A DNA stretch of 64,000 nucleotides, taken from NCBI GenBank assembly GCA_035235625.1, contig CP141150.1, forward strand, positions 27,172,756-27,236,755, read 5' to 3'. This document shows positions 1 to 64,000 of the stretch, piece after piece; positions within the stretch are counted from its first letter, which is position 1, and each line of letters opens with the position of its first letter. This stretch comes from Saururus chinensis (lineage: Eukaryota > Streptophyta > Magnoliopsida > Piperales > Saururaceae). The notes under the pieces were generated by a model. It was not told the DNA's origin, searched no databases, and saw only the letters and a program-made list of their open reading frames with translations. Both the position numbers and the translations under genes were made by a program.

Positions 1-1100
1 CACTGCTCTTAAGTCTAGGAACGAGATAAGGCTGCAACCGCCAGCCATTACTCCTGTTAAATTCAAGAACGAAATGTAGATGGTTTTAAACTCTAATTCT
101 ATGCTAGTCTTTTACATATGATTTTGTATTTCATTTTTAAAATATTATTTCAAAAAAGATGATATTTATTAGGGGTTAGACGAACGCTAAAATAATAGCA
201 TATCGTACACCACCAAGATTGATTTCATCGTGATACGAACTTTAAAATATTAGTATTATTTGAATGATATTATGATTGATTTTGACCAAACTTGAAGGGT
301 AGTTATTTAGTATAAAGCCCAAAACTATCATCGGTTTTGAAATGTAGCTATTTGGTATAAAGACCAAAAAAATATAGCTATTTGATATAAAGACCAAAAA
401 CTATCGGAGTTATGACTCCTAGGTACCGCCTATTAAGGCATATGATGTGCCTATAAAATGAGATATCGTGGGAAAATCTCTTTCATTATGATCTTGTTGC
501 CCCACGAGCACGAATGTATGTTGCTCTAGTATCGGTGGCATTTTGTGAATGATGATCTATCTAATTTTGAATTATTTATCATATTTTGGTTACAGATGTT
601 TTATCCAATTTTATCGGATTACGTGAATGACTCTTTATCCGACTTATTGTATAAGAAGTGTGCTGGATTCTATTAGTCGATAATATTATTTTGAGTCGAC
701 TTTTGAATATAAAGTATTAGGAGAATATTTTATGCATATTTATTTATGCTTTATGTTTTAACATGTTAATATAATTTAACTCTATCTACTAAGTATAATT
801 ATACTCACCTACCTCTAGACATTGTGGGACCAAACGATGAAGATAATTTTAAAGAAGATAAGTAGAATTTCAAAAGATCTACACTTGGTATTATTTTGTT
901 ATGTATTAATTATGTACATTGCACTATTTTAATTTTGCTAAGGCATGATAAGTCTTATTTTATAAAGTTTTTGTAATTATGTAAATTAATGAATAGTTAA
1001 TCTTCTATACACGGTTGATCTCGGCCCATTTTTTTATTATGAATTGGCAACACTGTGACTCCTAAGTTAATTAAAAAGTTGGGGTGCTACAAATTTTGAT
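1..1100. other. AT-rich non-gene stretch, possible LTR-element edge
   Basis: No host gene is recognisable. The first 75 bases read in one plus frame as a short basic peptide that could be the tail of a transposon polyprotein lying mostly outside the window. A GGGTGCTACA string near 1083-1092 resembles the end of the LTR at 17.5-18.8 kb (GGTTGCTACA). This makes an LTR remnant plausible but not shown. Confidence 0.25.
300..405. repeat. Three diverged copies of a ~26-bp motif
   Basis: The motif TAGCTATTTGGTATAAAGAC occurs three times with small changes, starting at about 300, 345 and 375, each time followed by an A-rich run. It looks like a small decayed tandem repeat. No coding role is visible. 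Confidence 0.6.
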
Positions 1101-3170
1101 CCCAATTTTTTTTTACGTAATCATGTCTACATCATATCCCTAAATTTTTGAATTTTTTCAGAATATTATGCATTTATTGGATTTTTTTGGAATGCATGTA
1201 GTACAGTAAGATAGCTCTCTATTTTGTATTTATAAGCATGTTTAGGGGTGAAATTGTATAATTTTTTATTCTTTATTTTTATAATGGTTATGTGTGTGTG
1301 TGTGTGTGAGGAGCATGAATTGTAAAAATTTAAAATCATTTTGAGCATTCTAAGTCGATATCATGTTCATAAATTTAAAAGTGAACAGTTTTGGTAGAAC
1401 TGCTCAATCTCATTAATTAAATAAAAAAATATTTTTTGTACTTTATTTGATATTTATTTGTATTTTACTTTAGACTTTAATGTAGGTTTTCTGTACATTT
1501 TCACTATGATATAATAGAAACTTAGTCTAGCATACAAATAATATGAGATATTGTATTATTAAGTATATTATTTTGGGATTCTCAACATGTTTAACTTCAT
1601 TAAGGATATACACATGACATAAAAGGGTATGTATTAAGTACATATGCGCATGTTAGGTGGGGTGGAAGAATGGGATAATGGCATAACGTATAGCTAAGAC
1701 AATCAAAATAAAGTATTTGGTGCTCAAGGAATTAAAGGCACTTAAGATCCCCACAGAGAAGGTTAAGGAAAAAAGTCCAAGACCCCTCCGTAGGAGAGGG
1801 CGAGAGTACTTAAAATGTCAAGCAGAAGAACTTAAAGCTTAAGATCCCCCATGGGTAGATTGAGGTGCACGACCAAAATGCCACCCATAAGAGAGGACGA
1901 GAATACTAATTAGGATTTCATGGGCATTTTGATTGTTAAAGAAAATACTTATAAAAACATAATAGATGTTTATGTTACAAGCTGAGCTCCAAGTGCAATA
2001 TGGTTGTCGTGATGTGCCATATTGTCAAAGTGTCTCATCCTCTTCCAAATAACAAAGGGAAAATTTAATAGCAAAGTTTGAATAGAATATTTAAACAAAT
2101 TATATAAATGTGGATAGTTAATGTTAATACAGAGCATGTTTTCTCGTTGAAGTTGGAAGAATGAGTTAGGAAAGGTATATTTGGCTTATGACATCTATTT
2201 TAGACATGATCACATATTATGTTTTATTTAAGAGTATGATATGATTTGTGTAATGAAATGTGAGATTTAAAAACTCATATCTTGGAGTTTTAATGTTGTC
2301 TATTCCTTACTTGGCTAGTGGGTTGTATAACTTACCTTTTTTATTTTCTATGGAATCATCCTATGGGGGAATCTTGTAGGTGATGATGTGATATGTTGCA
2401 TGTGAAGATCGATGAACTATGTTGAAGAAAAATTTAACCAAGAGTGCAAATTTAGTGATGGGATGAATATTTCCAGTATACTTTTAGTTTTCATAAGACT
2501 TGGGTAGTTAATAATGTAGTGATGTTGTCTAATCTAGACCTGTTATTGTTGTTGGATTTCAGCTTTTATTATTAAATAAATAAAGACCGAGTAAGTTGGT
2601 TAAACACTTATATGTATAAGTGTCATTGCTATACTTCGAAGCACACTCTGCTCGGCTTTGGGTTAGACTGGTCTTAACTGCCAATTCACCCGATCCGTGG
2701 TCAGCATTGGGGGCATGTTAGATCAGAAATTTTCCAATGGCATAAAAACTACGTGAATATTTTAATATGTGTAATATAGGTAAAAATATAAATATTTATT
2801 ATCATTAAGTAGTTCGTAAGTGTGGTACCTACAAAACAGGTTAAAAAAATGTACTCATGTGATCTCATTTGATTTAGCTCATTAAGAGTTTTCATATGAT
2901 ACTAAAAATGCGCGAATCCAAGTTCAAGAATGCAAGATATAACCTTACAAAATTAAAATCATATAACTTAAAAAGTAAAACTCATGTTGTATAAGCAACT
3001 CAAGGTTGACATGTACTATGCTATCTAAAAATATTTTAATAAATAATTTTACTAAAATACCCTTATGTCACATACCAATTAAAACTTATATTTAAGTATA
3101 TTATAGAAAATATGAGGCTGATATAGGAAGTTTGATAAAATTATCCTTACTCAGTTTGTTTTATATTGTA
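1101..3170. other. Non-coding stretch
   Basis: AT-rich sequence without a supportable gene. It holds a (GT)9 microsatellite at 1291-1308. Around 1730-1905 there are two loosely similar segments sharing the words AAGATCCCC and GAGAGG. The GC-richer piece near 2640-2720 may be old LTR sequence. Confidence 0.4.
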
Positions 3171-3174
3171 GTAT

Positions 3175-3347
3175 GATTAATAGCTTCATTGGAAAAAAAT
3201 AGTGATTTTTATTGAATGATAGGACTCACAGCTATGGGAATGGAAAATTGATTATGAGAGGCTCTTTATATGTATCCAACCACTTAAGTTGAGCCAAATA
3301 GAGCAATTAATATGGGACAAACTTCAGTGGAGATATTAACATGGGAC
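3175..3347. mobile_element. Degenerate Stowaway-like MITE copy
   Basis: The interior (ATTAATAGCTTCATTGG, then AAATAGTGATTTTTATTGAA) matches the better-preserved copy at 42.54-42.73 kb. It ends in ATTAACATGGGACGG. The CTCCCTCCGT-type termini are worn, so the edges are approximate. Confidence 0.55.
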
Positions 3348-3479
3348 GGACGTGGTATTATATTATTTACTAAGAATGTGAATCTTACAAGAGTGCAAAT
3401 TGTTGTTGTGCTAACCTTGTTGCTTGAACATTTTGGTTCATGAATTTTCAAGGAATTTCATATATCATATGTGTGCTGT

Positions 3480-3503
3480 GAAAATAAAATAAAATAAAAT
3501 AAT
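3480..3503. repeat. (AAAAT)n microsatellite
   Basis: About four to five AAAAT pentamers lie in a row. This is simple sequence only. Confidence 0.7.
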
Positions 3504-4275
3504 TTAAAAAAATTGAAGATTGGATTGCTGTTCTCTTGACATTCAGAAGAAGTGCTAATATGTGTATATGAATGCTAACAATACATTGAAATTACATACA
3601 AATTGGTATTGAATTGGGACATAAAACAATAATACATTAATTTGCATTCAAGGAGGAAACATGATTGAGTTGGGTAAATTTTCTAATCAAGAAGGTCTTT
3701 TGATTTAGCCAATAATTTGTTTGATTTAAGAGGTTATAATGGGGGTTTTAGTTACACAACTTATCTAGGATTAGTATGCTAAAAAGAGGTGGAACCATGG
3801 CTACATGTTTGTACGGCATTAGTCCCCAAACTTAAAACACCACAAAACTCACATCGGATTATTGTCAAATTAAACTTCACATAGGTTGGAACCATAGGAT
3901 ACACAAGGGGACCCACATCAAGCACAATTGAAGCGATTCCTTAGCTATTTAGTTGCCTTCTTCATAATTAGTCTTTACCATTTCCACACAAATCAAGGAT
4001 AAAAAACTATAAATTACACACAAATTTATTAATTGAGGAAGTCTTTAACAAAGGCTAGATTAATATCAAAGGGAAAACACACCAAAAATTTATTAGGTAT
4101 GCTTAAGTGTACATAAAAATCGTGCTTATCACTCATAAGACACCGACATGCACATATCATTTTTGTATTGGGCCCGCAAATTACTACGTGTCCATCACAA
4201 AAATGGTAGTGAGCACTATTTTCAAGTTCGCAATAATTTTTCTACACACAAAGTACCTTCAATTACAATTACATA

Positions 4276-4468
4276 TTCCTTTTATCCCATATTAATAGTC
4301 ATATTTAAAAAATAATTTTTTAAGTGGTAAAACTTACATTTTAGAGAATGAAAAATAAGTTTATAATATTTTTTTAAGTACCTAATTATTTAAACTTAAC
4401 AAAATAAAGTTATTAATATAAAATAATTTTTTTATCAAATAGAGCTATTAATTTAAGAAGGAAGGAGC
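4276..4468. mobile_element. Stowaway-like MITE copy
   Basis: It begins CCTTTTATCCCATATTAATA and ends in AGCTATTAATTTAAG with a worn GGAAGGAG terminus. This is the same inverted-end design as the copies at 20.8, 23.3 and 42.5 kb. It is AT-rich and non-coding. Confidence 0.55.
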
Positions 4469-4504
4469 CTTATTATATTTTAAAAATACTTCATACGAAA
4501 ATAT

Positions 4505-4692
4505 ATACTTTTTGTCTTATATTAATAATTATATTTAAAATATAATAATTTTTATTAAATAGTAAAACTTACATCTACCTGAAGAAAAATAAACTTATAA
4601 TACTTCTTTTATCTATTTACTTAAATTTAACAAAAAATTAAAATAAACTGATTTTTGCCCAATAAAACTATTAATTTTAGAGGGAGGGAGTG
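4505..4692. mobile_element. Stowaway-like MITE copy, adjacent to the previous one
   Basis: It begins TTTTTGTCTTATATTAATAA and ends ACTATTAATTTTAGAGGGA then GGGAG. The interior (TAGTAAAACTTACAT) is shared with the copy at 4276-4468. The two diverged copies lie side by side just 3' of the phosphate transporter. Confidence 0.55.
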
Positions 4693-4945
4693 CTATTGAT
4701 TGTATAACTCTAATGAAAAACCATTAAATTGTTTTTCTGTAAATTTTCAACTAATTTGTATTAATCGTGCAGTGCGCAGGCTAGCTCTGATAGAAATTAG
4801 CAACACAGCAACGCGTTCATTTAAGACGACGCGAAGTTCCAAGCTTAAGCTGATAAGCAACGGACTAAGAAGACCCACAACACAAAGTTTACATATCAAT
4901 CAACTAGAAAACTTGTTTATGTGCTTATTCTAGCCCGCCGGCGAC

Positions 4946-6544
4946 TCACACCGGAACAGTCCGACTAGTTGCCGCCGGTCCGGCATCTGCATCATCTTCT
5001 TCGTTCTCCCCGGACATCTCCTCCAGCGACTTCCCCTTGGACTCCGGCACCAAGAACGTGAAAAAGAATCCCAATAAATTGCAGACTCCTAGCACAATGA
5101 GGGCGTTCTTGATGCCGATGCCCGGCGGATAGCCGTGATCGGGCTTGCTGGGACTCTGCGCAGCGTACAGGAACCCGAAGGCCCCGATGATTGCCCCGGC
5201 CTTGCCGGCTGCTGCCGAAATCCCGTGGCAGGTTGACCGCAGCCTCGCCGGGAAGATCTCGGCGGGCACGATGAAGGTGGTGCTGTTGGGACCGAAGTTG
5301 GCGAAGAAGAAGGTCAGGCCGTACATCACCACGAACCCGATGTGGTTGTGGGTCCAGTGGTGGTAAGGAATGGCCAGGGCGAACATGAAGACCGTCATGA
5401 AGAAGAAGCCCATGAGTTGGATGGTGAAGCGGCCGATGACGTCGATGAGAAGGACGGTGAACCAGTAGCCCGGCACGGTGCCGCAGAGGGCGATGAGGGT
5501 CTGGGCTCGGGCGATCCGGTAGACTTCTTGGATGGCGTTCATCTTTTCCGGCTTGGGCAGCCACCCAACTGCACTGAAGATGTCCTTCTGGAAGAGGTTC
5601 TGGCTGTAGAAGGCGATGTCCAGCAGGAACCAGGTGGTCGTTGTGCCCAGCAGGTGCAGCCCGTGACGGCGGAGAAACGCCTTGGAGAAGAGGCCGTAAG
5701 ATTGGTTCGTGGATTCCGTCAGATGATCGACCTTCTGCTGTTCGGCCTCGATCTCCACGTGCAGCACCTTGGTCATGTCAGCGGCGGCCTGTTTGGCATT
5801 CTTGGCCACAAGGGCGGTGTACCGGGCGGTTTCCGGCATCTTCATCCGCCAGTAGTAGGTGAGCGCGGCAGGGATGGCGCCAAACATGACGATTATCCGC
5901 CACACATAGTCAGCCTGCGTGACGGTGGAGCCAAGCGCACTGGTCTCATAGTCTGGCGCCTTGTACTTGGCTTCGAACGCGGCGGAGACGATGATCGCCA
6001 CCATTCCTCCGGCCAGGATGCCGAACCCCTGCATGGCAAACACGGCTGCGATGAAAGCGCCGCGGGTCTTCTTGTTGGCGTACTCGGACATGATGGTGGC
6101 GGAGAGCGGATAGTCCCCGCCGATGCCAAAGCCGAGCCAGAAGCGGAAAAAGCAGAGGGTGGCTATGACGGCCTTCGGCTCGTCTCCGAAGGAGAGGCCG
6201 GACGCGATGGAGCAGATGACCATGAGCATCAGGGTCATCCCGTAGACCTTCTTCCGACCCATCTTGTCCCCGAGCCAGCCAAAAAACAGCTGACCGGAGA
6301 GGGTGCCACAGAAGGCGACGCCGTTGACGGCAGCTGCGACGTTGGGCGGGAGGGTCCCCGGCTTATCGTAGCCGTCAACGTGGTAGTAAATGCGGCCGAG
6401 GAGCTTGGTGACGAGGGAGATGCAGAAGAGGTCGTAGGCGTCGGTGAAGAAGCCCATGCCGGCGATGACAATGGCCGTGAAGTGGTACCACTGTGTCTTG
6501 GCCAAGTCCAAGGCATTGAGCACCTGGAGCTGCTCCCTTGCCAT
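4946..6544 (-). CDS. PHT1: Inorganic phosphate transporter, PHT1 family
   Basis: This is a proton-coupled phosphate importer of the plasma membrane (major facilitator superfamily, phosphate:H+ symporter family) and the main route for phosphate uptake in plants. The ATG at 6544 gives 532 aa, the usual PHT1 length, and the family's MAREQ-type start. An upstream in-frame extension of 33 codons is not family-like and probably is leader or intron sequence. Visible marks are the PHT1 signature [10 protein letters not shown] (residues 142-151), D35 and D38 in helix 1, D144/Y145, W305/D309/Y313, and N420 and K448. Spacings within the last two groups match the phosphate-binding residues known from the fungal transporter PiPT. 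About 12 hydrophobic helices flank a charged central loop (about 236-295), and the C-terminus carries [13 protein letters not shown]. The reading frame is uninterrupted and much richer in GC than its surroundings. Which PHT1 paralogue it is cannot be told. Confidence 0.97.
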
Positions 6545-6607
6545 CTCTCTAACTCTGTCTGCTTCCCAAATTTCTCCCTCTTTGGACTCTCTTATACAAA
6601 ATCCTCT
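6545..6607 (-). other. PHT1: Probable PHT1 5' leader, start of coding exon
   Basis: On the minus strand a pyrimidine-rich run followed by GGTCAG ends at 6608. This fits a splice acceptor, so the coding exon would begin at 6607 with a 63-nt leader before the ATG. PHT1 genes often have an intron in the 5' leader. The junction is predicted from sequence only. Confidence 0.4.
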
Positions 6608-6809
6608 CTGACCAAATAAAAGAAAGGTCAACATCAGAGACACAATTATTTTTCACAATAAAATAACCTTAGAAGTATAATATAATAAAAAAATTATTAT
6701 ATTTTAATTTATATATTAAAAAATATGTGCTCGACACAAAGTAAGTTCTCGAGGAAAATATAATATATATAAAAAATTATTATGTTCTGGATGCATGTAT
6801 GCATGTGGT

Positions 6810-6817
6810 GCATATAC
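6810..6817. promoter_or_regulatory. P1BS-like site (GNATATNC)
   Basis: GCATATAC fits the palindromic PHR1/PHR-type binding consensus GNATATNC. It lies 266 bp before the PHT1 start codon, where phosphate-starvation control would be expected. One such match per about 4 kb arises by chance, so function is an inference. Confidence 0.4.
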
Positions 6818-7070
6818 GTCGACATATGTTAGACATATACTAATAAGACATTATATAAATAAAACTAACTTAATCATTGTTAACAAAATAAACTTATTCA
6901 TTAATGGTTTATGATAGTAAAGAAAATTACTAATAGATTTAAATTTATATTTAAAATTGGGTGTGAAATTAAAATACCTCTATTGTGGAAAGTGGTCCAA
7001 AAGCAAAGAAGAGTTGGCCAAAAATAAAAATACTTTGTAGAAGAAAAGTCAAAAATGGCCAATAAAATAT

Positions 7071-7285
7071 ATCCAATAAAAAAATTCACAATTTGACTTA
7101 TATGTAGGTGTTACAACTTGCCATAAGACTAGTTTGCCTTCTTAATTCCTACCCACATATTTTTAGTCTTATTCATATCCAATAAAAAAATCAGAATTTG
7201 ACTTATTATGTAGGTGCTACCAATTGCCAGAAGACTGGTCTACCTACTTTGTTCCTGCTCACATATTTCTATTCCAATTCATACC
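7071..7285. repeat. Diverged ~108-bp tandem duplication
   Basis: Two adjacent copies each run from CCAATAAAAAAATYA through a GACTTAT/TGTAGGTG stretch and AAGACT to a CTCACATAT or CCCACATAT end. They lie between PHT1 and its candidate leader exon. They are clearly diverged, so the duplication is not recent. Confidence 0.6.
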
Positions 7286-8433
7286 ATCATCTTTCACAAG
7301 GAACTGCCAATCAATTTTTTTTTGGGTACAAAATGCCAAACAATTTGTTAGTATCTAGAAAGCTAGAAAGTGGTCCCAACAATGTGTCTGGGAGTAAAGA
7401 CAGGAACTGGCGATGGAACCAGAGGTTCAGAGCGAATCCTCGTTGATATTCATAGAAGAAACCGACTATCTTAATTACAAAAGGAGACCAGAACTGCAGT
7501 CTGCAGAAGGGAGGAAGCGTAAGTGGAACAGATACTGAGACCCAGCCCTACCGTGCTGAACTGGGCCTCTCCCTCTCAAGGAAGAGGTCCCAGGTTTGAG
7601 GTGAGCTGTCGATTATCAAAATTTATAGTGTAAAATAGAAGATATCAAGTAAAAAAAAATCCGATAAAACCCAATATTCTTCAGGGGAGTTGAGTTTTAT
7701 CTGATATTTAATCTTATGAGATGACCTTGTGAAAAAAATGGAAGAATAAGACATGGAAAGGTGGTGAACAGAGGATGTTCTGAGGCATGAGGATGACAAG
7801 GGAGAAGAAAGCCAGGGAGAGCAATGAGACCTGAGATTCTAGAAAACTAAATAGGATGGAGAGAAAAAGAGGCTCAAAGAAATCAATCAATAAAAGAATT
7901 GAAAACTAGTGATCCCCATTTACTCCCCTGAAGCAGGAAAAGTGAGTACAAGAAACAGACCAAAGTTCGAAAAAGATAAAGTTCCAAAAAGAAAAGGCAG
8001 TATCCCAAGATTTGTCCTTCACAAAAAGTTTGTGACATCAGTTGGAAGAAGTACTAAATATTAATAAAATAATGATTTTTTTAACATTGGGTGTTTATTT
8101 ACACTAGGAAAGAAAATAGAACATGACATATATTCTACATATGCAAAGAACTATTGTGGCTACGATCTAAAAACAAGCGAAACAACCATGTCTACCAGAG
8201 AACTCCTTGAAATCTGGATATATCCATAATTCATTAATACCAAAGTTTTCACACCCTTGATGCTTTGTGTTCCCAATTAGGAGAGAAAATCAAAGGGTTA
8301 TTGTATTCAAGTACAAAAACTGAAACAAAAACCTATGCACCCACAAAAGATTTCTTATTATCTAATTAAGGAAAATGCAACTAGACAAGTACCTAAATCT
8401 TATGAAAAGTAAAGGAAGCCATTATCAATATAC

Positions 8434-8600
8434 CTTTTCTACCAGAAATAGACTTGTGAAATAATGGTCCAAGGATGAAGAAGAGCGCTGCGGAAGGAAT
8501 TGAAAATTTGGTTGGGTTGTGTAGAAACTGGGGAGTGAAAACTGAATAGAAGAGGATGCTGGAGAGTGGAGACCGATGAGGGAAGGAGGTGGGAATTTAA
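8434..8600 (-). promoter_or_regulatory. PHT1: Candidate PHT1 leader exon and core promoter
   Basis: On the minus strand a CTTAAATTCCC string near 8600 resembles a weak TATA element. It is followed by a CT-rich leader-like stretch and a possible donor AAAAG|GTATAT at 8434. Pyrimidine-rich leaders are common in plant genes. This fits a first non-coding exon of the PHT1 gene starting near 8565, but no transcript evidence is available. Confidence 0.35.
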
Positions 8601-8639
8601 GGAGAGTGGCACACAGTGTTCTTTAACAGAATCTACTCA

Positions 8640-8647
8640 GTATATGC
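8640..8647. promoter_or_regulatory. Second P1BS-like site
   Basis: GTATATGC also fits GNATATNC. It lies about 40 bp upstream of the weak TATA-like string, a sensible place for a PHR-type activator site if the leader-exon model is right. Confidence 0.4.
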
Positions 8648-8984
8648 TATTGAGTGACGGTCAATGGTAATTAGGCGCCGTTTAGTTCGCCTACAAGAGC
8701 TTTTGGTTTGCTTGGTTTAAGATTTGGAAAATTTCTCCGCAGTTCACACAGGCGCACACCTTCACTCCTATTGGTACTGGGAGTGGTGGGCCGGTGGCCT
8801 GACTCCTTTTGCCCGTCAAAAGACTGGAATCATGTGAAGCTTCCTGGTGGGGCACGGTGAAGTGAACAGAATCGACCACTCCTTGGCCTTTCGAAGCAGC
8901 CATTCAGATGACGATAGGTACCGGGATATACAACACGTCTGTGTTTGACTTGGGTACGAAGGAGACTCCACGCGTTTAGGGTTC

Positions 8985-10095
8985 GCCCACCTTCGATGGC
9001 AACAGGTTTTTACGATATGTAGCGACTACATGCATGTAACACCTTATCCCTTCCTTGAGTCACTAAAAAGAACTATGCAAAAAAAGTCTCCTTAATTATA
9101 TAAATATTTAAAAGTCTCCTTAATTATATAAATATTTAATGGTTTAGGGTTCCCAATTAGGTCAATACTGTTGTGAGAATTAAAAGTCTGAATGAGAGAA
9201 TTTGGGTTTATTTGATGCGCATATAAATATTTATTTTTTAATGGTGAAACTCTTTGTGACGTTAGTGTTTGGTAGTTTTTCTCTCGGCGCTTTAATTGAG
9301 ATTAGAGAGAGTGCAGAAAATGTTTTGCATTGTTTTGACTAGATTTCAACAAGATAATCGAGAATGTGACAAGATGGAAAAGGTTGTGATGAACATGACG
9401 AGATGGGAGATGGAAGAGACATTAGTTTATTATGATAATTTTATTCTGATCTTGTATCATTAGGTTTAATAAAACATAGATCTTGTATCTTACAGAGTTT
9501 TCTACATAAAGAATAACCATGTTCACCAAGAAAAAAAGGCTAGGGGCCGGCCACTAAATGGGTAACAATTAGACATTATATTCTCTACTTAATTTATATA
9601 ATTTATGTTATATTAATTCTCATGAGTTTATAATTATTTAATATTAATATTTAAGTATTATAATAATATTTAAAATGCTTTGAGAACTAAGTTACAATTT
9701 AATATAGCCTTTACCCCATAACATATGGATAATAGGAAAGAATGATGCCTAGTGTATTAGAATAGCATGACCCCTTTCACCTGGTATGTGAAGCTTCCTT
9801 GTGGGTATGGCGAAGTGAACACAATCTACCCACGTTGGCCTTTTGTACGAGTCATTCCTATGACGATAGGTACCAGGATTTATGACACATTTGTTTTTGA
9901 CTTGGGTACTAATGAGATCCCACGCAGTTAGAAGACATAAAACAAGAATTTGAATGGGATGATATTGAGTGGAAGACTTCTAACTATAACAACAAAGCTC
10001 TTAGTGCTCTCTTTAATGTTTTAGGAAAAATCCAACATAGGTTGATATTAAATTCTATTTTAGCTATGATTGCATAGGTTTCAGCAATGGTTCGT
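8985..10095 (+). repeat. Duplicated block A of the Copia region
   Basis: It matches block B at 11103-12245 through most of its length. Shared landmarks are GATGGCAACAGGTTTTTACG, a GACAAGATGGAAAAG stretch, CTAGGGGCC, and the gag-start words GACTTGGGTACTAATGAGA and GAATTTGAATGGGATGATAT. The copies differ by scattered substitutions and indels, so the duplication is not recent. Confidence 0.7.
9083..9138. repeat. Perfect 28-bp tandem duplication
   Basis: A 28-bp unit beginning AAAGTCTCCTTAATTATA occurs twice without a difference. It is absent from the matching place in block B, so it arose after the block duplication. Confidence 0.85.
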
Positions 10096-10499
10096 CATCT
10101 CGGATCTTGGTCTCGTCTCTCGGTGAGCCAAAGAGATGAGATATCGGAGAGATCTTGGAGAGATCGTGTAAAATAATAGCAAGCATCCAGGTGATCATAA
10201 AAAAAGGTCAATACATTTCTTAGTGTCGGTATATACTATCATTGACAAATATTGATACAAATATTAAACAATTATAAACTTATAAAAATATAACAAAAAT
10301 TATGTAAATTAAGTAAAAAATATAATATTTATTAATCATGTAAAATTAGACTGAATGGAGATATTGTTTATGTAGAAACCACGTTATATCAAAACATGTT
10401 AGGGAGAAGCATAGCTCTCAAATGGCAAATTTTTGGATCCGCTAAAGAGAATCATTTTAGATCTTAACCAGATACCCATTTTCCTTATTCCTTCCCCCC

Positions 10500-11108
10500 C
10501 TTTGCAAAATATTTTCCATATGCTGAAAGACATGGAAAAAAACTACTTACACAAATTTAAAAAGAGAAAAATCTAAAATTGAAAAAGGTGAGGGCATAAA
10601 AGATGAAAAAAAACTAACACAATTGTTAGAAATGCGTGTTATGTAATGAAGTCTAGCAAGTGATTAAAAGAAAACCTTATCTATTTTAGAATCTAGATAA
10701 CTTTATCTCATCTTGACTTACATTGAATATGAGAATTTTAATTTATAGTGAGATAAGAGTTAATTAATGCATTTTTTTTAAAAGAGCATAGAATATCAGT
10801 GTGAAAAGAAGATGCTTAAAATTCACAAACTAAGGAACATATTAATCAAAATAAGGGAATAATGATATAAATCTTTGGTTGTGTAATGCTTGAATTATAA
10901 TTTGGAAAAATATAAACTATAAGCCGAACACATGTTTTATCTTGATTTGATGATTACTTGATGTGTAGAGTAAATATTTGGGTTAATTTACATACTTAAA
11001 GCTAGTTTTTTAGCATAAGATTTATTTGGATTTTGGGAATTTTTATAATTTTCAAAAAACATAATAAAAAAATGCTCAAAGTTGATGAATGGCCTTTGCT
11101 GGTGCCCA
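10500..11108 (+). repeat. Long direct repeat, left copy
   Basis: It matches 15690-16222 over about 530 bp at high identity. Shared words include GCGTGTTATGTAATGAA and CTAGCAAGTGATTAAAAG. Two same-direction copies flanking Copia gag sequence suggest LTR-derived sequence. Neither end is sharp enough to name TG/CA borders. Confidence 0.65.
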
Positions 11109-11226
11109 CCCTTTGATGGCAACAAGTTTTTGTGATATGTAGCAACTACATGCATTTAACACCTTATCCCTTCCCTTGAGTACTCTTTAAAAAGAATTGT
11201 GCAACACAGATCAATACTGATGTGTG

Positions 11227-11278
<52 letters not shown>

Positions 11279-12245
11279 TGGTGAAACTTTTTGTAATGTT
11301 AATGTTTGGTAGTTTAATAGTTAGGCCGTCTTTACGAGATCTAGGTGAGATTTCTGTCTCGGGGCTTTTATCTAGATTAGAGAGTGGAAAAAAGGTTATG
11401 CATTGTTTTGATGAGATCTCAACAAAATAATTGAGATCGTGACAAGATGGAAAAGATTGTGATGAACATGACGAGATGGGAGATAGAAGAGGCATTAGTT
11501 TATTATTATAATTTTTACTTAATTAATTATGATCTCGTATCATTAGGTTTAATAATACATAGATCTTGTATATTATAGAGTTTTCTACATAAACAATTAC
11601 AATGTTCATTTTAAAAAAAGAAGAAGCTAGGGGCCACTAAATGGGTTACAAACTTTGGTGTTTAATTGGGCCTCCCTGCTCCCCTTGGCCCTGTCTATGA
11701 GTTCTACATCATCATTAGATACCATATTTTTTATTTAATTTACATAACTTATGCTATATTAATTCTCATGAATTTATAATTATTTAATATTAATATCCAA
11801 GTATTGGAATAATATTCAAAGTGCCTTCCGAACTAAGTTACAATTTAGTATAGCCTTTTTACCCAAAAAACAATGGATAATATGAAAGAATGATGCCTGG
11901 TGTATTAGAATAGCCTAACCCCTTTCAACCGTCAAAGGACTAGAATGTGAAGCTTCCTGGTAGGTACGGTGAAGTGAACACAAGACCCCTCATTGTCTTT
12001 TTGTACAAGCCATTCCTATGACAAATAGGTACCGGGATTTATGATACATCTGTGTTTGACTTGGGTACTATATAAGGAGGTCCCAAGCGGTTAGAAATCA
12101 TAAAACAAGAATTTGAATGGGATGATATTGAATTGAAGACTTCTAACTATAACAATAAAGCTCTTAGTGCTCTCTTTAATGTTGTAGGAAAAATCCAACA
12201 TAGGCTGATATTAAATTGTATTTCTGCTATAACTACATGGGTTTC
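11103..12245 (+). repeat. Duplicated block B of the Copia region
   Basis: Counterpart of block A. It leads directly into the longest surviving gag stretch and also holds the TG/TA microsatellite at 11218-11275. Confidence 0.7.
11218..11275. repeat. (TG)n(TA)n microsatellite
   Basis: About eight TG units are followed by about twenty TA units, giving a compound simple repeat that is likely to vary in length. Confidence 0.9.
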
Positions 12246-13556
12246 AATTAAAGCTGCATGGGACACATTAGTTAAATAAAATGAGGGAATAAAAGCTTTG
12301 AAGGTTTTTAGACTGTAAATGCTCACGTTAGAGTTTGAGAACATAAAGATGAGTGAAGAGAAACCATATTTGAATACTATGATAAGATTATGACATAGTT
12401 CACTTGTGAGCAACTTGGAGAACCAATAACATCTTGTTGTGAGAAAGAGTCTTAGATCATTAAATAACAAATTCAAGATAAAGGTATTGACACTTTAGAC
12501 ATAGACAAGCTCGTGGGAAACTTAAGAATTGAAATGCAGGAAGAGACCTATGATCAAAATAGAGAAGTTCTTGAAAAATATAAGGGTAAGAAATTAGCCT
12601 TAAAATCCTCTAAGAAAACTTCTAAAAGAAATAAGGCTTTGAATACCATAGAATAAGAAGACACTTAGGACTATATTGACAAGGAAGAAATTATCTTGTT
12701 GACCAAATAATTTAGAAAATTCCTCAAATAGAAAAATTATGTTAAAAACAAGAGGGGACAAACTTCTAACAAGCCTAAACAATATATAGAGGAGCAATGA
12801 GAAGGCTAATAAAATTGAGAGGAAGCGTTTTAGATGTTTTATTTGTGATAAAATTAGGCACTTTATTGCTGAATGTCCAAACAAAGAAAAAAACACTTCT
12901 TTTGATAAGAAACCTTGGAGAAAAGGAGTCAAGATAAGAAAAAAAAAGCAAGGTTTACCAAACCACTTTATCTGACAATAGCTCTAGTGAACCCAAGGAG
13001 GATATTTTCAATTACACTACATTCCATATTAAGTGTAGACTTAAACAACTCTTAGGGAGATGGATCTCAAGGGTCAAATTATATAGAATTAAGTCATGAC
13101 CAATAAGAAGGAGAGGAATCTCAGGATGAATATGAGAAGCTATTCAAATGGCCATTGAATGGAATAGGCAGAGTAGAGAAGGTTGTCAATGGGAAGGATT
13201 TAACTAGCAACTTTCTTTCCAAAGCTAATTTGGAAATGGTTGAAATGAAGGAGTTAGAGAATGAGGTGTTAAACCTTCAAGCTGAGTTGGATAAGGAAAT
13301 GTTGAAGACTAATTCTCTAGAAGGTGAACTTAGGTCACCTAAAGACAAACTAGACGGGTTTAAGAAAAGTAGGAAAGCTTTGGATACTATGATAAATATT
13401 GGACAAAGGGATAATAAAGGGTTAGGTTATGAGTTACCTGTGAGCACCATGAATGCCACATCTACTTCTTTTGTCAAAGCCCAAGAGAGTGAGAAGAAGT
13501 GCATGGCTTCCTCTAGGAGTGTCATGCCCAAGGAGAGAAGACCATTTTAAATTAAA
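11925..13556 (+). mobile_element. Copia gag region (fossil)
   Basis: The best-preserved part of the Copia fossil. It reads in pieces as the Copia gag-polypeptide core (NNKALSALFNVVGKIQHRLI), then a CCHC knuckle, then a coiled coil rich in Leu, Glu and Lys (about 13155-13550). The order is that of Copia elements with a long spacer after the knuckle. It is broken in several places and cannot be active. Confidence 0.65.
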
Positions 13557-13583
13557 TTTAGTGTCTTAAGGATTTGTGACATA

Positions 13584-14746
13584 CTCCCTCCGTCTTATAT
13601 TAATAGCTCCAATAGAAGAAAAAAAATGTTCCGTATTAATTGCTCCACTTCGCTTAATTTAGGCCGTTAGATGCTTCTCACATAAAAGGAAAACCTAAAA
13701 TTCTCGCATTCGTCATGAGGCGAAGAAAAAGTATAGTGATATTCTCACCCACAAAAACTCACACATGTGTTTTGATTGGATTGGATAAGTGGGCCTCACA
13801 TAAAGTTCACTTGGGCCCATGTATCTAATTCAATCAAGACACATGTGTGACTTTTAATTTGTTGTGTGTTTTTTATGTGAAAATATCATTTTCCAAGGAA
13901 AATGAGATGAGAATTGCCTCCTCCGCACCTCCTGCCTCTGCTCCTCTGGCGGCGTGGATCTCGACTTCATCGCCTCTAAGTCACTCGATGAGACACTTGG
14001 CCCTCCTTCTGCTACATCTCCGCGACGGCCTACTACCCCTCCCACTCCTTTTGCTCAATTTCCAATAACGATGAGGACGCGCTGCATGAGGGTAAAGAGC
14101 TCCTAGGTCGCTGACTGTTTGAGGTTCAAGCCAGCGCCAATGGTGGCCGAAGAGCTGGCCTTCTCAATGCTGAGTAGCATTCCTTGGAGTGACACCCATG
14201 ACAGCAGACGCCCTTGCTGAGACTCAACAGGGATGGGGATGGGGTGGCGGAAGGACATTGAGAAGAGGTGCAATGCCAAGGGTAAGGGAAATAAGGGGAC
14301 GACAAATGGAGGAGGTAACAGTGTGGGAGCTGAAACTGCAGCAAGCACGACGGGGGCGGAGTTGGCATCTTCTGCCATGGCCAGACTCTTTGGAACTGTC
14401 CTCTACTGTGCTGCTCTTTTAAACATTTCAAGACAAAGGTCCTCTCTCATTCACACCTTGATCACAAGTGAGAATAACGTCTAGTGGGGACAGTCCAAAT
14501 GACTTTGCGTAGAAATTTTGTGATCTTTTTTGTTTTTTGTTTTTGTTTTACCAATCTGTTTTTTGGTATTGGATGTAACAAAAGGTACATCTCGCTATCA
14601 TAGTATGTTTGGATTTTATTGCCTGGGAGGTTGCGGGGATAGGAGTAACATTTTATTATTAGTAGATGCGGAAGAGAACTTTGATTACTATCTTGATAAA
14701 AATAAGAAAATTTAGAAATGAAGCTATTAATATAGGACGGAGGGAA
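13584..14746. mobile_element. 1.16-kb element with Stowaway-like ends and GC-rich interior
   Basis: The left end is CTCCCTCCGTCTTATATTAA and the right end is its near mirror (TATTAATATAGGACGGAGGG). TA flanks both ends, as for Tc1/mariner-type insertions. It sits just after Copia gag sequence. Usual copies here are 100-200 bp, while this one holds an extra ~0.65-kb GC-rich stretch (about 13900-14560). That stretch could be a captured gene piece, though no family was recognised. An alternative is two half-MITEs flanking an unrelated insertion. Confidence 0.5.
13733..13892. repeat. Imperfect foldback (inverted repeat)
   Basis: Outer arms GTGATATTCTCAC and GTGAAAATATCA, with inner arms ACACATGTGTTTTGATTGGA and its mirror, form a long hairpin around a GGGCCT/GGGCCC centre. 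It looks like a small foldback MITE nested inside the larger element. Confidence 0.55.
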
Positions 14747-15689
14747 TATGCAATAAGGATAATCATGCTAACTAACAATGCTCCAACTTGCCCACACATA
14801 AGGCCGCACCTAGGAAATTGTAGAAGCCCTCATAATCACTCAAAGACCAAGAATGTCTTATCTAGTGTATGATAAAAACACAAAAATAGTGGATCTAAAG
14901 AATCATAAACAACAAATTAGGAAGATAGCAAAAAAAAACCTCCTAGACTACTTTAGGATTGGTTTGTTAAGCAAGTCAAAGTATATCTGTTTTGTAAAAA
15001 TAAAGAGATTATCATGATGTCCATGATTTACTTCTTTCAATTATATTAGACTTTTATTTTGGTTTTGTTCTTTATGGATTTTATTTTGTTTTGTTTAGAA
15101 TAACATGGAAAAACAAAACAAAACAAAACACAAAAACAAAAAAAACTTTGTTTTATGCTTTAGATTTTGTAGTATGTTTTTAGTTTTGATGTTTAGTTCA
15201 ATCTCTACAATACTTGAAAAGGTAATTAAGGCTAAAAAATATCATGATGAATGCTCTTGTTTGTTTAACTAAGAGAAAAATACACCAAGGTAACTAAAGA
15301 TTTAATTAATTTTCTTTATCTTGATGTTTACGCTATTTTATAAAGCATTGCACACATCAAGAAACTCAAGTCAATTCAAAAGAAGAACTTAAATGTACAA
15401 TCTATAATACTTGAGGACTTGAGAGTTTAGATTATGGAATATAGTCTACGAAATCTAAACAAGAGGCAATTGCTAAATTTCAAAAAAGAAATTGATTTAA
15501 TTTTTTCTTTTACAAAGACTTTCAAGATTCATGTTTGAAAAATAAGAGAAAGAAAAATCCTCGTAAAGATGATGGAGAATCCTATTTAATTGAGAAAATC
15601 CATTTAGAATGAAAGTTATCATCTAAAAGAAAAATGACATAAAAAAATAATGCAAGTTAAGAAGATTTAAAAAAAGCAAGCTCCAAACA

Positions 15690-16222
15690 AAATTTAAAAA
15701 GAGAAAAAGGTAAGGGCATAAAAGATGAAAAAAAAACTACTTACACAATTGGTGTAAATGCGTGTTATGTAATGAAATCTAGCAAGTGATTAAAAGAAAA
15801 CCTTATCTATTTTAGAATCTAGATAACTTTATCTCATTTTGACTACATTGAATATGAGAATTTTAATTTTTAGTGAGATAAGAGTTAATTAATACATTTT
15901 TTTTTAAAAGAGCATAGAATATCAATGTGAATAGAAGATGTTTAAAATTCACAAACTAAGGAACAATCAAAATAAGGAAATAAAGATATAAATCTTTGGT
16001 TGTGTAATGCTTGAATTATAATTTGGATAAATATAAACTATAAGCCGAACACATGTTTTATTCATTTGATGATTACTTGATGTGTAGAGTAAATATTTGG
16101 GTTAATTTACTTACTTAAAGCTAGTTTTTTAGCATAAGATTTATTCGGATTTTGGGAATTTTTATAATTTTCAAAAAACATGATAAAAATGCTCAAAGTT
16201 GATGAATGGCCTCTGCTGGTAA
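15690..16222 (+). repeat. Long direct repeat, right copy
   Basis: Same-direction partner of 10500-11108, ending in the shared words GTTGATGAATGGCCT. The downstream sequence differs from that after the left copy. Confidence 0.65.
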
Positions 16223-16799
16223 TCAATAACTCGTGTCTCGGGTCTCTAAACATATACCTCACTCAAGCACCTTATAATGCCCTAAATCCACCCTTTATTT
16301 TGACTCCACTTCATCCAAACTCTATGAGACATTCTGTTATTTAATTGGTGAACATGAAATTGAAGCCAATTTGTGCGGAACTTGATTTCTCGAGAATTCA
16401 TCATTTTCCCGAATTGCCCACCCAAACCCAATACTTTAAAATTTTGATCAATTCTAGCTGTTTTTCAACATGGTTTTTATTTTCCAAACCTTGTTTATTT
16501 TACCTAGATCCAAATTCCATAATTTCATGTCATTCTACTCGTTAGATTTTGAGTTCTTTGATATTAATATTTTGATTTAGTGAACCAAGAGAAAATTGAG
16601 ATTTTCATGTAGAGTTTGACTGATTTTTGAGATTCTACAATATATAAAGTTGTTTATAATAATATATTAAATTTTAAAACAATTCTACAACTATTACTAC
16701 TTAAGGGTATTTTGGTCATTTTCCATTTTGGGCAGCGAATCTTTTTTGAAATTTTCTAGAATGTGTTTTCAATTAAGTTAGTACTTAAGATAAGAATTT

Positions 16800-17526
16800 A
16801 GCTACCTTAGATGGCTAGAGGACACTGAACTTCTAGCTTGTTTGCGGCTCCATTGCACCTAAGGAGAGACCTCTTAGATATGAATGGTCAGTAGTGTTTG
16901 AGTACACCCTCGATGCCATAGTTGACGTACCTCCAGCGTACATCCTAAACTCATACACAAGTTCTACTCCAGTATGAGCATGCTAGATAATCAGACCATA
17001 GTCAGACTGGTTACTGGTTGTATAGTTACAATTACCATTTACCCAGTCTACAGTAGAAGAGGTCATGGGATTGAAGTGGACACAGATAAGATATCCTTTG
17101 TACACTAGATACAAATTTTGAGAGGATTTTGTCTGCAGGGCATAACGCCGGCAAAACTTTGGATACATCCATCACGGCACTTAGTATGATGACACAATTT
17201 AGGATACTGCATATTATACTTAACTACGATGTCTAGACGACATATAAGGAGTTGGTAGATCAAATAATGGCCCAGATTCTTTACATGATAGTGGATTTGG
17301 ATTATTAGCTAGCCTTGCCTTCTATAGTATTTGGTCACCAAGTTATTTTTGTGCACGACCACACACATGAGACGTTGGAGTACCCACACATCCTTGTTGG
17401 GACGTTCATGTCCTAGGCTGTGAGGATTCCCTAAGGAGAGCCCACTTGGATTGGCATGAGCCCCATAAATTCTACAATTGTTGCTAAGGATGCAGACTCA
17501 TGAGCATTGATATATTGAGGAGGAGA
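16800..17526 (+). mobile_element. 3' internal region of an LTR retrotransposon (fossil)
   Basis: About 0.7 kb with no clean reading frame. It ends in a purine tract GAGGAGGAGA directly before the LTR that starts at 17527, as expected for a polypurine tract. The coding family cannot be named from what remains. Confidence 0.4.
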
Positions 17527-18809
17527 TGTAAGATCCCTAAACTCTAACCAGTTTAATTAATTTTATTTAATTGTTATTGTGTGGTTTAATAGTAAATTTA
17601 GCTAGTTTTAACTTATTTTTGAATTTAAGGTGGTTAACAATGGTTTTAATCAAAATTTCTTAACTTTGATAATTTTTATGTTAATATAAGTCAATACAAT
17701 TTTTTTTAGAATTTTTAGTAGTTTTAACTATTTTTCCAAAATTTAGGGGGTGGGACCTGCCGTGGGCCCCACGTTCATAAATTGGGATGATGTGTGCCAT
17801 AAGACCCTAAAAATATCTTATGACATTAATTAAAGGTTTCAAAATGTTTAGACTTCATTTTAGGCCTAAAATAAATAATTTTTTTTATTTTTAGTGTTAA
17901 ATTCTATTTATACCCCACATACTTGTTAGGTTTACCCCAATACTTGCTATAAAAAGAATGGCACAGCCACATTCCCATTTGGGAAGGGCTGAAATATAGA
18001 GCTTAGGAAGCCCTAATCCTCATTCCATTAGAGGAAAGTTGTATGTATTACTTGTGTAAACCATATTATTTATCTTGACTAACTCTAATGCATGCTTTTG
18101 ATGTTGATGCGTTAGTAGTGTAATAGTCATTTGGTATTAGTAAAGATTAATCAAGAGAGATTGTTTGACTTGGGATTAAGGGGATAATACCTAATCATGA
18201 TAAAGATTAAAATGCCTTAAATGGGGTTGGGCCATGGAGTGAATAGGGTCATAACATAAAAACTTAACTTGGATTAAGGATAGTTATGGGAGATTACTCT
18301 AGTCTCAGGGGGACTAATAGGGTTTGAGTTGATTTCTTAGTTATAGCATATTGGATGAGATGTTTATTAGGCCAATTCACAGTGAAGAGAAACCTATAGT
18401 GGACAAATACTTGATTTAATAAAATTAATCTAGTCTAAGTTTTGAGCTTTGGGGAGTCAATGTTCATAAAGACCTTAGGCTTCTATTAATTATATTATTT
18501 ATGTTATTGAAGATATTTTTTCCATTTGTGAGAGTGAAAATTGTGTCTTTATTGCAGATCTCATGCAAGTCTTCGCATGACCATATAGTGTGTACAAAAA
18601 ATAGAATTACATGAACATCATAAAAAGTTTGTGTTTCTTGTCAATTTATGTATATGAGCACAGTTAAGATCTACATTTTTAGATTCGTGGCAGGCTCATG
18701 AGGACCATGGGGATTTGGGTCTAGTTATTGTTTAAGCAACCTTATTCCAAAGTTGTAATTTGATATTTGGGGATTTCTTTAAAAATCGAGTCATCTCTGG
18801 GTTGCTACA
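17527..18809 (+). mobile_element. Long LTR (1283 bp), TG...CA
   Basis: It begins TGTAAGATCCC right after a purine tract and ends GGTTGCTACA. Inside is a TATAAAAAG string near 17950 followed by a leader-like stretch. Size and ends suit a Ty3/Gypsy-type 3' LTR. Its 5' partner was not found in the window. Confidence 0.5.
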
Positions 18810-20621
18810 TATTTATATTATATTTTTATTTCTTTACACTACAATTATAGTGTATCGATCTTCATTGAAAGTTATATTCCATTAAAGCTAGAGTTGAATC
18901 AGAAAAATGAAAGGTGGTTAGTACCATACGTCATTTTAGTTAACATATTATGTGTCTTTCTATCGAAATGATTATATAAGGTTATTAATTATTGAACAAG
19001 AGTTATGAAATAATTAATAACATTATTTACTATTAATTGTTAATTAAAGTAAGTAAAATAATTAAAAGACTTGGATAGAATATATGTTAATTGAAAATAC
19101 TTAAACATTACATGTTTAATATTATATTTCTTAAAATAATATAGCTACTATGTAGAACTATGCCTAAATCCAATCTAATTAGAACTAATATTAGAGATAT
19201 TGTCTAATGAATACATAGACCACTAACATTTTGATGGTGTTGGCTAAATTCAAAAAATATTAATTAATATTTTTATATTTTTGAAAACTTACCTCCAAAC
19301 AGAGGAAATATTTCATCATCAGTTGGTCTTTGTTGGTTACAAATTTTGAAGGCAAAGACAAGCAAGACTAAGAAGTCGATAGGAGATTAAAGACAGCATT
19401 GCAATTTTGTAAATAATTGTAAACTCTAAGAAGAAAGTTAAATTTACTTGGTTATTTAATTTCGAATAAATGCCAGACTTACTTAGAATGTTAATACATT
19501 ATTTATAAACTTTTAATACATATAATAAAATTATATATTTTGATATTCATATTTATAAACTGTAATCAAAAGATTTATTTTTTATTTATTAAAAAAAATT
19601 CTTCATAATTTATAGCATTTTTATTAAAAAGTTTTTAAAATTCAGATCATAACACGTTAACAGCCTCAATTGTGCAGGAAACAGCTGTGAGTAGGCCAAT
19701 ACAAACAGCTCTAGCATTTATCCAAGAGGGAACGTGCCATTCAGTGTTTTTTTCTACTTTCTTCGTGGAAAGTGCCGCTCGACCGTGGCATTGCTTACTA
19801 TATGAGCTGTTTGTACGTAGACACCCACCTTGCGTATACGCGGCTTTAGCATGAGCCAATGTTTTCAAGCAAATCTAGCTAAGGCTACCTGCAAACAGCC
19901 AGACAATCCAGACTCCAGTGTCCATAATCATATACCAGGTATCCTTAAACCGAGTACAACCATGTGACACTTTCAAAATGTCGGGGTAAAAACCTTGCCC
20001 ACATCCATAATCTGTCCTCTCCATGTATTTTAATTCATTTCCAAACAATCTTAGAATATTTCATTCATTTGTTTACTACTTGAGGATTATGTCCTTTATT
20101 TTAACCCAATCACCTATGCCAACAAGTCAGCAGTTCAGCCTGCCTCTTCATCAGCCTGGTTAGCGGTTACCCAAGCACCTTCCATCAGGCTGGCCATATT
20201 TTGATTGCCAGTTGAACCACACAATTTGACACATCATCCTGACAAGTCTAGGATTTTAAACAGTGCTGCTATCCCAGAGGTGCTCATCCATTCCGAAGCG
20301 ACCATATTTAACACGGACACGGCCCTTATCTATATGCCTTAGCTTTTGTCAAGCAGATCATAGAAGGGTATGCATCGCATTCACATGCAAAGGCATTGCG
20401 ACGAAGCTACCTATGGAATTAAATACAACAAAGCAGATAACAAAATGCGGACAACCTGGCAACAAGGCTCAGCACATTCGAACATGACAAACACATGAGG
20501 GATGTCGTCCCAACCTAGGTAGTAAATATCATCCAAAAGGTACAAGCAAGAGTATATAAGGATGCCATCAGCTTGTTTTGAACTCGGCCAAGATTTCTTA
20601 ATTGCTCTACTGGCCCAAAAT
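18810..20621. other. 3' flank and probable 3' UTR of AP4M
   Basis: AT-rich sequence without a further gene. A minus-strand AATAAA (20095-20100) about 0.5 kb beyond the AP4M stop could serve polyadenylation. A stretch at 19670-19900 with facing CAAACAGCT / AGCTGTTTG words may be a small foldback element. Confidence 0.35.
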
Positions 20622-20720
20622 TCATAAACGCGCAACATAGGAGTTTGCTTGTGTCACGTATCTCACCCATCGGTATGGATTATATGTCTTGGACTTCTTA
20701 GCAATTTGTAAATATCTCAC
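20622..20720 (-). CDS. AP4M: AP4M exon 13 (last)
   Basis: Residues 420-451 and the TGA stop. Begins VRYLQIAKKSKTYNPYRWVR and ends VARL, the usual C-terminus of plant AP-4 mu. Confidence 0.95.
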   Translation of the reverse strand: MRYLQIAKKSKTYNPYRWVRYVTQANSYVARL

Positions 20721-23700
20721 CTGCATCCATATGAATTGAAATTGCTTAAAGAATCATAACTGTACCAGCTGAAGTTTCAGGAACAGAAACATACATGATT
20801 CTCCAGTCTATAGTTGCCAATATCATACTCCCTCTGTCCCACATTAATAGCTCCATTTGGTTTTTCAAAATTAACTAGTTTTAATTCATTTTGAAAAACC
20901 AAATGGAGCTAATAAGGTAGAACGGAGGGAGTATATTCACAAAGAATTTCACATAATTTCAACTCACTCTACTCGCATAATTTCAAATAGAGCTATTAAT
21001 ATAAGACAGAGGGAGTATAGCTTATAATGGTAAATATAATTGGTAGACCAATACCAAAAGATTACAAACATGGACAATTTCGATTCAAAAGATAGCTGCT
21101 AATGAAATTATTTCAGCAGAAGAGATCAAAATTGTAGTAGTTGATTTTAGAAGAGCGGAAATGCCAGCAGATGAGAAGAGGAGTGAAAAGGCCTAACAAG
21201 AACAAGATTATGAAAAATTTGAAAAGGCAAACGAGTAAAAGATGAGGGAAAGAATAAGTCATAATTTCAAAGTAATAATTAATAGTAATTTGTTTAAGCA
21301 TTATTTAATCTTAATAGCATTGTAAATTTTCGCAATTTAACTTTGCAGGGCCATAAACAGGAGAAATAGTTGATGAAAATTTAGAAAATTAATAGTTTTA
21401 TATTAGTATGACAAAAAAAAGATTAATTAGCTAAATTGCATACCATAAAGAGTATACATAATAAGAAAAAAATCTTTATCTTTATGCCCAACCAAGATTG
21501 ACTGGGAATTTGACAAAGTTAAGCTCTAAACAGGCAATGAACCAAAAGGGGAATCCCTAAAATATAACAGTAATATTGGGAACCATATTAATTTTGTGGT
21601 GACATCAAAGTTTAATGTTAAATCATAAATATCTAATAGTGGCCTAATTCTGAAACTACTCAAATTTGAAATCTAAGTGATTGTATGTTCATACTTGGAA
21701 AAATTCAAAGCTATAATGAAAACTTTGTTTTCAAAGAACTTCATTTTTTATATTAGATAAATGAAAATATGAAATCATCACTTTCTAGAATAGCAATTTT
21801 TTTATATAAGAATTACAGTTTTGAAAAAGTATATGATGCGATAAAATGTAATTAACATATACTGGGAACTCAAGAAATATAATTTTTAGGTCAGCTGTAG
21901 GCAGCTTCTAGAACAAAGGAATGAGCTTTTCTAGTTAAAAAGAGCCCTGTATGCATATAAACCACGGTTACTTTTATATATTTATTCAAATATTAATCCT
22001 AATTTGGTAGATAAAATCCTCGTTTGTCACATCTTGGATTTATAGCTTCTTACCATAAATGTTTGCATCATATGTATTTAATTAGTACAAATATACCCTG
22101 GGGCAATATTTATGGTTGCTGGTTTAGTTTCAATTCTAATTTATTATTCTTAAGGTCAATAGAAGCACCTTTTCATGTTCTATATAAGCTAAAAATCTGG
22201 CTCCACAAGCACATATTCTGTTTACCAACAATTGGATGCCAATACATCAGTAGATCTCCAAAAATACATGCAAACCAACTTGGGACCCATCATCATTTTA
22301 ATGTTTAGAGTGAAATAACAAGTTTTATATCAAACAATTTAGGGTAAAGGCAGAAGCAGTCAAGCTCAAATGCTCAATGTTTTGTATGGAATTCAACAAA
22401 GGCAAGCAATTAATGACGGAATATAGTTGGGCACGAAGCATAACTGGAGAGTCAAATTGAACTCCTGGGAAACAAAGGTAACTCATTTCACATGTACCAA
22501 AAAGACCAAGGCACAATGGACCATCCTTAATGTTCTAATTGAAGTGAAGGAACAGGGGGGCCCAATAAGATTATGAACTCCAGAAAGTTTTATCGAACAT
22601 ATGATATATTCAAAATTGAGTTATTATAAGGAAATGATAACGAATCAAATTCATACAACTGTCCAATCCGCCAGCATTTAGGTGGAGGAAGGAGAGAGGG
22701 CATAAGCAGAAGAAGAGTGAAGGAATGTTAGGAAGTGGGGAAGAAATCAAGAGTCTAGAGAGAGAAGAGAGGAAAATGATTAGAATAAGAGAGAAAATAT
22801 TAAGGCAACTCCAAACAATACACCTTTTGTTCCACTAATCAATAAGGAAAATTCATCTAATTATCCAAAAATGGCTTCCGTATGTTGACTCTTGAAAAAA
22901 AAATGATGTATCTCTATCATAATGTAAGTTATCTATTGAAGAAGAAATATTTTTTATTTTTCTAAAAATAATGATGGCATTTTAATCTTCACGGATCATG
23001 GCTGTTGGGGAAATAATATCCAAAAATGGCTCATGCATCATAATGTTCCAAAAAATGCCCAATATTCTTCTCCACAATGTAATACATTTTGTTTAGAGTC
23101 CCGTTGCTATGCATTGGGCACCTTGGGGCAGCACGATGCAGAGTTTGTTATATCCAGCCACCCCGTAAAACACATGGTCCGTCAGATGACAGCTCACAAT
23201 GCACCCTGGCACATATTCAAAATATGAACCAAGGTGCACACTTAAAACTTTTTCCTTTCATTTTAGAGATGACAAAAGAGTAAGAAACTGACAAACACAT
23301 TAAAAAATATTCCCTCCATCTCATATTAATAGCTACATTTCGAAAAATAGTAGTTTTTATCGAATGATGAAACCCATATCTAAGAGATGAGAAAATAAGG
23401 TTATAATACTCTTTTTTAAGAGCCTAACAACTTAAATTGAACAAAATGGAGCTATTACAATGGAACAAACATTTTTGCCAAATGGAGCTATTAATTTAAG
23501 ACGGAGGGAGTAACATATTTTTTCAATGTTAGGTATTCATCTTGTCCCCACGAAATGCTAGATACCAAGAAGGATGTCGATAAAAACAAGGGACTTACAC
23601 ATGCTAATGACTACTCAAATTGGATGTTAAAAATTGCTATCCATGCTCCAGTTGAGATTCCCAATCTTTCATAGATCTCTTCTTTTGGACCAACTGAGAC

Positions 23701-26700
23701 CCACTGAGAATTGGCATCCCTTCTTTCTAATTATAAGCAATTTCGGCATTATCTAAAAAAAATTGGCCATAGAATTAAGTATATTAGAAATATATAAGGA
23801 AATAATCTGTCTCTAACTACATTAGCAAACATTAAATTGTATTTGGCCATAGAATTGCTCTAGTGCACGCTCTTCTGCCCCAAAAAACCCTGCTCTTGGC
23901 TGGGCTCCCTCCTGCTGTGCCCCTTGCTCTGCCTGCATCTGCTCCCTTGTCTACCGGTCCAGCCCATCCTACTAAAGATTCCCCTGATCAGTATGATGCC
24001 TCTCCTCCCTATTACTCTTCCCATTATCTCCGTTTTCATCTATTTTTCATTCTCTTCGTGCATTTCAGTCCTAGAATGAAGTGTCTGCCAATCCAATTGG
24101 TAGAGGGTGATACAGGAGTTAGATGCACCACATAAGGGTGGCACTTGGACTTGGTATCTCTCCCTCCTGGTAAGCATGCTATTGGTTGTAAAAAGGTCTC
24201 CAAAATTAAAACACAGCCAAACAGATGTCTTGAATGGTGTAGGCTAGTTGTCAAAGGATTTGCTCAGAAGTATGGGATTGACTATGAGACTTTTGCTTCA
24301 GTAGCCAAAATGGCTACAGTTCGTACCATCATCTATATTGCCTTAGCATGTTAGTGGCCCTTGCATCAGACGAATGTGAAGAATGCATTCTGAACAGTTA
24401 TCTTGATGAAGGGTGTACATGAAGCCTCCTCTTGATCTTCCACACAAGCAAGTTTGTCGGCTGTGTCCTGCCTTATACGGTCTCAAATAGGCACCTAGGG
24501 GCTTGGTTTGAGAAGTTCAGTGCAGCCATATTATATTTGGGATTCTCCTCATGGTCATATCCTTCTTTTGGGATTCTACTGCTCATGATTCAGCCTTGTT
24601 CCCTAGGGATTCTCCTCATGGTCGTATTCTTCTTTTGCAATATGAGGATGATATGATTATTACAAGTGAGTACACCGAAAAAAATCTCTCTTAAGGCTCA
24701 GCTTCAGGAGCTATTTGAAATTATGGATCTGGATTTTTTGAGGTATTTTTTGGACATAGAGGTGTCATACTCACCTAGGGGCTATTTGCTGTCTCAATCA
24801 AAGTATACTAACGACATTATTGCTCATTCAAGTTTGATTTACTCTAGGCGAGTTGAAAGTCCTATGGAAGTCAACCTAAACCTAAATTTCACTGAGGGTG
24901 GGGTCCTCCTTTGTATAATCCTACATGCTACCGGGAGGTAGTTGGGTCTGTGTATCTGATTATTACTCGGCCGTACATTCAGCATGCTATTTATGTTGTA
25001 AAACAGTTCTTTGCACCTCAATCTACCAATTGTGCTGTTGTCCTTCGCATTCTTTATGTATGGGGCACTTTGCACATGAACTTGCTTCTTTCGTCTTCCT
25101 CTAATCTTGTTTGGAGAGCCAATTCTGATGCTGACTGGGCAGGTGATGACACCTCAAATCTACTAAAGATCAATGTGTTTTCTTGACCAATTCTCTTGTC
25201 TCTTGGAAGAGCAAGAAGTAAGATTATGTCACCCATTCTACCACTACAGCAGAATACCGGGCTATGACTACTACTGTTGTTGAGGTTGTGTAGCTTAGAT
25301 GGCCTTTTGCATATATGGGTGTTTCTCTTAATGGTCATACCCTCATATATTGTGATAGTAAGAGTGCCGTTCAGACCCACAACAATATGTTTCATGAGCA
25401 CGCAAAGCATATTGAGATTGATTGTCACATTGGGTGCCACCACCTACATGCTACTACTCTAACATTTACATTCAGTCCTCTCATCAGTTGTCTGACTTCT
25501 TCACAAAGCCTCATATTGTGGCCCCCTTCGGGCAAACTCTCTATGTTAGAGTTGGTGGAGGGGGGTTTTCTTTTTTCTTCAAGTGTTTTAGTATTGTAAT
25601 TTTTGTTTATAGAAGGAAAATTAGTCACAAATGTAATCTTATAATCTGGTCGGTTCACCCTTCATGTTAAGTATGGGCATATATGTCTTGCGTAATTGGC
25701 ATCCTGTCCTCGATTAGAGGCTGGAGCGACCCTTTCTTGTGTTTCACACTTCATTATTGAATAATACAGCGTTTCTATTTCTCTCAAACCCAAGTTCTCT
25801 TTTTTTTGAAAAGAGAACCTTAGTTATCAACATTCTATCATTAGCTACAGCAAACTTTGTACCACATATATAATGCACATATATAATCCATCCAATGGAG
25901 TAAGGACGAGGATGTTTTATCACTTTCAGTTGTAGTTTGTCAACTACCCCCTTTTGCTGTGATGTTCTCAGCATCAATGATGACTTTACAAACTCTTTGA
26001 TTTACACTTCCCTTTGTTAAAAAATATCGTGTCTTTGACTAGGAGTGATCTGCTTGGGAATTAACATAAGTTTCCTTGCAATCATGTTAAGAGGATGCTC
26101 TTCACATGAAAGACCACTATTTCCTATAATTTCGTCAGTTTCCATATCATTATCTTCTTCAGGCTCATTAAAACCTTCAGCCTCCCCATGTGTGACAACT
26201 ACTGCAGGTTTGTTTCCCTTTCTCAAGGGGCAGTTGCTAGAAATATGGCCTGGGCATTGACACTTGTAGCAAATGGTTGAGCTAGTAGGATAGGCCTAAG
26301 GGTTAGACTAAGAAGAAGAGGCAGTGGCGATACTTTTTTGCAATGGTTTTTCTGGTTTCATTTTTTCTTTCTTGTTGGCTGCAATAGTTTCAATAGGAAC
26401 TCTAAACATGTACTGAGAGGGAGCACTGAAGTTCATTCTGGCTGAAGAATATGGCTTTACCCCAAACTTCTCAACTTGCAACTCTACCCTTCTGGCCATT
26501 TGGATTGCCTATGAGAGAGTGAAAACTGGGTGCAAGGTGAACTTTTTCTCGATTTGTGGTTTCAATCCTGCAACGAATCGAGAGACTAATGGGCTGTTTG
26601 GGTGTGGAATTCTCCAAGGATTCCGCCACGATTTCGTCATAATTAAGTGGAATTGTGGTTGGATATAGAAGTTGCGTGGAATTAAAAATTCCAGCAGAAG

Positions 26701-29700
26701 AAAGATGTTTCAATTCTGACAAATCACCAAATATCTTCATGAGGTGATTCCATCAATTCAGGTTCCCAACCCCTTGTTTATATTTTCCAACTGCTACCCC
26801 TCATATCGATTTGAGCCTTGAGAAGCTTCCCACATGAGTGGGCCCCACTTAAAAAGTTCAAGATAACCTACCCATATGGGGTCTTATTTGATAGGGCTCA
26901 TCGATACAAGTGTAATAATACCAAAAACACGCAAATCCAAGTTCAAGAGAAAAGGTTATTAAAAGTTTGTGAAATGCATTGGAAGTTTCATTGGAATTTA
27001 TCCTAAAATTACCAAACTCAATCCTGATTCAATGCTAAATTGATGGAATTAATTCAAAATTTTTTTAATTCTGTTTCTAAATAATTCCAGACCCAAACAG
27101 CCCCTAATTTTTGCTCAGATTCATTCACATCATTTCTAGCCACTATTTTTTACAATTCAGCTGTGTAGTCAGCCACTCTTCTAACACCGTGCATGCACTC
27201 CTGAAACTATCTAAACAACACTTATTCAAAGGTAGCAGGTAAGAACCTATCCCTCAGCAACTTCTTTATTCGCATCCTTGACATGATAGGATGCCTCCCT
27301 TGATGCAATCTGCTGGTTTGAACTTGATTCCACCAAGCAGCTTCTCCTCTTTCCAATTTACAGGCAACTAATTTCACCCTCATACCTTCCGGTAGTTCTA
27401 GACATTCAAAATAATTTTCTACTTCATATTCCCAACACAAATATCTTTCAACTTGCATATTACATTCAAAACTAGGTAAATCCAGTTTGGGTTGAAACCG
27501 ATAGAAGTGTTAATTCTCACCCCTTTGCTGCTGGAATTGAGGGATTTGGTTCCCTCTTCTAGGTGGTCGAAATGGGTCAGTTCCTAGTTCATCTTCACTG
27601 TTCTCCTCAGCAATCTCTTGGGGAATGTTTGCATTAGCCAAAGGAACATTTGCTCTTTGAAAAAAGTTCAAATCTGGGCCTTCCGCAAATTGCAGATCTG
27701 GCTCCTGATTTTGCAGAGGCGCCAGATTTTGACCAGCAGCACCATTTCTTCTACTTTCCATACACTTGCAATGGTGGACGAGCTGCATTTTGCCAAAGAT
27801 GAAGGTGTTGCATCTGCTGAAGTTGTTGCTGGGTCTAATGTTGCAATTGCAGCAGTTGAGCTGAGGTCTGCTGTTGTAATTGCAGCAGCTGGGCCAAAAG
27901 TTGTCGAAGATCCATCTCTTCTGTGTTGCTAGCCGCCATAGAAGGAAGCTTTCCAAGCTCTAATACCAATCTGATGTAACCAAGATCAACTCCCACAACA
28001 TAGACAGAAAAAAATCGATCTGAGAATAAATCTGGAACTCTTTTATACAAAATTGAGAGGAAAGAAATGATTACAAAGTTCCAATCCAAGAACTATCTCT
28101 TAATCCCCAGAGATTACAAGTTTGTGCTGAATCCACAACACCAGAATACACTCAAATCCATGAGCAGAACTCGAGCTAAGCTCATAGAACAATCTTCTTC
28201 AATTTTGAAATTCAAAAACTCCCACTAACAACTTATCTCCCCCCTTTTAAAGACTTGGGCAGGAAGACAGACTCAAAAGACTGCATTACCCTTACTTACA
28301 AAGGCTGACTTAAGACTAGATAAGTGGATTGACTAAACTGACCCTACCAAAGAACATAACAGAATGACTTATTAGTCATTTCCCATACCACCCCTGGTGC
28401 CTATACCAACTGTTCGATGAAGTTACTGACATTTAAGTCAGCCAGCAGCAGCAACTGTTTGACGAAATGCCTAACTCCCAACTACTAACCCACTTCTGTC
28501 CTACTGAATTCAGTTTCCATCGGGGAGAGAGAGAGAGAGAGAAGAAAAGGTTCAATCACCAAATACTAATTTTAGCAAGAAACTAATACGAACATTGCCT
28601 ACTCCTTACAAACTATAAACTCAATTACTTAAAAAGAGTACAGACCAAGTTGATGCCCAACAAGTCAATTTACGTAACCCTTTTAACAATTACTACACCA
28701 TTGTCTAGAACCACTTAGTTAAATAAATAAAAATCCAGTCAAATCTAAACCATCTTACATCTGTGTAAACAAAAACTTGTCTCCATTATATAGGCAACAG
28801 ATGCTTTCATGCCTATAAGATACCTCTCAACCGTGACCTCAATTACATTCTATGCAAGTACTCAAAATACAAATTATTGTATAAGCTCTAATTACTGAAA
28901 CAGCTAAGGGATAAAAATTGTACCCCTGAGCATTCTTATGGAAGTCTTCCGATTTCTAAAATTCATGTATCTGTTAACAAACGCTGCATGCATTCACTAA
29001 AGCTAATTTTCCCATCAACTTGTAATTTAGAAAAGAAATACTCTAAGCCTTTTTTGCTGCCCAATGTACAAACTGCACCTCAGACAGGCTGCACTGTGCA
29101 ATTCCTGGCTATGGTGCACTTTCCCAGCCAATTCAGCATGCTGGTGTACAGATGGACTGGCATGGATTCGACCATACAGCAAAACTAAGAACAGGCCAGA
29201 CTGCAGCACAGCTTACAAACAGTTTCAATTGCGTCCAGTGAATGACAATAGGGTAAGCTCATTCTACAATGCAGAACAGGCATACCAGAATTATGAGCAT
29301 GAGTATTGCATGGCTATTCTTTTAACTTGAATTTCAAATATAGCTAACCTTGCCATAACCTTATGGCAGACGGTATCCAGTAATGTTTCCCTCTTCTACA
29401 AAAAACTATCATATACTCCAACGAAGAAGTCCAACTTAACTATGACAACAAGTAACAGAAACAAAAGGTTAATTGAAAACGCGAATAAACATCTCACCTG
29501 AAGCCTTGAAGCATTGTACATTGGTATTGTAAAACTCATGTTTACTGGTCCTGCCTCCTTGTTAATATTAGCTGTTATAAAAAGACTAAAAAATTAATCC
29601 ACAGTAACACAAACAAAGAAATGAGTTTAACATTTGATCATGCGTTAATATGATAATTTATTCTAAAATATTTTTTCCTATTTATCTCCATGAGATTAAT

Positions 29701-32700
29701 AGGATAATTTGACATTGATTACGTTTGGGATGGAACATCAGACCCACTTGAATTTCAATTCTGGGTTGTGGGGCCCCCATCCATAAGTTTCTGTAGATTG
29801 GATCTTAGCCAGGCAGAACCGGTGTGCCACCTGCTCTGCGTATTCAGTACTGGTGCACATCAAGGTGGTACACAGGTTTAGTACAGGGAACCTATACAGA
29901 ATGGATTTCCCAATCTAGTGGTTTTTTTTTTTGGTCCCTACCTAAAGTGGGATTAGGGGGCAGGAATTCAGATCTTGTACAGGTTTTAATAGGGTAGATT
30001 AAATCTCCTAAGAGGGGTTTTTGCCTATATAAGGAGGGAAGAAGAGGTAGGTTGCTTCACATTGATATTTCTCTCCCAAAACTCTCTCCTTGTCTTGTCT
30101 TGTCTAATTCTAGCGGCCAAAGGCTTACCGACGAGAATCCGATAAGGTCTAGAAAGAGAAGAAGCTCTAGGAGACTATGTTCTGAGATGGAATTGGGAGG
30201 GAAAACAGTCAAACCCGCTAACTCATAAAAGAGCTCTTCTATGACCGGAATCGGATATTTATCCTTGACAGTGATAGCATTAAGGGCATGGTAGTTTACA
30301 CAAAATCGCCACATGCCATCCTTTTTGCGGACGAGGTGCATAGGTGAGGAGTATTGGCTCATGCTAGGCTGAATAATTCCCACAGCAAGCATTTACTGCA
30401 CAAGTCTTTCAATCTCATCTTTTTGCACCTGTGGATACAGATAGGGGCGAACATTAGCGCAAGGACAACTAGGTTAATTATAAATACTACGATCATGTTG
30501 TCGCACCGACAGCAAAGAAGAGGGCTCCATAAAGATACAATCATGTTCTGCAAGTAAGGACGATAAATCCGGAGGGAGGGGACCCCCTTCGTGTGCCATA
30601 GAAGCCCAAAGTTGCAGCAACAATCTTGGGCGGAGAACCTATAAAGAGAACCCACCACTTGGAGAGAGTGCAGAGATCTAAGAAGTTGGTCCAATAGCTG
30701 AATGGGCAGATTATTAAAGGTGAAATCCATACGCAACTGTTTGAAATCCCATGTCACTGGTCCGAGATCACAAAGCTATTGCGCACCAAGAACAATATCA
30801 GCCTTTTTTGTTAGGAGCAAAAACAAATCAATGTGAAAATTATAACCTTCAAGCAGAAGAGGAATGGAAGGACATACCCCACTGCTCTGCAAATATCGCC
30901 CATCTCCTATCAAGAGGCTGACTACTTAATAGAGCACCCTAACTTCTTGGCCACTCGATCATTAATAAAATTGTGAGTGCTTCCTAAAATTGTGAGTGCT
31001 TCCACTGATAATAAGAACAGACACTGTTCTGATGCTTCACCATGCCTTGCAACCTAAAGGTGCAAGGCTCATAGGACCCCAAAAAAGATTGCATCAAGAC
31101 TGATCCTATCCATCCTCCATAATCAAAACTGATCCTGGCCGCTTACACTTGTGGTTGGGGACAAAGCGTTCATCACAATTAAAGCAGAGCCCTCGTGAAT
31201 GCCGGTCCTCCATCTGAGAAAGTGTAAGGCAGTGGACAGCCCCTGCAGATGGCTCTAAAGGTGGAGTAGAAGGCCTCTCCACCAGCAGGCCACGGCTGCC
31301 CCGTCATAGGCGCATAGGCGTTCCTCCTTGCCCACTCACAAATTTCGAAAGTAAGGCTGAAGGTGTCCAATCAACTCTGGTCGTCAGCCTTGCAAAATCC
31401 ATTTGATAGCCTCAAATAATGAAGGCTTGGCGGAGATTGTGCAGACGGAGTCAAAATCTTCATACTCGTTTAGGCCAAAGCATGCATACATTTCTGCCAC
31501 CAAATATTCCTATGTGATGACTCCCTCTTGTTGTTCGAGTTGTTGCAGCTACACCAAGGAAACACCCTTGAGGTGGAAAGAAGCCAAGAGCACCCTCTGG
31601 TCCTGTAGGGTCGTTTGATACAAAAAAAAATGTTCTACGGGAGAAACTCACTCACTGGGTTTGTCTTCGCCCGAATATTCCAAAAAATCTTAGGTGGTGG
31701 TCTATAAACTCCTTTGTCGTCTACTTCATCAGAGTACAACTTGTTGTCATGCCATTGTTGAAGAGGTGAATCATGGCTGCCCGTGGGAGGTGGTTGTGGG
31801 CAGCTAGGACCAGCAACGGATGGAGGGAAGACCCTTCTATCACTAGTGGCAGAGGCCTGGACGGCCTGGCCCTGCGGCGAGAATGGCGGGGGCGGTCGTT
31901 GCAATAACCCCTTGTCGTGAGGGAAGGAAGCTGGAGGAAGGACACCATTCGCTGGAGCAAAGGCTGGTCCTGCTGCGAAGGCCATCAAGCAGGCCACTCG
32001 GTCCTTCTGAATCTGGTCCGTGCTTGCTTGTTGGTGGTCAAGCAACGCCCGCACATCCGTTCGAAGTTCTTGAAGAAAAGCACACTGGGCAAATGCAGCC
32101 TGGTTCTGAATGCGGAGAGGACGGCCTGGATCTGTTCCAGGCTGCCGTTAGGTGGATTGGCAGTGGCAGGAGGGTCAATGCTCGCCAAAACATCTGCCGG
32201 AAATGCATCTTCCGCGGCGGTGGTCAGGTTTCGTCGCTCATACACCCATCCGATCGCCATGGAGGAGGGTTGTATGGCTTTAATACCAGTTGTTATGTTC
32301 TGAGATGGATTTGGGAGGAGGGAGAATGGAAGGACGAAGGGGAGCCAAAACCCTTGCCGGAGGTAATAAGGGCGATGAAGGGGAGGTCCGGTGAGGAAGT
32401 AGGAGAAGGAACATGAAGGAGGAGAGGGAGATCATGAGAGAGAGAGAGAGGGGTTAGGGCTAATCTTCACTTCCCCCAAATTACAATCAGTCTAAATACT
32501 TCCTAATCGCCATGTGGGCCCACATCATCTACAACTACCACAACAAAAAACAATCAGTCCTAATAAAAAATTAATACTAGGGCCTCATAGTGCAAAAAAA
32601 GGAATAACCTACGACTAAGGGGGCAGAACACAACAGAGACCCACCAATTCGTCCTATTAAGGCAGGATTAAGTTCAAGAGGTAGAATACTGTGTTTTGCA

Positions 32701-35700
32701 TGTACTAAAGTGTTCACATGCTTAGTCTATGAGTTTAGTTTAAGTTAGATTGATTTAAAAAGGTGTTAATCAATCTAGAGGATGCATGAATTGATTGCTA
32801 GAATAGCTAATTCAAGATTAATTGCTATCCATGCCTTAGTTGCGGTATTAATTCATGAATTTCTTGTTTTTCATGGATCAGTGGTTTTTTTCAAATTACA
32901 ATCTGTGGCTTTTAAATCCTTCATTTTTTAAATAATTACTTTGGTTGAAGATATTCAATGTGTATATAACAATTTATAAAGTGTTAGAACGCAACAAGGA
33001 AAAGATTTAGGAATTCAACAATAGAACAGCAGACAGTGTATTATCTCTGGCTCACGGGAATGTGAGCATAGTAACAATTTCTCGAAATTTTGTTATTTTT
33101 GGCAAAATGGGCCTGAAAAGAAATTTATTTCAAAATTTTCGGTCATTTAACCAATTTTTTGTAATTTCAAAAATTTCATAGCAAATTCGTGAAATTTACA
33201 TTTTAGGCACGTTATTTTCAGATATTTACATTTTAGGCAAGAAATTTCCGGATTTTTTATGCTCTAGGCAGATTAATTTTTTATTTTTTACAATTTGGGC
33301 AAGATAATTTTAGATATTTTTAAGCACTTACATTTAGGGCCGGTTCTTTTTTGGGTCCCACCCCCCTCTTCCATCTAGTTCTTCCTCATCCTTCTTTTTC
33401 CTCTTTTTACACTTCAAAACTTTCCCGAAGTTTTCCCGAAATGAAATAAACCAAATCTGAAGTGACCCCTCACCAAAATGCCGAGTTTGTTACTATACAT
33501 ATGAAGCCCGAAAAAGTGCCTCCAATTTTTTTTCCCAATTTTTTTCCCAATTGCCTAGTGGTGCACCAGCAGAGAGGTCAAGTATGCTGGCTTAGCCTTC
33601 TTCCAAACCAAAAGCATTTCTCAGAGTACTAGGCTTGGCCTGCAATTATAAATTTAAAATGGAACTGGCATGCAGCCTGTGAGTCCCCAATGCACTATAG
33701 TGTAAATATTTGATTAGGATGCGGACTAGCCAGAACTGTTTTGCAATTGTTGCCAGCTCACTCGAAATCGATACACCACAAATCTGGAATCAGTAAGGGT
33801 ACGCCGCAAGTTTGGCCCACTTTGCCACCAACGATGTAAACAGCCTTTGTTTAGTCCAGTTCAGTTTAAATAATCATGTAAAGTGGTTTATTGTTTAAGT
33901 AGGGTTTAAATTTTTAAAAAATCTTTGAAAGTTACAAAAAAATTATAAATTGTATTACAAGTAGTCTTTGAGCAGAAAACATGATTTTTCAAAGGATTTT
34001 AGACATGACAAAATTCCTCTAGTATGAACCTACCCATTTCTCATTAACGAGTTTTCACTAAAGATAAAAGTTAAATAAGGAAAACCATTATACCCTAATA
34101 GATTCCATGAGAGACATAGGAACTTTAATTATAATAACACCATCCGATTGAATTATGGATTAAAGAAGATGGTTAAGATGGTTAACGCCATCAGATTTGG
34201 ATTCAAGTGGGGCCTGAACAAACTGCTGTCGGTGTTATTTTCTTATGGTTGAGAGTTAACCATAGAACAAAATACTCTAGTGCCCAGCCTTATGGTACCA
34301 TGAGATAACTAAAGTATTGTCTGACCTGAAAGTGTTGGTGGTGAGTTGGGACTGTTGAGAGGACAAAAACCAATATGTTTGTTGTAGATTGATAGATCTA
34401 ATAGGTAAATATTGGAAGAAATTATAGGAAGTGAGGAGAGATGATAGAGAAGGCTAGCTGAAGAGATGAAGGAATTAGGGTTGAGAAAATATTTTGGACG
34501 AGAAGGGCAAAATCAAGACAATAGATTAGGTCAGATCAATGAGGAGAAGGGTAATCAGAAATAAGGGGTTGAGCCAACAAAGAACTTCTCAATCCTATAC
34601 CATTCATTGACTGATGAGATTAGAGCTAAGCCTTACATTAAATAGAAATAATAAACGGGCCTAAACAACTAGCCTAAAGGCCCACTACACTAATTAAGTG
34701 AAAATTACACTTAACTGATCATTAATTTTCTAATTACTAATAACTCCCTAATAGCATAACTTCTTTAATAAAGCAACCCTACCCTATACCTAATGGGCCT
34801 CTAACGGGCCATAACAATGGTCTCCAAAAGAACTTCCCATGAGTCTAAGATGATTTCTTCCATGCGTAGGACAGGTTTTCACTGTCAATTGTACACTTTT
34901 CGCTGCCATGGAATTGGGTTATGGGTATTGACCCTTTGATAGCTTGCCTAGGACGGCTTCGTGATCTAGTCCATGGGGCTTGCTTGGTGATCTGGTCCCC
35001 CACTTTTTAAGTGAAATGGGCCACGAGCTTCATCAGGTCATAGAAACAAAATACACACGCGCGCAACATATATTTAGTATCATGGAAGGTCACCCTTGTC
35101 CATGAGCATGGTGGTACCCATTTACCCGGCCTGCTCTTTCTTGTGACCCATTTGAAGTGACATTCTGGTGATTATTGCTTGAGAAGAGGATTTGATTTTA
35201 TAGGGTTATTACTTGGAATAGGTTTCTTATAGAAACACATTTTATTTTATCTAGAAAAGTTGATTTAGTTAGAAGTCCTATACCCATTTCCTGCCCAATG
35301 GATAATTAGTGATGAGTAATGGGTATGGATAAAAATTGGGGATATAAGTAATAAGTAGGGTGCGGGTAAAAATTGGGGAAGTGGGTATGGCGGAGGTAAA
35401 GGTCTTACCCAACCCATCTGTTGACAGCCCTAACAGACCCGTGGCTGATCTGCAAGGACCCAAAGGTGTGGGACTTTGATGTGAACCTTTGGGATTTCCC
35501 AAGAATCACACAGTGAAGGTAGATAGTGAAGGTAGATGAATATGAGTGAGAAAGTCCCTGCTGGTTGTGAACCAACGTGAGATGAGAGAAGAGGTTGGTA
35601 GGAAGGGACGACAGAGGAGAGAGGGGGAAGGAAATTAGGACTAATTCTTTATTAATTTCCCAAGAGCCGTAATGGGATTGGACCTAACCTAAGCCTAATG

Positions 35701-38700
35701 AGGCCTCTTATTACAAGAATCTACTTTTAGTTAAGCCTAAGGCTGAAATAATAAACTGCCTAATGCTTGCCTAATGAATCTCAAATTAAAACTTTCCTAA
35801 TAAATAGCAACATGGTGCAATCCATAACAGACTTAACTGCTCAGTGATTTGCCCACTCCTAGAGTCATTTTGTTTTTTCTTAAAGTGCTAGAATTGGATA
35901 ATGATAGGACATTAATTTATCATTTTCTGCATGACCTTGTGCATTGACTGGGCATTTATGAATTGCATGAGTGTTGTACTTATGGTCACGAGAGTATAAT
36001 GTTTACAAACATGATTTGTTATCATTTAATAACAAATGCATGAACTATAGGCACATTGCACTGTAAATATGTTTGTATATGTAAATGTACTCACCTTACC
36101 GACTATTAGTAAAAATACTTCACGCATCTCTGTGATGCATCTTCAAAGTAATCAGAGTAGCAGATATTATGCTTGCAAGGACAACAAGGAAGTAGCAGAT
36201 TGATAACTAGGAGTCATTTTTCAGTTATTAGTGCTTTGTGATAGGCATGAGAGATGCCAGACTTAATTATTATATCTTCCAGTTAATTCACTTGCACTTG
36301 CGCATGGTGGATATCCTGGCTGATCAATTTATAATAATTTTTATTATGTTGTGGAAAATGAAGGGACAAACAAGTCACATCTTCAGCACTTTTGAATGTG
36401 TTGTGAAATATAGGGTTTGAAATGGCTTAAACCTAGGATGTGACATTGGACCACCTGACACTAATACACAAAGAATTTGCATAATAACCATGTATTGTAG
36501 GGAGATTCACAAAGTTAATATAGTATAGCTTGTCATCCTTAAGCATAATATAGGCAGTTCCTCAGAGGTAGCAAAAGTCTGCCTACTAAGAATAAGGCCA
36601 GGCATTGAACTAAAGCTACTATAGATTCAATTATTGGAAATGTCAAACATACCATGTGACTCTTGTGAGAATGTGAGCTTTGCACGTAAAGTATGAATAG
36701 TTCCACCAACAATCTGAAACAGTTTCCCATTTTTAAGAGGAAGAAGACAAATGCTTTCCATCATAATAAGAACAACATACCTAGGAAGCTTCCAAATGGA
36801 AATTAAAAATAAATGCATACCTTTTTTAAACCCCACTCAAGCTTCTTGTTAGCTTCCTTAAAGTCAGTTGTGTTTCCAATAGCTCCAGGCTCCAACTCAA
36901 AACTAACCCTGTGAAAACCAAGTAAGAAAATCAATAAAAATGATTAGATCCTACAAACACGAAGTCATGGTCAACATCATCATCAACACCTTATACCATC
37001 TGAATGGGACTGGTAACACAGATTTTGCTCTGTCATCCAGAACTATCATAGACAAGATTCGTCATCTAAAATCTCAGCCTCTTCTTGGCAAGGTAAGTAC
37101 TCTCAGTCTTGGCCATCACTTCGGTGGCCTGAAAATCCGTGTTCTCCTAATCTCGGCAAGATTGAGAACGGCTCAAGAATTTGAAAGTTGATGATTTAAG
37201 GACATTTAAGTTAAGAAAAAAGAATTTGAATTAAGCTTAATAAAGTAATGAAATTTTTTATTTTAAGTAAAAGGTTTGAGATAAGAGTGAAATTGGAGAG
37301 GATTTCTCCTCTCCTCGAGGAGTTAAGGGAAAATTTTGAATAAAAAAGGTTTACATAAGGTAAGTATGATAAGAGGCATTCAGATTTACCTTGCTCATAA
37401 TATTTGAAGACGATCTAGCCAATAAGGAAATATTTGTGTTTTTGCATAAGGTAAATATGATATTACAATAAGGAAACATTCACATAATATTGTTGGATAA
37501 TTTGTCTGTTTGGGCTGCACTGGGCTTGATATACATTGTTGGGCCACTCCTAAACAGCTCAAGCTTCTCAGGCAACTCAGTTTCTAACATGGTATCAGAG
37601 TCAGTGAGTCCCAATTTCAAACCCCACCCCTACTTATACATATTTGTGCACGTGCAAACACCTGCATCTGTTCAATTTGCTTACTCATAAAAGGGGGCCT
37701 ATTTGGGTTGGTACGGGCATGATATACATTGTTGAGGTGTTCCTTAACAACTCAAGATTTTGAGGCAACTAGGTTTCTAGCAAAAATAACATTATCATAC
37801 TTACCTTATGTACTATTACTTAAGATAAATATTATAAAAGGCAATCTCCCAAGATCTTCTGCTAATATGATAAGAGGCCTTCATAATCAACGTAAATTTT
37901 CAAAAATAAAATAGAGGTAAGTCAGAGAGGATCTCTGCCTGAACAATTTATATTGAACCTTGGCAAGTCCATTGGAAAACTCCTTTGGGTCGATGAAAGT
38001 GAAGACAACTTAGAGAAATCATGCATAATTATCTTAGTGAAAACATGTTTCAAAGATATAAGATGCATTTTTTACCAATCTTCTTGTTTAATGGGACTTA
38101 GGACTGTTGCTATGCATTCACATCCAGAATTCGCAAGATTATGATAGCAGATCATAATCATAATTATAAAGCACCTTTTTCCCAACAATTCAAGGTCCAC
38201 AACATGGATCTTACACCTCCACTCTTGCATGTTTTATGCCAACTCTTTCATAAGAGATAGCATAGTCAGTAAACTTCGCCATCTATATCTATATCTCCCT
38301 GTTTGTGGATAAGGGAGCCTAAATATCAGAAATTACTCACACCTTGAGACTTTTTGACCATCTATTTCATCTAGGGGTCCACCTATAACCTTCATTAAAG
38401 ATGAATTCCACATACTTCATCTTAGTTCTACTTATTCTAAACCCTTTTGATTCTAATGCCTTCCTCCACGTTTCCAGCTTCATATTTAACCCTATATTAG
38501 TCTTGTCAACCATAAACTACATCGTCCGTAAAAGGCATGCACGAAGGTACCTTTAATCAGTATGAGCAATTACTTCATCCATAACTAGCACAAACAATAT
38601 GGGAATGTGGACCTATTGTAACTGGCAACTCCTTGGTTTCTCCCCCAATTGTTCTTACACTTGTCACAATCCATCACACATCCTTTAAAATGTCTATGTA

Positions 38701-41700
38701 TACTCTTGTAACTCCTTTCCTCTTTAGGATGCTCCAAATAAGCTCTCCTAGCACTCAATCATATGTTTTCTCCAAATCTATAAATGTCATGTAAAGGTCA
38801 AGTTGCACCTATTACTACTAACAAAAAGATAGCCTCAATTGTTACCTCAACGGCATTAAACCAAATTGGTTCTCATTACCTCAGTCACTTAATGCAAACA
38901 ACCTACTACTCTCTCCCACAACTTTGTAGTATGGACCATAAGTTTGATGCTTCTATAATGCGAACAACTCTGGATGTCCCCTGTTATTTTATATAGAGGT
39001 AGGTATAAGGTACTTCTCCTTCACTCCTGTGGAGTCTTCTTCAACATCCATATATTTTTAAATAATTTCGTTAACCAAGTTAAGCCAACACCTCCAAGAG
39101 ACTTCTATACTTCAATAGGAATTCCATCAGGTCCTACGGCTTTACCTTTCCTCGTCTATCTTCTTCACTACTCCTATGCCCTCTACTCTAATTCACCTAA
39201 AATATGTTATATCTTTAATAGAACTAGACCCAATAACTTGACCACTACTATAATCTTTGTTCAATAAATGTTGGAAATACCCTCACCATCTCTCCTAAAT
39301 TTCTTCATCTTTTTTGGTGCCCTTTGAGCTTTACTCTCAATGCACCTAACTTAGATATAAGTCCTTACTTCTCTCCCTTAATTTTTGCTATCTTATATAT
39401 GCCCCTCTCCACCTCCTTAGTTCCAAACCTATTATACATATCAACAAACTTGACGATAATATTAAATATCACAATAATTAAAGTTTGTAACATGTAATAT
39501 GAAGCCTTGGAACATATATTATTCTTCCTAGTTTGTCCGCATTAAGCCATAAAGAAGTAAGATAATATAGCAAGCAGTTAAGAAAATAATATAGTAAAGA
39601 ATTTATAAGAGTAATTGAGGGGCAACCTCATAACAAATATTTCCGATCCATTTTTCCCATAAGTAACTGCTGGCTTTTTCAAGTATCACAGGATGTGTAT
39701 CGATTATTATAAAATGCAGTGTTGGAGCATGGAAGCGACAGACTTTTGTTTTTTACTTTGTCCTTTGCTTCTCAAAGACAAAGTCCTTTCCTCCAAAACA
39801 GTGCCTACTTCTTAAATTGCATTATCTTTCAAATATAGCGTTATCTTTTAACTTACCATTGCTCTGTTTTCAAGAAAAAAAAAACCAAACTATTGCCAAA
39901 TTAGATCACTCAATTTTCAGACATTTAAAGTTCTCACAATGAAAGTTGCAGTCATAGTTATATTTTGTGCATGTTTCTACTTCATGCAGCAGGTGCACAG
40001 CAAAAAAATGAAAATGAAAGGAGGAGGCTCATTTTGGCAATATCCCCACTTGATTTACAGTAACAGAACCAATACCGAGATCTCGATATTTTGCAGAGAT
40101 CTTGAGAGATGGCTAATTGTTACACCCTTGACCTTTTCCTAGGTATTTGCGCAGATGCACCCAACCAAGACTCGGGCTGATGGACGAGCCAAGGTGGTTT
40201 ACAAGCAGTTTACCAGCGGTTCCTCCCTTAATGGATCGTTAGGGGTTACCACACTAGTGAGCTAGTAGCTGGTTACCACACTAATTGGCTTGTGGGGAGC
40301 TTACCATACTAGTGGCCCAGTGGGCGGTCTAGTGGGCGAGTGGGTGGTTACCACACTAGTGGGTTAGTTGGTAGTACAAGGCCTAGTAATGGCCTTTTTA
40401 GTAACCCACTGTGTAGTGAGCAACTTCTATAAATAGTCTTGTGTTGTAAACCGTAAGACTTACACAGATTAACAGCAGAGAAAGTAGAGGAATAGAGGAG
40501 GAAAGCCTCTCTTAATGGCTAGCTTTAACAGAGACAAGAGAAGGAGGTAAGGAGAAGGTCAACAGAGAGGAAGGAAGATGATGAAGCTGATTCGTATATA
40601 TGCCTCTCCACCGGCAGTTGCCCCTTACATATACTAGAGTCTTGGCAGTCAATTAGTGGTGTGGCTTATTCGTGGGCAGCAGCAAGGCCAACAGATATCT
40701 CACAGAGATGCAATCAATATCAGAAAATGCACAAGTAGCACACAGGAAATGGAGAAGAACAGTAGCTTTCTATTCAGATTTCAGGAATACAGAGAAACAA
40801 GCTTGAATCCACAAGCTGATGGTTACAAATGAAAAGAAAATACAGGTTGAATCCACAACCTAGCTCAAATCCTTGAGCATACAGAGAAAGAAAATTTCTG
40901 GAGTTAATAAGCTTCTTCAAATTCGAAAAATCTCCAACCTGCTCTTCCTTTTCCCTTCTTATTTCCTCCAGCCTCTTCTCTGCTCCAACGGAATCTGACA
41001 TTCGGTTATAACAAACTCTGAGTAAAAGACAAGACTGCTCCTCCCATTCTCCATGACTAGAAATATCCTCTAGAAACTGGACAGAATTGCCCCTGTCAAC
41101 CTTTTGGACAGGTTGTGACATAGGAGGAAAGCTGAGAAGACTGGAAGACCCTCTACATCAATTAGGCCTTTTATTAGGAATCTACTACTGACATAATTCC
41201 AAATCTTTTAGATGTAAATTGCCTAATAAAGAAACTGCCTAATGCATAACTTTCCTAACAATATAAAAGAAACTTCCTAATATAGATTCTTCATAACAAT
41301 CCATCACGCTCCACTACCGCCTTGGCCTCAAGGTGCAAAATCCGAATAGTGAGCATAGAAATCTTCTTCAGAAAGCCATGAAGCATCCTCTAGGGAGTGG
41401 TCATACCAAGCAACTAAAATCTCTGAGACAATATGACCAGAACAACGAAGGTGACAAGTGTCAATGATGGCATACAGTAGTAACGGAGGATCAGCCGGAA
41501 CTAGTAGCATGGAGGTGGACTCTGGGATATACGAGCAAGATCTCCCACAAAGCGTCAGAGACGCAAGACATGAAAAACCGGATGAACCTGAGAACCTTCC
41601 AGAAGCTGAAGGCGATAAGCCATGGTGCCCACGCACTTAAGGACAGAACAAGGCCAATGGAAATAATGAGCTAGTTTAGAATTTATAGGCTGATATAAAG

Positions 41701-44700
41701 AAGATTGCCAATGGGGATGAAAACTAACATATACCAAATCCCCTACTTGAAACTCCCGATCTAACAGTGTTGTAAACCCTAAGGCTTACACAAATTAACA
41801 ACAGAGAAAGTAGAGGAATAGAAGAGGAAAGCCTTTTTTAATAGATGGCTTTAACAGAGACGAGAGGAGGCAAGGAGAAGGCCGACTGAGAGGAAGGAAG
41901 ATGATGAAAGGCTAAGTTTTTCCTTGAATTCCAAAGAGGGCAGTCACCCCTCACATATACTAGAGTCTTGGCAACCAATTAGGCCTTTTATTAGGAAACT
42001 ACTACTCACATAATCAATTCCTAAACTTTTAAATGTAAATTGCCTAATAAATAAACTGTTTAATGCATAACTTCCCTAGCAATATAAAAGAAACTTCCTA
42101 ATATAGATTATTCATAACAATTTGGTAGGCCCAAGGCAAAGGGGAGAGGGTCAAGAGAAAAGATGGAACGGTTATGGATAAAGATTTGGGAAATGGTTAT
42201 GGTAATGGAATAGGTTATACCGCAACTGTATCGTTCCGTTGGCAGCCCTAGGTGGGTGCCAGTGAAGGAGCGGATCTGGACTGGGCTGCGCTGGATCTGT
42301 CAGATCTGGACAGGATCAGAGTGGATCTGGGCGGGGGGGCGCCGGATCGGAGCAGATGTGGACTGGGCGGTGCCGGATCGGTTAGATCTGGACGGGATCA
42401 AAGTATATCGGGACGGGGCAGCGCCGGATCAGAGCAGGGCAGGTCCGGTTGCGTGGATCTGAAGAGGGAGGAGGTGAACAGAGCAGGAGGCCGGCAGGCA
42501 GAGCGAGAGGAAGCTTCTAGTGGGAAGGGAAACTGGCTCCGTCTCATATTAATAGCTCCATTTGGAAAAATAGTGATTTTTATTGGATGGTGAAACCCAT
42601 AGCTAAGAGAATGGAAAATAACTTTTTGAGATGCTTTATTAGGTGCCCAACCACTTAAATTGATCCGAATAGAGCTATTAATATGGGACAAAATTCTTTT
42701 CCAAACAGAGCTATTAATATAGGACAAAGGAAGTAATTTCCAAGTCATCTTGGGCCATCTTTTTTTCCTTCTAGATGTATCCACAAGCCACCAATCACAT
42801 CGCTTGATGGGTGTTGTTTGCAATATCCTATAAACATGAGTGAACAATCACAAAGGGCTTCTCTCAATTTCTCATAACCACGCCCACTCGGAAGTACTCC
42901 CTGTTATAGCCATTTCTAATAAAAATACTACTAGTGCTCTCACTCATCCATGTTACCAACCTTATCTCTGTGATACTCATCTACATGGCTTTCAAATAAA
43001 AACATTTGATAGATGGTAAAATAGGAATGTGAGAGAAAGAGAGGTTTATGGGGGGACAAGAGAAAGAGTAATTTTTAAATTTTCAATTGCTCAATGTCTC
43101 CTATAATTTAGAATCTCAACACTACTTAAAACCCTTTTAAAACTCGTGATAAAATTCAAACACCAAAAAACAAAAACTTCTAATCATATTAAGTAATTTC
43201 ATAAAGAAGTTACTGAGTCCTAATTGGCCACAAAGACTCCTAGATGACATTCTAACAATATACAATTACATTAAACTTTAATAAAATCAACTAATCAGCT
43301 ATAAGCATTCTAATTAAGGACTAAATTTTGAGAGAATATTTTGACCTGCAAAATTCATTATACCCTTCAATTTAAGCTTTCTTTTGCATGTATCAAATTG
43401 AGTACATATCATAATCATAATCAAAATCAAGAAGTGACTTTTCCAAACAATTTGAGATAGCCAAATTGGATTTTACACTAGCTAGTTTTGTGCTAACTCT
43501 TTCGCAAGAGATAGCATAGTCATCTTGCTTATTAACTCCATCCAAGTCCTCTTAGGTCTCCATCTACCTCACTTGGACTTCTCCATTTGCACAAATCTTC
43601 CTAGGGGACATCCCTTGGTCTCCTTTGAACATACCCAAACCAATGCAACCCACACTTGCTAAGCTTCTCCCCCAAATGTGCTACTCCTACGTTCTCACAA
43701 ATATACTCATTTCTACTCCTATCCCTCTTAGTTATCCCACACATCCACCTTAGCATCCTCATTTTGGCTACATTTAGTTTATCTATATGACTTTTCTTAG
43801 AGGCCCAACATTGAGCCATGGAGTATTACACACCCAAATATTGTCATATAGAATTTACCTTTGAGCTTATTTGGGATGCACCTATCACAATACACTCCCC
43901 AACATGGCTCTCCACTTTGCGCATCCCACATTTAATCTATGTACCACACCACTATCTATTTCTTGTGTATAACGGAGCTTAAATAGCATAATTGCTCACA
44001 TCTTGACACTTCTTGCCCAGACAAAGTTACATATAGTTCTACCTTCCATATAGATGAATTCCATATAATCCGTCTTAGTTCTACTTAGTCTAAAACCTTA
44101 TGATTCTAAGGCATCCCTCCACAGGTCCACATTTCTAGCTTAGCATTTAATCATACTTTAGTCTCATGAGTTAAAACTACATCATCCACCAAAAAAAATG
44201 GTCCAAGGTACCTTATCTTGGATATATATAGTTAATTCATCCATAACTAATGCAAAAAGATACAAGTTTAAGATTGATCTTTGATAAAGGCCTACAGTAA
44301 CCGGGAACTCTCTAGTTTTTCCCCCTATTGCTATTACACTCGTCATTACCCCAATCAATTCGAGCATAAATACAAAAACTAAATCTCACCCCCTTCAGTT
44401 TACAAAATTTTCTTTTGCCTCCATCAAGTTCATACAATAATCAAGAAAATATCATCAAACAGGTTCAATACAAATGTCATAAAAAATTATAAAAAAGCCA
44501 ACTAAAATTATACTAGATCCTCACACAAACAATTTATTAGACTAGATACTATGGGGTCACATATCAAATTGGGATTCCTGAAACATATACTTTCTTGTAC
44601 AGATAGCAATGGAATTATAAATTTAAGTATGCCCCTTAGTTAGTATTAGGAGCTTGTAACCTTGATGTATATCCAGGAAGAGGCATGCCCACCAAAACTG

Positions 44701-47700
44701 TGTTTGCTGTTATACTCGAGTCGAAATCAGCACGTATCTTTATAAGAACTTCAGCCTAAAAGGCATACAAAATCAGTAATCAATGAATTGATTTAACCAT
44801 GTCCACAATTCTATTCTGAAAAAGTATACCCTGATGCAGACATATGAAGACAATGTATCACAAACCTTGAATCCTCCAGCTTCTTCAATAAGTGTAGTTA
44901 TTAAGAATGGAGGTTTGAACTCTCGAGTCATTCGGTAGTTCATGACAGAAAATTCTCCATCTGAGGGAACCTGCAGAACAAAGTCAGAGATTAAGCTCAA
45001 ATTGCAGGGGTGAGAAAATTTCATTTGACTTGGGAGCAGGAATCTAGTTTAAAATAGAATTTGAAGAATCCCTTGAAATACAGTGTCTAGGAAGATGTCA
45101 CAAGCCCTACTGGCAAGATAACACCCACAAGACAGAGCCCAGCATACAGCCACCAGTATGAACAATATATTCCACCATATAAATTAATGGAAATAAACAA
45201 CAATGTCAACTCCAGCCACCCTAATTTTGAGTCCTGAATGCATGATCAATACCCACTTACCAAAGTCAAAGTCCGGTCCAAATCAAAACTGTCAAGATGG
45301 ACAGACTCATGGAAGTTACAATCATCAAGGATTACAGCTCCACCTCCAGTAGAACTACCATAATCTGCTGACAGAACACAAAGACATACAAAACTCAGTT
45401 GTCATTAGATAGTACAAAAATATTTAACTCTTAAAATGACCAAGAGAAGTGCCATCTTAGCAATGTAATGGTAAATCAGTACAAGCAGCGTGAAGAGACG
45501 ATAATAAGCATGACAATATATTATAGGATTATTTAACTCTTAAAATGACCAAGAGAAGTGCCATCTTAGCAATGTAATGGTAAATCAGTACAAGCAGCGT
45601 GAAGAGACGATAATAAGCATGACAATATATTATAGGATTCCATTTTAGTTCTGATGTGTTTGTTCCAACAGTTTATGTAAGTGTCATTGTTCCAGAAAAA
45701 CTCACCAAAAGGATGCTAATGTTACACTTCTTTCCATTTCACAACATTTTAAACTTAAAAATCAATCAATCAAATAGCATTGAAGATGTCGACTGTAGAG
45801 TGACTAACTCAAAGTCTTGATTTAGATGAAGCTTCTTATGAAGGCAACTGCTAGTAATACAATATGCTTCCTCAAGTAAATCATGAAAAAATAAAAATTT
45901 CTAGTTACAAGGGTACCAAATGTATGGCCTCCTCCTGTGCCAATGGAGAGATTTTCATTCAGAGCTAGACGAATTTCCGGATTTCCTGTCAGATAACTTT
46001 TCATCTGGATGGTTCCATCTATCTCAGACGTGAGGATGTAACCCTGCAAAAATAGATACCAAATGATGATCCAAGAAAAAAATTTCTTATCTTCAATTAT
46101 TTTTTAACTGTGTTAAACTGCGTACCCATAAAATATGAACCCAGACGTGTTTCCATATAGAAGCTGTCCGATCATGTAGGGACCACATGATCTGCTGGCT
46201 TCTAAATGAAAACACATACTGCAGCACACATTTTGGGGCACGAGGTTTCTCATTTTTCATAAAAAGATTATTGAAAAAGAAGGGAAAACTGAGGATTACT
46301 CACACTAGAGCTAAATGTAACACTAATCTTCTCAATGACATCGACAAAAATTTCTTCTCTTCTCCGTCCACCAGGATCATTGGCCACAACAGATTTTGTA
46401 ACGGCTGTACCTGGCATCCTTTTGGTTCCTTGCTGAGACAAATTTTATTGTTAACATAAATATTAGAAAGTTGCAAAACAGAAAAATTAATTCGTCAAAA
46501 CAATAATTTGAGAAAATAATGAATGCAATTCATACCATAAACATGGCCGCAGGACCAAGAGCAGGTAAAATTGCAGCATCAATGACAATAGGCTCGTTAA
46601 ATACATAAGACTTCAAAGTCTCAGTAGATGTAGTAAGCGGATAGCCAAAGTCCTGGAGATGAAAACAACAAAAAATTACACACATCAATAAATTATCAGA
46701 TACTATGAAATGACACTCACAAGATCACGGATTTTTTCTAACGCAAACTGCAAATAAAATGTCTAATAATTTTATAGATAAATCAACAATGATGTAAAAG
46801 ACATAAGCAGCAAGCAACTACCTAACAACAAGCTTCTAAGAGGAATACCTGAATAACCACTAAAAGATGGCAACAAAAAAACTACTTCAACAATGCAATG
46901 ACTTAAGCATCTCAACAATATTTGACCAATTTATCCAACTCTAGCAGAGGTTACTGATTGCTGATATTAAAGGCAAAGAGAAACCTTAAATTTAAATATT
47001 GACAATTACTAATTGAAATGAGGGGCAACAAAACATTAAAAAGAAAATACTTACAATGACTTCGTCAAGCAGCTCATATACTAGTACAAAGTTCTTCCTT
47101 AACGAATCTTCATTGAGAACACCAAGGTAGTCTTTAGTTACTCGTGCAATTCTTTGCAGAAGTTCCAAAACAAGGGAAGGTGACACATTTACTCTCGTAG
47201 TTGCAACAAATAGCAATCCAGCAACCTTCACATGTATATAATTGACGCCATCCACATTCTATTTTAAATTGAGAAAAAAAAAACATCAGCACATTCTAAA
47301 GATATTATTATGATTAAATGCCAGTGGTTTCTAAGTCCAACCACATCGTTTTAAAATCCAGCACGGCCAGTTCGATTAAACCAGTTTTTCTGGGTAGTTC
47401 AAATCTGGGCCTTTTGAGATAGACTGCCCTTGACTCAGCCAGTTTAATTGGCAGCCCAGCAAGGTCAGGTCAACCAAGTCCATCTAGAGAATTATAAGAA
47501 AAACTCCTTTCTTCCTTCAAAGACCTAGATGTCTGCCTCCTCTTCTATCCCTGCCTGACAGCAACACTGCCATCCTTATCTCTCCCCCCAGACCCTCTTT
47601 CCTTCTTTACCCTTCTCATTCTCCCTATCCCTTTTCTTCTTCCTCCTCCTATTCCCTCATCCATGCTCTTCCTCATCTTCCACCCGGCCCATCAACAATG

Positions 47701-50700
47701 CAGGCTGGTTTATACGATAAAGTAATATTTCAAAATAATTTGGGGAAGATCGGTTTCAGCTACTTAGAGGTCAAGGACGAGAGAGCAATTTCTGATACCT
47801 GAGTTTGAAATACAAAAAAAATTGATAATAGGCTAACGGGGAATACGGCAGTAGATAGGTAGTTTAGTATGACCGAGACAGAGTAGTTGTGTTGTGCATT
47901 TGAAGAGGAAGGCCTGGACAATACAGATGTAAAGAGGGTTGATGGAAAAGGTGAGTAAATTTAAAAAGGGCAAGATGGAGTACCAGAAAAAGAGAAAATT
48001 AAGATAGAAGAGGCATACCTTGCTCACCTGACATATAAGATAACCCACCAAAATATGAATAATGCCAAGCCTTCTTCACTCTCACGTTGTAATAGATAAA
48101 GAACCAATAACTAGGAGTAAAAGAAGGGACTAGGCATATATATATAGCCTCATGGTGACCCTTCTCATCAAAGGGGCACCAACAAATAGCCTGCCACACC
48201 CCTTAATAACCAACCAAATTAATTCCGAATTTCGGCTTTAATTAACGAAAACCATGATTTCTCATTTTCTTTCATGAATTTTGGATTTTCAATGGGGTCC
48301 ACATGTGTGGACACATAAGAAGATTTATTAATGAGAAGAGAGTGGGAAGAAGACAGGAAAAAGTAAAGATGGATATTGGGAATGCTCAGAAACACAATTA
48401 CTAAAGAAGTATTAAGCATAATCAATGCTTAAGTAGATTTCGAACCACGACCTTTTATTTATAAAGGCATGGAGTGAACCGAGCTATTACTAAAGTATGA
48501 TTGCTACTACCCACATCTAAATTTATGTTTAAAGAATTACTTAAATAGTTAAATGTAAAAAAAGTATGGTACTATTTGACTATTTAACTCGCTAATATCA
48601 CTATCTGCGAAGTAACTTAACATGGAGTCATTCATCCACTTAATAAAATCCAATTGCCATACAATGGATTGCCCTTTGTAACTAAAATTACTGTTTAATA
48701 AAATAAAAATTCCTGACTGACCCCTTTGGGCATTACTGAGCATCCTCCATTTCCCACTCCCCCCCCCCCCCCCTCTCTCCCCCCACCCAAAACACAACCA
48801 AAAACCTCCCTGACCCTTACCCCGGGCCAATATCGGTTGACTACCAGTCAGCTTGATTGACCTGGCCCTACAAATGAACTGCAGCAATGGTCAGGGCAGT
48901 ATTAAAACTTTGTCTGTGCACATGAGACATCGGACAATAGATGGAGAGCATCATATACAATTTTAAATTGCTTAATTTGGTGGACAACAAGAATGTAACA
49001 CTCCTAAAGATTTAAAAAAAAATAGAATTTGAAGACAGAGAAAAATTTTGTATGTATCTTCTCGGATTGTCCAATCAGAGCCAGTACTACATTATCATAG
49101 AAACAAACAGTAAAATCCTAGACATGCATCTGAATTTTATATGTTAACATAAAACATGGAAAAAAAGACACAACAAATACCTACAAAGACAGGTGGTGCC
49201 TCATCTCCTTCATCACCTTTCCAAAATTTCACATTGCGAAAAAATATCTCCGCACTTCCTTTTTGCACCTCACCACGATCTACATTGATTTGTAAATTTA
49301 TGGTCAGCTCTTGATGCTATAGACGCATATACAGAGTTAAATAAGGTTCAGCTAACACACTAAAAAACAAATACAAAAAATTCTCAACAGAAAAATCATT
49401 CAAAGAACTCAGGTGAATGAATTAAGAAGTCATTCTCATCATGATATGTTTTATACTAGTTATATAGAGTATACAAAACACTAAATGTATCTCACCAAAC
49501 ATCTCTACTATTTTACTTGAACTAACAACCTCGGATCAAAGTGATATGAATTTTGATGTAACAAGCCAAAATATGACTAGAAAAACCAAAACTAGAAAAC
49601 AAATATTCATAAATCATTAAAAGGTTACAATAGTAAAAAACTGACATTTCAGATGTCATGATCAACACCACATCTCAAATATCTGGATGCAGCAACATAA
49701 AGCCTATTCCACCATCCAGCCGTCAAATGTCCTGCTGGATGGCTGAATCCTATGTCTGACAGCACCCCTAATAACTAGGATATTGTGCTGTGCTGAATTG
49801 ATAGAACTCACAGAACTAGTTACTGAAGACATTTTAAGTTAATTGTCCTTAATATCTTGCGAGAGCATGTGAAAAAACAAATACTTTCTTTATCAAACAG
49901 AAAATGAGAAATTAAACATCCCCTTGAAGAGTGTTATAAAATCCCATAGCAGATTACAATGCACAGAGGCAGCATCCCAATTCAATGATCAATTTTATAA
50001 TGATACAGTTGACACCCCTGCAGATACTTGAAAGTCCCAGCTAGACTTTTCACATTGAAGAACCCATCTCAATATCAATTTAGAATGATTAAAATAGTTT
50101 CTCCAATTTATCAGACAAATTGAACTTTTGATAAAATTCACTCATGTGAATCATAGGATATTTAACACGGGAAAAAATTCATGGAACAAAGTAAATTAAT
50201 TCAAGTGATTAAAGACAATAGAGAAAAAGTAACAAGGCATTATAGAATTCACGCATAAAAATTAAACAAACTTAGTGAAAATACTCAGAATAATAATTGC
50301 AACATTCAAACTCTATGAAAAATAATTTATTTTCCCTTTTTGATCTGTATTTGTATGATGCATTATTTAATTTATCGTCAGACCAATGAACCAGGGAAAA
50401 AAAAAGAGAACTAAAAAAATCAAAAGTAACAGCAAGAACCAAGACAATATGTTTGATTTCTTTTTTGGGGGGGGGCGAGGGTGGGGGAGCAACCCATATG
50501 AAAGAACCATCGGATACCAATTAAAGAAAACTCATACAAGCTTTTATTTATAAAATATAAAGTTTTGCAGGTTTGCTTCAATGTTATATCGTTGCAAATT
50601 CATACTCACAAATTTTAAGGGCAATGTAGACAGCAAAACACGGAACTAACTCATAAATTCCTATCATGGAGTTAATGGTTTAGTGAAGAAATCACAACCA

Positions 50701-51982
50701 ACATGATACGACCAGCAAAATAGAAAAAAATCTATGAAACTTCTGAAGCAAAAACAAGAAATCATATGTTCAATAAACTTAAGAAAAAAACGGTTTATAC
50801 ATAGATTACTAGGAAATTTCATTAAGGCACAATAAAGACCTTCCGAAAGGAACTCATCCATTTACTTCACCATAATACCAAGATGACAAATACATGAGAA
50901 TGAAAGCAAAAACATAGAACCACAAGACAAGCGTAAATAATTAAAACAAATTAATGAAAAACTACATTAAAAAAAGTGGTAAACGTTATAACAGCTGAAG
51001 ATTAATTTTTCCTAGGTGTTTTATAAAGCATTAGCAGAATTATGTAATCATACATACATTGTGCATTCATAGAATTTGGCCATCAAACTTATAGCGATGG
51101 GCACATAATAAATGATAAAGCAATAGAAAAGCATAAAAGCACTCACACAAGCTACGCATCCAAAAATAAGAAATCCATGAAAATTTTCATCCAGACAAAG
51201 AAACATGAAAATTTTGAAACCAGAGTGTTGAAAAACATGCCACATACTGAGACCAGCTTGTTAAACACATTTACCAAAACCATTTCAAATGGCAGTCAAC
51301 AAATATGATGAAATCAATATAACTAACATAGAAAACTTACGAAAATTCAAAAGCAAAATAAAAGAAAATTTGCAAGATTTGATACTCACTTTGCAATGAT
51401 AAATAACGGTTCTACAAAAGACATGTACAGAAAAACTCATTTCGAGATGTATACAGGAAAGACTTGTGATGGAGAAGTATCACAAAAAGCATTTATATTG
51501 ACAACCTACCAAAAAGATGGGGGGAAAAACCTGAAAACTCAACGAAATTTTCTTTTTGTTTGCAGGCATAGGAAAGCATTCCTGCCAGATTCAGATTTGA
51601 TACAGAAAAATTCGTCGTCATAATTACACAAAGAACTAATATACTTCCTTATCAAAATAAGAAGACCAACCCAAAACATATTTTCGGTTTACATTTTCAA
51701 CAGATTCTACGTACTATAATGATCAAGGTACAAATAAAAACACAGAAGGAGAGAAAAAATAGATGTGTGTAAACAACAAGTAGGCAAACATGATTGAACA
51801 ACTTCTTCAGTACCAATAGACCAGAATTCATCCATTTAAAATACGTCTGTAAATGCACTGACCAGACATTAAGCAAGATACAGACCGGATCAATGATAAT
51901 CAAAACCAGCAGAACATGACTTACAGTCCCTGAAGACAATATTGTCTCCTCTCTGCGACAGCACGAAGAACTGCGAGATCAT
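20622..51982 (-). CDS. AP4M: AP-4 adaptor complex subunit mu (13 exons)
   Basis: Medium (mu) subunit of the AP-4 adaptor, which selects tyrosine-signal cargo such as vacuolar sorting receptors at the trans-Golgi network. Exons run 51982-51925, 49279-49185, 47258-47055, 46652-46536, 46432-46304, 46043-45917, 45364-45261, 44970-44866, 44755-44661, 36908-36821, 36713-36653, 29571-29498 and 20720-20622. Every intron is GT/AG, the phases agree, and the sum is 1,356 nt, or 451 aa plus stop, the length I recall for the Arabidopsis protein. It starts MISQFFVLSQRGDNIVFRDY, has a longin-like N-terminal half (about 1-140) and a mu homology domain (about 165-451), and ends NSYVARL. Introns of 7.8, 7.1 and 8.8 kb are full of transposon remains. 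No break is visible, so the gene looks intact. Confidence 0.95.
20828..20931. mobile_element. Stowaway-like MITE, near-perfect hairpin
   Basis: 104 bp from CTCCCTCTGTCCCACATTAA to AACGGAGGGAG, flanked by TA on both sides. The arms pair almost throughout (AAACCAAATGGAGCTAAT). A further right-end copy stops at 21016, so a second element may overlap or enclose this one. It lies in AP4M intron 12. Confidence 0.8.
21017..23309. other. AP4M intron 12, part without recognised element
   Basis: AT-rich intron sequence. The small open frames here show no family resemblance. A GC-richer stretch at 23.08-23.22 kb has no recognisable coding sense. Confidence 0.4.
23310..23510. mobile_element. Stowaway-like MITE
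   Basis: 201 bp from TTCCCTCCATCTCATATTAA to TTAAGACGGAGGGAG, with a TA duplication at both ends. The interior matches the copy at 42.5 kb (TTTTTATCGAATGATGAAAC). Confidence 0.8.
23850..25800 (+). mobile_element. Copia retrotransposon fossil (RT-RNase H part)
   Basis: A plus-strand remnant in AP4M intron 12, opposite to the gene. It reads in pieces as the Copia reverse transcriptase (PPGKHAIGC, then RLVVKGFAQKYGIDYETFA) and the RNase H/tail region with DADWAGD and DSKSAVQTHN. A purine tract GGTGGAGGGGGG (25553-25564) followed by AT-rich sequence may mark the start of a 3' LTR. Gag, protease and integrase were not seen. It is clearly broken in several places and old. Confidence 0.8.
26010..27970 (-). 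mobile_element. Gypsy retrotransposon fossil (gag to protease edge)
   Basis: A minus-strand remnant. It shows a Gln-rich gag start near 27.8-27.95 kb, the retrotransposon gag core (VKLVACKLERGEAAWWNQV, 27.2-27.46 kb), a knuckle-proximal region, and the stretch leading to protease near 26.0-26.3 kb. A primer-site-like TTGGTATTAGAGC lies at its 5' edge next to an LTR-like sequence. A 513-bp MITE sits inside the gag part. The element is broken and most of pol is missing. Confidence 0.75.
26591..27103. mobile_element. 513-bp MITE nested in the Gypsy fossil
   Basis: Terminal inverted repeats of about 21 bp (GGGCTGTTTGGGT then STGGAATT) with one mismatch, flanked by a CTAAT direct repeat (26586-26590 and 27104-27108). 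The interior has no coding sense. The ends resemble PIF/Harbinger- or hAT-type MITEs, but a 5-bp target repeat suits neither classical size well, so the family is left open. Confidence 0.8.
27972..28500 (-). mobile_element. LTR of the Gypsy fossil (outer edge approximate)
   Basis: It starts TGATGTAACC next to the primer-site-like sequence. Its middle (GCTGAATCCACAACACC, then CTCAAATCC) parallels the solo LTR at 40657-41160, so both belong to one family. The far edge near 28.5 kb is not sharp. Confidence 0.5.
28501..29497. other. AP4M intron 12, proximal part
   Basis: Holds a (GA)n run at about 28524-28541 and otherwise nothing that can be supported. Confidence 0.4.
29498..29571 (-). CDS. AP4M: AP4M exon 12
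   Basis: Residues 395-419 (NINKEAGPVNMSFTIPMYNA). The split codon gives Ala where the Arabidopsis protein, as I recall it, has Gly. It is isolated by 7-kb and 9-kb introns. Confidence 0.9.
29690..30170 (+). mobile_element. Possible LTR fragment hosting the next element
   Basis: It contains TATATAAGGAGGGAAG near 30033 followed by a CT-rich leader-like stretch, as in a plus-strand LTR. It is interrupted at GAGAC by the Gypsy insertion and seems to resume after 32639. The family cannot be named. Confidence 0.35.
30176..32634 (-). mobile_element. Short Gypsy retrotransposon with target duplication
   Basis: Flanked by GAGAC on both sides (30171-30175, 32635-32639), so its ends are well set at 2,459 bp, far below an intact Gypsy element. 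On the minus strand are gag pieces (31.2-32.26 kb), a protease-like part (30.4-30.75 kb) and a reverse transcriptase start with SQYSSPMHLVRKKDGMWRFC near 30.3 kb. A primer-site-like TGGTATTAAAGCC adjoins its LTR. It is broken and cannot move on its own. It lies in AP4M intron 11 on the same strand as the gene. Confidence 0.8.
32291..32634 (-). mobile_element. LTR of the 30.2-32.6 kb Gypsy element
   Basis: 344 bp from TGTTATGTTC to GAACACAACA, with a (GA)n stretch near 32434-32451. The inner edge meets the primer-site-like sequence and the outer edge meets the GAGAC duplication. Confidence 0.7.
32640..34352. other. AP4M intron 11, decayed repeat sequence
   Basis: No gene. At 33.06-33.33 kb short words such as ATTTACATTTTAGGCA recur several times. 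At 33.33-33.5 kb a GGGTCCCACCCC stretch resembles LTR or leader sequence. Nothing can be assigned. Confidence 0.35.
34353..34816 (-). mobile_element. LTR-like sequence
   Basis: It runs from TGTTGAGAGG to GGCCATAACA. The right half (TAATAAACGGGCCTAAAC, then AACTTCTTTAATAAAGC) resembles the solo LTR at 35.48-35.83 kb. No matching flanking duplication was seen, so the borders are tentative. Confidence 0.4.
35280..35440. repeat. Degenerate minisatellite
   Basis: Repeats of GGGTATGGATAAAAATTGGG-like words with variants (AATGGGTATGG, GTGCGGGTAAAAATTGGGG). Simple decayed tandem sequence. Confidence 0.5.
35477..35829 (-). mobile_element. Solo LTR with GACTT target duplication
   Basis: 353 bp from TGATGTGAAC to TCCATAACA, flanked by GACTT at 35472-35476 and 35830-35834. 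No internal region adjoins it, so it is a solo LTR left by recombination. Similar right halves link it to the LTR-like pieces at 34.4 and 41.8 kb. Confidence 0.7.
35835..36652. other. AP4M intron 11, 5' part
   Basis: AT-rich intron sequence with no recognised element. Confidence 0.4.
36653..36713 (-). CDS. AP4M: AP4M exon 11
   Basis: Residues 375-394 plus one base (IVGGTIHTLRAKLTFSQESH). Short 107-bp intron before it, 7,081-bp intron after it. Confidence 0.93.
36821..36908 (-). CDS. AP4M: AP4M exon 10
   Basis: Residues 345-374 (RVSFELEPGAIGNTTDFKEA ... LEWGLKK). It completes the codon split at the end of exon 9. Confidence 0.93.
37491..37782 (+). mobile_element. TRIM-like miniature LTR element
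   Basis: Two related ~95-bp ends (37491-37589 and about 37692-37782) share GATATACATTGTTG and GAGGCAACT-like words. Directly after the first lies TGGTATCAGAG, matching the tRNA-iMet primer site. Just before the second lies a purine tract AAAAGGGGG. The first end is TG...CA. The flanks AATAT/AAAAT are a near-duplication. This is the layout of terminal-repeat retrotransposons in miniature. It has no coding capacity, and its diverged ends indicate age. Confidence 0.6.
38150..39450 (-). mobile_element. RTE-type LINE fragment
   Basis: Minus-strand reverse transcriptase remains. A stretch near 39.11-39.16 kb reads KGKAVGPDGIPIEV, the conserved RTE/BovB-type motif, and the RT C-terminal part follows to 38.2 kb. 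Several frame breaks and stops are present. No endonuclease domain was seen. It lies in AP4M intron 9 on the gene's strand. Confidence 0.7.
39451..40441. other. AP4M intron 9 stretch with short ACTAGTGGG-type repeats
   Basis: Mostly AT-rich. From 40245 to 40370 the words TTACCACACTAGTGG, GTGGGCGAG and close variants recur. A TATAAATAG lies at 40429-40437, directly before the LTR. This could be older LTR sequence. Confidence 0.4.
40442..42119 (-). mobile_element. Gypsy chromovirus fossil: LTR, integrase end, LTR
   Basis: Two same-direction LTRs (40442-41298, carrying a nested solo LTR, and 41768-42119) flank 0.47 kb that reads on the minus strand as the integrase C-terminus (MAYRLQLLEGSQVHPVFHVL) and a chromodomain-like end (EILVAWYDHSLEDASWLSEE). 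A purine-rich AGGCCAAGG stretch precedes the LTR on that strand. The outer flanks do not match, so the arrangement probably results from recombination. It is broken and most of the internal region is absent. It lies in AP4M intron 9. Confidence 0.75.
40657..41160 (-). mobile_element. Solo LTR nested in the 40.4-kb LTR
   Basis: 504 bp from TGGTGTGGC to CTCTACATCA with an ATTAG duplication on each side (40652-40656, 41161-41165). The undisturbed sister LTR at 41.8-42.1 kb shows the empty site. Its middle resembles the LTR at 28.0-28.5 kb, so it is the same family. Confidence 0.85.
42245..42530. repeat. GC-rich minisatellite
   Basis: Imperfect units built on GGATCTGGACGGGATC and GGGGCGGCGCCGGATCGGA. 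It gives long open frames in several phases through composition alone. It sits in AP4M intron 9. Confidence 0.65.
42537..42733. mobile_element. Stowaway-like MITE
   Basis: 197 bp from CTCCGTCTCATATTAATAGC to ATATAGGACAAAGGAAG, then TA. The interior matches the copies at 3.2 and 23.3 kb. Confidence 0.75.
42734..43329. other. AP4M intron 9 spacer
   Basis: AT-rich sequence with no recognised element or gene. Confidence 0.4.
43330..44380 (-). mobile_element. RTE-type LINE fragment, second copy
   Basis: The minus strand shows the RT C-terminal part: LFALVMDELTIYIQDKVPW near 44.2 kb (the catalytic region follows, worn), and KMRMLRWMCGITKRDRSRNE with WFGYVQRRPRDVP at 43.6-43.82 kb. Both are typical of plant RTE elements. 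It overlaps in content with the copy at 38.2-39.4 kb. Stops and frameshifts interrupt it. Confidence 0.8.
44661..44755 (-). CDS. AP4M: AP4M exon 9
   Basis: Residues 314-344 plus two bases (AEVLIKIRADFDSS ... MPLPGYTS). The 7,752-bp intron that follows is filled with transposon remains. Confidence 0.93.
44866..44970 (-). CDS. AP4M: AP4M exon 8
   Basis: Residues 279-313 (VPSDGEFSVMNYRMTREFKP), a hallmark of mu homology domains. Confidence 0.95.
45261..45364 (-). CDS. AP4M: AP4M exon 7
   Basis: Residues 244-278, with the conserved VILDDCNFHESV. Donor GTAAGT. Confidence 0.93.
45421..45638. repeat. Perfect 109-bp tandem duplication in AP4M intron 6
   Basis: The unit starting TATTTAACTCTTAAAATGAC occurs twice in a row without any difference seen. 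It lies inside the 552-bp intron between exons 6 and 7 and does not touch the splice sites. Confidence 0.95.
45917..46043 (-). CDS. AP4M: AP4M exon 6
   Basis: Residues 202-243 plus one base (GYILTSEIDGTIQMKSYLTG). Donor is GTACCC. A second GT 8 bases on would shift the frame, so GTACCC is the supported junction. Confidence 0.9.
46304..46432 (-). CDS. AP4M: AP4M exon 5
   Basis: Residues 159-201, including PGGRRREEIFVDVIEKISVT at the start of the mu homology domain. Confidence 0.93.
46536..46652 (-). CDS. AP4M: AP4M exon 4
   Basis: Residues 120-158 (DFGYPLTTSTETLKSYVFNE onward), the linker between the two domains. Donor GTATGA. Confidence 0.93.
47055..47258 (-). CDS. AP4M: AP4M exon 3
   Basis: Residues 52-119, the largest exon. 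Contains the conserved RVNVSPSLVLELLQRIARV and NFVLVYELLDEVI stretches of the longin-like half. Confidence 0.95.
47259..49184 (-). other. AP4M intron 2
   Basis: 1.9 kb. Holds a C-rich run at 48763-48785 and CT-rich sequence near 47.57-47.68 kb. No coding element was recognised. Confidence 0.6.
49185..49279 (-). CDS. AP4M: AP4M exon 2
   Basis: Residues 20-51 (YRGEVQKGSAEIFFRNVKFW and on to PPVF). Donor GTAGGT. Ends in phase 0. Confidence 0.93.
49280..51924 (-). other. AP4M intron 1
   Basis: 2.6 kb, AT-rich, with a G-run at 50465-50475. It appears free of recognisable transposons, unlike introns 9, 11 and 12. Confidence 0.6.
51925..51982 (-). CDS. AP4M: AP4M exon 1
   Basis: Start codon at 51982. 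Encodes residues 1-19 plus one base. Donor GTAAGT. Followed by a 2,645-bp intron. Confidence 0.95.
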
Positions 51983-52305
51983 TGGTTCAAGCTCTCAGCT
52001 GCTCCTCGCTCTAGCGATCCAACTACTCAGATAATTTCTGATCTAAAATGCGGCGTAGAAACACAACTAGATCGCGACGTTCGGTCGGCGAAACGCCCCT
52101 GTTCCGCAAAGCCCAGTACGCTACCGTAGAAATGGAGTTAAGATGCGGGCAACGTATCTGGGCGGTCGGTGCGTCGAGCGTATCGTCGGGCATCAATCGT
52201 CGTGCGCATAGCGCATATAAACATATTGTAAAAAAACATTTAAAACTTTCGAGAAAATTATATAAAATATAGGGAAAATTATTTAAAAAATATCTTTAAA
52301 AAATA
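51983..52305 (-). promoter_or_regulatory. AP4M: AP4M 5' leader and proximal promoter
   Basis: Moderately GC-rich with many CG pairs (about 52045-52215), unlike the surrounding DNA. It becomes AT-rich towards the MULE end at about 52306. Only about 0.3 kb separates the AP4M start codon from the transposon, so the core promoter must lie here or reach into the element. Confidence 0.55.
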
Positions 52306-52430
52306 AAGAAAACTATTTAAATAATATTAAAAAAATAATTATCATTTTAAATCACTTTGAGAAATATTTCCTAAAGTGGTGTTCAATTTTACCGCACAAG
52401 CACCAGCCAAGCAACTGGCGCCTACGTGGC
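52306..52430 (+). repeat. MULE copy 1 left terminal inverted repeat
   Basis: Pairs with 58133-58257 at roughly 85-90% by eye. The inner end carries CAACTGGCGCCTACGTGGC, and the middle GAAATATTTCC. Confidence 0.8.
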
Positions 52431-52435
52431 TTTTT

Positions 52436-52615
52436 TTTTTATTTTTTTAGTTAATTTCGTCCACTTGACCCGGTTTCATCCTTTAGAATGACGAAATCAG
52501 CTTAAGTCGATTTCATACCATACTTAGCCGAAGTTGCTCGTTCGCCCTAGTAAACAAAGCCGATTTTGTCGGTTTAAAAGACGAAATCAACTTAAATGAC
52601 GAAATCGTCCATTTT
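52436..52615. repeat. Subterminal palindrome array, left
   Basis: Several GATTTCGTCC-like and GACGAAATC-like arms. They are more worn than those at the right end. Confidence 0.6.
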
Positions 52616-53267
52616 ATCAGAACCCGCCTACCTTCTGTTCCGCGTTTTCTCCGTCCCAACAGTCCGCTCCACCGCCACAACGATTTCGTTTGCTCCACCG
52701 CGATCTTGTTCGCCTTGCCTTGATTGAGTCCGCCTCAGCATTAATTGAGTCCGCTCATCCTTGATTGAGTTCTGTTTTGATTGTCGCCCCGCCACCTTGA
52801 TTTAGGTATGTTCGTTTTGCCCTAATTTAAATATAAGAATTTGATACGTTTAATCTAGTTAGGGAATTTTGTAATGTTCTGTAATGTATGCCTTAATGAT
52901 TTAATTGTTAGATTTTAGTGATTTTCTTGTGTTATGTTAGTCTTTAAAAATGATTTTGTGTGCCTAAAGTTTTAATTGTTAGGAAATTTTGTTAGTTTAT
53001 CTTAGGAATTTTGTATGTTTAAAGATTCAATTGTTATAGTATTGAATGTATGTTTGGGTGTTATTTTTTTTAGGAGATTTTGCAAAAGTAAACAAGTTAT
53101 GGATATAGTCCTTAAAAACGATCATTTAAATGATCAATCGTTGTTAATGGCGATCAATTGGTCTTATAGTTAATTAAATAAATTTATTTTTTTTTAATTT
53201 TTGAACGAAGGGTTGCATCCTTTCAATGAGGATTTCATCCCCAATCATAAAAAGTGAGTTTTTCCAC

Positions 53268-53510
53268 TTAGAAAGAAGAACCTTTTGATTTCTTCACTTG
53301 ATTGTACATTATGTGATTTTCGTGCATATGGAATGGGGCACCTCTACACCCTCCGTTTTGAGAAGTCATGACCATGTCACTCATCAAAAACTTCTCCTCC
53401 TCTAGCACACTTGCACTTGACTGTGGCTTCCCACCACCACCACCTATGACAGCTTTGTTGAGTAATGTCAAAGCGGAAGTAATAGACATACGTAAGAGGT
53501 TAATAATCAA
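53268..53510 (-). pseudogene. Possible captured gene fragment inside MULE copy 1
   Basis: An antisense open frame of 80 codons with ordinary-looking amino acid use (KPQSSASVLEEEKFLMSDMV, then TSQNGGCRGAPFHMHENH). It lies in the segment that copy 2 does not have. MULEs are known to capture host sequence (Pack-MULEs). No family was recognised, and it may be a chance frame. Confidence 0.3.
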
Positions 53511-53785
53511 GTAGTGTCCTTTGTGCCTGAAGTCCCATCAAAATATCTATCCAACGCAACTTAGATTTAATATTTGAAGAAGTGTATGAGAATATTTGTT
53601 GCCTTCTTTGGATAAGAAAAGACATATGTGAAGAAGTATATGAGTATTGCTTGTTGATATATGAGGCAATTGCTTAATCTAATTTTAGCCTCTTAGTTTT
53701 GAGACAATTGCTTAATTTAATATGAATTTAATCTATTGTTTATGAATCAAGTGAATAGAGATATTATTTCTAAGGTCATAATGCC

Positions 53786-55290
53786 CAGCTTAGCATAGAT
53801 CATAAGCAGTGCAATGCCTCCTTTATTTCGAAAGTCATAATGCCTGCTATCCAAGCTGAATTAACTCTCACACCAAGGGATATTATTCAAAGAATGAAGG
53901 AGAAGTATCATGTTGATATATCTTATAATAAAGCATGGGCAACAAGGAATATGGCGATCAAGGCTATTTATGGGGATTGGGTAGAATCATACAAATTGTT
54001 GCCAATGTACTTAAGGGCGGTGAAAAAAACGAATCCTGACACCTACTACCGCTTAGAAGATGATGAAGTACGTCATGCAAATGGTGGCATGTGTAGGAGA
54101 TTTACGTGGTTGTTTTGGGCATGTGGGCCGTCTATAGCGGGGTTTCGACATTGCCTCCCTGTGATTGGTGTTGATGCTACTCACTTGTATGGCAGATATC
54201 CTGGTGCTCTTATGGCTGCAACAGCTATTGATAGAAATAATAGTTTATTTCCTCTAGCATTTGGGCTTGTCGGGAAGGAAGATGGAGACAATTAGAAATG
54301 GTTTTTAATAAAACTAAGGGATCATGTACTAATGGGCATGACAGACATTGTCATTATTTCATATCGACATAAGGGGCTCCAAAGGGCCGTGCCTGAGGTT
54401 CTTCCTGAGCCAATGTACCACCATCGTTATGCATCCATCACATAAAAACAAATTTCAAGGAGTTCAAAAATGATACACTGACAAACTTGATTGGGGCAGC
54501 AGCTTGTGCACTTACAGTAGAAAAGTTTGATGCTAAAATGGACTTAATTGGTCAGGAGAGTCCTAGGGAAAAATATCTCCTCTTAGGAGGAGAATTGCAT
54601 CATGCCTAGTGGTCCCTTGCCCACAGGGGTTTTGGGATGTTTGGCATGATGACTACAAATATGGCCGAAAGTTTAAATAGCGTCTTGAAGGGGGCAAGAG
54701 GATTACCCATGCAGGCTTTAGTGTCAGCTATTTTTTATCAGGTCATAAAATTTTTCGTTAAATGATCGTCTACCGCATCTGCCATGGCCACCCCATACTC
54801 CTAAAGTGGAAGCGATAATGAGAGAACAAACAAGAAAAATTGGGGAGTATATAGTTAATTGGATTAACAGCAGTCAGTACGAAGTGACGTCTATTTGTGG
54901 CCGGAAGGTTATAGTAAATGTGAGAATGCATACTTGTACATGCAACTTCCCTCAGGTTTATGGTTATCCTTGCACTCACCTTATCGTCGTGTGGGCAAAG
55001 CCACGGGAGCCGATACAAGCATCACTATTTTACACATCATCCACTTATAAAAATGTGTACACGGAAGAATTTTCTTCTCCTCGTGGTCGGGAATATTGGG
55101 AGAGGGATATACCTTTTGTGTTATACCCTCTGATAGCAACAAGGCAACCCGGTCGCCCATGGTTAGTTTGCATTAGGAATACAATGGACCGTAGAACTAT
55201 GGAGAGAGATGGCAGAGGAGGATATAAATGCGGGAGGTGTAAATAAAGTGGGCACAATAGTAAATCATGTCAAAATCCTCCTGTTGATTG
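53786..55290 (+). pseudogene. mudrA-like transposase remnant, copy 1
   Basis: Corresponds to the C-terminal two thirds of the copy 2 transposase. Visible are the MULE core with VIGVDATHLYGRYPGALMAA (first Asp), the region of the second Asp (worn: SYRHKGL-type), TTNMAESLNSVLKGARG with the likely catalytic Glu, a SWIM finger (CTCNFPQVYGYPCTHL, near 54.94 kb) and a CCHC-type knuckle (CGRCK ... near 55.23 kb). It is non-functional. There is a TAG at 54292 where copy 2 has TGG, a TGA near 54762, a frameshift near 54800, and the N-terminal part is missing. Confidence 0.85.
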
Positions 55291-55331
55291 GTAAAGATAT
55301 AATTAATCTATTTATTTACTCTCTATTTTAG

Positions 55332-57683
55332 GTATGAGCATATGTTCCTGATGAATAATGAAGTGATCTTAATTCTTCGTCTGCATATCATATGGATCAT
55401 ACAGATCGATCTTACGGGCCAGGCTCGATTGATGATTCTATACTTTCACAGCAGGAGACACATAGGTCGGCAGCTATTTGGAGAGGAGAGGTATGATAAC
55501 TCTTTTTTAAAAAAAAATTGTTTTTTTAGCCGATATAGTATGATGGGTTATAAATTTTAAATTTATTATAGGACCCTGGGTGCCTTGAGTGCACCAAACA
55601 CTTTATGTATCTCCGTCATTGGCCAGTGGATGATCGTGTGCTGCCCTATATTGAGCGAGCGGGATTTGGGCATTTCATTCATCTTAGATACGTCCATCTC
55701 GATCGGCCTTTATTGATAACTCTTGTTGAGAGATGGAGGAGGGAGACGCATATGTTCCATTTGCCCTATGGAGAGATGTCCATCACTCTCATGGATGTGG
55801 CAGTTCTATTAGAACTTCGCATCGATGGTCATGCGGTGACGGGCACGACAGGAGGAGCTCATGGTGATATTTTAGTTAGACTCCTTGGTAGAGCTCCTCC
55901 TGCTACATTCATGCGTGGTAGTCGAGTGAGCCTTCGATGGCTCTTACAAGAGTTTCGAGAGCTCCCAGGCGATGCTACGGAGATAGTTATGTAGTAGCAT
56001 GCACAAGCCTATCTTTTACATCTACTTAGTGCAACGATATTTGCGAATACCATGAGTAGCCATGTACATGTGGCCTATCTCTCCCTCCTTGAGGATTTCG
56101 ACAAGGCGGGTGCGTATTCATGGGGTAGTGCCACTCTTGTGTTTTTATACCGAGAGTTAGGGAAACCATGTCAGGCCATGACTTCGGGGATTGCAGGTTG
56201 TCTGACCCTTTTTCAGGTAAATGAATTTATAACTTTAAATATTTTTTTTATGTATAATTCTTTAATTTTATTTAATATGTTCATATTTTATAACATAGCT
56301 ATGGTCGTGGGAGCATTTATACGTCGGACGACCAAGTGCTGAGATGGGTCGCTTAGCCGAGGGTGCTCCATTAGACGCGAGGTAGGCTTTATTTTTGTTT
56401 AACACTTGAAAATTTTAGCATCATTTTATATACATTTGTTGAACTCATTTTTTAAATATAACTCCTTAAGGTGGAATGTTTGGAGAAAGAGAACAGAAAA
56501 TCCACAAGGAGTCCTTTGATTATACAGAGGGGAGTTAGACCACCAATGGCTATATCAGGTAATTTTAGTTATGTGTTGAACTTTTTTTGTAGTGTTTATA
56601 AAACATATTGTTGTTATTTAAGCTAAATTATCTTTATATATTGTATAGGTTATTTGGCAGCCGTACTCACTGGAAGTATTGGCTGCCCTACCTCCTCTAT
56701 GTACTGACGGTCGAGACGTGTGGCTATCTCAAACTCCATTAATATGTTACGAGATAGTAGAGATGTATGTGGCAGATCGGGTAATGCTCCAGTTTAACCT
56801 GGAGCAAGGGGTCCCACCGTCTCGTGTTGAGTATATCCATCGCATCACTCGACAAGGCCGCCATATTACCGACTGGACATTACATCATGCGTCATATATC
56901 GCTTGATGGGAATATAGGAGAGCCACTATTATCGGAGGGGAGATGGCTACGACATCGCGAGATGTGCGTAGCGCATATATACAGTGGTATTTACCGATTA
57001 CACGACGATATATTTTGCCCCGCGACGATATAGAGGAGATGACATATCAGCCTAGGGGAGCCTCTGAGGCAGCTTTTGTAAGTATAACTTTGTTGATTAA
57101 GGCACATATTATTTTTTTATTTCTTATTAGTTATTTATCTAACTTTTAATTTTTTTTTTGATAGCTTCGTCTAGCTCGACATACTCATACACATTTGACT
57201 GACACAATTAACACCTACACTTCGAGCGAGGACTTATTAGCAGCATGTCAGTTGGTGATTAGGGAGCATAATGATGTCATTCGTAGCTTGTCACTGCTTC
57301 AGTCGGTGATTATGGATGTCTCCAGAGACTATCCTATCCACGAGGCTACTCAGACACCGCCGATGCACTCTTCATTCCATGATATTCCATCGTCATCAGT
57401 AGCACATAGCTCTCCTTCATGTTCATCATTTGGAATCACTGCACATGTAGCTCAGGCAGAGCCAATTTTATATTATAGACGACATCGGCCAGCTCGTGTT
57501 GAACCATCTATTACTTATGCGGAGCTGGAGCCAGAGCTAGAGCTAGAGCCACATCCCGAGCCGGAGCCAGAGGTAGAGCCACATCCCGAGCTGGAGCCAC
57601 AGCCAGAGCCGAAAATGGTAGATCATGAGGAGGAGATCGTACAACACCATCGAGGTCGAGGTCGAGGATGTAGGAGATTGTGA
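55332..57683 (+). pseudogene. Plant mobile domain (PMD) region, copy 1
   Basis: Six exon-like blocks: about 55332-55490, 55572-56216, 56299-56381, 56471-56558, 56649-57077 and 57165-57683, each bordered by GT and AG. It shows the PMD (PF10536-type, MAIN-like / phosphatase-7-long-form-like) features RHWPVDDRVLPYIERAGFGH, LVERWRRETHMFHLPYGE and SLLEDFDKAGAYSWGSATL. The tail is rich in Glu-Pro repeats. Breaks include two stops in a row at 55992-55997, a TGA at about 56905, and a one-base shift upstream of the first exon. The function of such domains in transposons is not settled; host PMD proteins act in silencing and meristem maintenance. Confidence 0.8.
57530..57620 (+). repeat. GAGCCxGAGCCA codon repeat
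   Basis: Repeated Glu-Pro/Leu/His codons (ELEPELELEPHPEPEPEVEP) near the PMD C-terminus. A shorter, more worn version is in copy 2 near 63.80-63.85 kb. Confidence 0.75.
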
Positions 57684-57879
57684 TATTTGCGTTGTTTTAT
57701 ATTCTCCCCTTGTGTGTAATATATTTGATAAACATTTATAATGATGTTTGTTTTTATTCAATGATGTCAATATGCATGAAATGTGTGAAATGAAATGGAA
57801 CTTGTGGAATGGAACGTGTGGAATGCATGAACAGGGACAGGTGTTAAATTTAGTTTAAAATAGATATTTTAAAAAAAAT

Positions 57880-58110
57880 TAACTTGATTTCGTCCTTTAA
57901 AAGGACGACGAAATCAGTGTTAAGCTGATTTCATCCTTTAAATGGACGAAATCGGCTTTGTTTACCGGGGCGAACAAGCGAATTTGGCTAAGTATGGTGA
58001 TTTCGTCCTTTAGAAGGGCGAAATCAACTTAAGGACGAAATCGGGTCAAGTGTTTTAAAACTTGACCCGGTTTCGTCCTTTAGAAGGACGAAATCAGCTA
58101 AAATGAAATC
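57880..58110. repeat. Subterminal palindrome array, right end of copy 1
   Basis: At least four ~27-bp palindromes of the form GATTTCGTCC, a 6-7 bp centre, then GGACGAAATC (near 57890, 57927, 57999, 58069), with extra half-sites. Spacing is irregular. They lie just inside the terminal inverted repeat. Confidence 0.85.
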
Positions 58111-58132
58111 AACTAAAAAAATTTAAAAAAAA

Positions 58133-58257
58133 GCCATGTAGGCGCCAGCCACTTGGCTGGCGCCTGCATGGCAAAAATGAACACTACTTTGGGAAATATT
58201 TCCCAAAGTGGTTTAAAATGGTAATTATTTTTTTAATATTATTTAAATAATTTTCCC
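58133..58257 (-). repeat. MULE copy 1 right terminal inverted repeat
   Basis: Mirror of 52306-52430. It holds an internal palindrome GGCGCCAGCC...GGCTGGCGCC and GGGAAATATTTCCC. Confidence 0.85.
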
Positions 58258-58261
58258 AATA

Positions 58262-58354
58262 AATAATTACTGATTTGGATCACTTTGGGAAATATTTCCC
58301 AAAGTGGTGCTCCTTTTTGTCACGTTGGCGCAAACCAGCTGGCACCTGTGTGGC
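58262..58354 (+). repeat. MULE copy 2 left terminal repeat
   Basis: It contains CACTTTGGGAAATATTTCCC and ends GCACCTGTGTGGC, matching the left repeat of copy 1. The outermost A/T-rich part merges with the end of copy 1. Confidence 0.75.
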
Positions 58355-58374
58355 TTTTTTTTTGTTTTTTTAGT

Positions 58375-58500
58375 TGATTTCGTCCATTAGAAGGACGAAA
58401 CCAGGTCAAGTTATAATATTGTTGAACCGATTTCATCCTTCTAAAGGATGAAATCAACTTAAGCTGATTTCGTCCTAATGGACGAAATCGTTTCGTTCGC
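58375..58500. repeat. Subterminal palindrome array, left end of copy 2
   Basis: Three palindromes of the GATTTCGTCC...GGACGAAATC type (near 58376, 58427, 58463), one with a shorter centre. Confidence 0.8.
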
Positions 58501-58621
58501 TCAGCCTTGATTGAGCACTCTTTTGACTGCCACCTTGCCGCCAAGTCCGCCAAGCCAATTTAGGTAATATTTTTTGCCCTAGTTTTAATTTAGGGATTTG
58601 ATACATTTAATATCGTAAGGG

Positions 58622-58985
58622 AAATTTGTGATTTTTCATAATGTATGCCTTAAATATTCAATTGTTAGATTTTAGGGATCTTCTTGTGTTATGTTAGTCC
58701 TTAAAAATGATTTTGTGTGCTTAAAGATTTAATTGTTAGCGAATTTTGTTAGTTCATCTTAGGAATTTTGTGTGCTTAAAGATTCAATTGTTATGGTATT
58801 GACTGTGAATTTTGTAGTTTTTCGTAATGTATGCCTTAAAGATTAAATTGTTAGATTTTAGTGATCTTCTTGTTTATGTTAGTCCTAAAAAATAATTTTG
58901 TGTACTTAAAGATTAAATTGTTATGGAATTTTGTTAGTTCATCTTATGAATTTTGTGTGTTTAAAGATTTAATTGTTAGGGCCTT
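58622..58985. repeat. ~187-bp tandem duplication in the MULE leader
   Basis: The segment with AATGTATGCCTTAAA and GATCTTCTTGT is repeated once (starts near 58622 and 58809). Copy 1 has a single version near 52.86-53.04 kb, so the duplication is private to copy 2. Confidence 0.7.
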
Positions 58986-59159
58986 GATTGTGTGTGTCCA
59001 GACTTGTACTAATTAGATTCATTAAATTAACATAGTAATATTTTCTAAAGTCTTTAGGGACTGGTTAGTCTTTAGTTTAATATTTCTATCAATAGGTATA
59101 GAGAGATTGGTTGATCTAATATTATTTTAATTTATTGTTTATGAATTAAGTGAATAGAG

Positions 59160-62016
59160 ATGGCAAAAGAAATGGTTAGTTTTTTAATTAACTACGACGG
59201 ACGCATAGAAGGATTATTAATTAAGAAACCGTCTACATTTGATGAATTTGAGATGTACATAGCAAGTAAGGTTGGGTTGGATTGAAGCAGATGGAAAATT
59301 ACTATAAAATGTAATATTCTGTCATATGGATCGAGAATGATACTAATGTGCATACATGATGATACATCAATGAATTTTATGTTTCACCACTCATGTAACA
59401 AAATTTCTTTCGAGTTATTTCTTGAAAAAGAAGCCCGAGTGACTAGTGAAAGGCGAAGTAGTTCACATAGGAGCTCTCACAGAAGCTCTCACAGGAGCTC
59501 ACAGAGGAGCTCGGATAGAAATGTGAACAATGAAATGCATATGCAAATGCCGGTGGACGATGAAGAAGGGAATTTATCTATGACAGTAGCTTCAAATGAA
59601 CGTCATAGGTCGTCTGCCCTTATTTACGATGGAAGTGGACAAAATTGGAGGTAAGGTTTATTAAATTGTAAATCCTTTTTGAATCTTATAATTATTAATG
59701 AAATATAGGATGCTAAATTTTGAAATTTATTTGTGTGTAATATGAAAGGTCTACAACACATGCACACGAGCCATTTAGCTTTCAAATGTCCCAAGGCGGT
59801 GCATGGTATGGAGCTCAAAGTTCGATGGGTATTCATTACCCCTACACGTATGTTGGTCATACCGATGTTGGACCATCTAATCAAAGGTGAAATTTATATC
59901 TATAGATGAATATAACATTTTTAGGCATATGTAATTTAATACATATGCGATGTTCTTATGTAGGGGGGCATATGTCCATGATGAAGATATTGATGAAAAT
60001 GAGGCTAACGAAGGTGAAGATAATATTGGTAAAGTAAGTGGAGAAGATTCAGATATGAACGAAGAAGAGGTCAGAGGTGAAGAAAGCGCTTAATAGATGG
60101 TTGACAGCGAGGGGGATGATGCGGTAGATAATGCTATTGCCGCAAATGATATGAATGTGGATGATGAAGAGCCACCATACTATGAAGTGGAGCCACTTTA
60201 TGCACACATCACATATGAGGAGATAGATGCGGCAGCTAATTCTGCCATGGATATGGACCAACAAAATGAAGATGAGTTATATGTTGGCTGCATCTTTGAG
60301 AATAAAGAAACATTTGTTATAGCCTTGCAGGAGTATTCCATTCAAAATCATGTCAAATACAAGGTTGTACGAACAAATTTTTCAGTGTATACAGTAAAGT
60401 GCATTGATAGTACTTGCCCTTGGAGAGTTCTTGGCTTAGTAAAAAGGGGTGGATGGTTCTTTAAATTAAAGACGTACAAAGGTGACCACACATGTCAAAA
60501 TGCCCAGCTTAGCACAGATCATAGGCAATGCAGTGCCTCCTTTATTTCAAAGGTCATAATGCCCGCTATCCAAGCCAAATTAACTCTCACACCGAGGGAT
60601 ATTATTCAAAGAATGAAGGAGAGGTATCATGTTGACATATCCTATAAGAAAGCATGGGCAGGAAGGAATATGGTGATCAAGGCTATATATGGGGATTGGG
60701 TGGAATCATATAAATTGTTGCCAATGTACCTAAGGGCGGTGAAAGAAGAGAATCCTGACACCTACTACCGCTTAGAGGATGATGTAGTACATCGTGCAGA
60801 TGGTGGCACTTGTAAGAGATTTACACAGTTGTTTTGGGCATTTGGGCTATCTATAGCGGGGTTTCGACATTGCATCCATGTGATTGGTATTGATGTTACT
60901 CACTTGTATGACAGATATCCTGGTGCTCTTATGGCTGCAACGGCTCTAGATGGAAATAATGGGTTATTTCCTCTAGCATTCGGGCTTGTCGGGAAGGAAG
61001 ATGGAGACAATTGGAAATTGTTCTTAATGGAATTGAGGGATCATGTACTGATGGGTATGACGGACATCGTTATTATTTCAGATCGGCATAAGGGGCTTCA
61101 AAAGGCCGTGCCTGATGTTTTTCTCGAGCCTCTGTACCACCATCGTTATTGCATCTGTCACATAAAAGCAAATTCTAAGAAGGAGTTCAAAAATGATACA
61201 CTGACGGACTTGATTGGGGCAGTAGCTTGTGCACTTACAATCGAAAAGTTTGATGTTAAAATGGACTTGATTGGTCAGGAGAGTCCTAGGGCAAAACATC
61301 TCCTCTTAGGGGGAGAATTGCATCTTGCACAGTGGTCCCTTACCCACGGTAGTTGTAGGACATTTGGCATGACGACTACAAATATGGTTAAAAGTTTAAA
61401 TAGCATATTGTAGGGGGCACGAGGATTACCCATGCAGGATTTAGTGTCATCTATTTTTTATCGGGTCATAAAATTTTTCGTTAAACGATCATCTGCCTCA
61501 TCTGCCATGGCTACCCCGTATACTCCTAGAGTGGAAGCGATAATGAGAGAACAAACAAGAAAAATTGGGGAGTATATAGTTAATAGGATCAACAGAGGAC
61601 AATACGAAGTGACGTCTATTCGTGGCCAAAAAATTATGGTAAATGCGAGAATGCATACTTGTACATGCAACTTCCCTCAGGTTAATGGTTATCCTTGCAC
61701 TCATATTATCGCCGTGTGGGCAAAGCGGCGGGAGCCGATAAAGGCATCACTATTTTACACATCGTCCACTTATAAAAATGTGTACTATACATAATTTAAT
61801 TCTCCTTGTGGTCGGGAGTATTGAGAGAGGAATATACCTTTTGTGTTGTACCTTCCGATAGCAACAAGGCAACCCGGTCGCCCACGGTCTGTTCATATTA
61901 GGAATACAATGGACCGTAGAACGATGGAGAGAGATGGTAGAGGAGGATATAAATGCGGGAGGTGTAAACAAAGTAGGAACAATAGTATAGCATGTAGAAA
62001 TCCTCCTGTTGATTGG
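59160..62016 (+). pseudogene. mudrA-like transposase, copy 2 (nearly full, broken)
   Basis: DNA-cutting transposase of a MULE. The exon at 59160-59650 encodes a PB1-like N-terminus (MVSFLINYDGRIEGLL) and a Ser-His-Arg repeat. Small exons near 59749-59887 and from about 59953 follow. The long frame 60097-61413 holds the Mutator DNA-binding domain (SVYTVKCIDSTCPWRVLG with HTC) and the MULE core: Asp in VIGIDVTHL, Asp in IISDRHKGL, and CxxH in CICHIKA. Then come a SWIM finger (CTCNFPQVNGYPCTHI, 61.66 kb) and a CCHC remnant (61.95-62.0 kb). Breaks are TGA near 59282, TAA-TAG at 60091-60096, TAG at 61411 and a stop near 61792. Copy 1's NMAES reads NMVKS here, so the likely catalytic Glu is Lys. 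Confidence 0.88.
59455..59520 (+). repeat. AGCTCTCACAG codon repeat
   Basis: Tandem 12-bp units encode SSHR/SSQR in the transposase N-terminal exon. A low-complexity, basic-serine stretch. Confidence 0.7.
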
Positions 62017-62056
62017 TAAACATGTAATCAATCTATTTATTTATTCTCTATTTTAG

Positions 62057-63918
62057 GTATGATAAAAATATTCCTTACGAATAATGATGTGATCTTAATT
62101 ATTCATCCGCAGATCATATGGATCATGTAGATCCATCTTATGGGCCAGGCCCGATTGATGCATCTGTACTTTCACATCAGGAGACACATAGGTCGGCAGC
62201 TATTTGGAGAGGAGAGGTATGATAACTCTTATTAAAATTTGTTTCATTTTTTTTTACGATATAGTATGATGGGTTATAATCGAACTATCTTTTACATCTA
62301 CTTGGAGCGACAATATTTGCGGATACCACGAGTAGCCATGTACATGTGGCCCATCTCTCCCTCCTTGAGGATTTCGACATGGCGGGTGTGTATTCATGGG
62401 GCAATGCCACTCTTACGTTTTTATACCGAGAGTTAGGGAAAGCATGTTAGGTCATGACCTCGGGGATTGCAGGCTGCCTGACCCTTCTTCGGGTAAGTGG
62501 ATTTATAACTTTAAATAATTTTTTTCATGTATAATTCTTTAATTTTAGTTAACATGTTCATATTTTCTGACATAGCTATGGTCTTGGGAGCATTTACATG
62601 TCGGACGACCAAGTGCTGAGATGGGTCGCTTAGCCGAGGGTGCTCCATTAGGCGCGAGCTAGGCTTTATTTTTGTTTAACCCTTGATTATTTTAGAATCG
62701 TTTCATTTACATTTGCTGAACTCATTTTTTAAATATAACTCCTTAAGGTGGAATGTTCGGAGAAAGAGAACAGAAATTCCACAAGGAGTCCTCCGATTGT
62801 ATAGAGGAGAGTTAGACCACCAGCAGCCATATCAGATAATTTTATTTATGTGTTAAACTTTTCTTGTAGTGTTTATAAAAAAATATTGTCGTTATTTAAG
62901 CTAAATTATCTTTATATATTGTATAGGTTATTTGGCAGCCGTACTCACTGGAAGTATTGGCTGCCCTACCTCCTCTATGTACTGACGGTCGAGACGTGTG
63001 GCTATCTCAAACTCCATTAATATGTTACGAGATAGTAGAGATGTATGTGGCAGATCGGGTAATGCTCCAGTTTAACCTGGAGCAAGGGGTCCCACCGTCT
63101 CGTGTTGAGTATATCCATCGCATCACTCAACAAGGCCGCCATATTACCGACTGGACATTACATCATGCGTCATATATCGCTTGATGGGAATATAGGAGAG
63201 CCACTATTATCGGAGGGGAGATGGCTACGACATCGCGAGATGTGCGTAGCGCATATATACAGTGGTATTTACCGATTACACGACGATATATTTTGCCCCG
63301 GACGATATAGAGGAGATGACATATCAGCCTAGGGGAGCCTCTGAGGCAGCTTTTGTAAGTATAACTTTGTTGATTAAGGCACATATTTTTTTTTTATTTC
63401 TTATTAATTATTTATCTAATTTTTCATTTATTTTTTGATAGCTTCGTCTAGCTCGACATACGCATACGTATTTGACTGACGCAATTAACACCTACACTTC
63501 GAGTGATGACTTATTAGCAGCATGTTAGTCAGTGATTAGGGAGCATGATGACATTATTCATAGCTTGCCACTGCTTCAGTCGGTGATTACGGATGTCCCT
63601 AGAGATTATCCTGTCCACGAAGCTGCTCAGATACAGCCTCCTCACTCTTCATTCCATGATATTCCATTGTCATCAGCAGCGCTTAGCTCTCCTCCATGTT
63701 CATCATTTGGAGTCACTCCACATGTAGCTCAGGCAGAGCCAATTTTATATTATAGATGATATCGGCCAGCTCGTGTTGAACCATCTATTACTTATGCTAA
63801 GTCGGAGCTAGTGCTAGAGCCACATCTGGAGCCGGAGCCAGAGCCGAAATAGGCACATCATGAGGAGGGGATCGCACAACATTGTTGCAGCCGAGGTCTA
63901 GGATGTAGGAGATTGTGA
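62057..63918 (+). pseudogene. PMD region, copy 2 (core deleted)
   Basis: The first exon continues the transposase frame across a GT/AG intron (62017-62056) and reads SSADHMDHVDPSYGPGPIDA onward to WRGE. The next exon has lost about 0.45 kb relative to copy 1, removing the conserved PMD start (RHWPVDDRV part). Later blocks correspond to those of copy 1. The stretch from about 62.9 to 63.4 kb is nearly identical to it, including a shared TGA. Further stops lie downstream (for example near 63526). Confidence 0.8.
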
Positions 63919-64000
63919 CATTTGCGTTGTTTTATGTTTATTTTAAACTAAATATTTTCTCCCATTGTGTGTAATATATTTTATATTTGTTTTTATTCGA

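Follow-up and report, generated by a model that had tools for sequence, protein, structure and literature searches.

Altogether our analysis favors, at a probability of about 0.85, a reading in which Saururus chinensis carries a complete AP4M gene whose introns have been enlarged by old transposons and whose exons are joined by conventional splicing, and in which, as a separate event, a family of PIF/Harbinger-type DNA transposons took up a stretch of that gene. The window, that is the whole stretch of 64,000 nucleotides analysed, contains this gene, which encodes the cargo-sorting protein AP-4 mu, on its minus strand. The gene model, the repeat blocks, the dispersed fragments, the ends of the elements that carry them and the target duplications beside those ends can be read directly in the DNA. 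The transposon family that bears AP4M pieces is an addition to the sequence-only reading from which we set out; comparable captures have been described from maize, rice and grapevine.

Results

The AP4M gene

A tblastn search of the window, with a plant AP4M protein as query, followed by reading of the exon boundaries, placed 13 minus-strand exons of AP4M from 51982 to 20622, a span of about 31,000 bases (Table 1). Joined together they form a coding sequence of 1,356 nt that specifies 451 amino acids, the frame is free of stops and frameshifts, and all 12 introns have GT/AG borders. These introns measure, in order, 2645, 1926, 402, 103, 260, 552, 290, 110, 7752, 107, 7081 and 8777 nt. The sequence-only reading had proposed the same 13-exon model with GT/AG throughout, and every coordinate in it was reproduced exactly, as were the two junctions it singled out (36653/29571 and 29498/20720), the introns 4 and 8 that it put near 100 bp (103 and 110 nt) and the 74-nt exon 12 lying between introns of 7,081 and 8,777 nt. 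Intron 10, at 107 nt, is short too. At its acceptor, exon 7 has the NAGNAG sequence CAGCAG; splicing at the alternative AG would add one alanine, and the resulting 452-residue form fits the sequence equally well.

The best match of the predicted protein in the PDB is human AP-4 mu-1, which aligns from end to end (residues 1-451, E 3.9e-76, 259.8 bits) and upholds the AP-4 mu identity assigned earlier; the next match, AP-1 mu-1, reaches 246.8 bits, a modest margin. Residues 182-451 contain the mu homology domain (Pfam Adap_comp_sub, PF00928; E 1.7e-75, 254.2 bits). The N-terminus scores 20.3 bits against the longin-like family Clat_adaptor_s (PF01217), for which the curated cut-off is 22.5, and this region aligns with mu chains in the PDB. 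A search for the AP-4 epsilon domain (PF14807) was uninformative, since it gave no match here and none in its 14 controls, and an Rfam search of the window returned no matches. In a protein search of the 516-Mb genome (11 contigs), the AP4M locus was the sole place with matches to all 13 exons together. Judged from these predictions, the AP4M gene is complete and is the only full-length copy found in the genome.

Table 1. Positions in the window of the AP4M exons, the long introns with their repeat blocks, and the stretch represented in dispersed fragments
Feature	Position	Strand	Remarks
Exon 1	51925..51982	-	58 nt, ATG at 51982
Exon 2	49185..49279	-	95 nt
Exon 3	47055..47258	-	204 nt
Exon 4	46536..46652	-	117 nt
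Exon 5	46304..46432	-	129 nt
Exon 6	45917..46043	-	127 nt
Exon 7	45261..45364	-	104 nt; 107 nt if other NAGNAG acceptor used
Exon 8	44866..44970	-	105 nt
Exon 9	44661..44755	-	95 nt
Exon 10	36821..36908	-	88 nt
Exon 11	36653..36713	-	61 nt
Exon 12	29498..29571	-	74 nt
Exon 13 including stop	20622..20720	-	99 nt
Intron 9	36909..44660	-	7,752 nt; genome search covered 36909-44449
Intron 9 repeat blocks (about)	38156-38268, 38280-39451, 40657-41160, 41159-41782, 41765-42121, 42537-42735, 43403-44356		genome copies
Intron 11	29572..36652	-	7,081 nt
Intron 11 repeat blocks (about)	30198-32636, 33067-33503, 34370-34817, 35477-35830		genome copies
Intron 12	20721..29497	-	8,777 nt
Intron 12 repeat blocks (about)	20825-20934 (hairpin), 23299-23512, 23889-25515, 28431-28524		genome copies
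Intron 12 retrotransposon-like block	25877-26590 + 27104-28421		split by nested 26591-27105 insert
Source stretch of fragments	44450..49881	.	start of intron 9 to intron 1
Fragment pieces	44450-44647, 44738-45290, 45117-45763, 45971-46224, 46653-47455, 48877-48968, 49128-49881		DNA matches

Repeat-filled introns

Dispersed repeats account for at least 12,171 of the 23,399 nt (52%) searched in introns 9, 11 and 12, in about 17 blocks: at least 3,903 of 7,541 nt in intron 9, 3,678 of 7,081 in intron 11 and 4,590 of 8,777 in intron 12. These figures are lower bounds, based on the best 40 candidates scored, with the unions and the block count made by hand. It had been suggested that the three introns hold at least a dozen element remains, a count that the genome copies sustain, and the broader claim of an intact AP4M stretched by transposon-filled introns finds support in the gene model, the PDB match and the repeat blocks. 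The retrotransposon-like part of intron 12 encodes, in gene-sense orientation, a gag-type zinc knuckle (E 9.4e-05), the single Pfam match above cut-off among 10 intron open reading frames; a zf-CGNR match lay below it (E 0.03), and 3 further intron frames had no Pfam match. In our reading, the 3' introns became long as ordinary transposons accumulated and nested within them.

The recorded blocks lie between 104 and 1,247 nt from the exon edges (304 and 1,247 nt for the two edges of intron 9, 822 and 626 nt for intron 11, 973 and 104 nt for intron 12), and a weak repeat at 37530-37782 is about 620 nt from exon 10. The piece at 44450-44647, if it were transposon DNA, would be 13 nt away from exon 9. 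Two sister mu genes, L039 and L040, each occupy less than 5 kb, and their matched parts are separated by about 1.5 kb at most; for a third, L038, the match was incomplete. Three other mu-domain matches (L041, L042, L043) were dropped, as tblastn aligned them with neither AP-1 mu nor AP4M.

Exon recognition

The donors of exons 10, 11 and 12 scored 9.2, 8.1 and 9.5 bits with an approximate plant splice matrix of rounded values, and are the top three of the 12, the next being 7.8. Decoy exons with both sites as strong as the real ones number 0 for exon 10, 2 for exon 12 and 19 for exon 11 (24 with a slightly looser criterion) across introns 9, 11 and 12, against means of 0.2, 1.6 and 37.3 in shuffled introns. 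Strong decoys are rare because the real splice sites are themselves strong, and the comparison of observed with shuffled introns gives no sign that decoys of exon 10 or exon 12 strength have been purged. At exon 11 strength, 4 of 60 shuffles had as few decoys as the observed 24, and the 226 acceptors fell below all 60 shuffles (mean 261.9); the antisense strand has fewer still (206), so this deficit is not a signal of the sense strand. Donors of exon 10 and exon 12 strength number 3 and 2 in sense and 8 and 8 in antisense, too few to build on. The sites of exon 11 are weaker, but 107 nt separate this exon from exon 10. Splice-signal strength showed no relation to intron length (Spearman -0.03 for donors and 0.12 for acceptors, n = 12), and we rejected such a link. 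The recursive-splicing motif YAG|GTRAG occurs once, in intron 12 near 24777, a raw count without a chance comparison, and was not found in introns 1, 2, 9 and 11.

How such exons are recognised amid so many repeats had been put forward as a real question. With the strongest donors, by the approximate matrix, at exons 10-12 and decoys of exon 10 or exon 12 strength about as rare as in shuffled sequence, the idea of a special problem here is not supported. The AP4M exons are probably spliced by conventional signals, namely the strong donors of exons 10-12, AT-rich flanks and the pairing of exons 10 and 11 across a short intron, and we infer from the gene model both this splicing and the expression of the gene. 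AP4M is then an ordinary test case for splicing across repeat-rich introns. As a separate observation, intron 12 and exon 13 begin alike (CAGGTGAGATGTTTA / CAGGTGAGATATTTA), and positions 29486-29500 (end of exon 12 and start of intron 12) and 20709-20723 (acceptor and start of exon 13) have CAGGTGAGATRTTTA in common; beyond the splice consensus this likeness is probably due to chance.

AP4M pieces elsewhere in the genome

Exon-sized matches on other chromosomes in the protein search were the first sign that parts of AP4M are dispersed. Protein and DNA searches of the genome place such pieces at 37 or more sites outside the gene, on 9 of the 11 contigs, where matches within 10 kb were merged and both the intron 2 repeat matches and two sister-gene rows at 40 and 48% identity were left out. 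The copies are 81-96% identical to the gene, introns included, and the intron sequence argues that they do not derive from mRNA. Exon sequence (from exons 2, 3, 6, 7 or 8) is present in 16 of the 19 loci that we examined (L021-L037, L044 and L045), and the remaining 3 have intron sequence only. The left edge of the intron 9 piece, at 44450, is common to most listed copies, and the right edge at 49881 recurs in the three loci that reach so far. Of exon 9, the copies contain no more than the first 18 nt (piece edge 44738), and exons 1, 4, 5 and 10-13 had no copy among the matches listed. Gene order is kept in L021, L024, L033, L034, L035 and L044, and mostly in L036; the pieces in L026 and L028 are out of order. 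Intron 6 of the gene contains an exact 110-bp tandem duplication (45421..45639) that is single in the examined copies spanning it, and which probably arose after capture.

Dispersed pieces were also found for the sister mu genes. Partial copies of L039 (C10:17389000-17398900), an AP-1/AP-2-type mu gene, mostly of its 3' 1.65 kb, occur at more than a dozen other places, and L040 has one dispersed partial copy (C9:3906831) and a short dispersed repeat. Two of the L039 copies (L007 and L008) had no PIF ends. Since the sister genes are dispersed as partial copies as well, AP4M does not appear to be a special target, and the matches indicate that dispersed gene pieces are common in this genome.

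The carrier elements

Elements bearing different AP4M pieces have in common 14-bp inverted ends of the type GGGTCYGTTTGTTT. Both ends were recognised, with 2 mismatches allowed, in 10 of the 19 examined loci, where they delimit complete elements of 2.8-5.2 kb with the AP4M pieces between them. Eight of these ten are flanked by identical 3-bp sequences: TTA in four (L030, L031, L032, L037), TAA in three (L021, L023, L028) and TCA in one (L025). In L024 the flank is offset by one A, and in L027 the flanks do not match. The other nine loci lack a recognised end pair, and in L022, L034 and L035 no carrier end was found; the window, too, contains no carrier end at 2 mismatches. PIF elements have an extended target preference, CWCTTAGWG, which several carrier flanks resemble.

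A 153-bp carrier end gave 42 matches in the genome from the best 40 of 212 candidates scored, 41 of them at least 92% identical and the other 83% identical. A match to the transposase family DDE_Tnp_4 lies 2.0-3.9 kb inside five of these 42 listed ends, the nearest being on the opposite strand each time; 0.15 such pairs are expected by chance from the 150 matches scored of 408 candidates, and 0.40 from all 408. On C8, two of the five ends point towards each other and have both of their transposase matches in common, and are thus not independent. In L045 a carrier end occurs together with the AP4M piece 44450-44636 and with part of a transposase (E 8e-12). Nine open reading frames from five carriers matched no transposase family in Pfam. 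Judging by the 14-bp inverted ends, the TTA/TAA duplications and the transposase matches in some apparent relatives, the carriers look like PIF/Harbinger DNA transposons, and we infer that a PIF transposase mobilised them. Two other kinds of carrier were considered and rejected: Helitrons, suggested by the lack of long shared inverted repeats around 16 fragment loci and refuted by the 14-bp ends and 3-bp duplications, and MULEs, as the common ends are 14-bp inverted sequences with 3-bp duplications. An element in L033 that bears AP4M exons 2, 3 and 6 also contains a sulfotransferase-domain piece (3634-3930, minus strand; E 3.6e-13), which means that the captures involved more than one gene.

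Two arrangements of the carriers deserve mention in their own right. Ends stand head to head in L025 (2912-3153, 14 bp apart) and at C2:38794366-38794732, reminiscent of the neighbouring insertions through which, as has been proposed (PMC8903248), the DNA between them is captured. At C8:1764146-1775000, in L029 and to its left, three carrier ends and two transposase matches form a local insertion cluster of about 11 kb.

Capture history

We envision a scenario in which a PIF/Harbinger-type family captured AP4M sequence corresponding to window positions 44450-49881, this stretch was then partly lost and rearranged, and its pieces spread to the 37 or more places described above. For three pieces the copies differ less from one another than from the gene: mean differences between gene and copy and between copies are 6.2% and 4.4% for the intron 6 piece (6 copies; ranges overlap), 4.8% and 4.2% for the exon 8 piece (4 copies; ranges overlap) and 5.0% and 3.2% for the exon 3 piece (3 copies). 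Bases that differ from the gene and are common to all copies number 8, 11 and 20, respectively. This pattern is what a single founding capture with later spread would leave, most clearly in the case of the exon 3 piece. One capture cannot explain everything, as the pieces of L026 and L028 are out of order, and a rearrangement or a second capture would also have occurred. The intron 9 piece behaves differently, with copies that differ from one another by 10.7% on average and by up to 16.7% (23 pairs) and from the gene by 7.6% (8 copies). This greater variation among copies may reflect an earlier capture, or the piece may be transposon DNA within the gene.

Across 24 exon pieces, the copies of which are not independent, we counted 23 silent codon changes and 47 amino-acid changes, and no stops. 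The ratio of silent to replacement changes gives no sign of constraint on the captured exons, which would thus be drifting while the donor AP4M stays intact.

Discussion

Enlargement of introns by transposons and capture of gene pieces by PIF-type elements are both known kinds of event, and AP4M offers a checkable example of these two forces acting on one gene. Genome-wide expansion of intron size has been surveyed in grapevine (PMC3058033); the likeness lies in the growth of spliceosomal introns and the difference in its genome-wide reach, compared with the one gene considered here. Pack-TYPE PIF/Harbinger elements, or Pack-PIFs, have been described in maize and rice (PMC8903248). The maize Zm-Pack-PIF elements share with our carriers terminal inverted repeats of about 15 nt, mostly TTA duplications, fragments of host genes and dozens of copies. 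They are proposed there to capture DNA by fusion of neighbouring insertions, a model to be set beside the carriers of L025, which stand head to head. The cargo differs: across the family here it reaches into exons 2, 3, 6, 7 and 8 of one gene and takes in 18 nt at the start of exon 9, compared with a 163-bp piece in the maize example, and we also note as a difference the 2.8-5.2 kb length of the complete elements. The grapevine PIF elements of Pifvine-3 have long matches to host exons and introns (PMC2528002); they show mostly TAA/TTA duplications and, in some cases, captured regions common to multiple copies, as we find, and have the cargo in the 5' region of transposase-bearing elements, whereas the nine reading frames from our five carriers gave no transposase. 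Mechanisms of capture are among the topics reviewed in PMC13317346.

A different origin for the scattered pieces would be as ordinary pseudogenes, left by segmental or retro-duplication, with the transposon ends beside them coincidental. The nine examined loci without an end pair, L022, L034 and L035 among them, would fit such an origin. However, the introns in the pieces exclude copies of mRNA, the 3-bp flanks match in eight of the ten loci that have both ends, and different AP4M pieces are bounded by the same terminal sequence. For the complete elements this origin is already contradicted, and for the fragments as a whole we regard it as scarcely credible. We give somewhat more room, while still thinking it unlikely, to the idea that the intron 9 piece at 44450-44647 is transposon sequence left in the gene and that only the other pieces were captured. 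The piece is found without other AP4M pieces in many of the listed places, lies beside a transposase fragment in L045 and varies more among its copies than the other pieces do, and in L028 its segment 44531-44647 departs from the order of the gene. Yet of the 42 best carrier-end matches just two (C4:29566710 and C4:24984290) have it directly inside them, which argues that it is not core to the family; the smaller distance from gene to copy (7.6%) than from copy to copy (10.7%) places the gene near the root; and the gene contains no element end. Moreover, the piece adjoins a carrier end and follows gene order in L021, L024, L033 and L044, and likewise in L036 apart from one small inverted piece. 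We favor the view that the intron 9 piece, too, was captured from AP4M.

Two further proposals concern the working of the gene. IBM2-type proteins let plants read through heterochromatic introns. It is conceivable, if improbable in our judgement, that the long introns impair AP4M: most transcripts would stop at poly(A) sites in the repeat-filled introns, and the full-length product would depend on an anti-termination system of the kind that these proteins provide. The length and repeat content of the introns are in keeping with such impairment, as are the gene-sense retrotransposon part with its zinc knuckle in intron 12 and the 6, 7 and 4 sense-strand AATAAA motifs of introns 9, 11 and 12, which are raw counts without a chance comparison. 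In rice, transposon-bearing heterochromatic introns and their read-through system have been described, and loss of OsIBM2 is reported to cause premature polyadenylation in such introns (PMC7145194). The likeness to the rice genes lies in intronic transposons within a functional-looking gene. Against impairment, the coding sequence is intact, without a stop or frameshift, as expected of a working gene, and we prefer the model of a complete AP4M read and spliced in the conventional manner. A far more remote prospect is that the dozens of transposon-borne pieces, through transcripts or small RNAs matching exons 2, 3, 6, 7 and 8 and introns, tune or silence AP4M or help to methylate its body; if so, the long introns and the captured copies would form one regulatory circuit.

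For practical purposes, the fragment loci are best annotated as cargo of transposons rather than as additional AP4M genes, and anyone who maps RNA-seq reads to exons 2, 3, 6, 7 and 8 has to reckon with near-identical copies.

Two other features of the window were recorded. Upstream of AP4M are two tandem copies of a Mutator-like element (53775-57703 and 60494-63938), 88-90% alike, with matches to MULE transposase; the first copy additionally has a SWIM zinc finger and an open frame of the plant mobile domain type. A long open frame without interruptions on the minus strand (4946-6652) encodes an MFS transporter (Sugar_tr, E 2.1e-52), which we take to resemble a plant phosphate transporter (PHT1).
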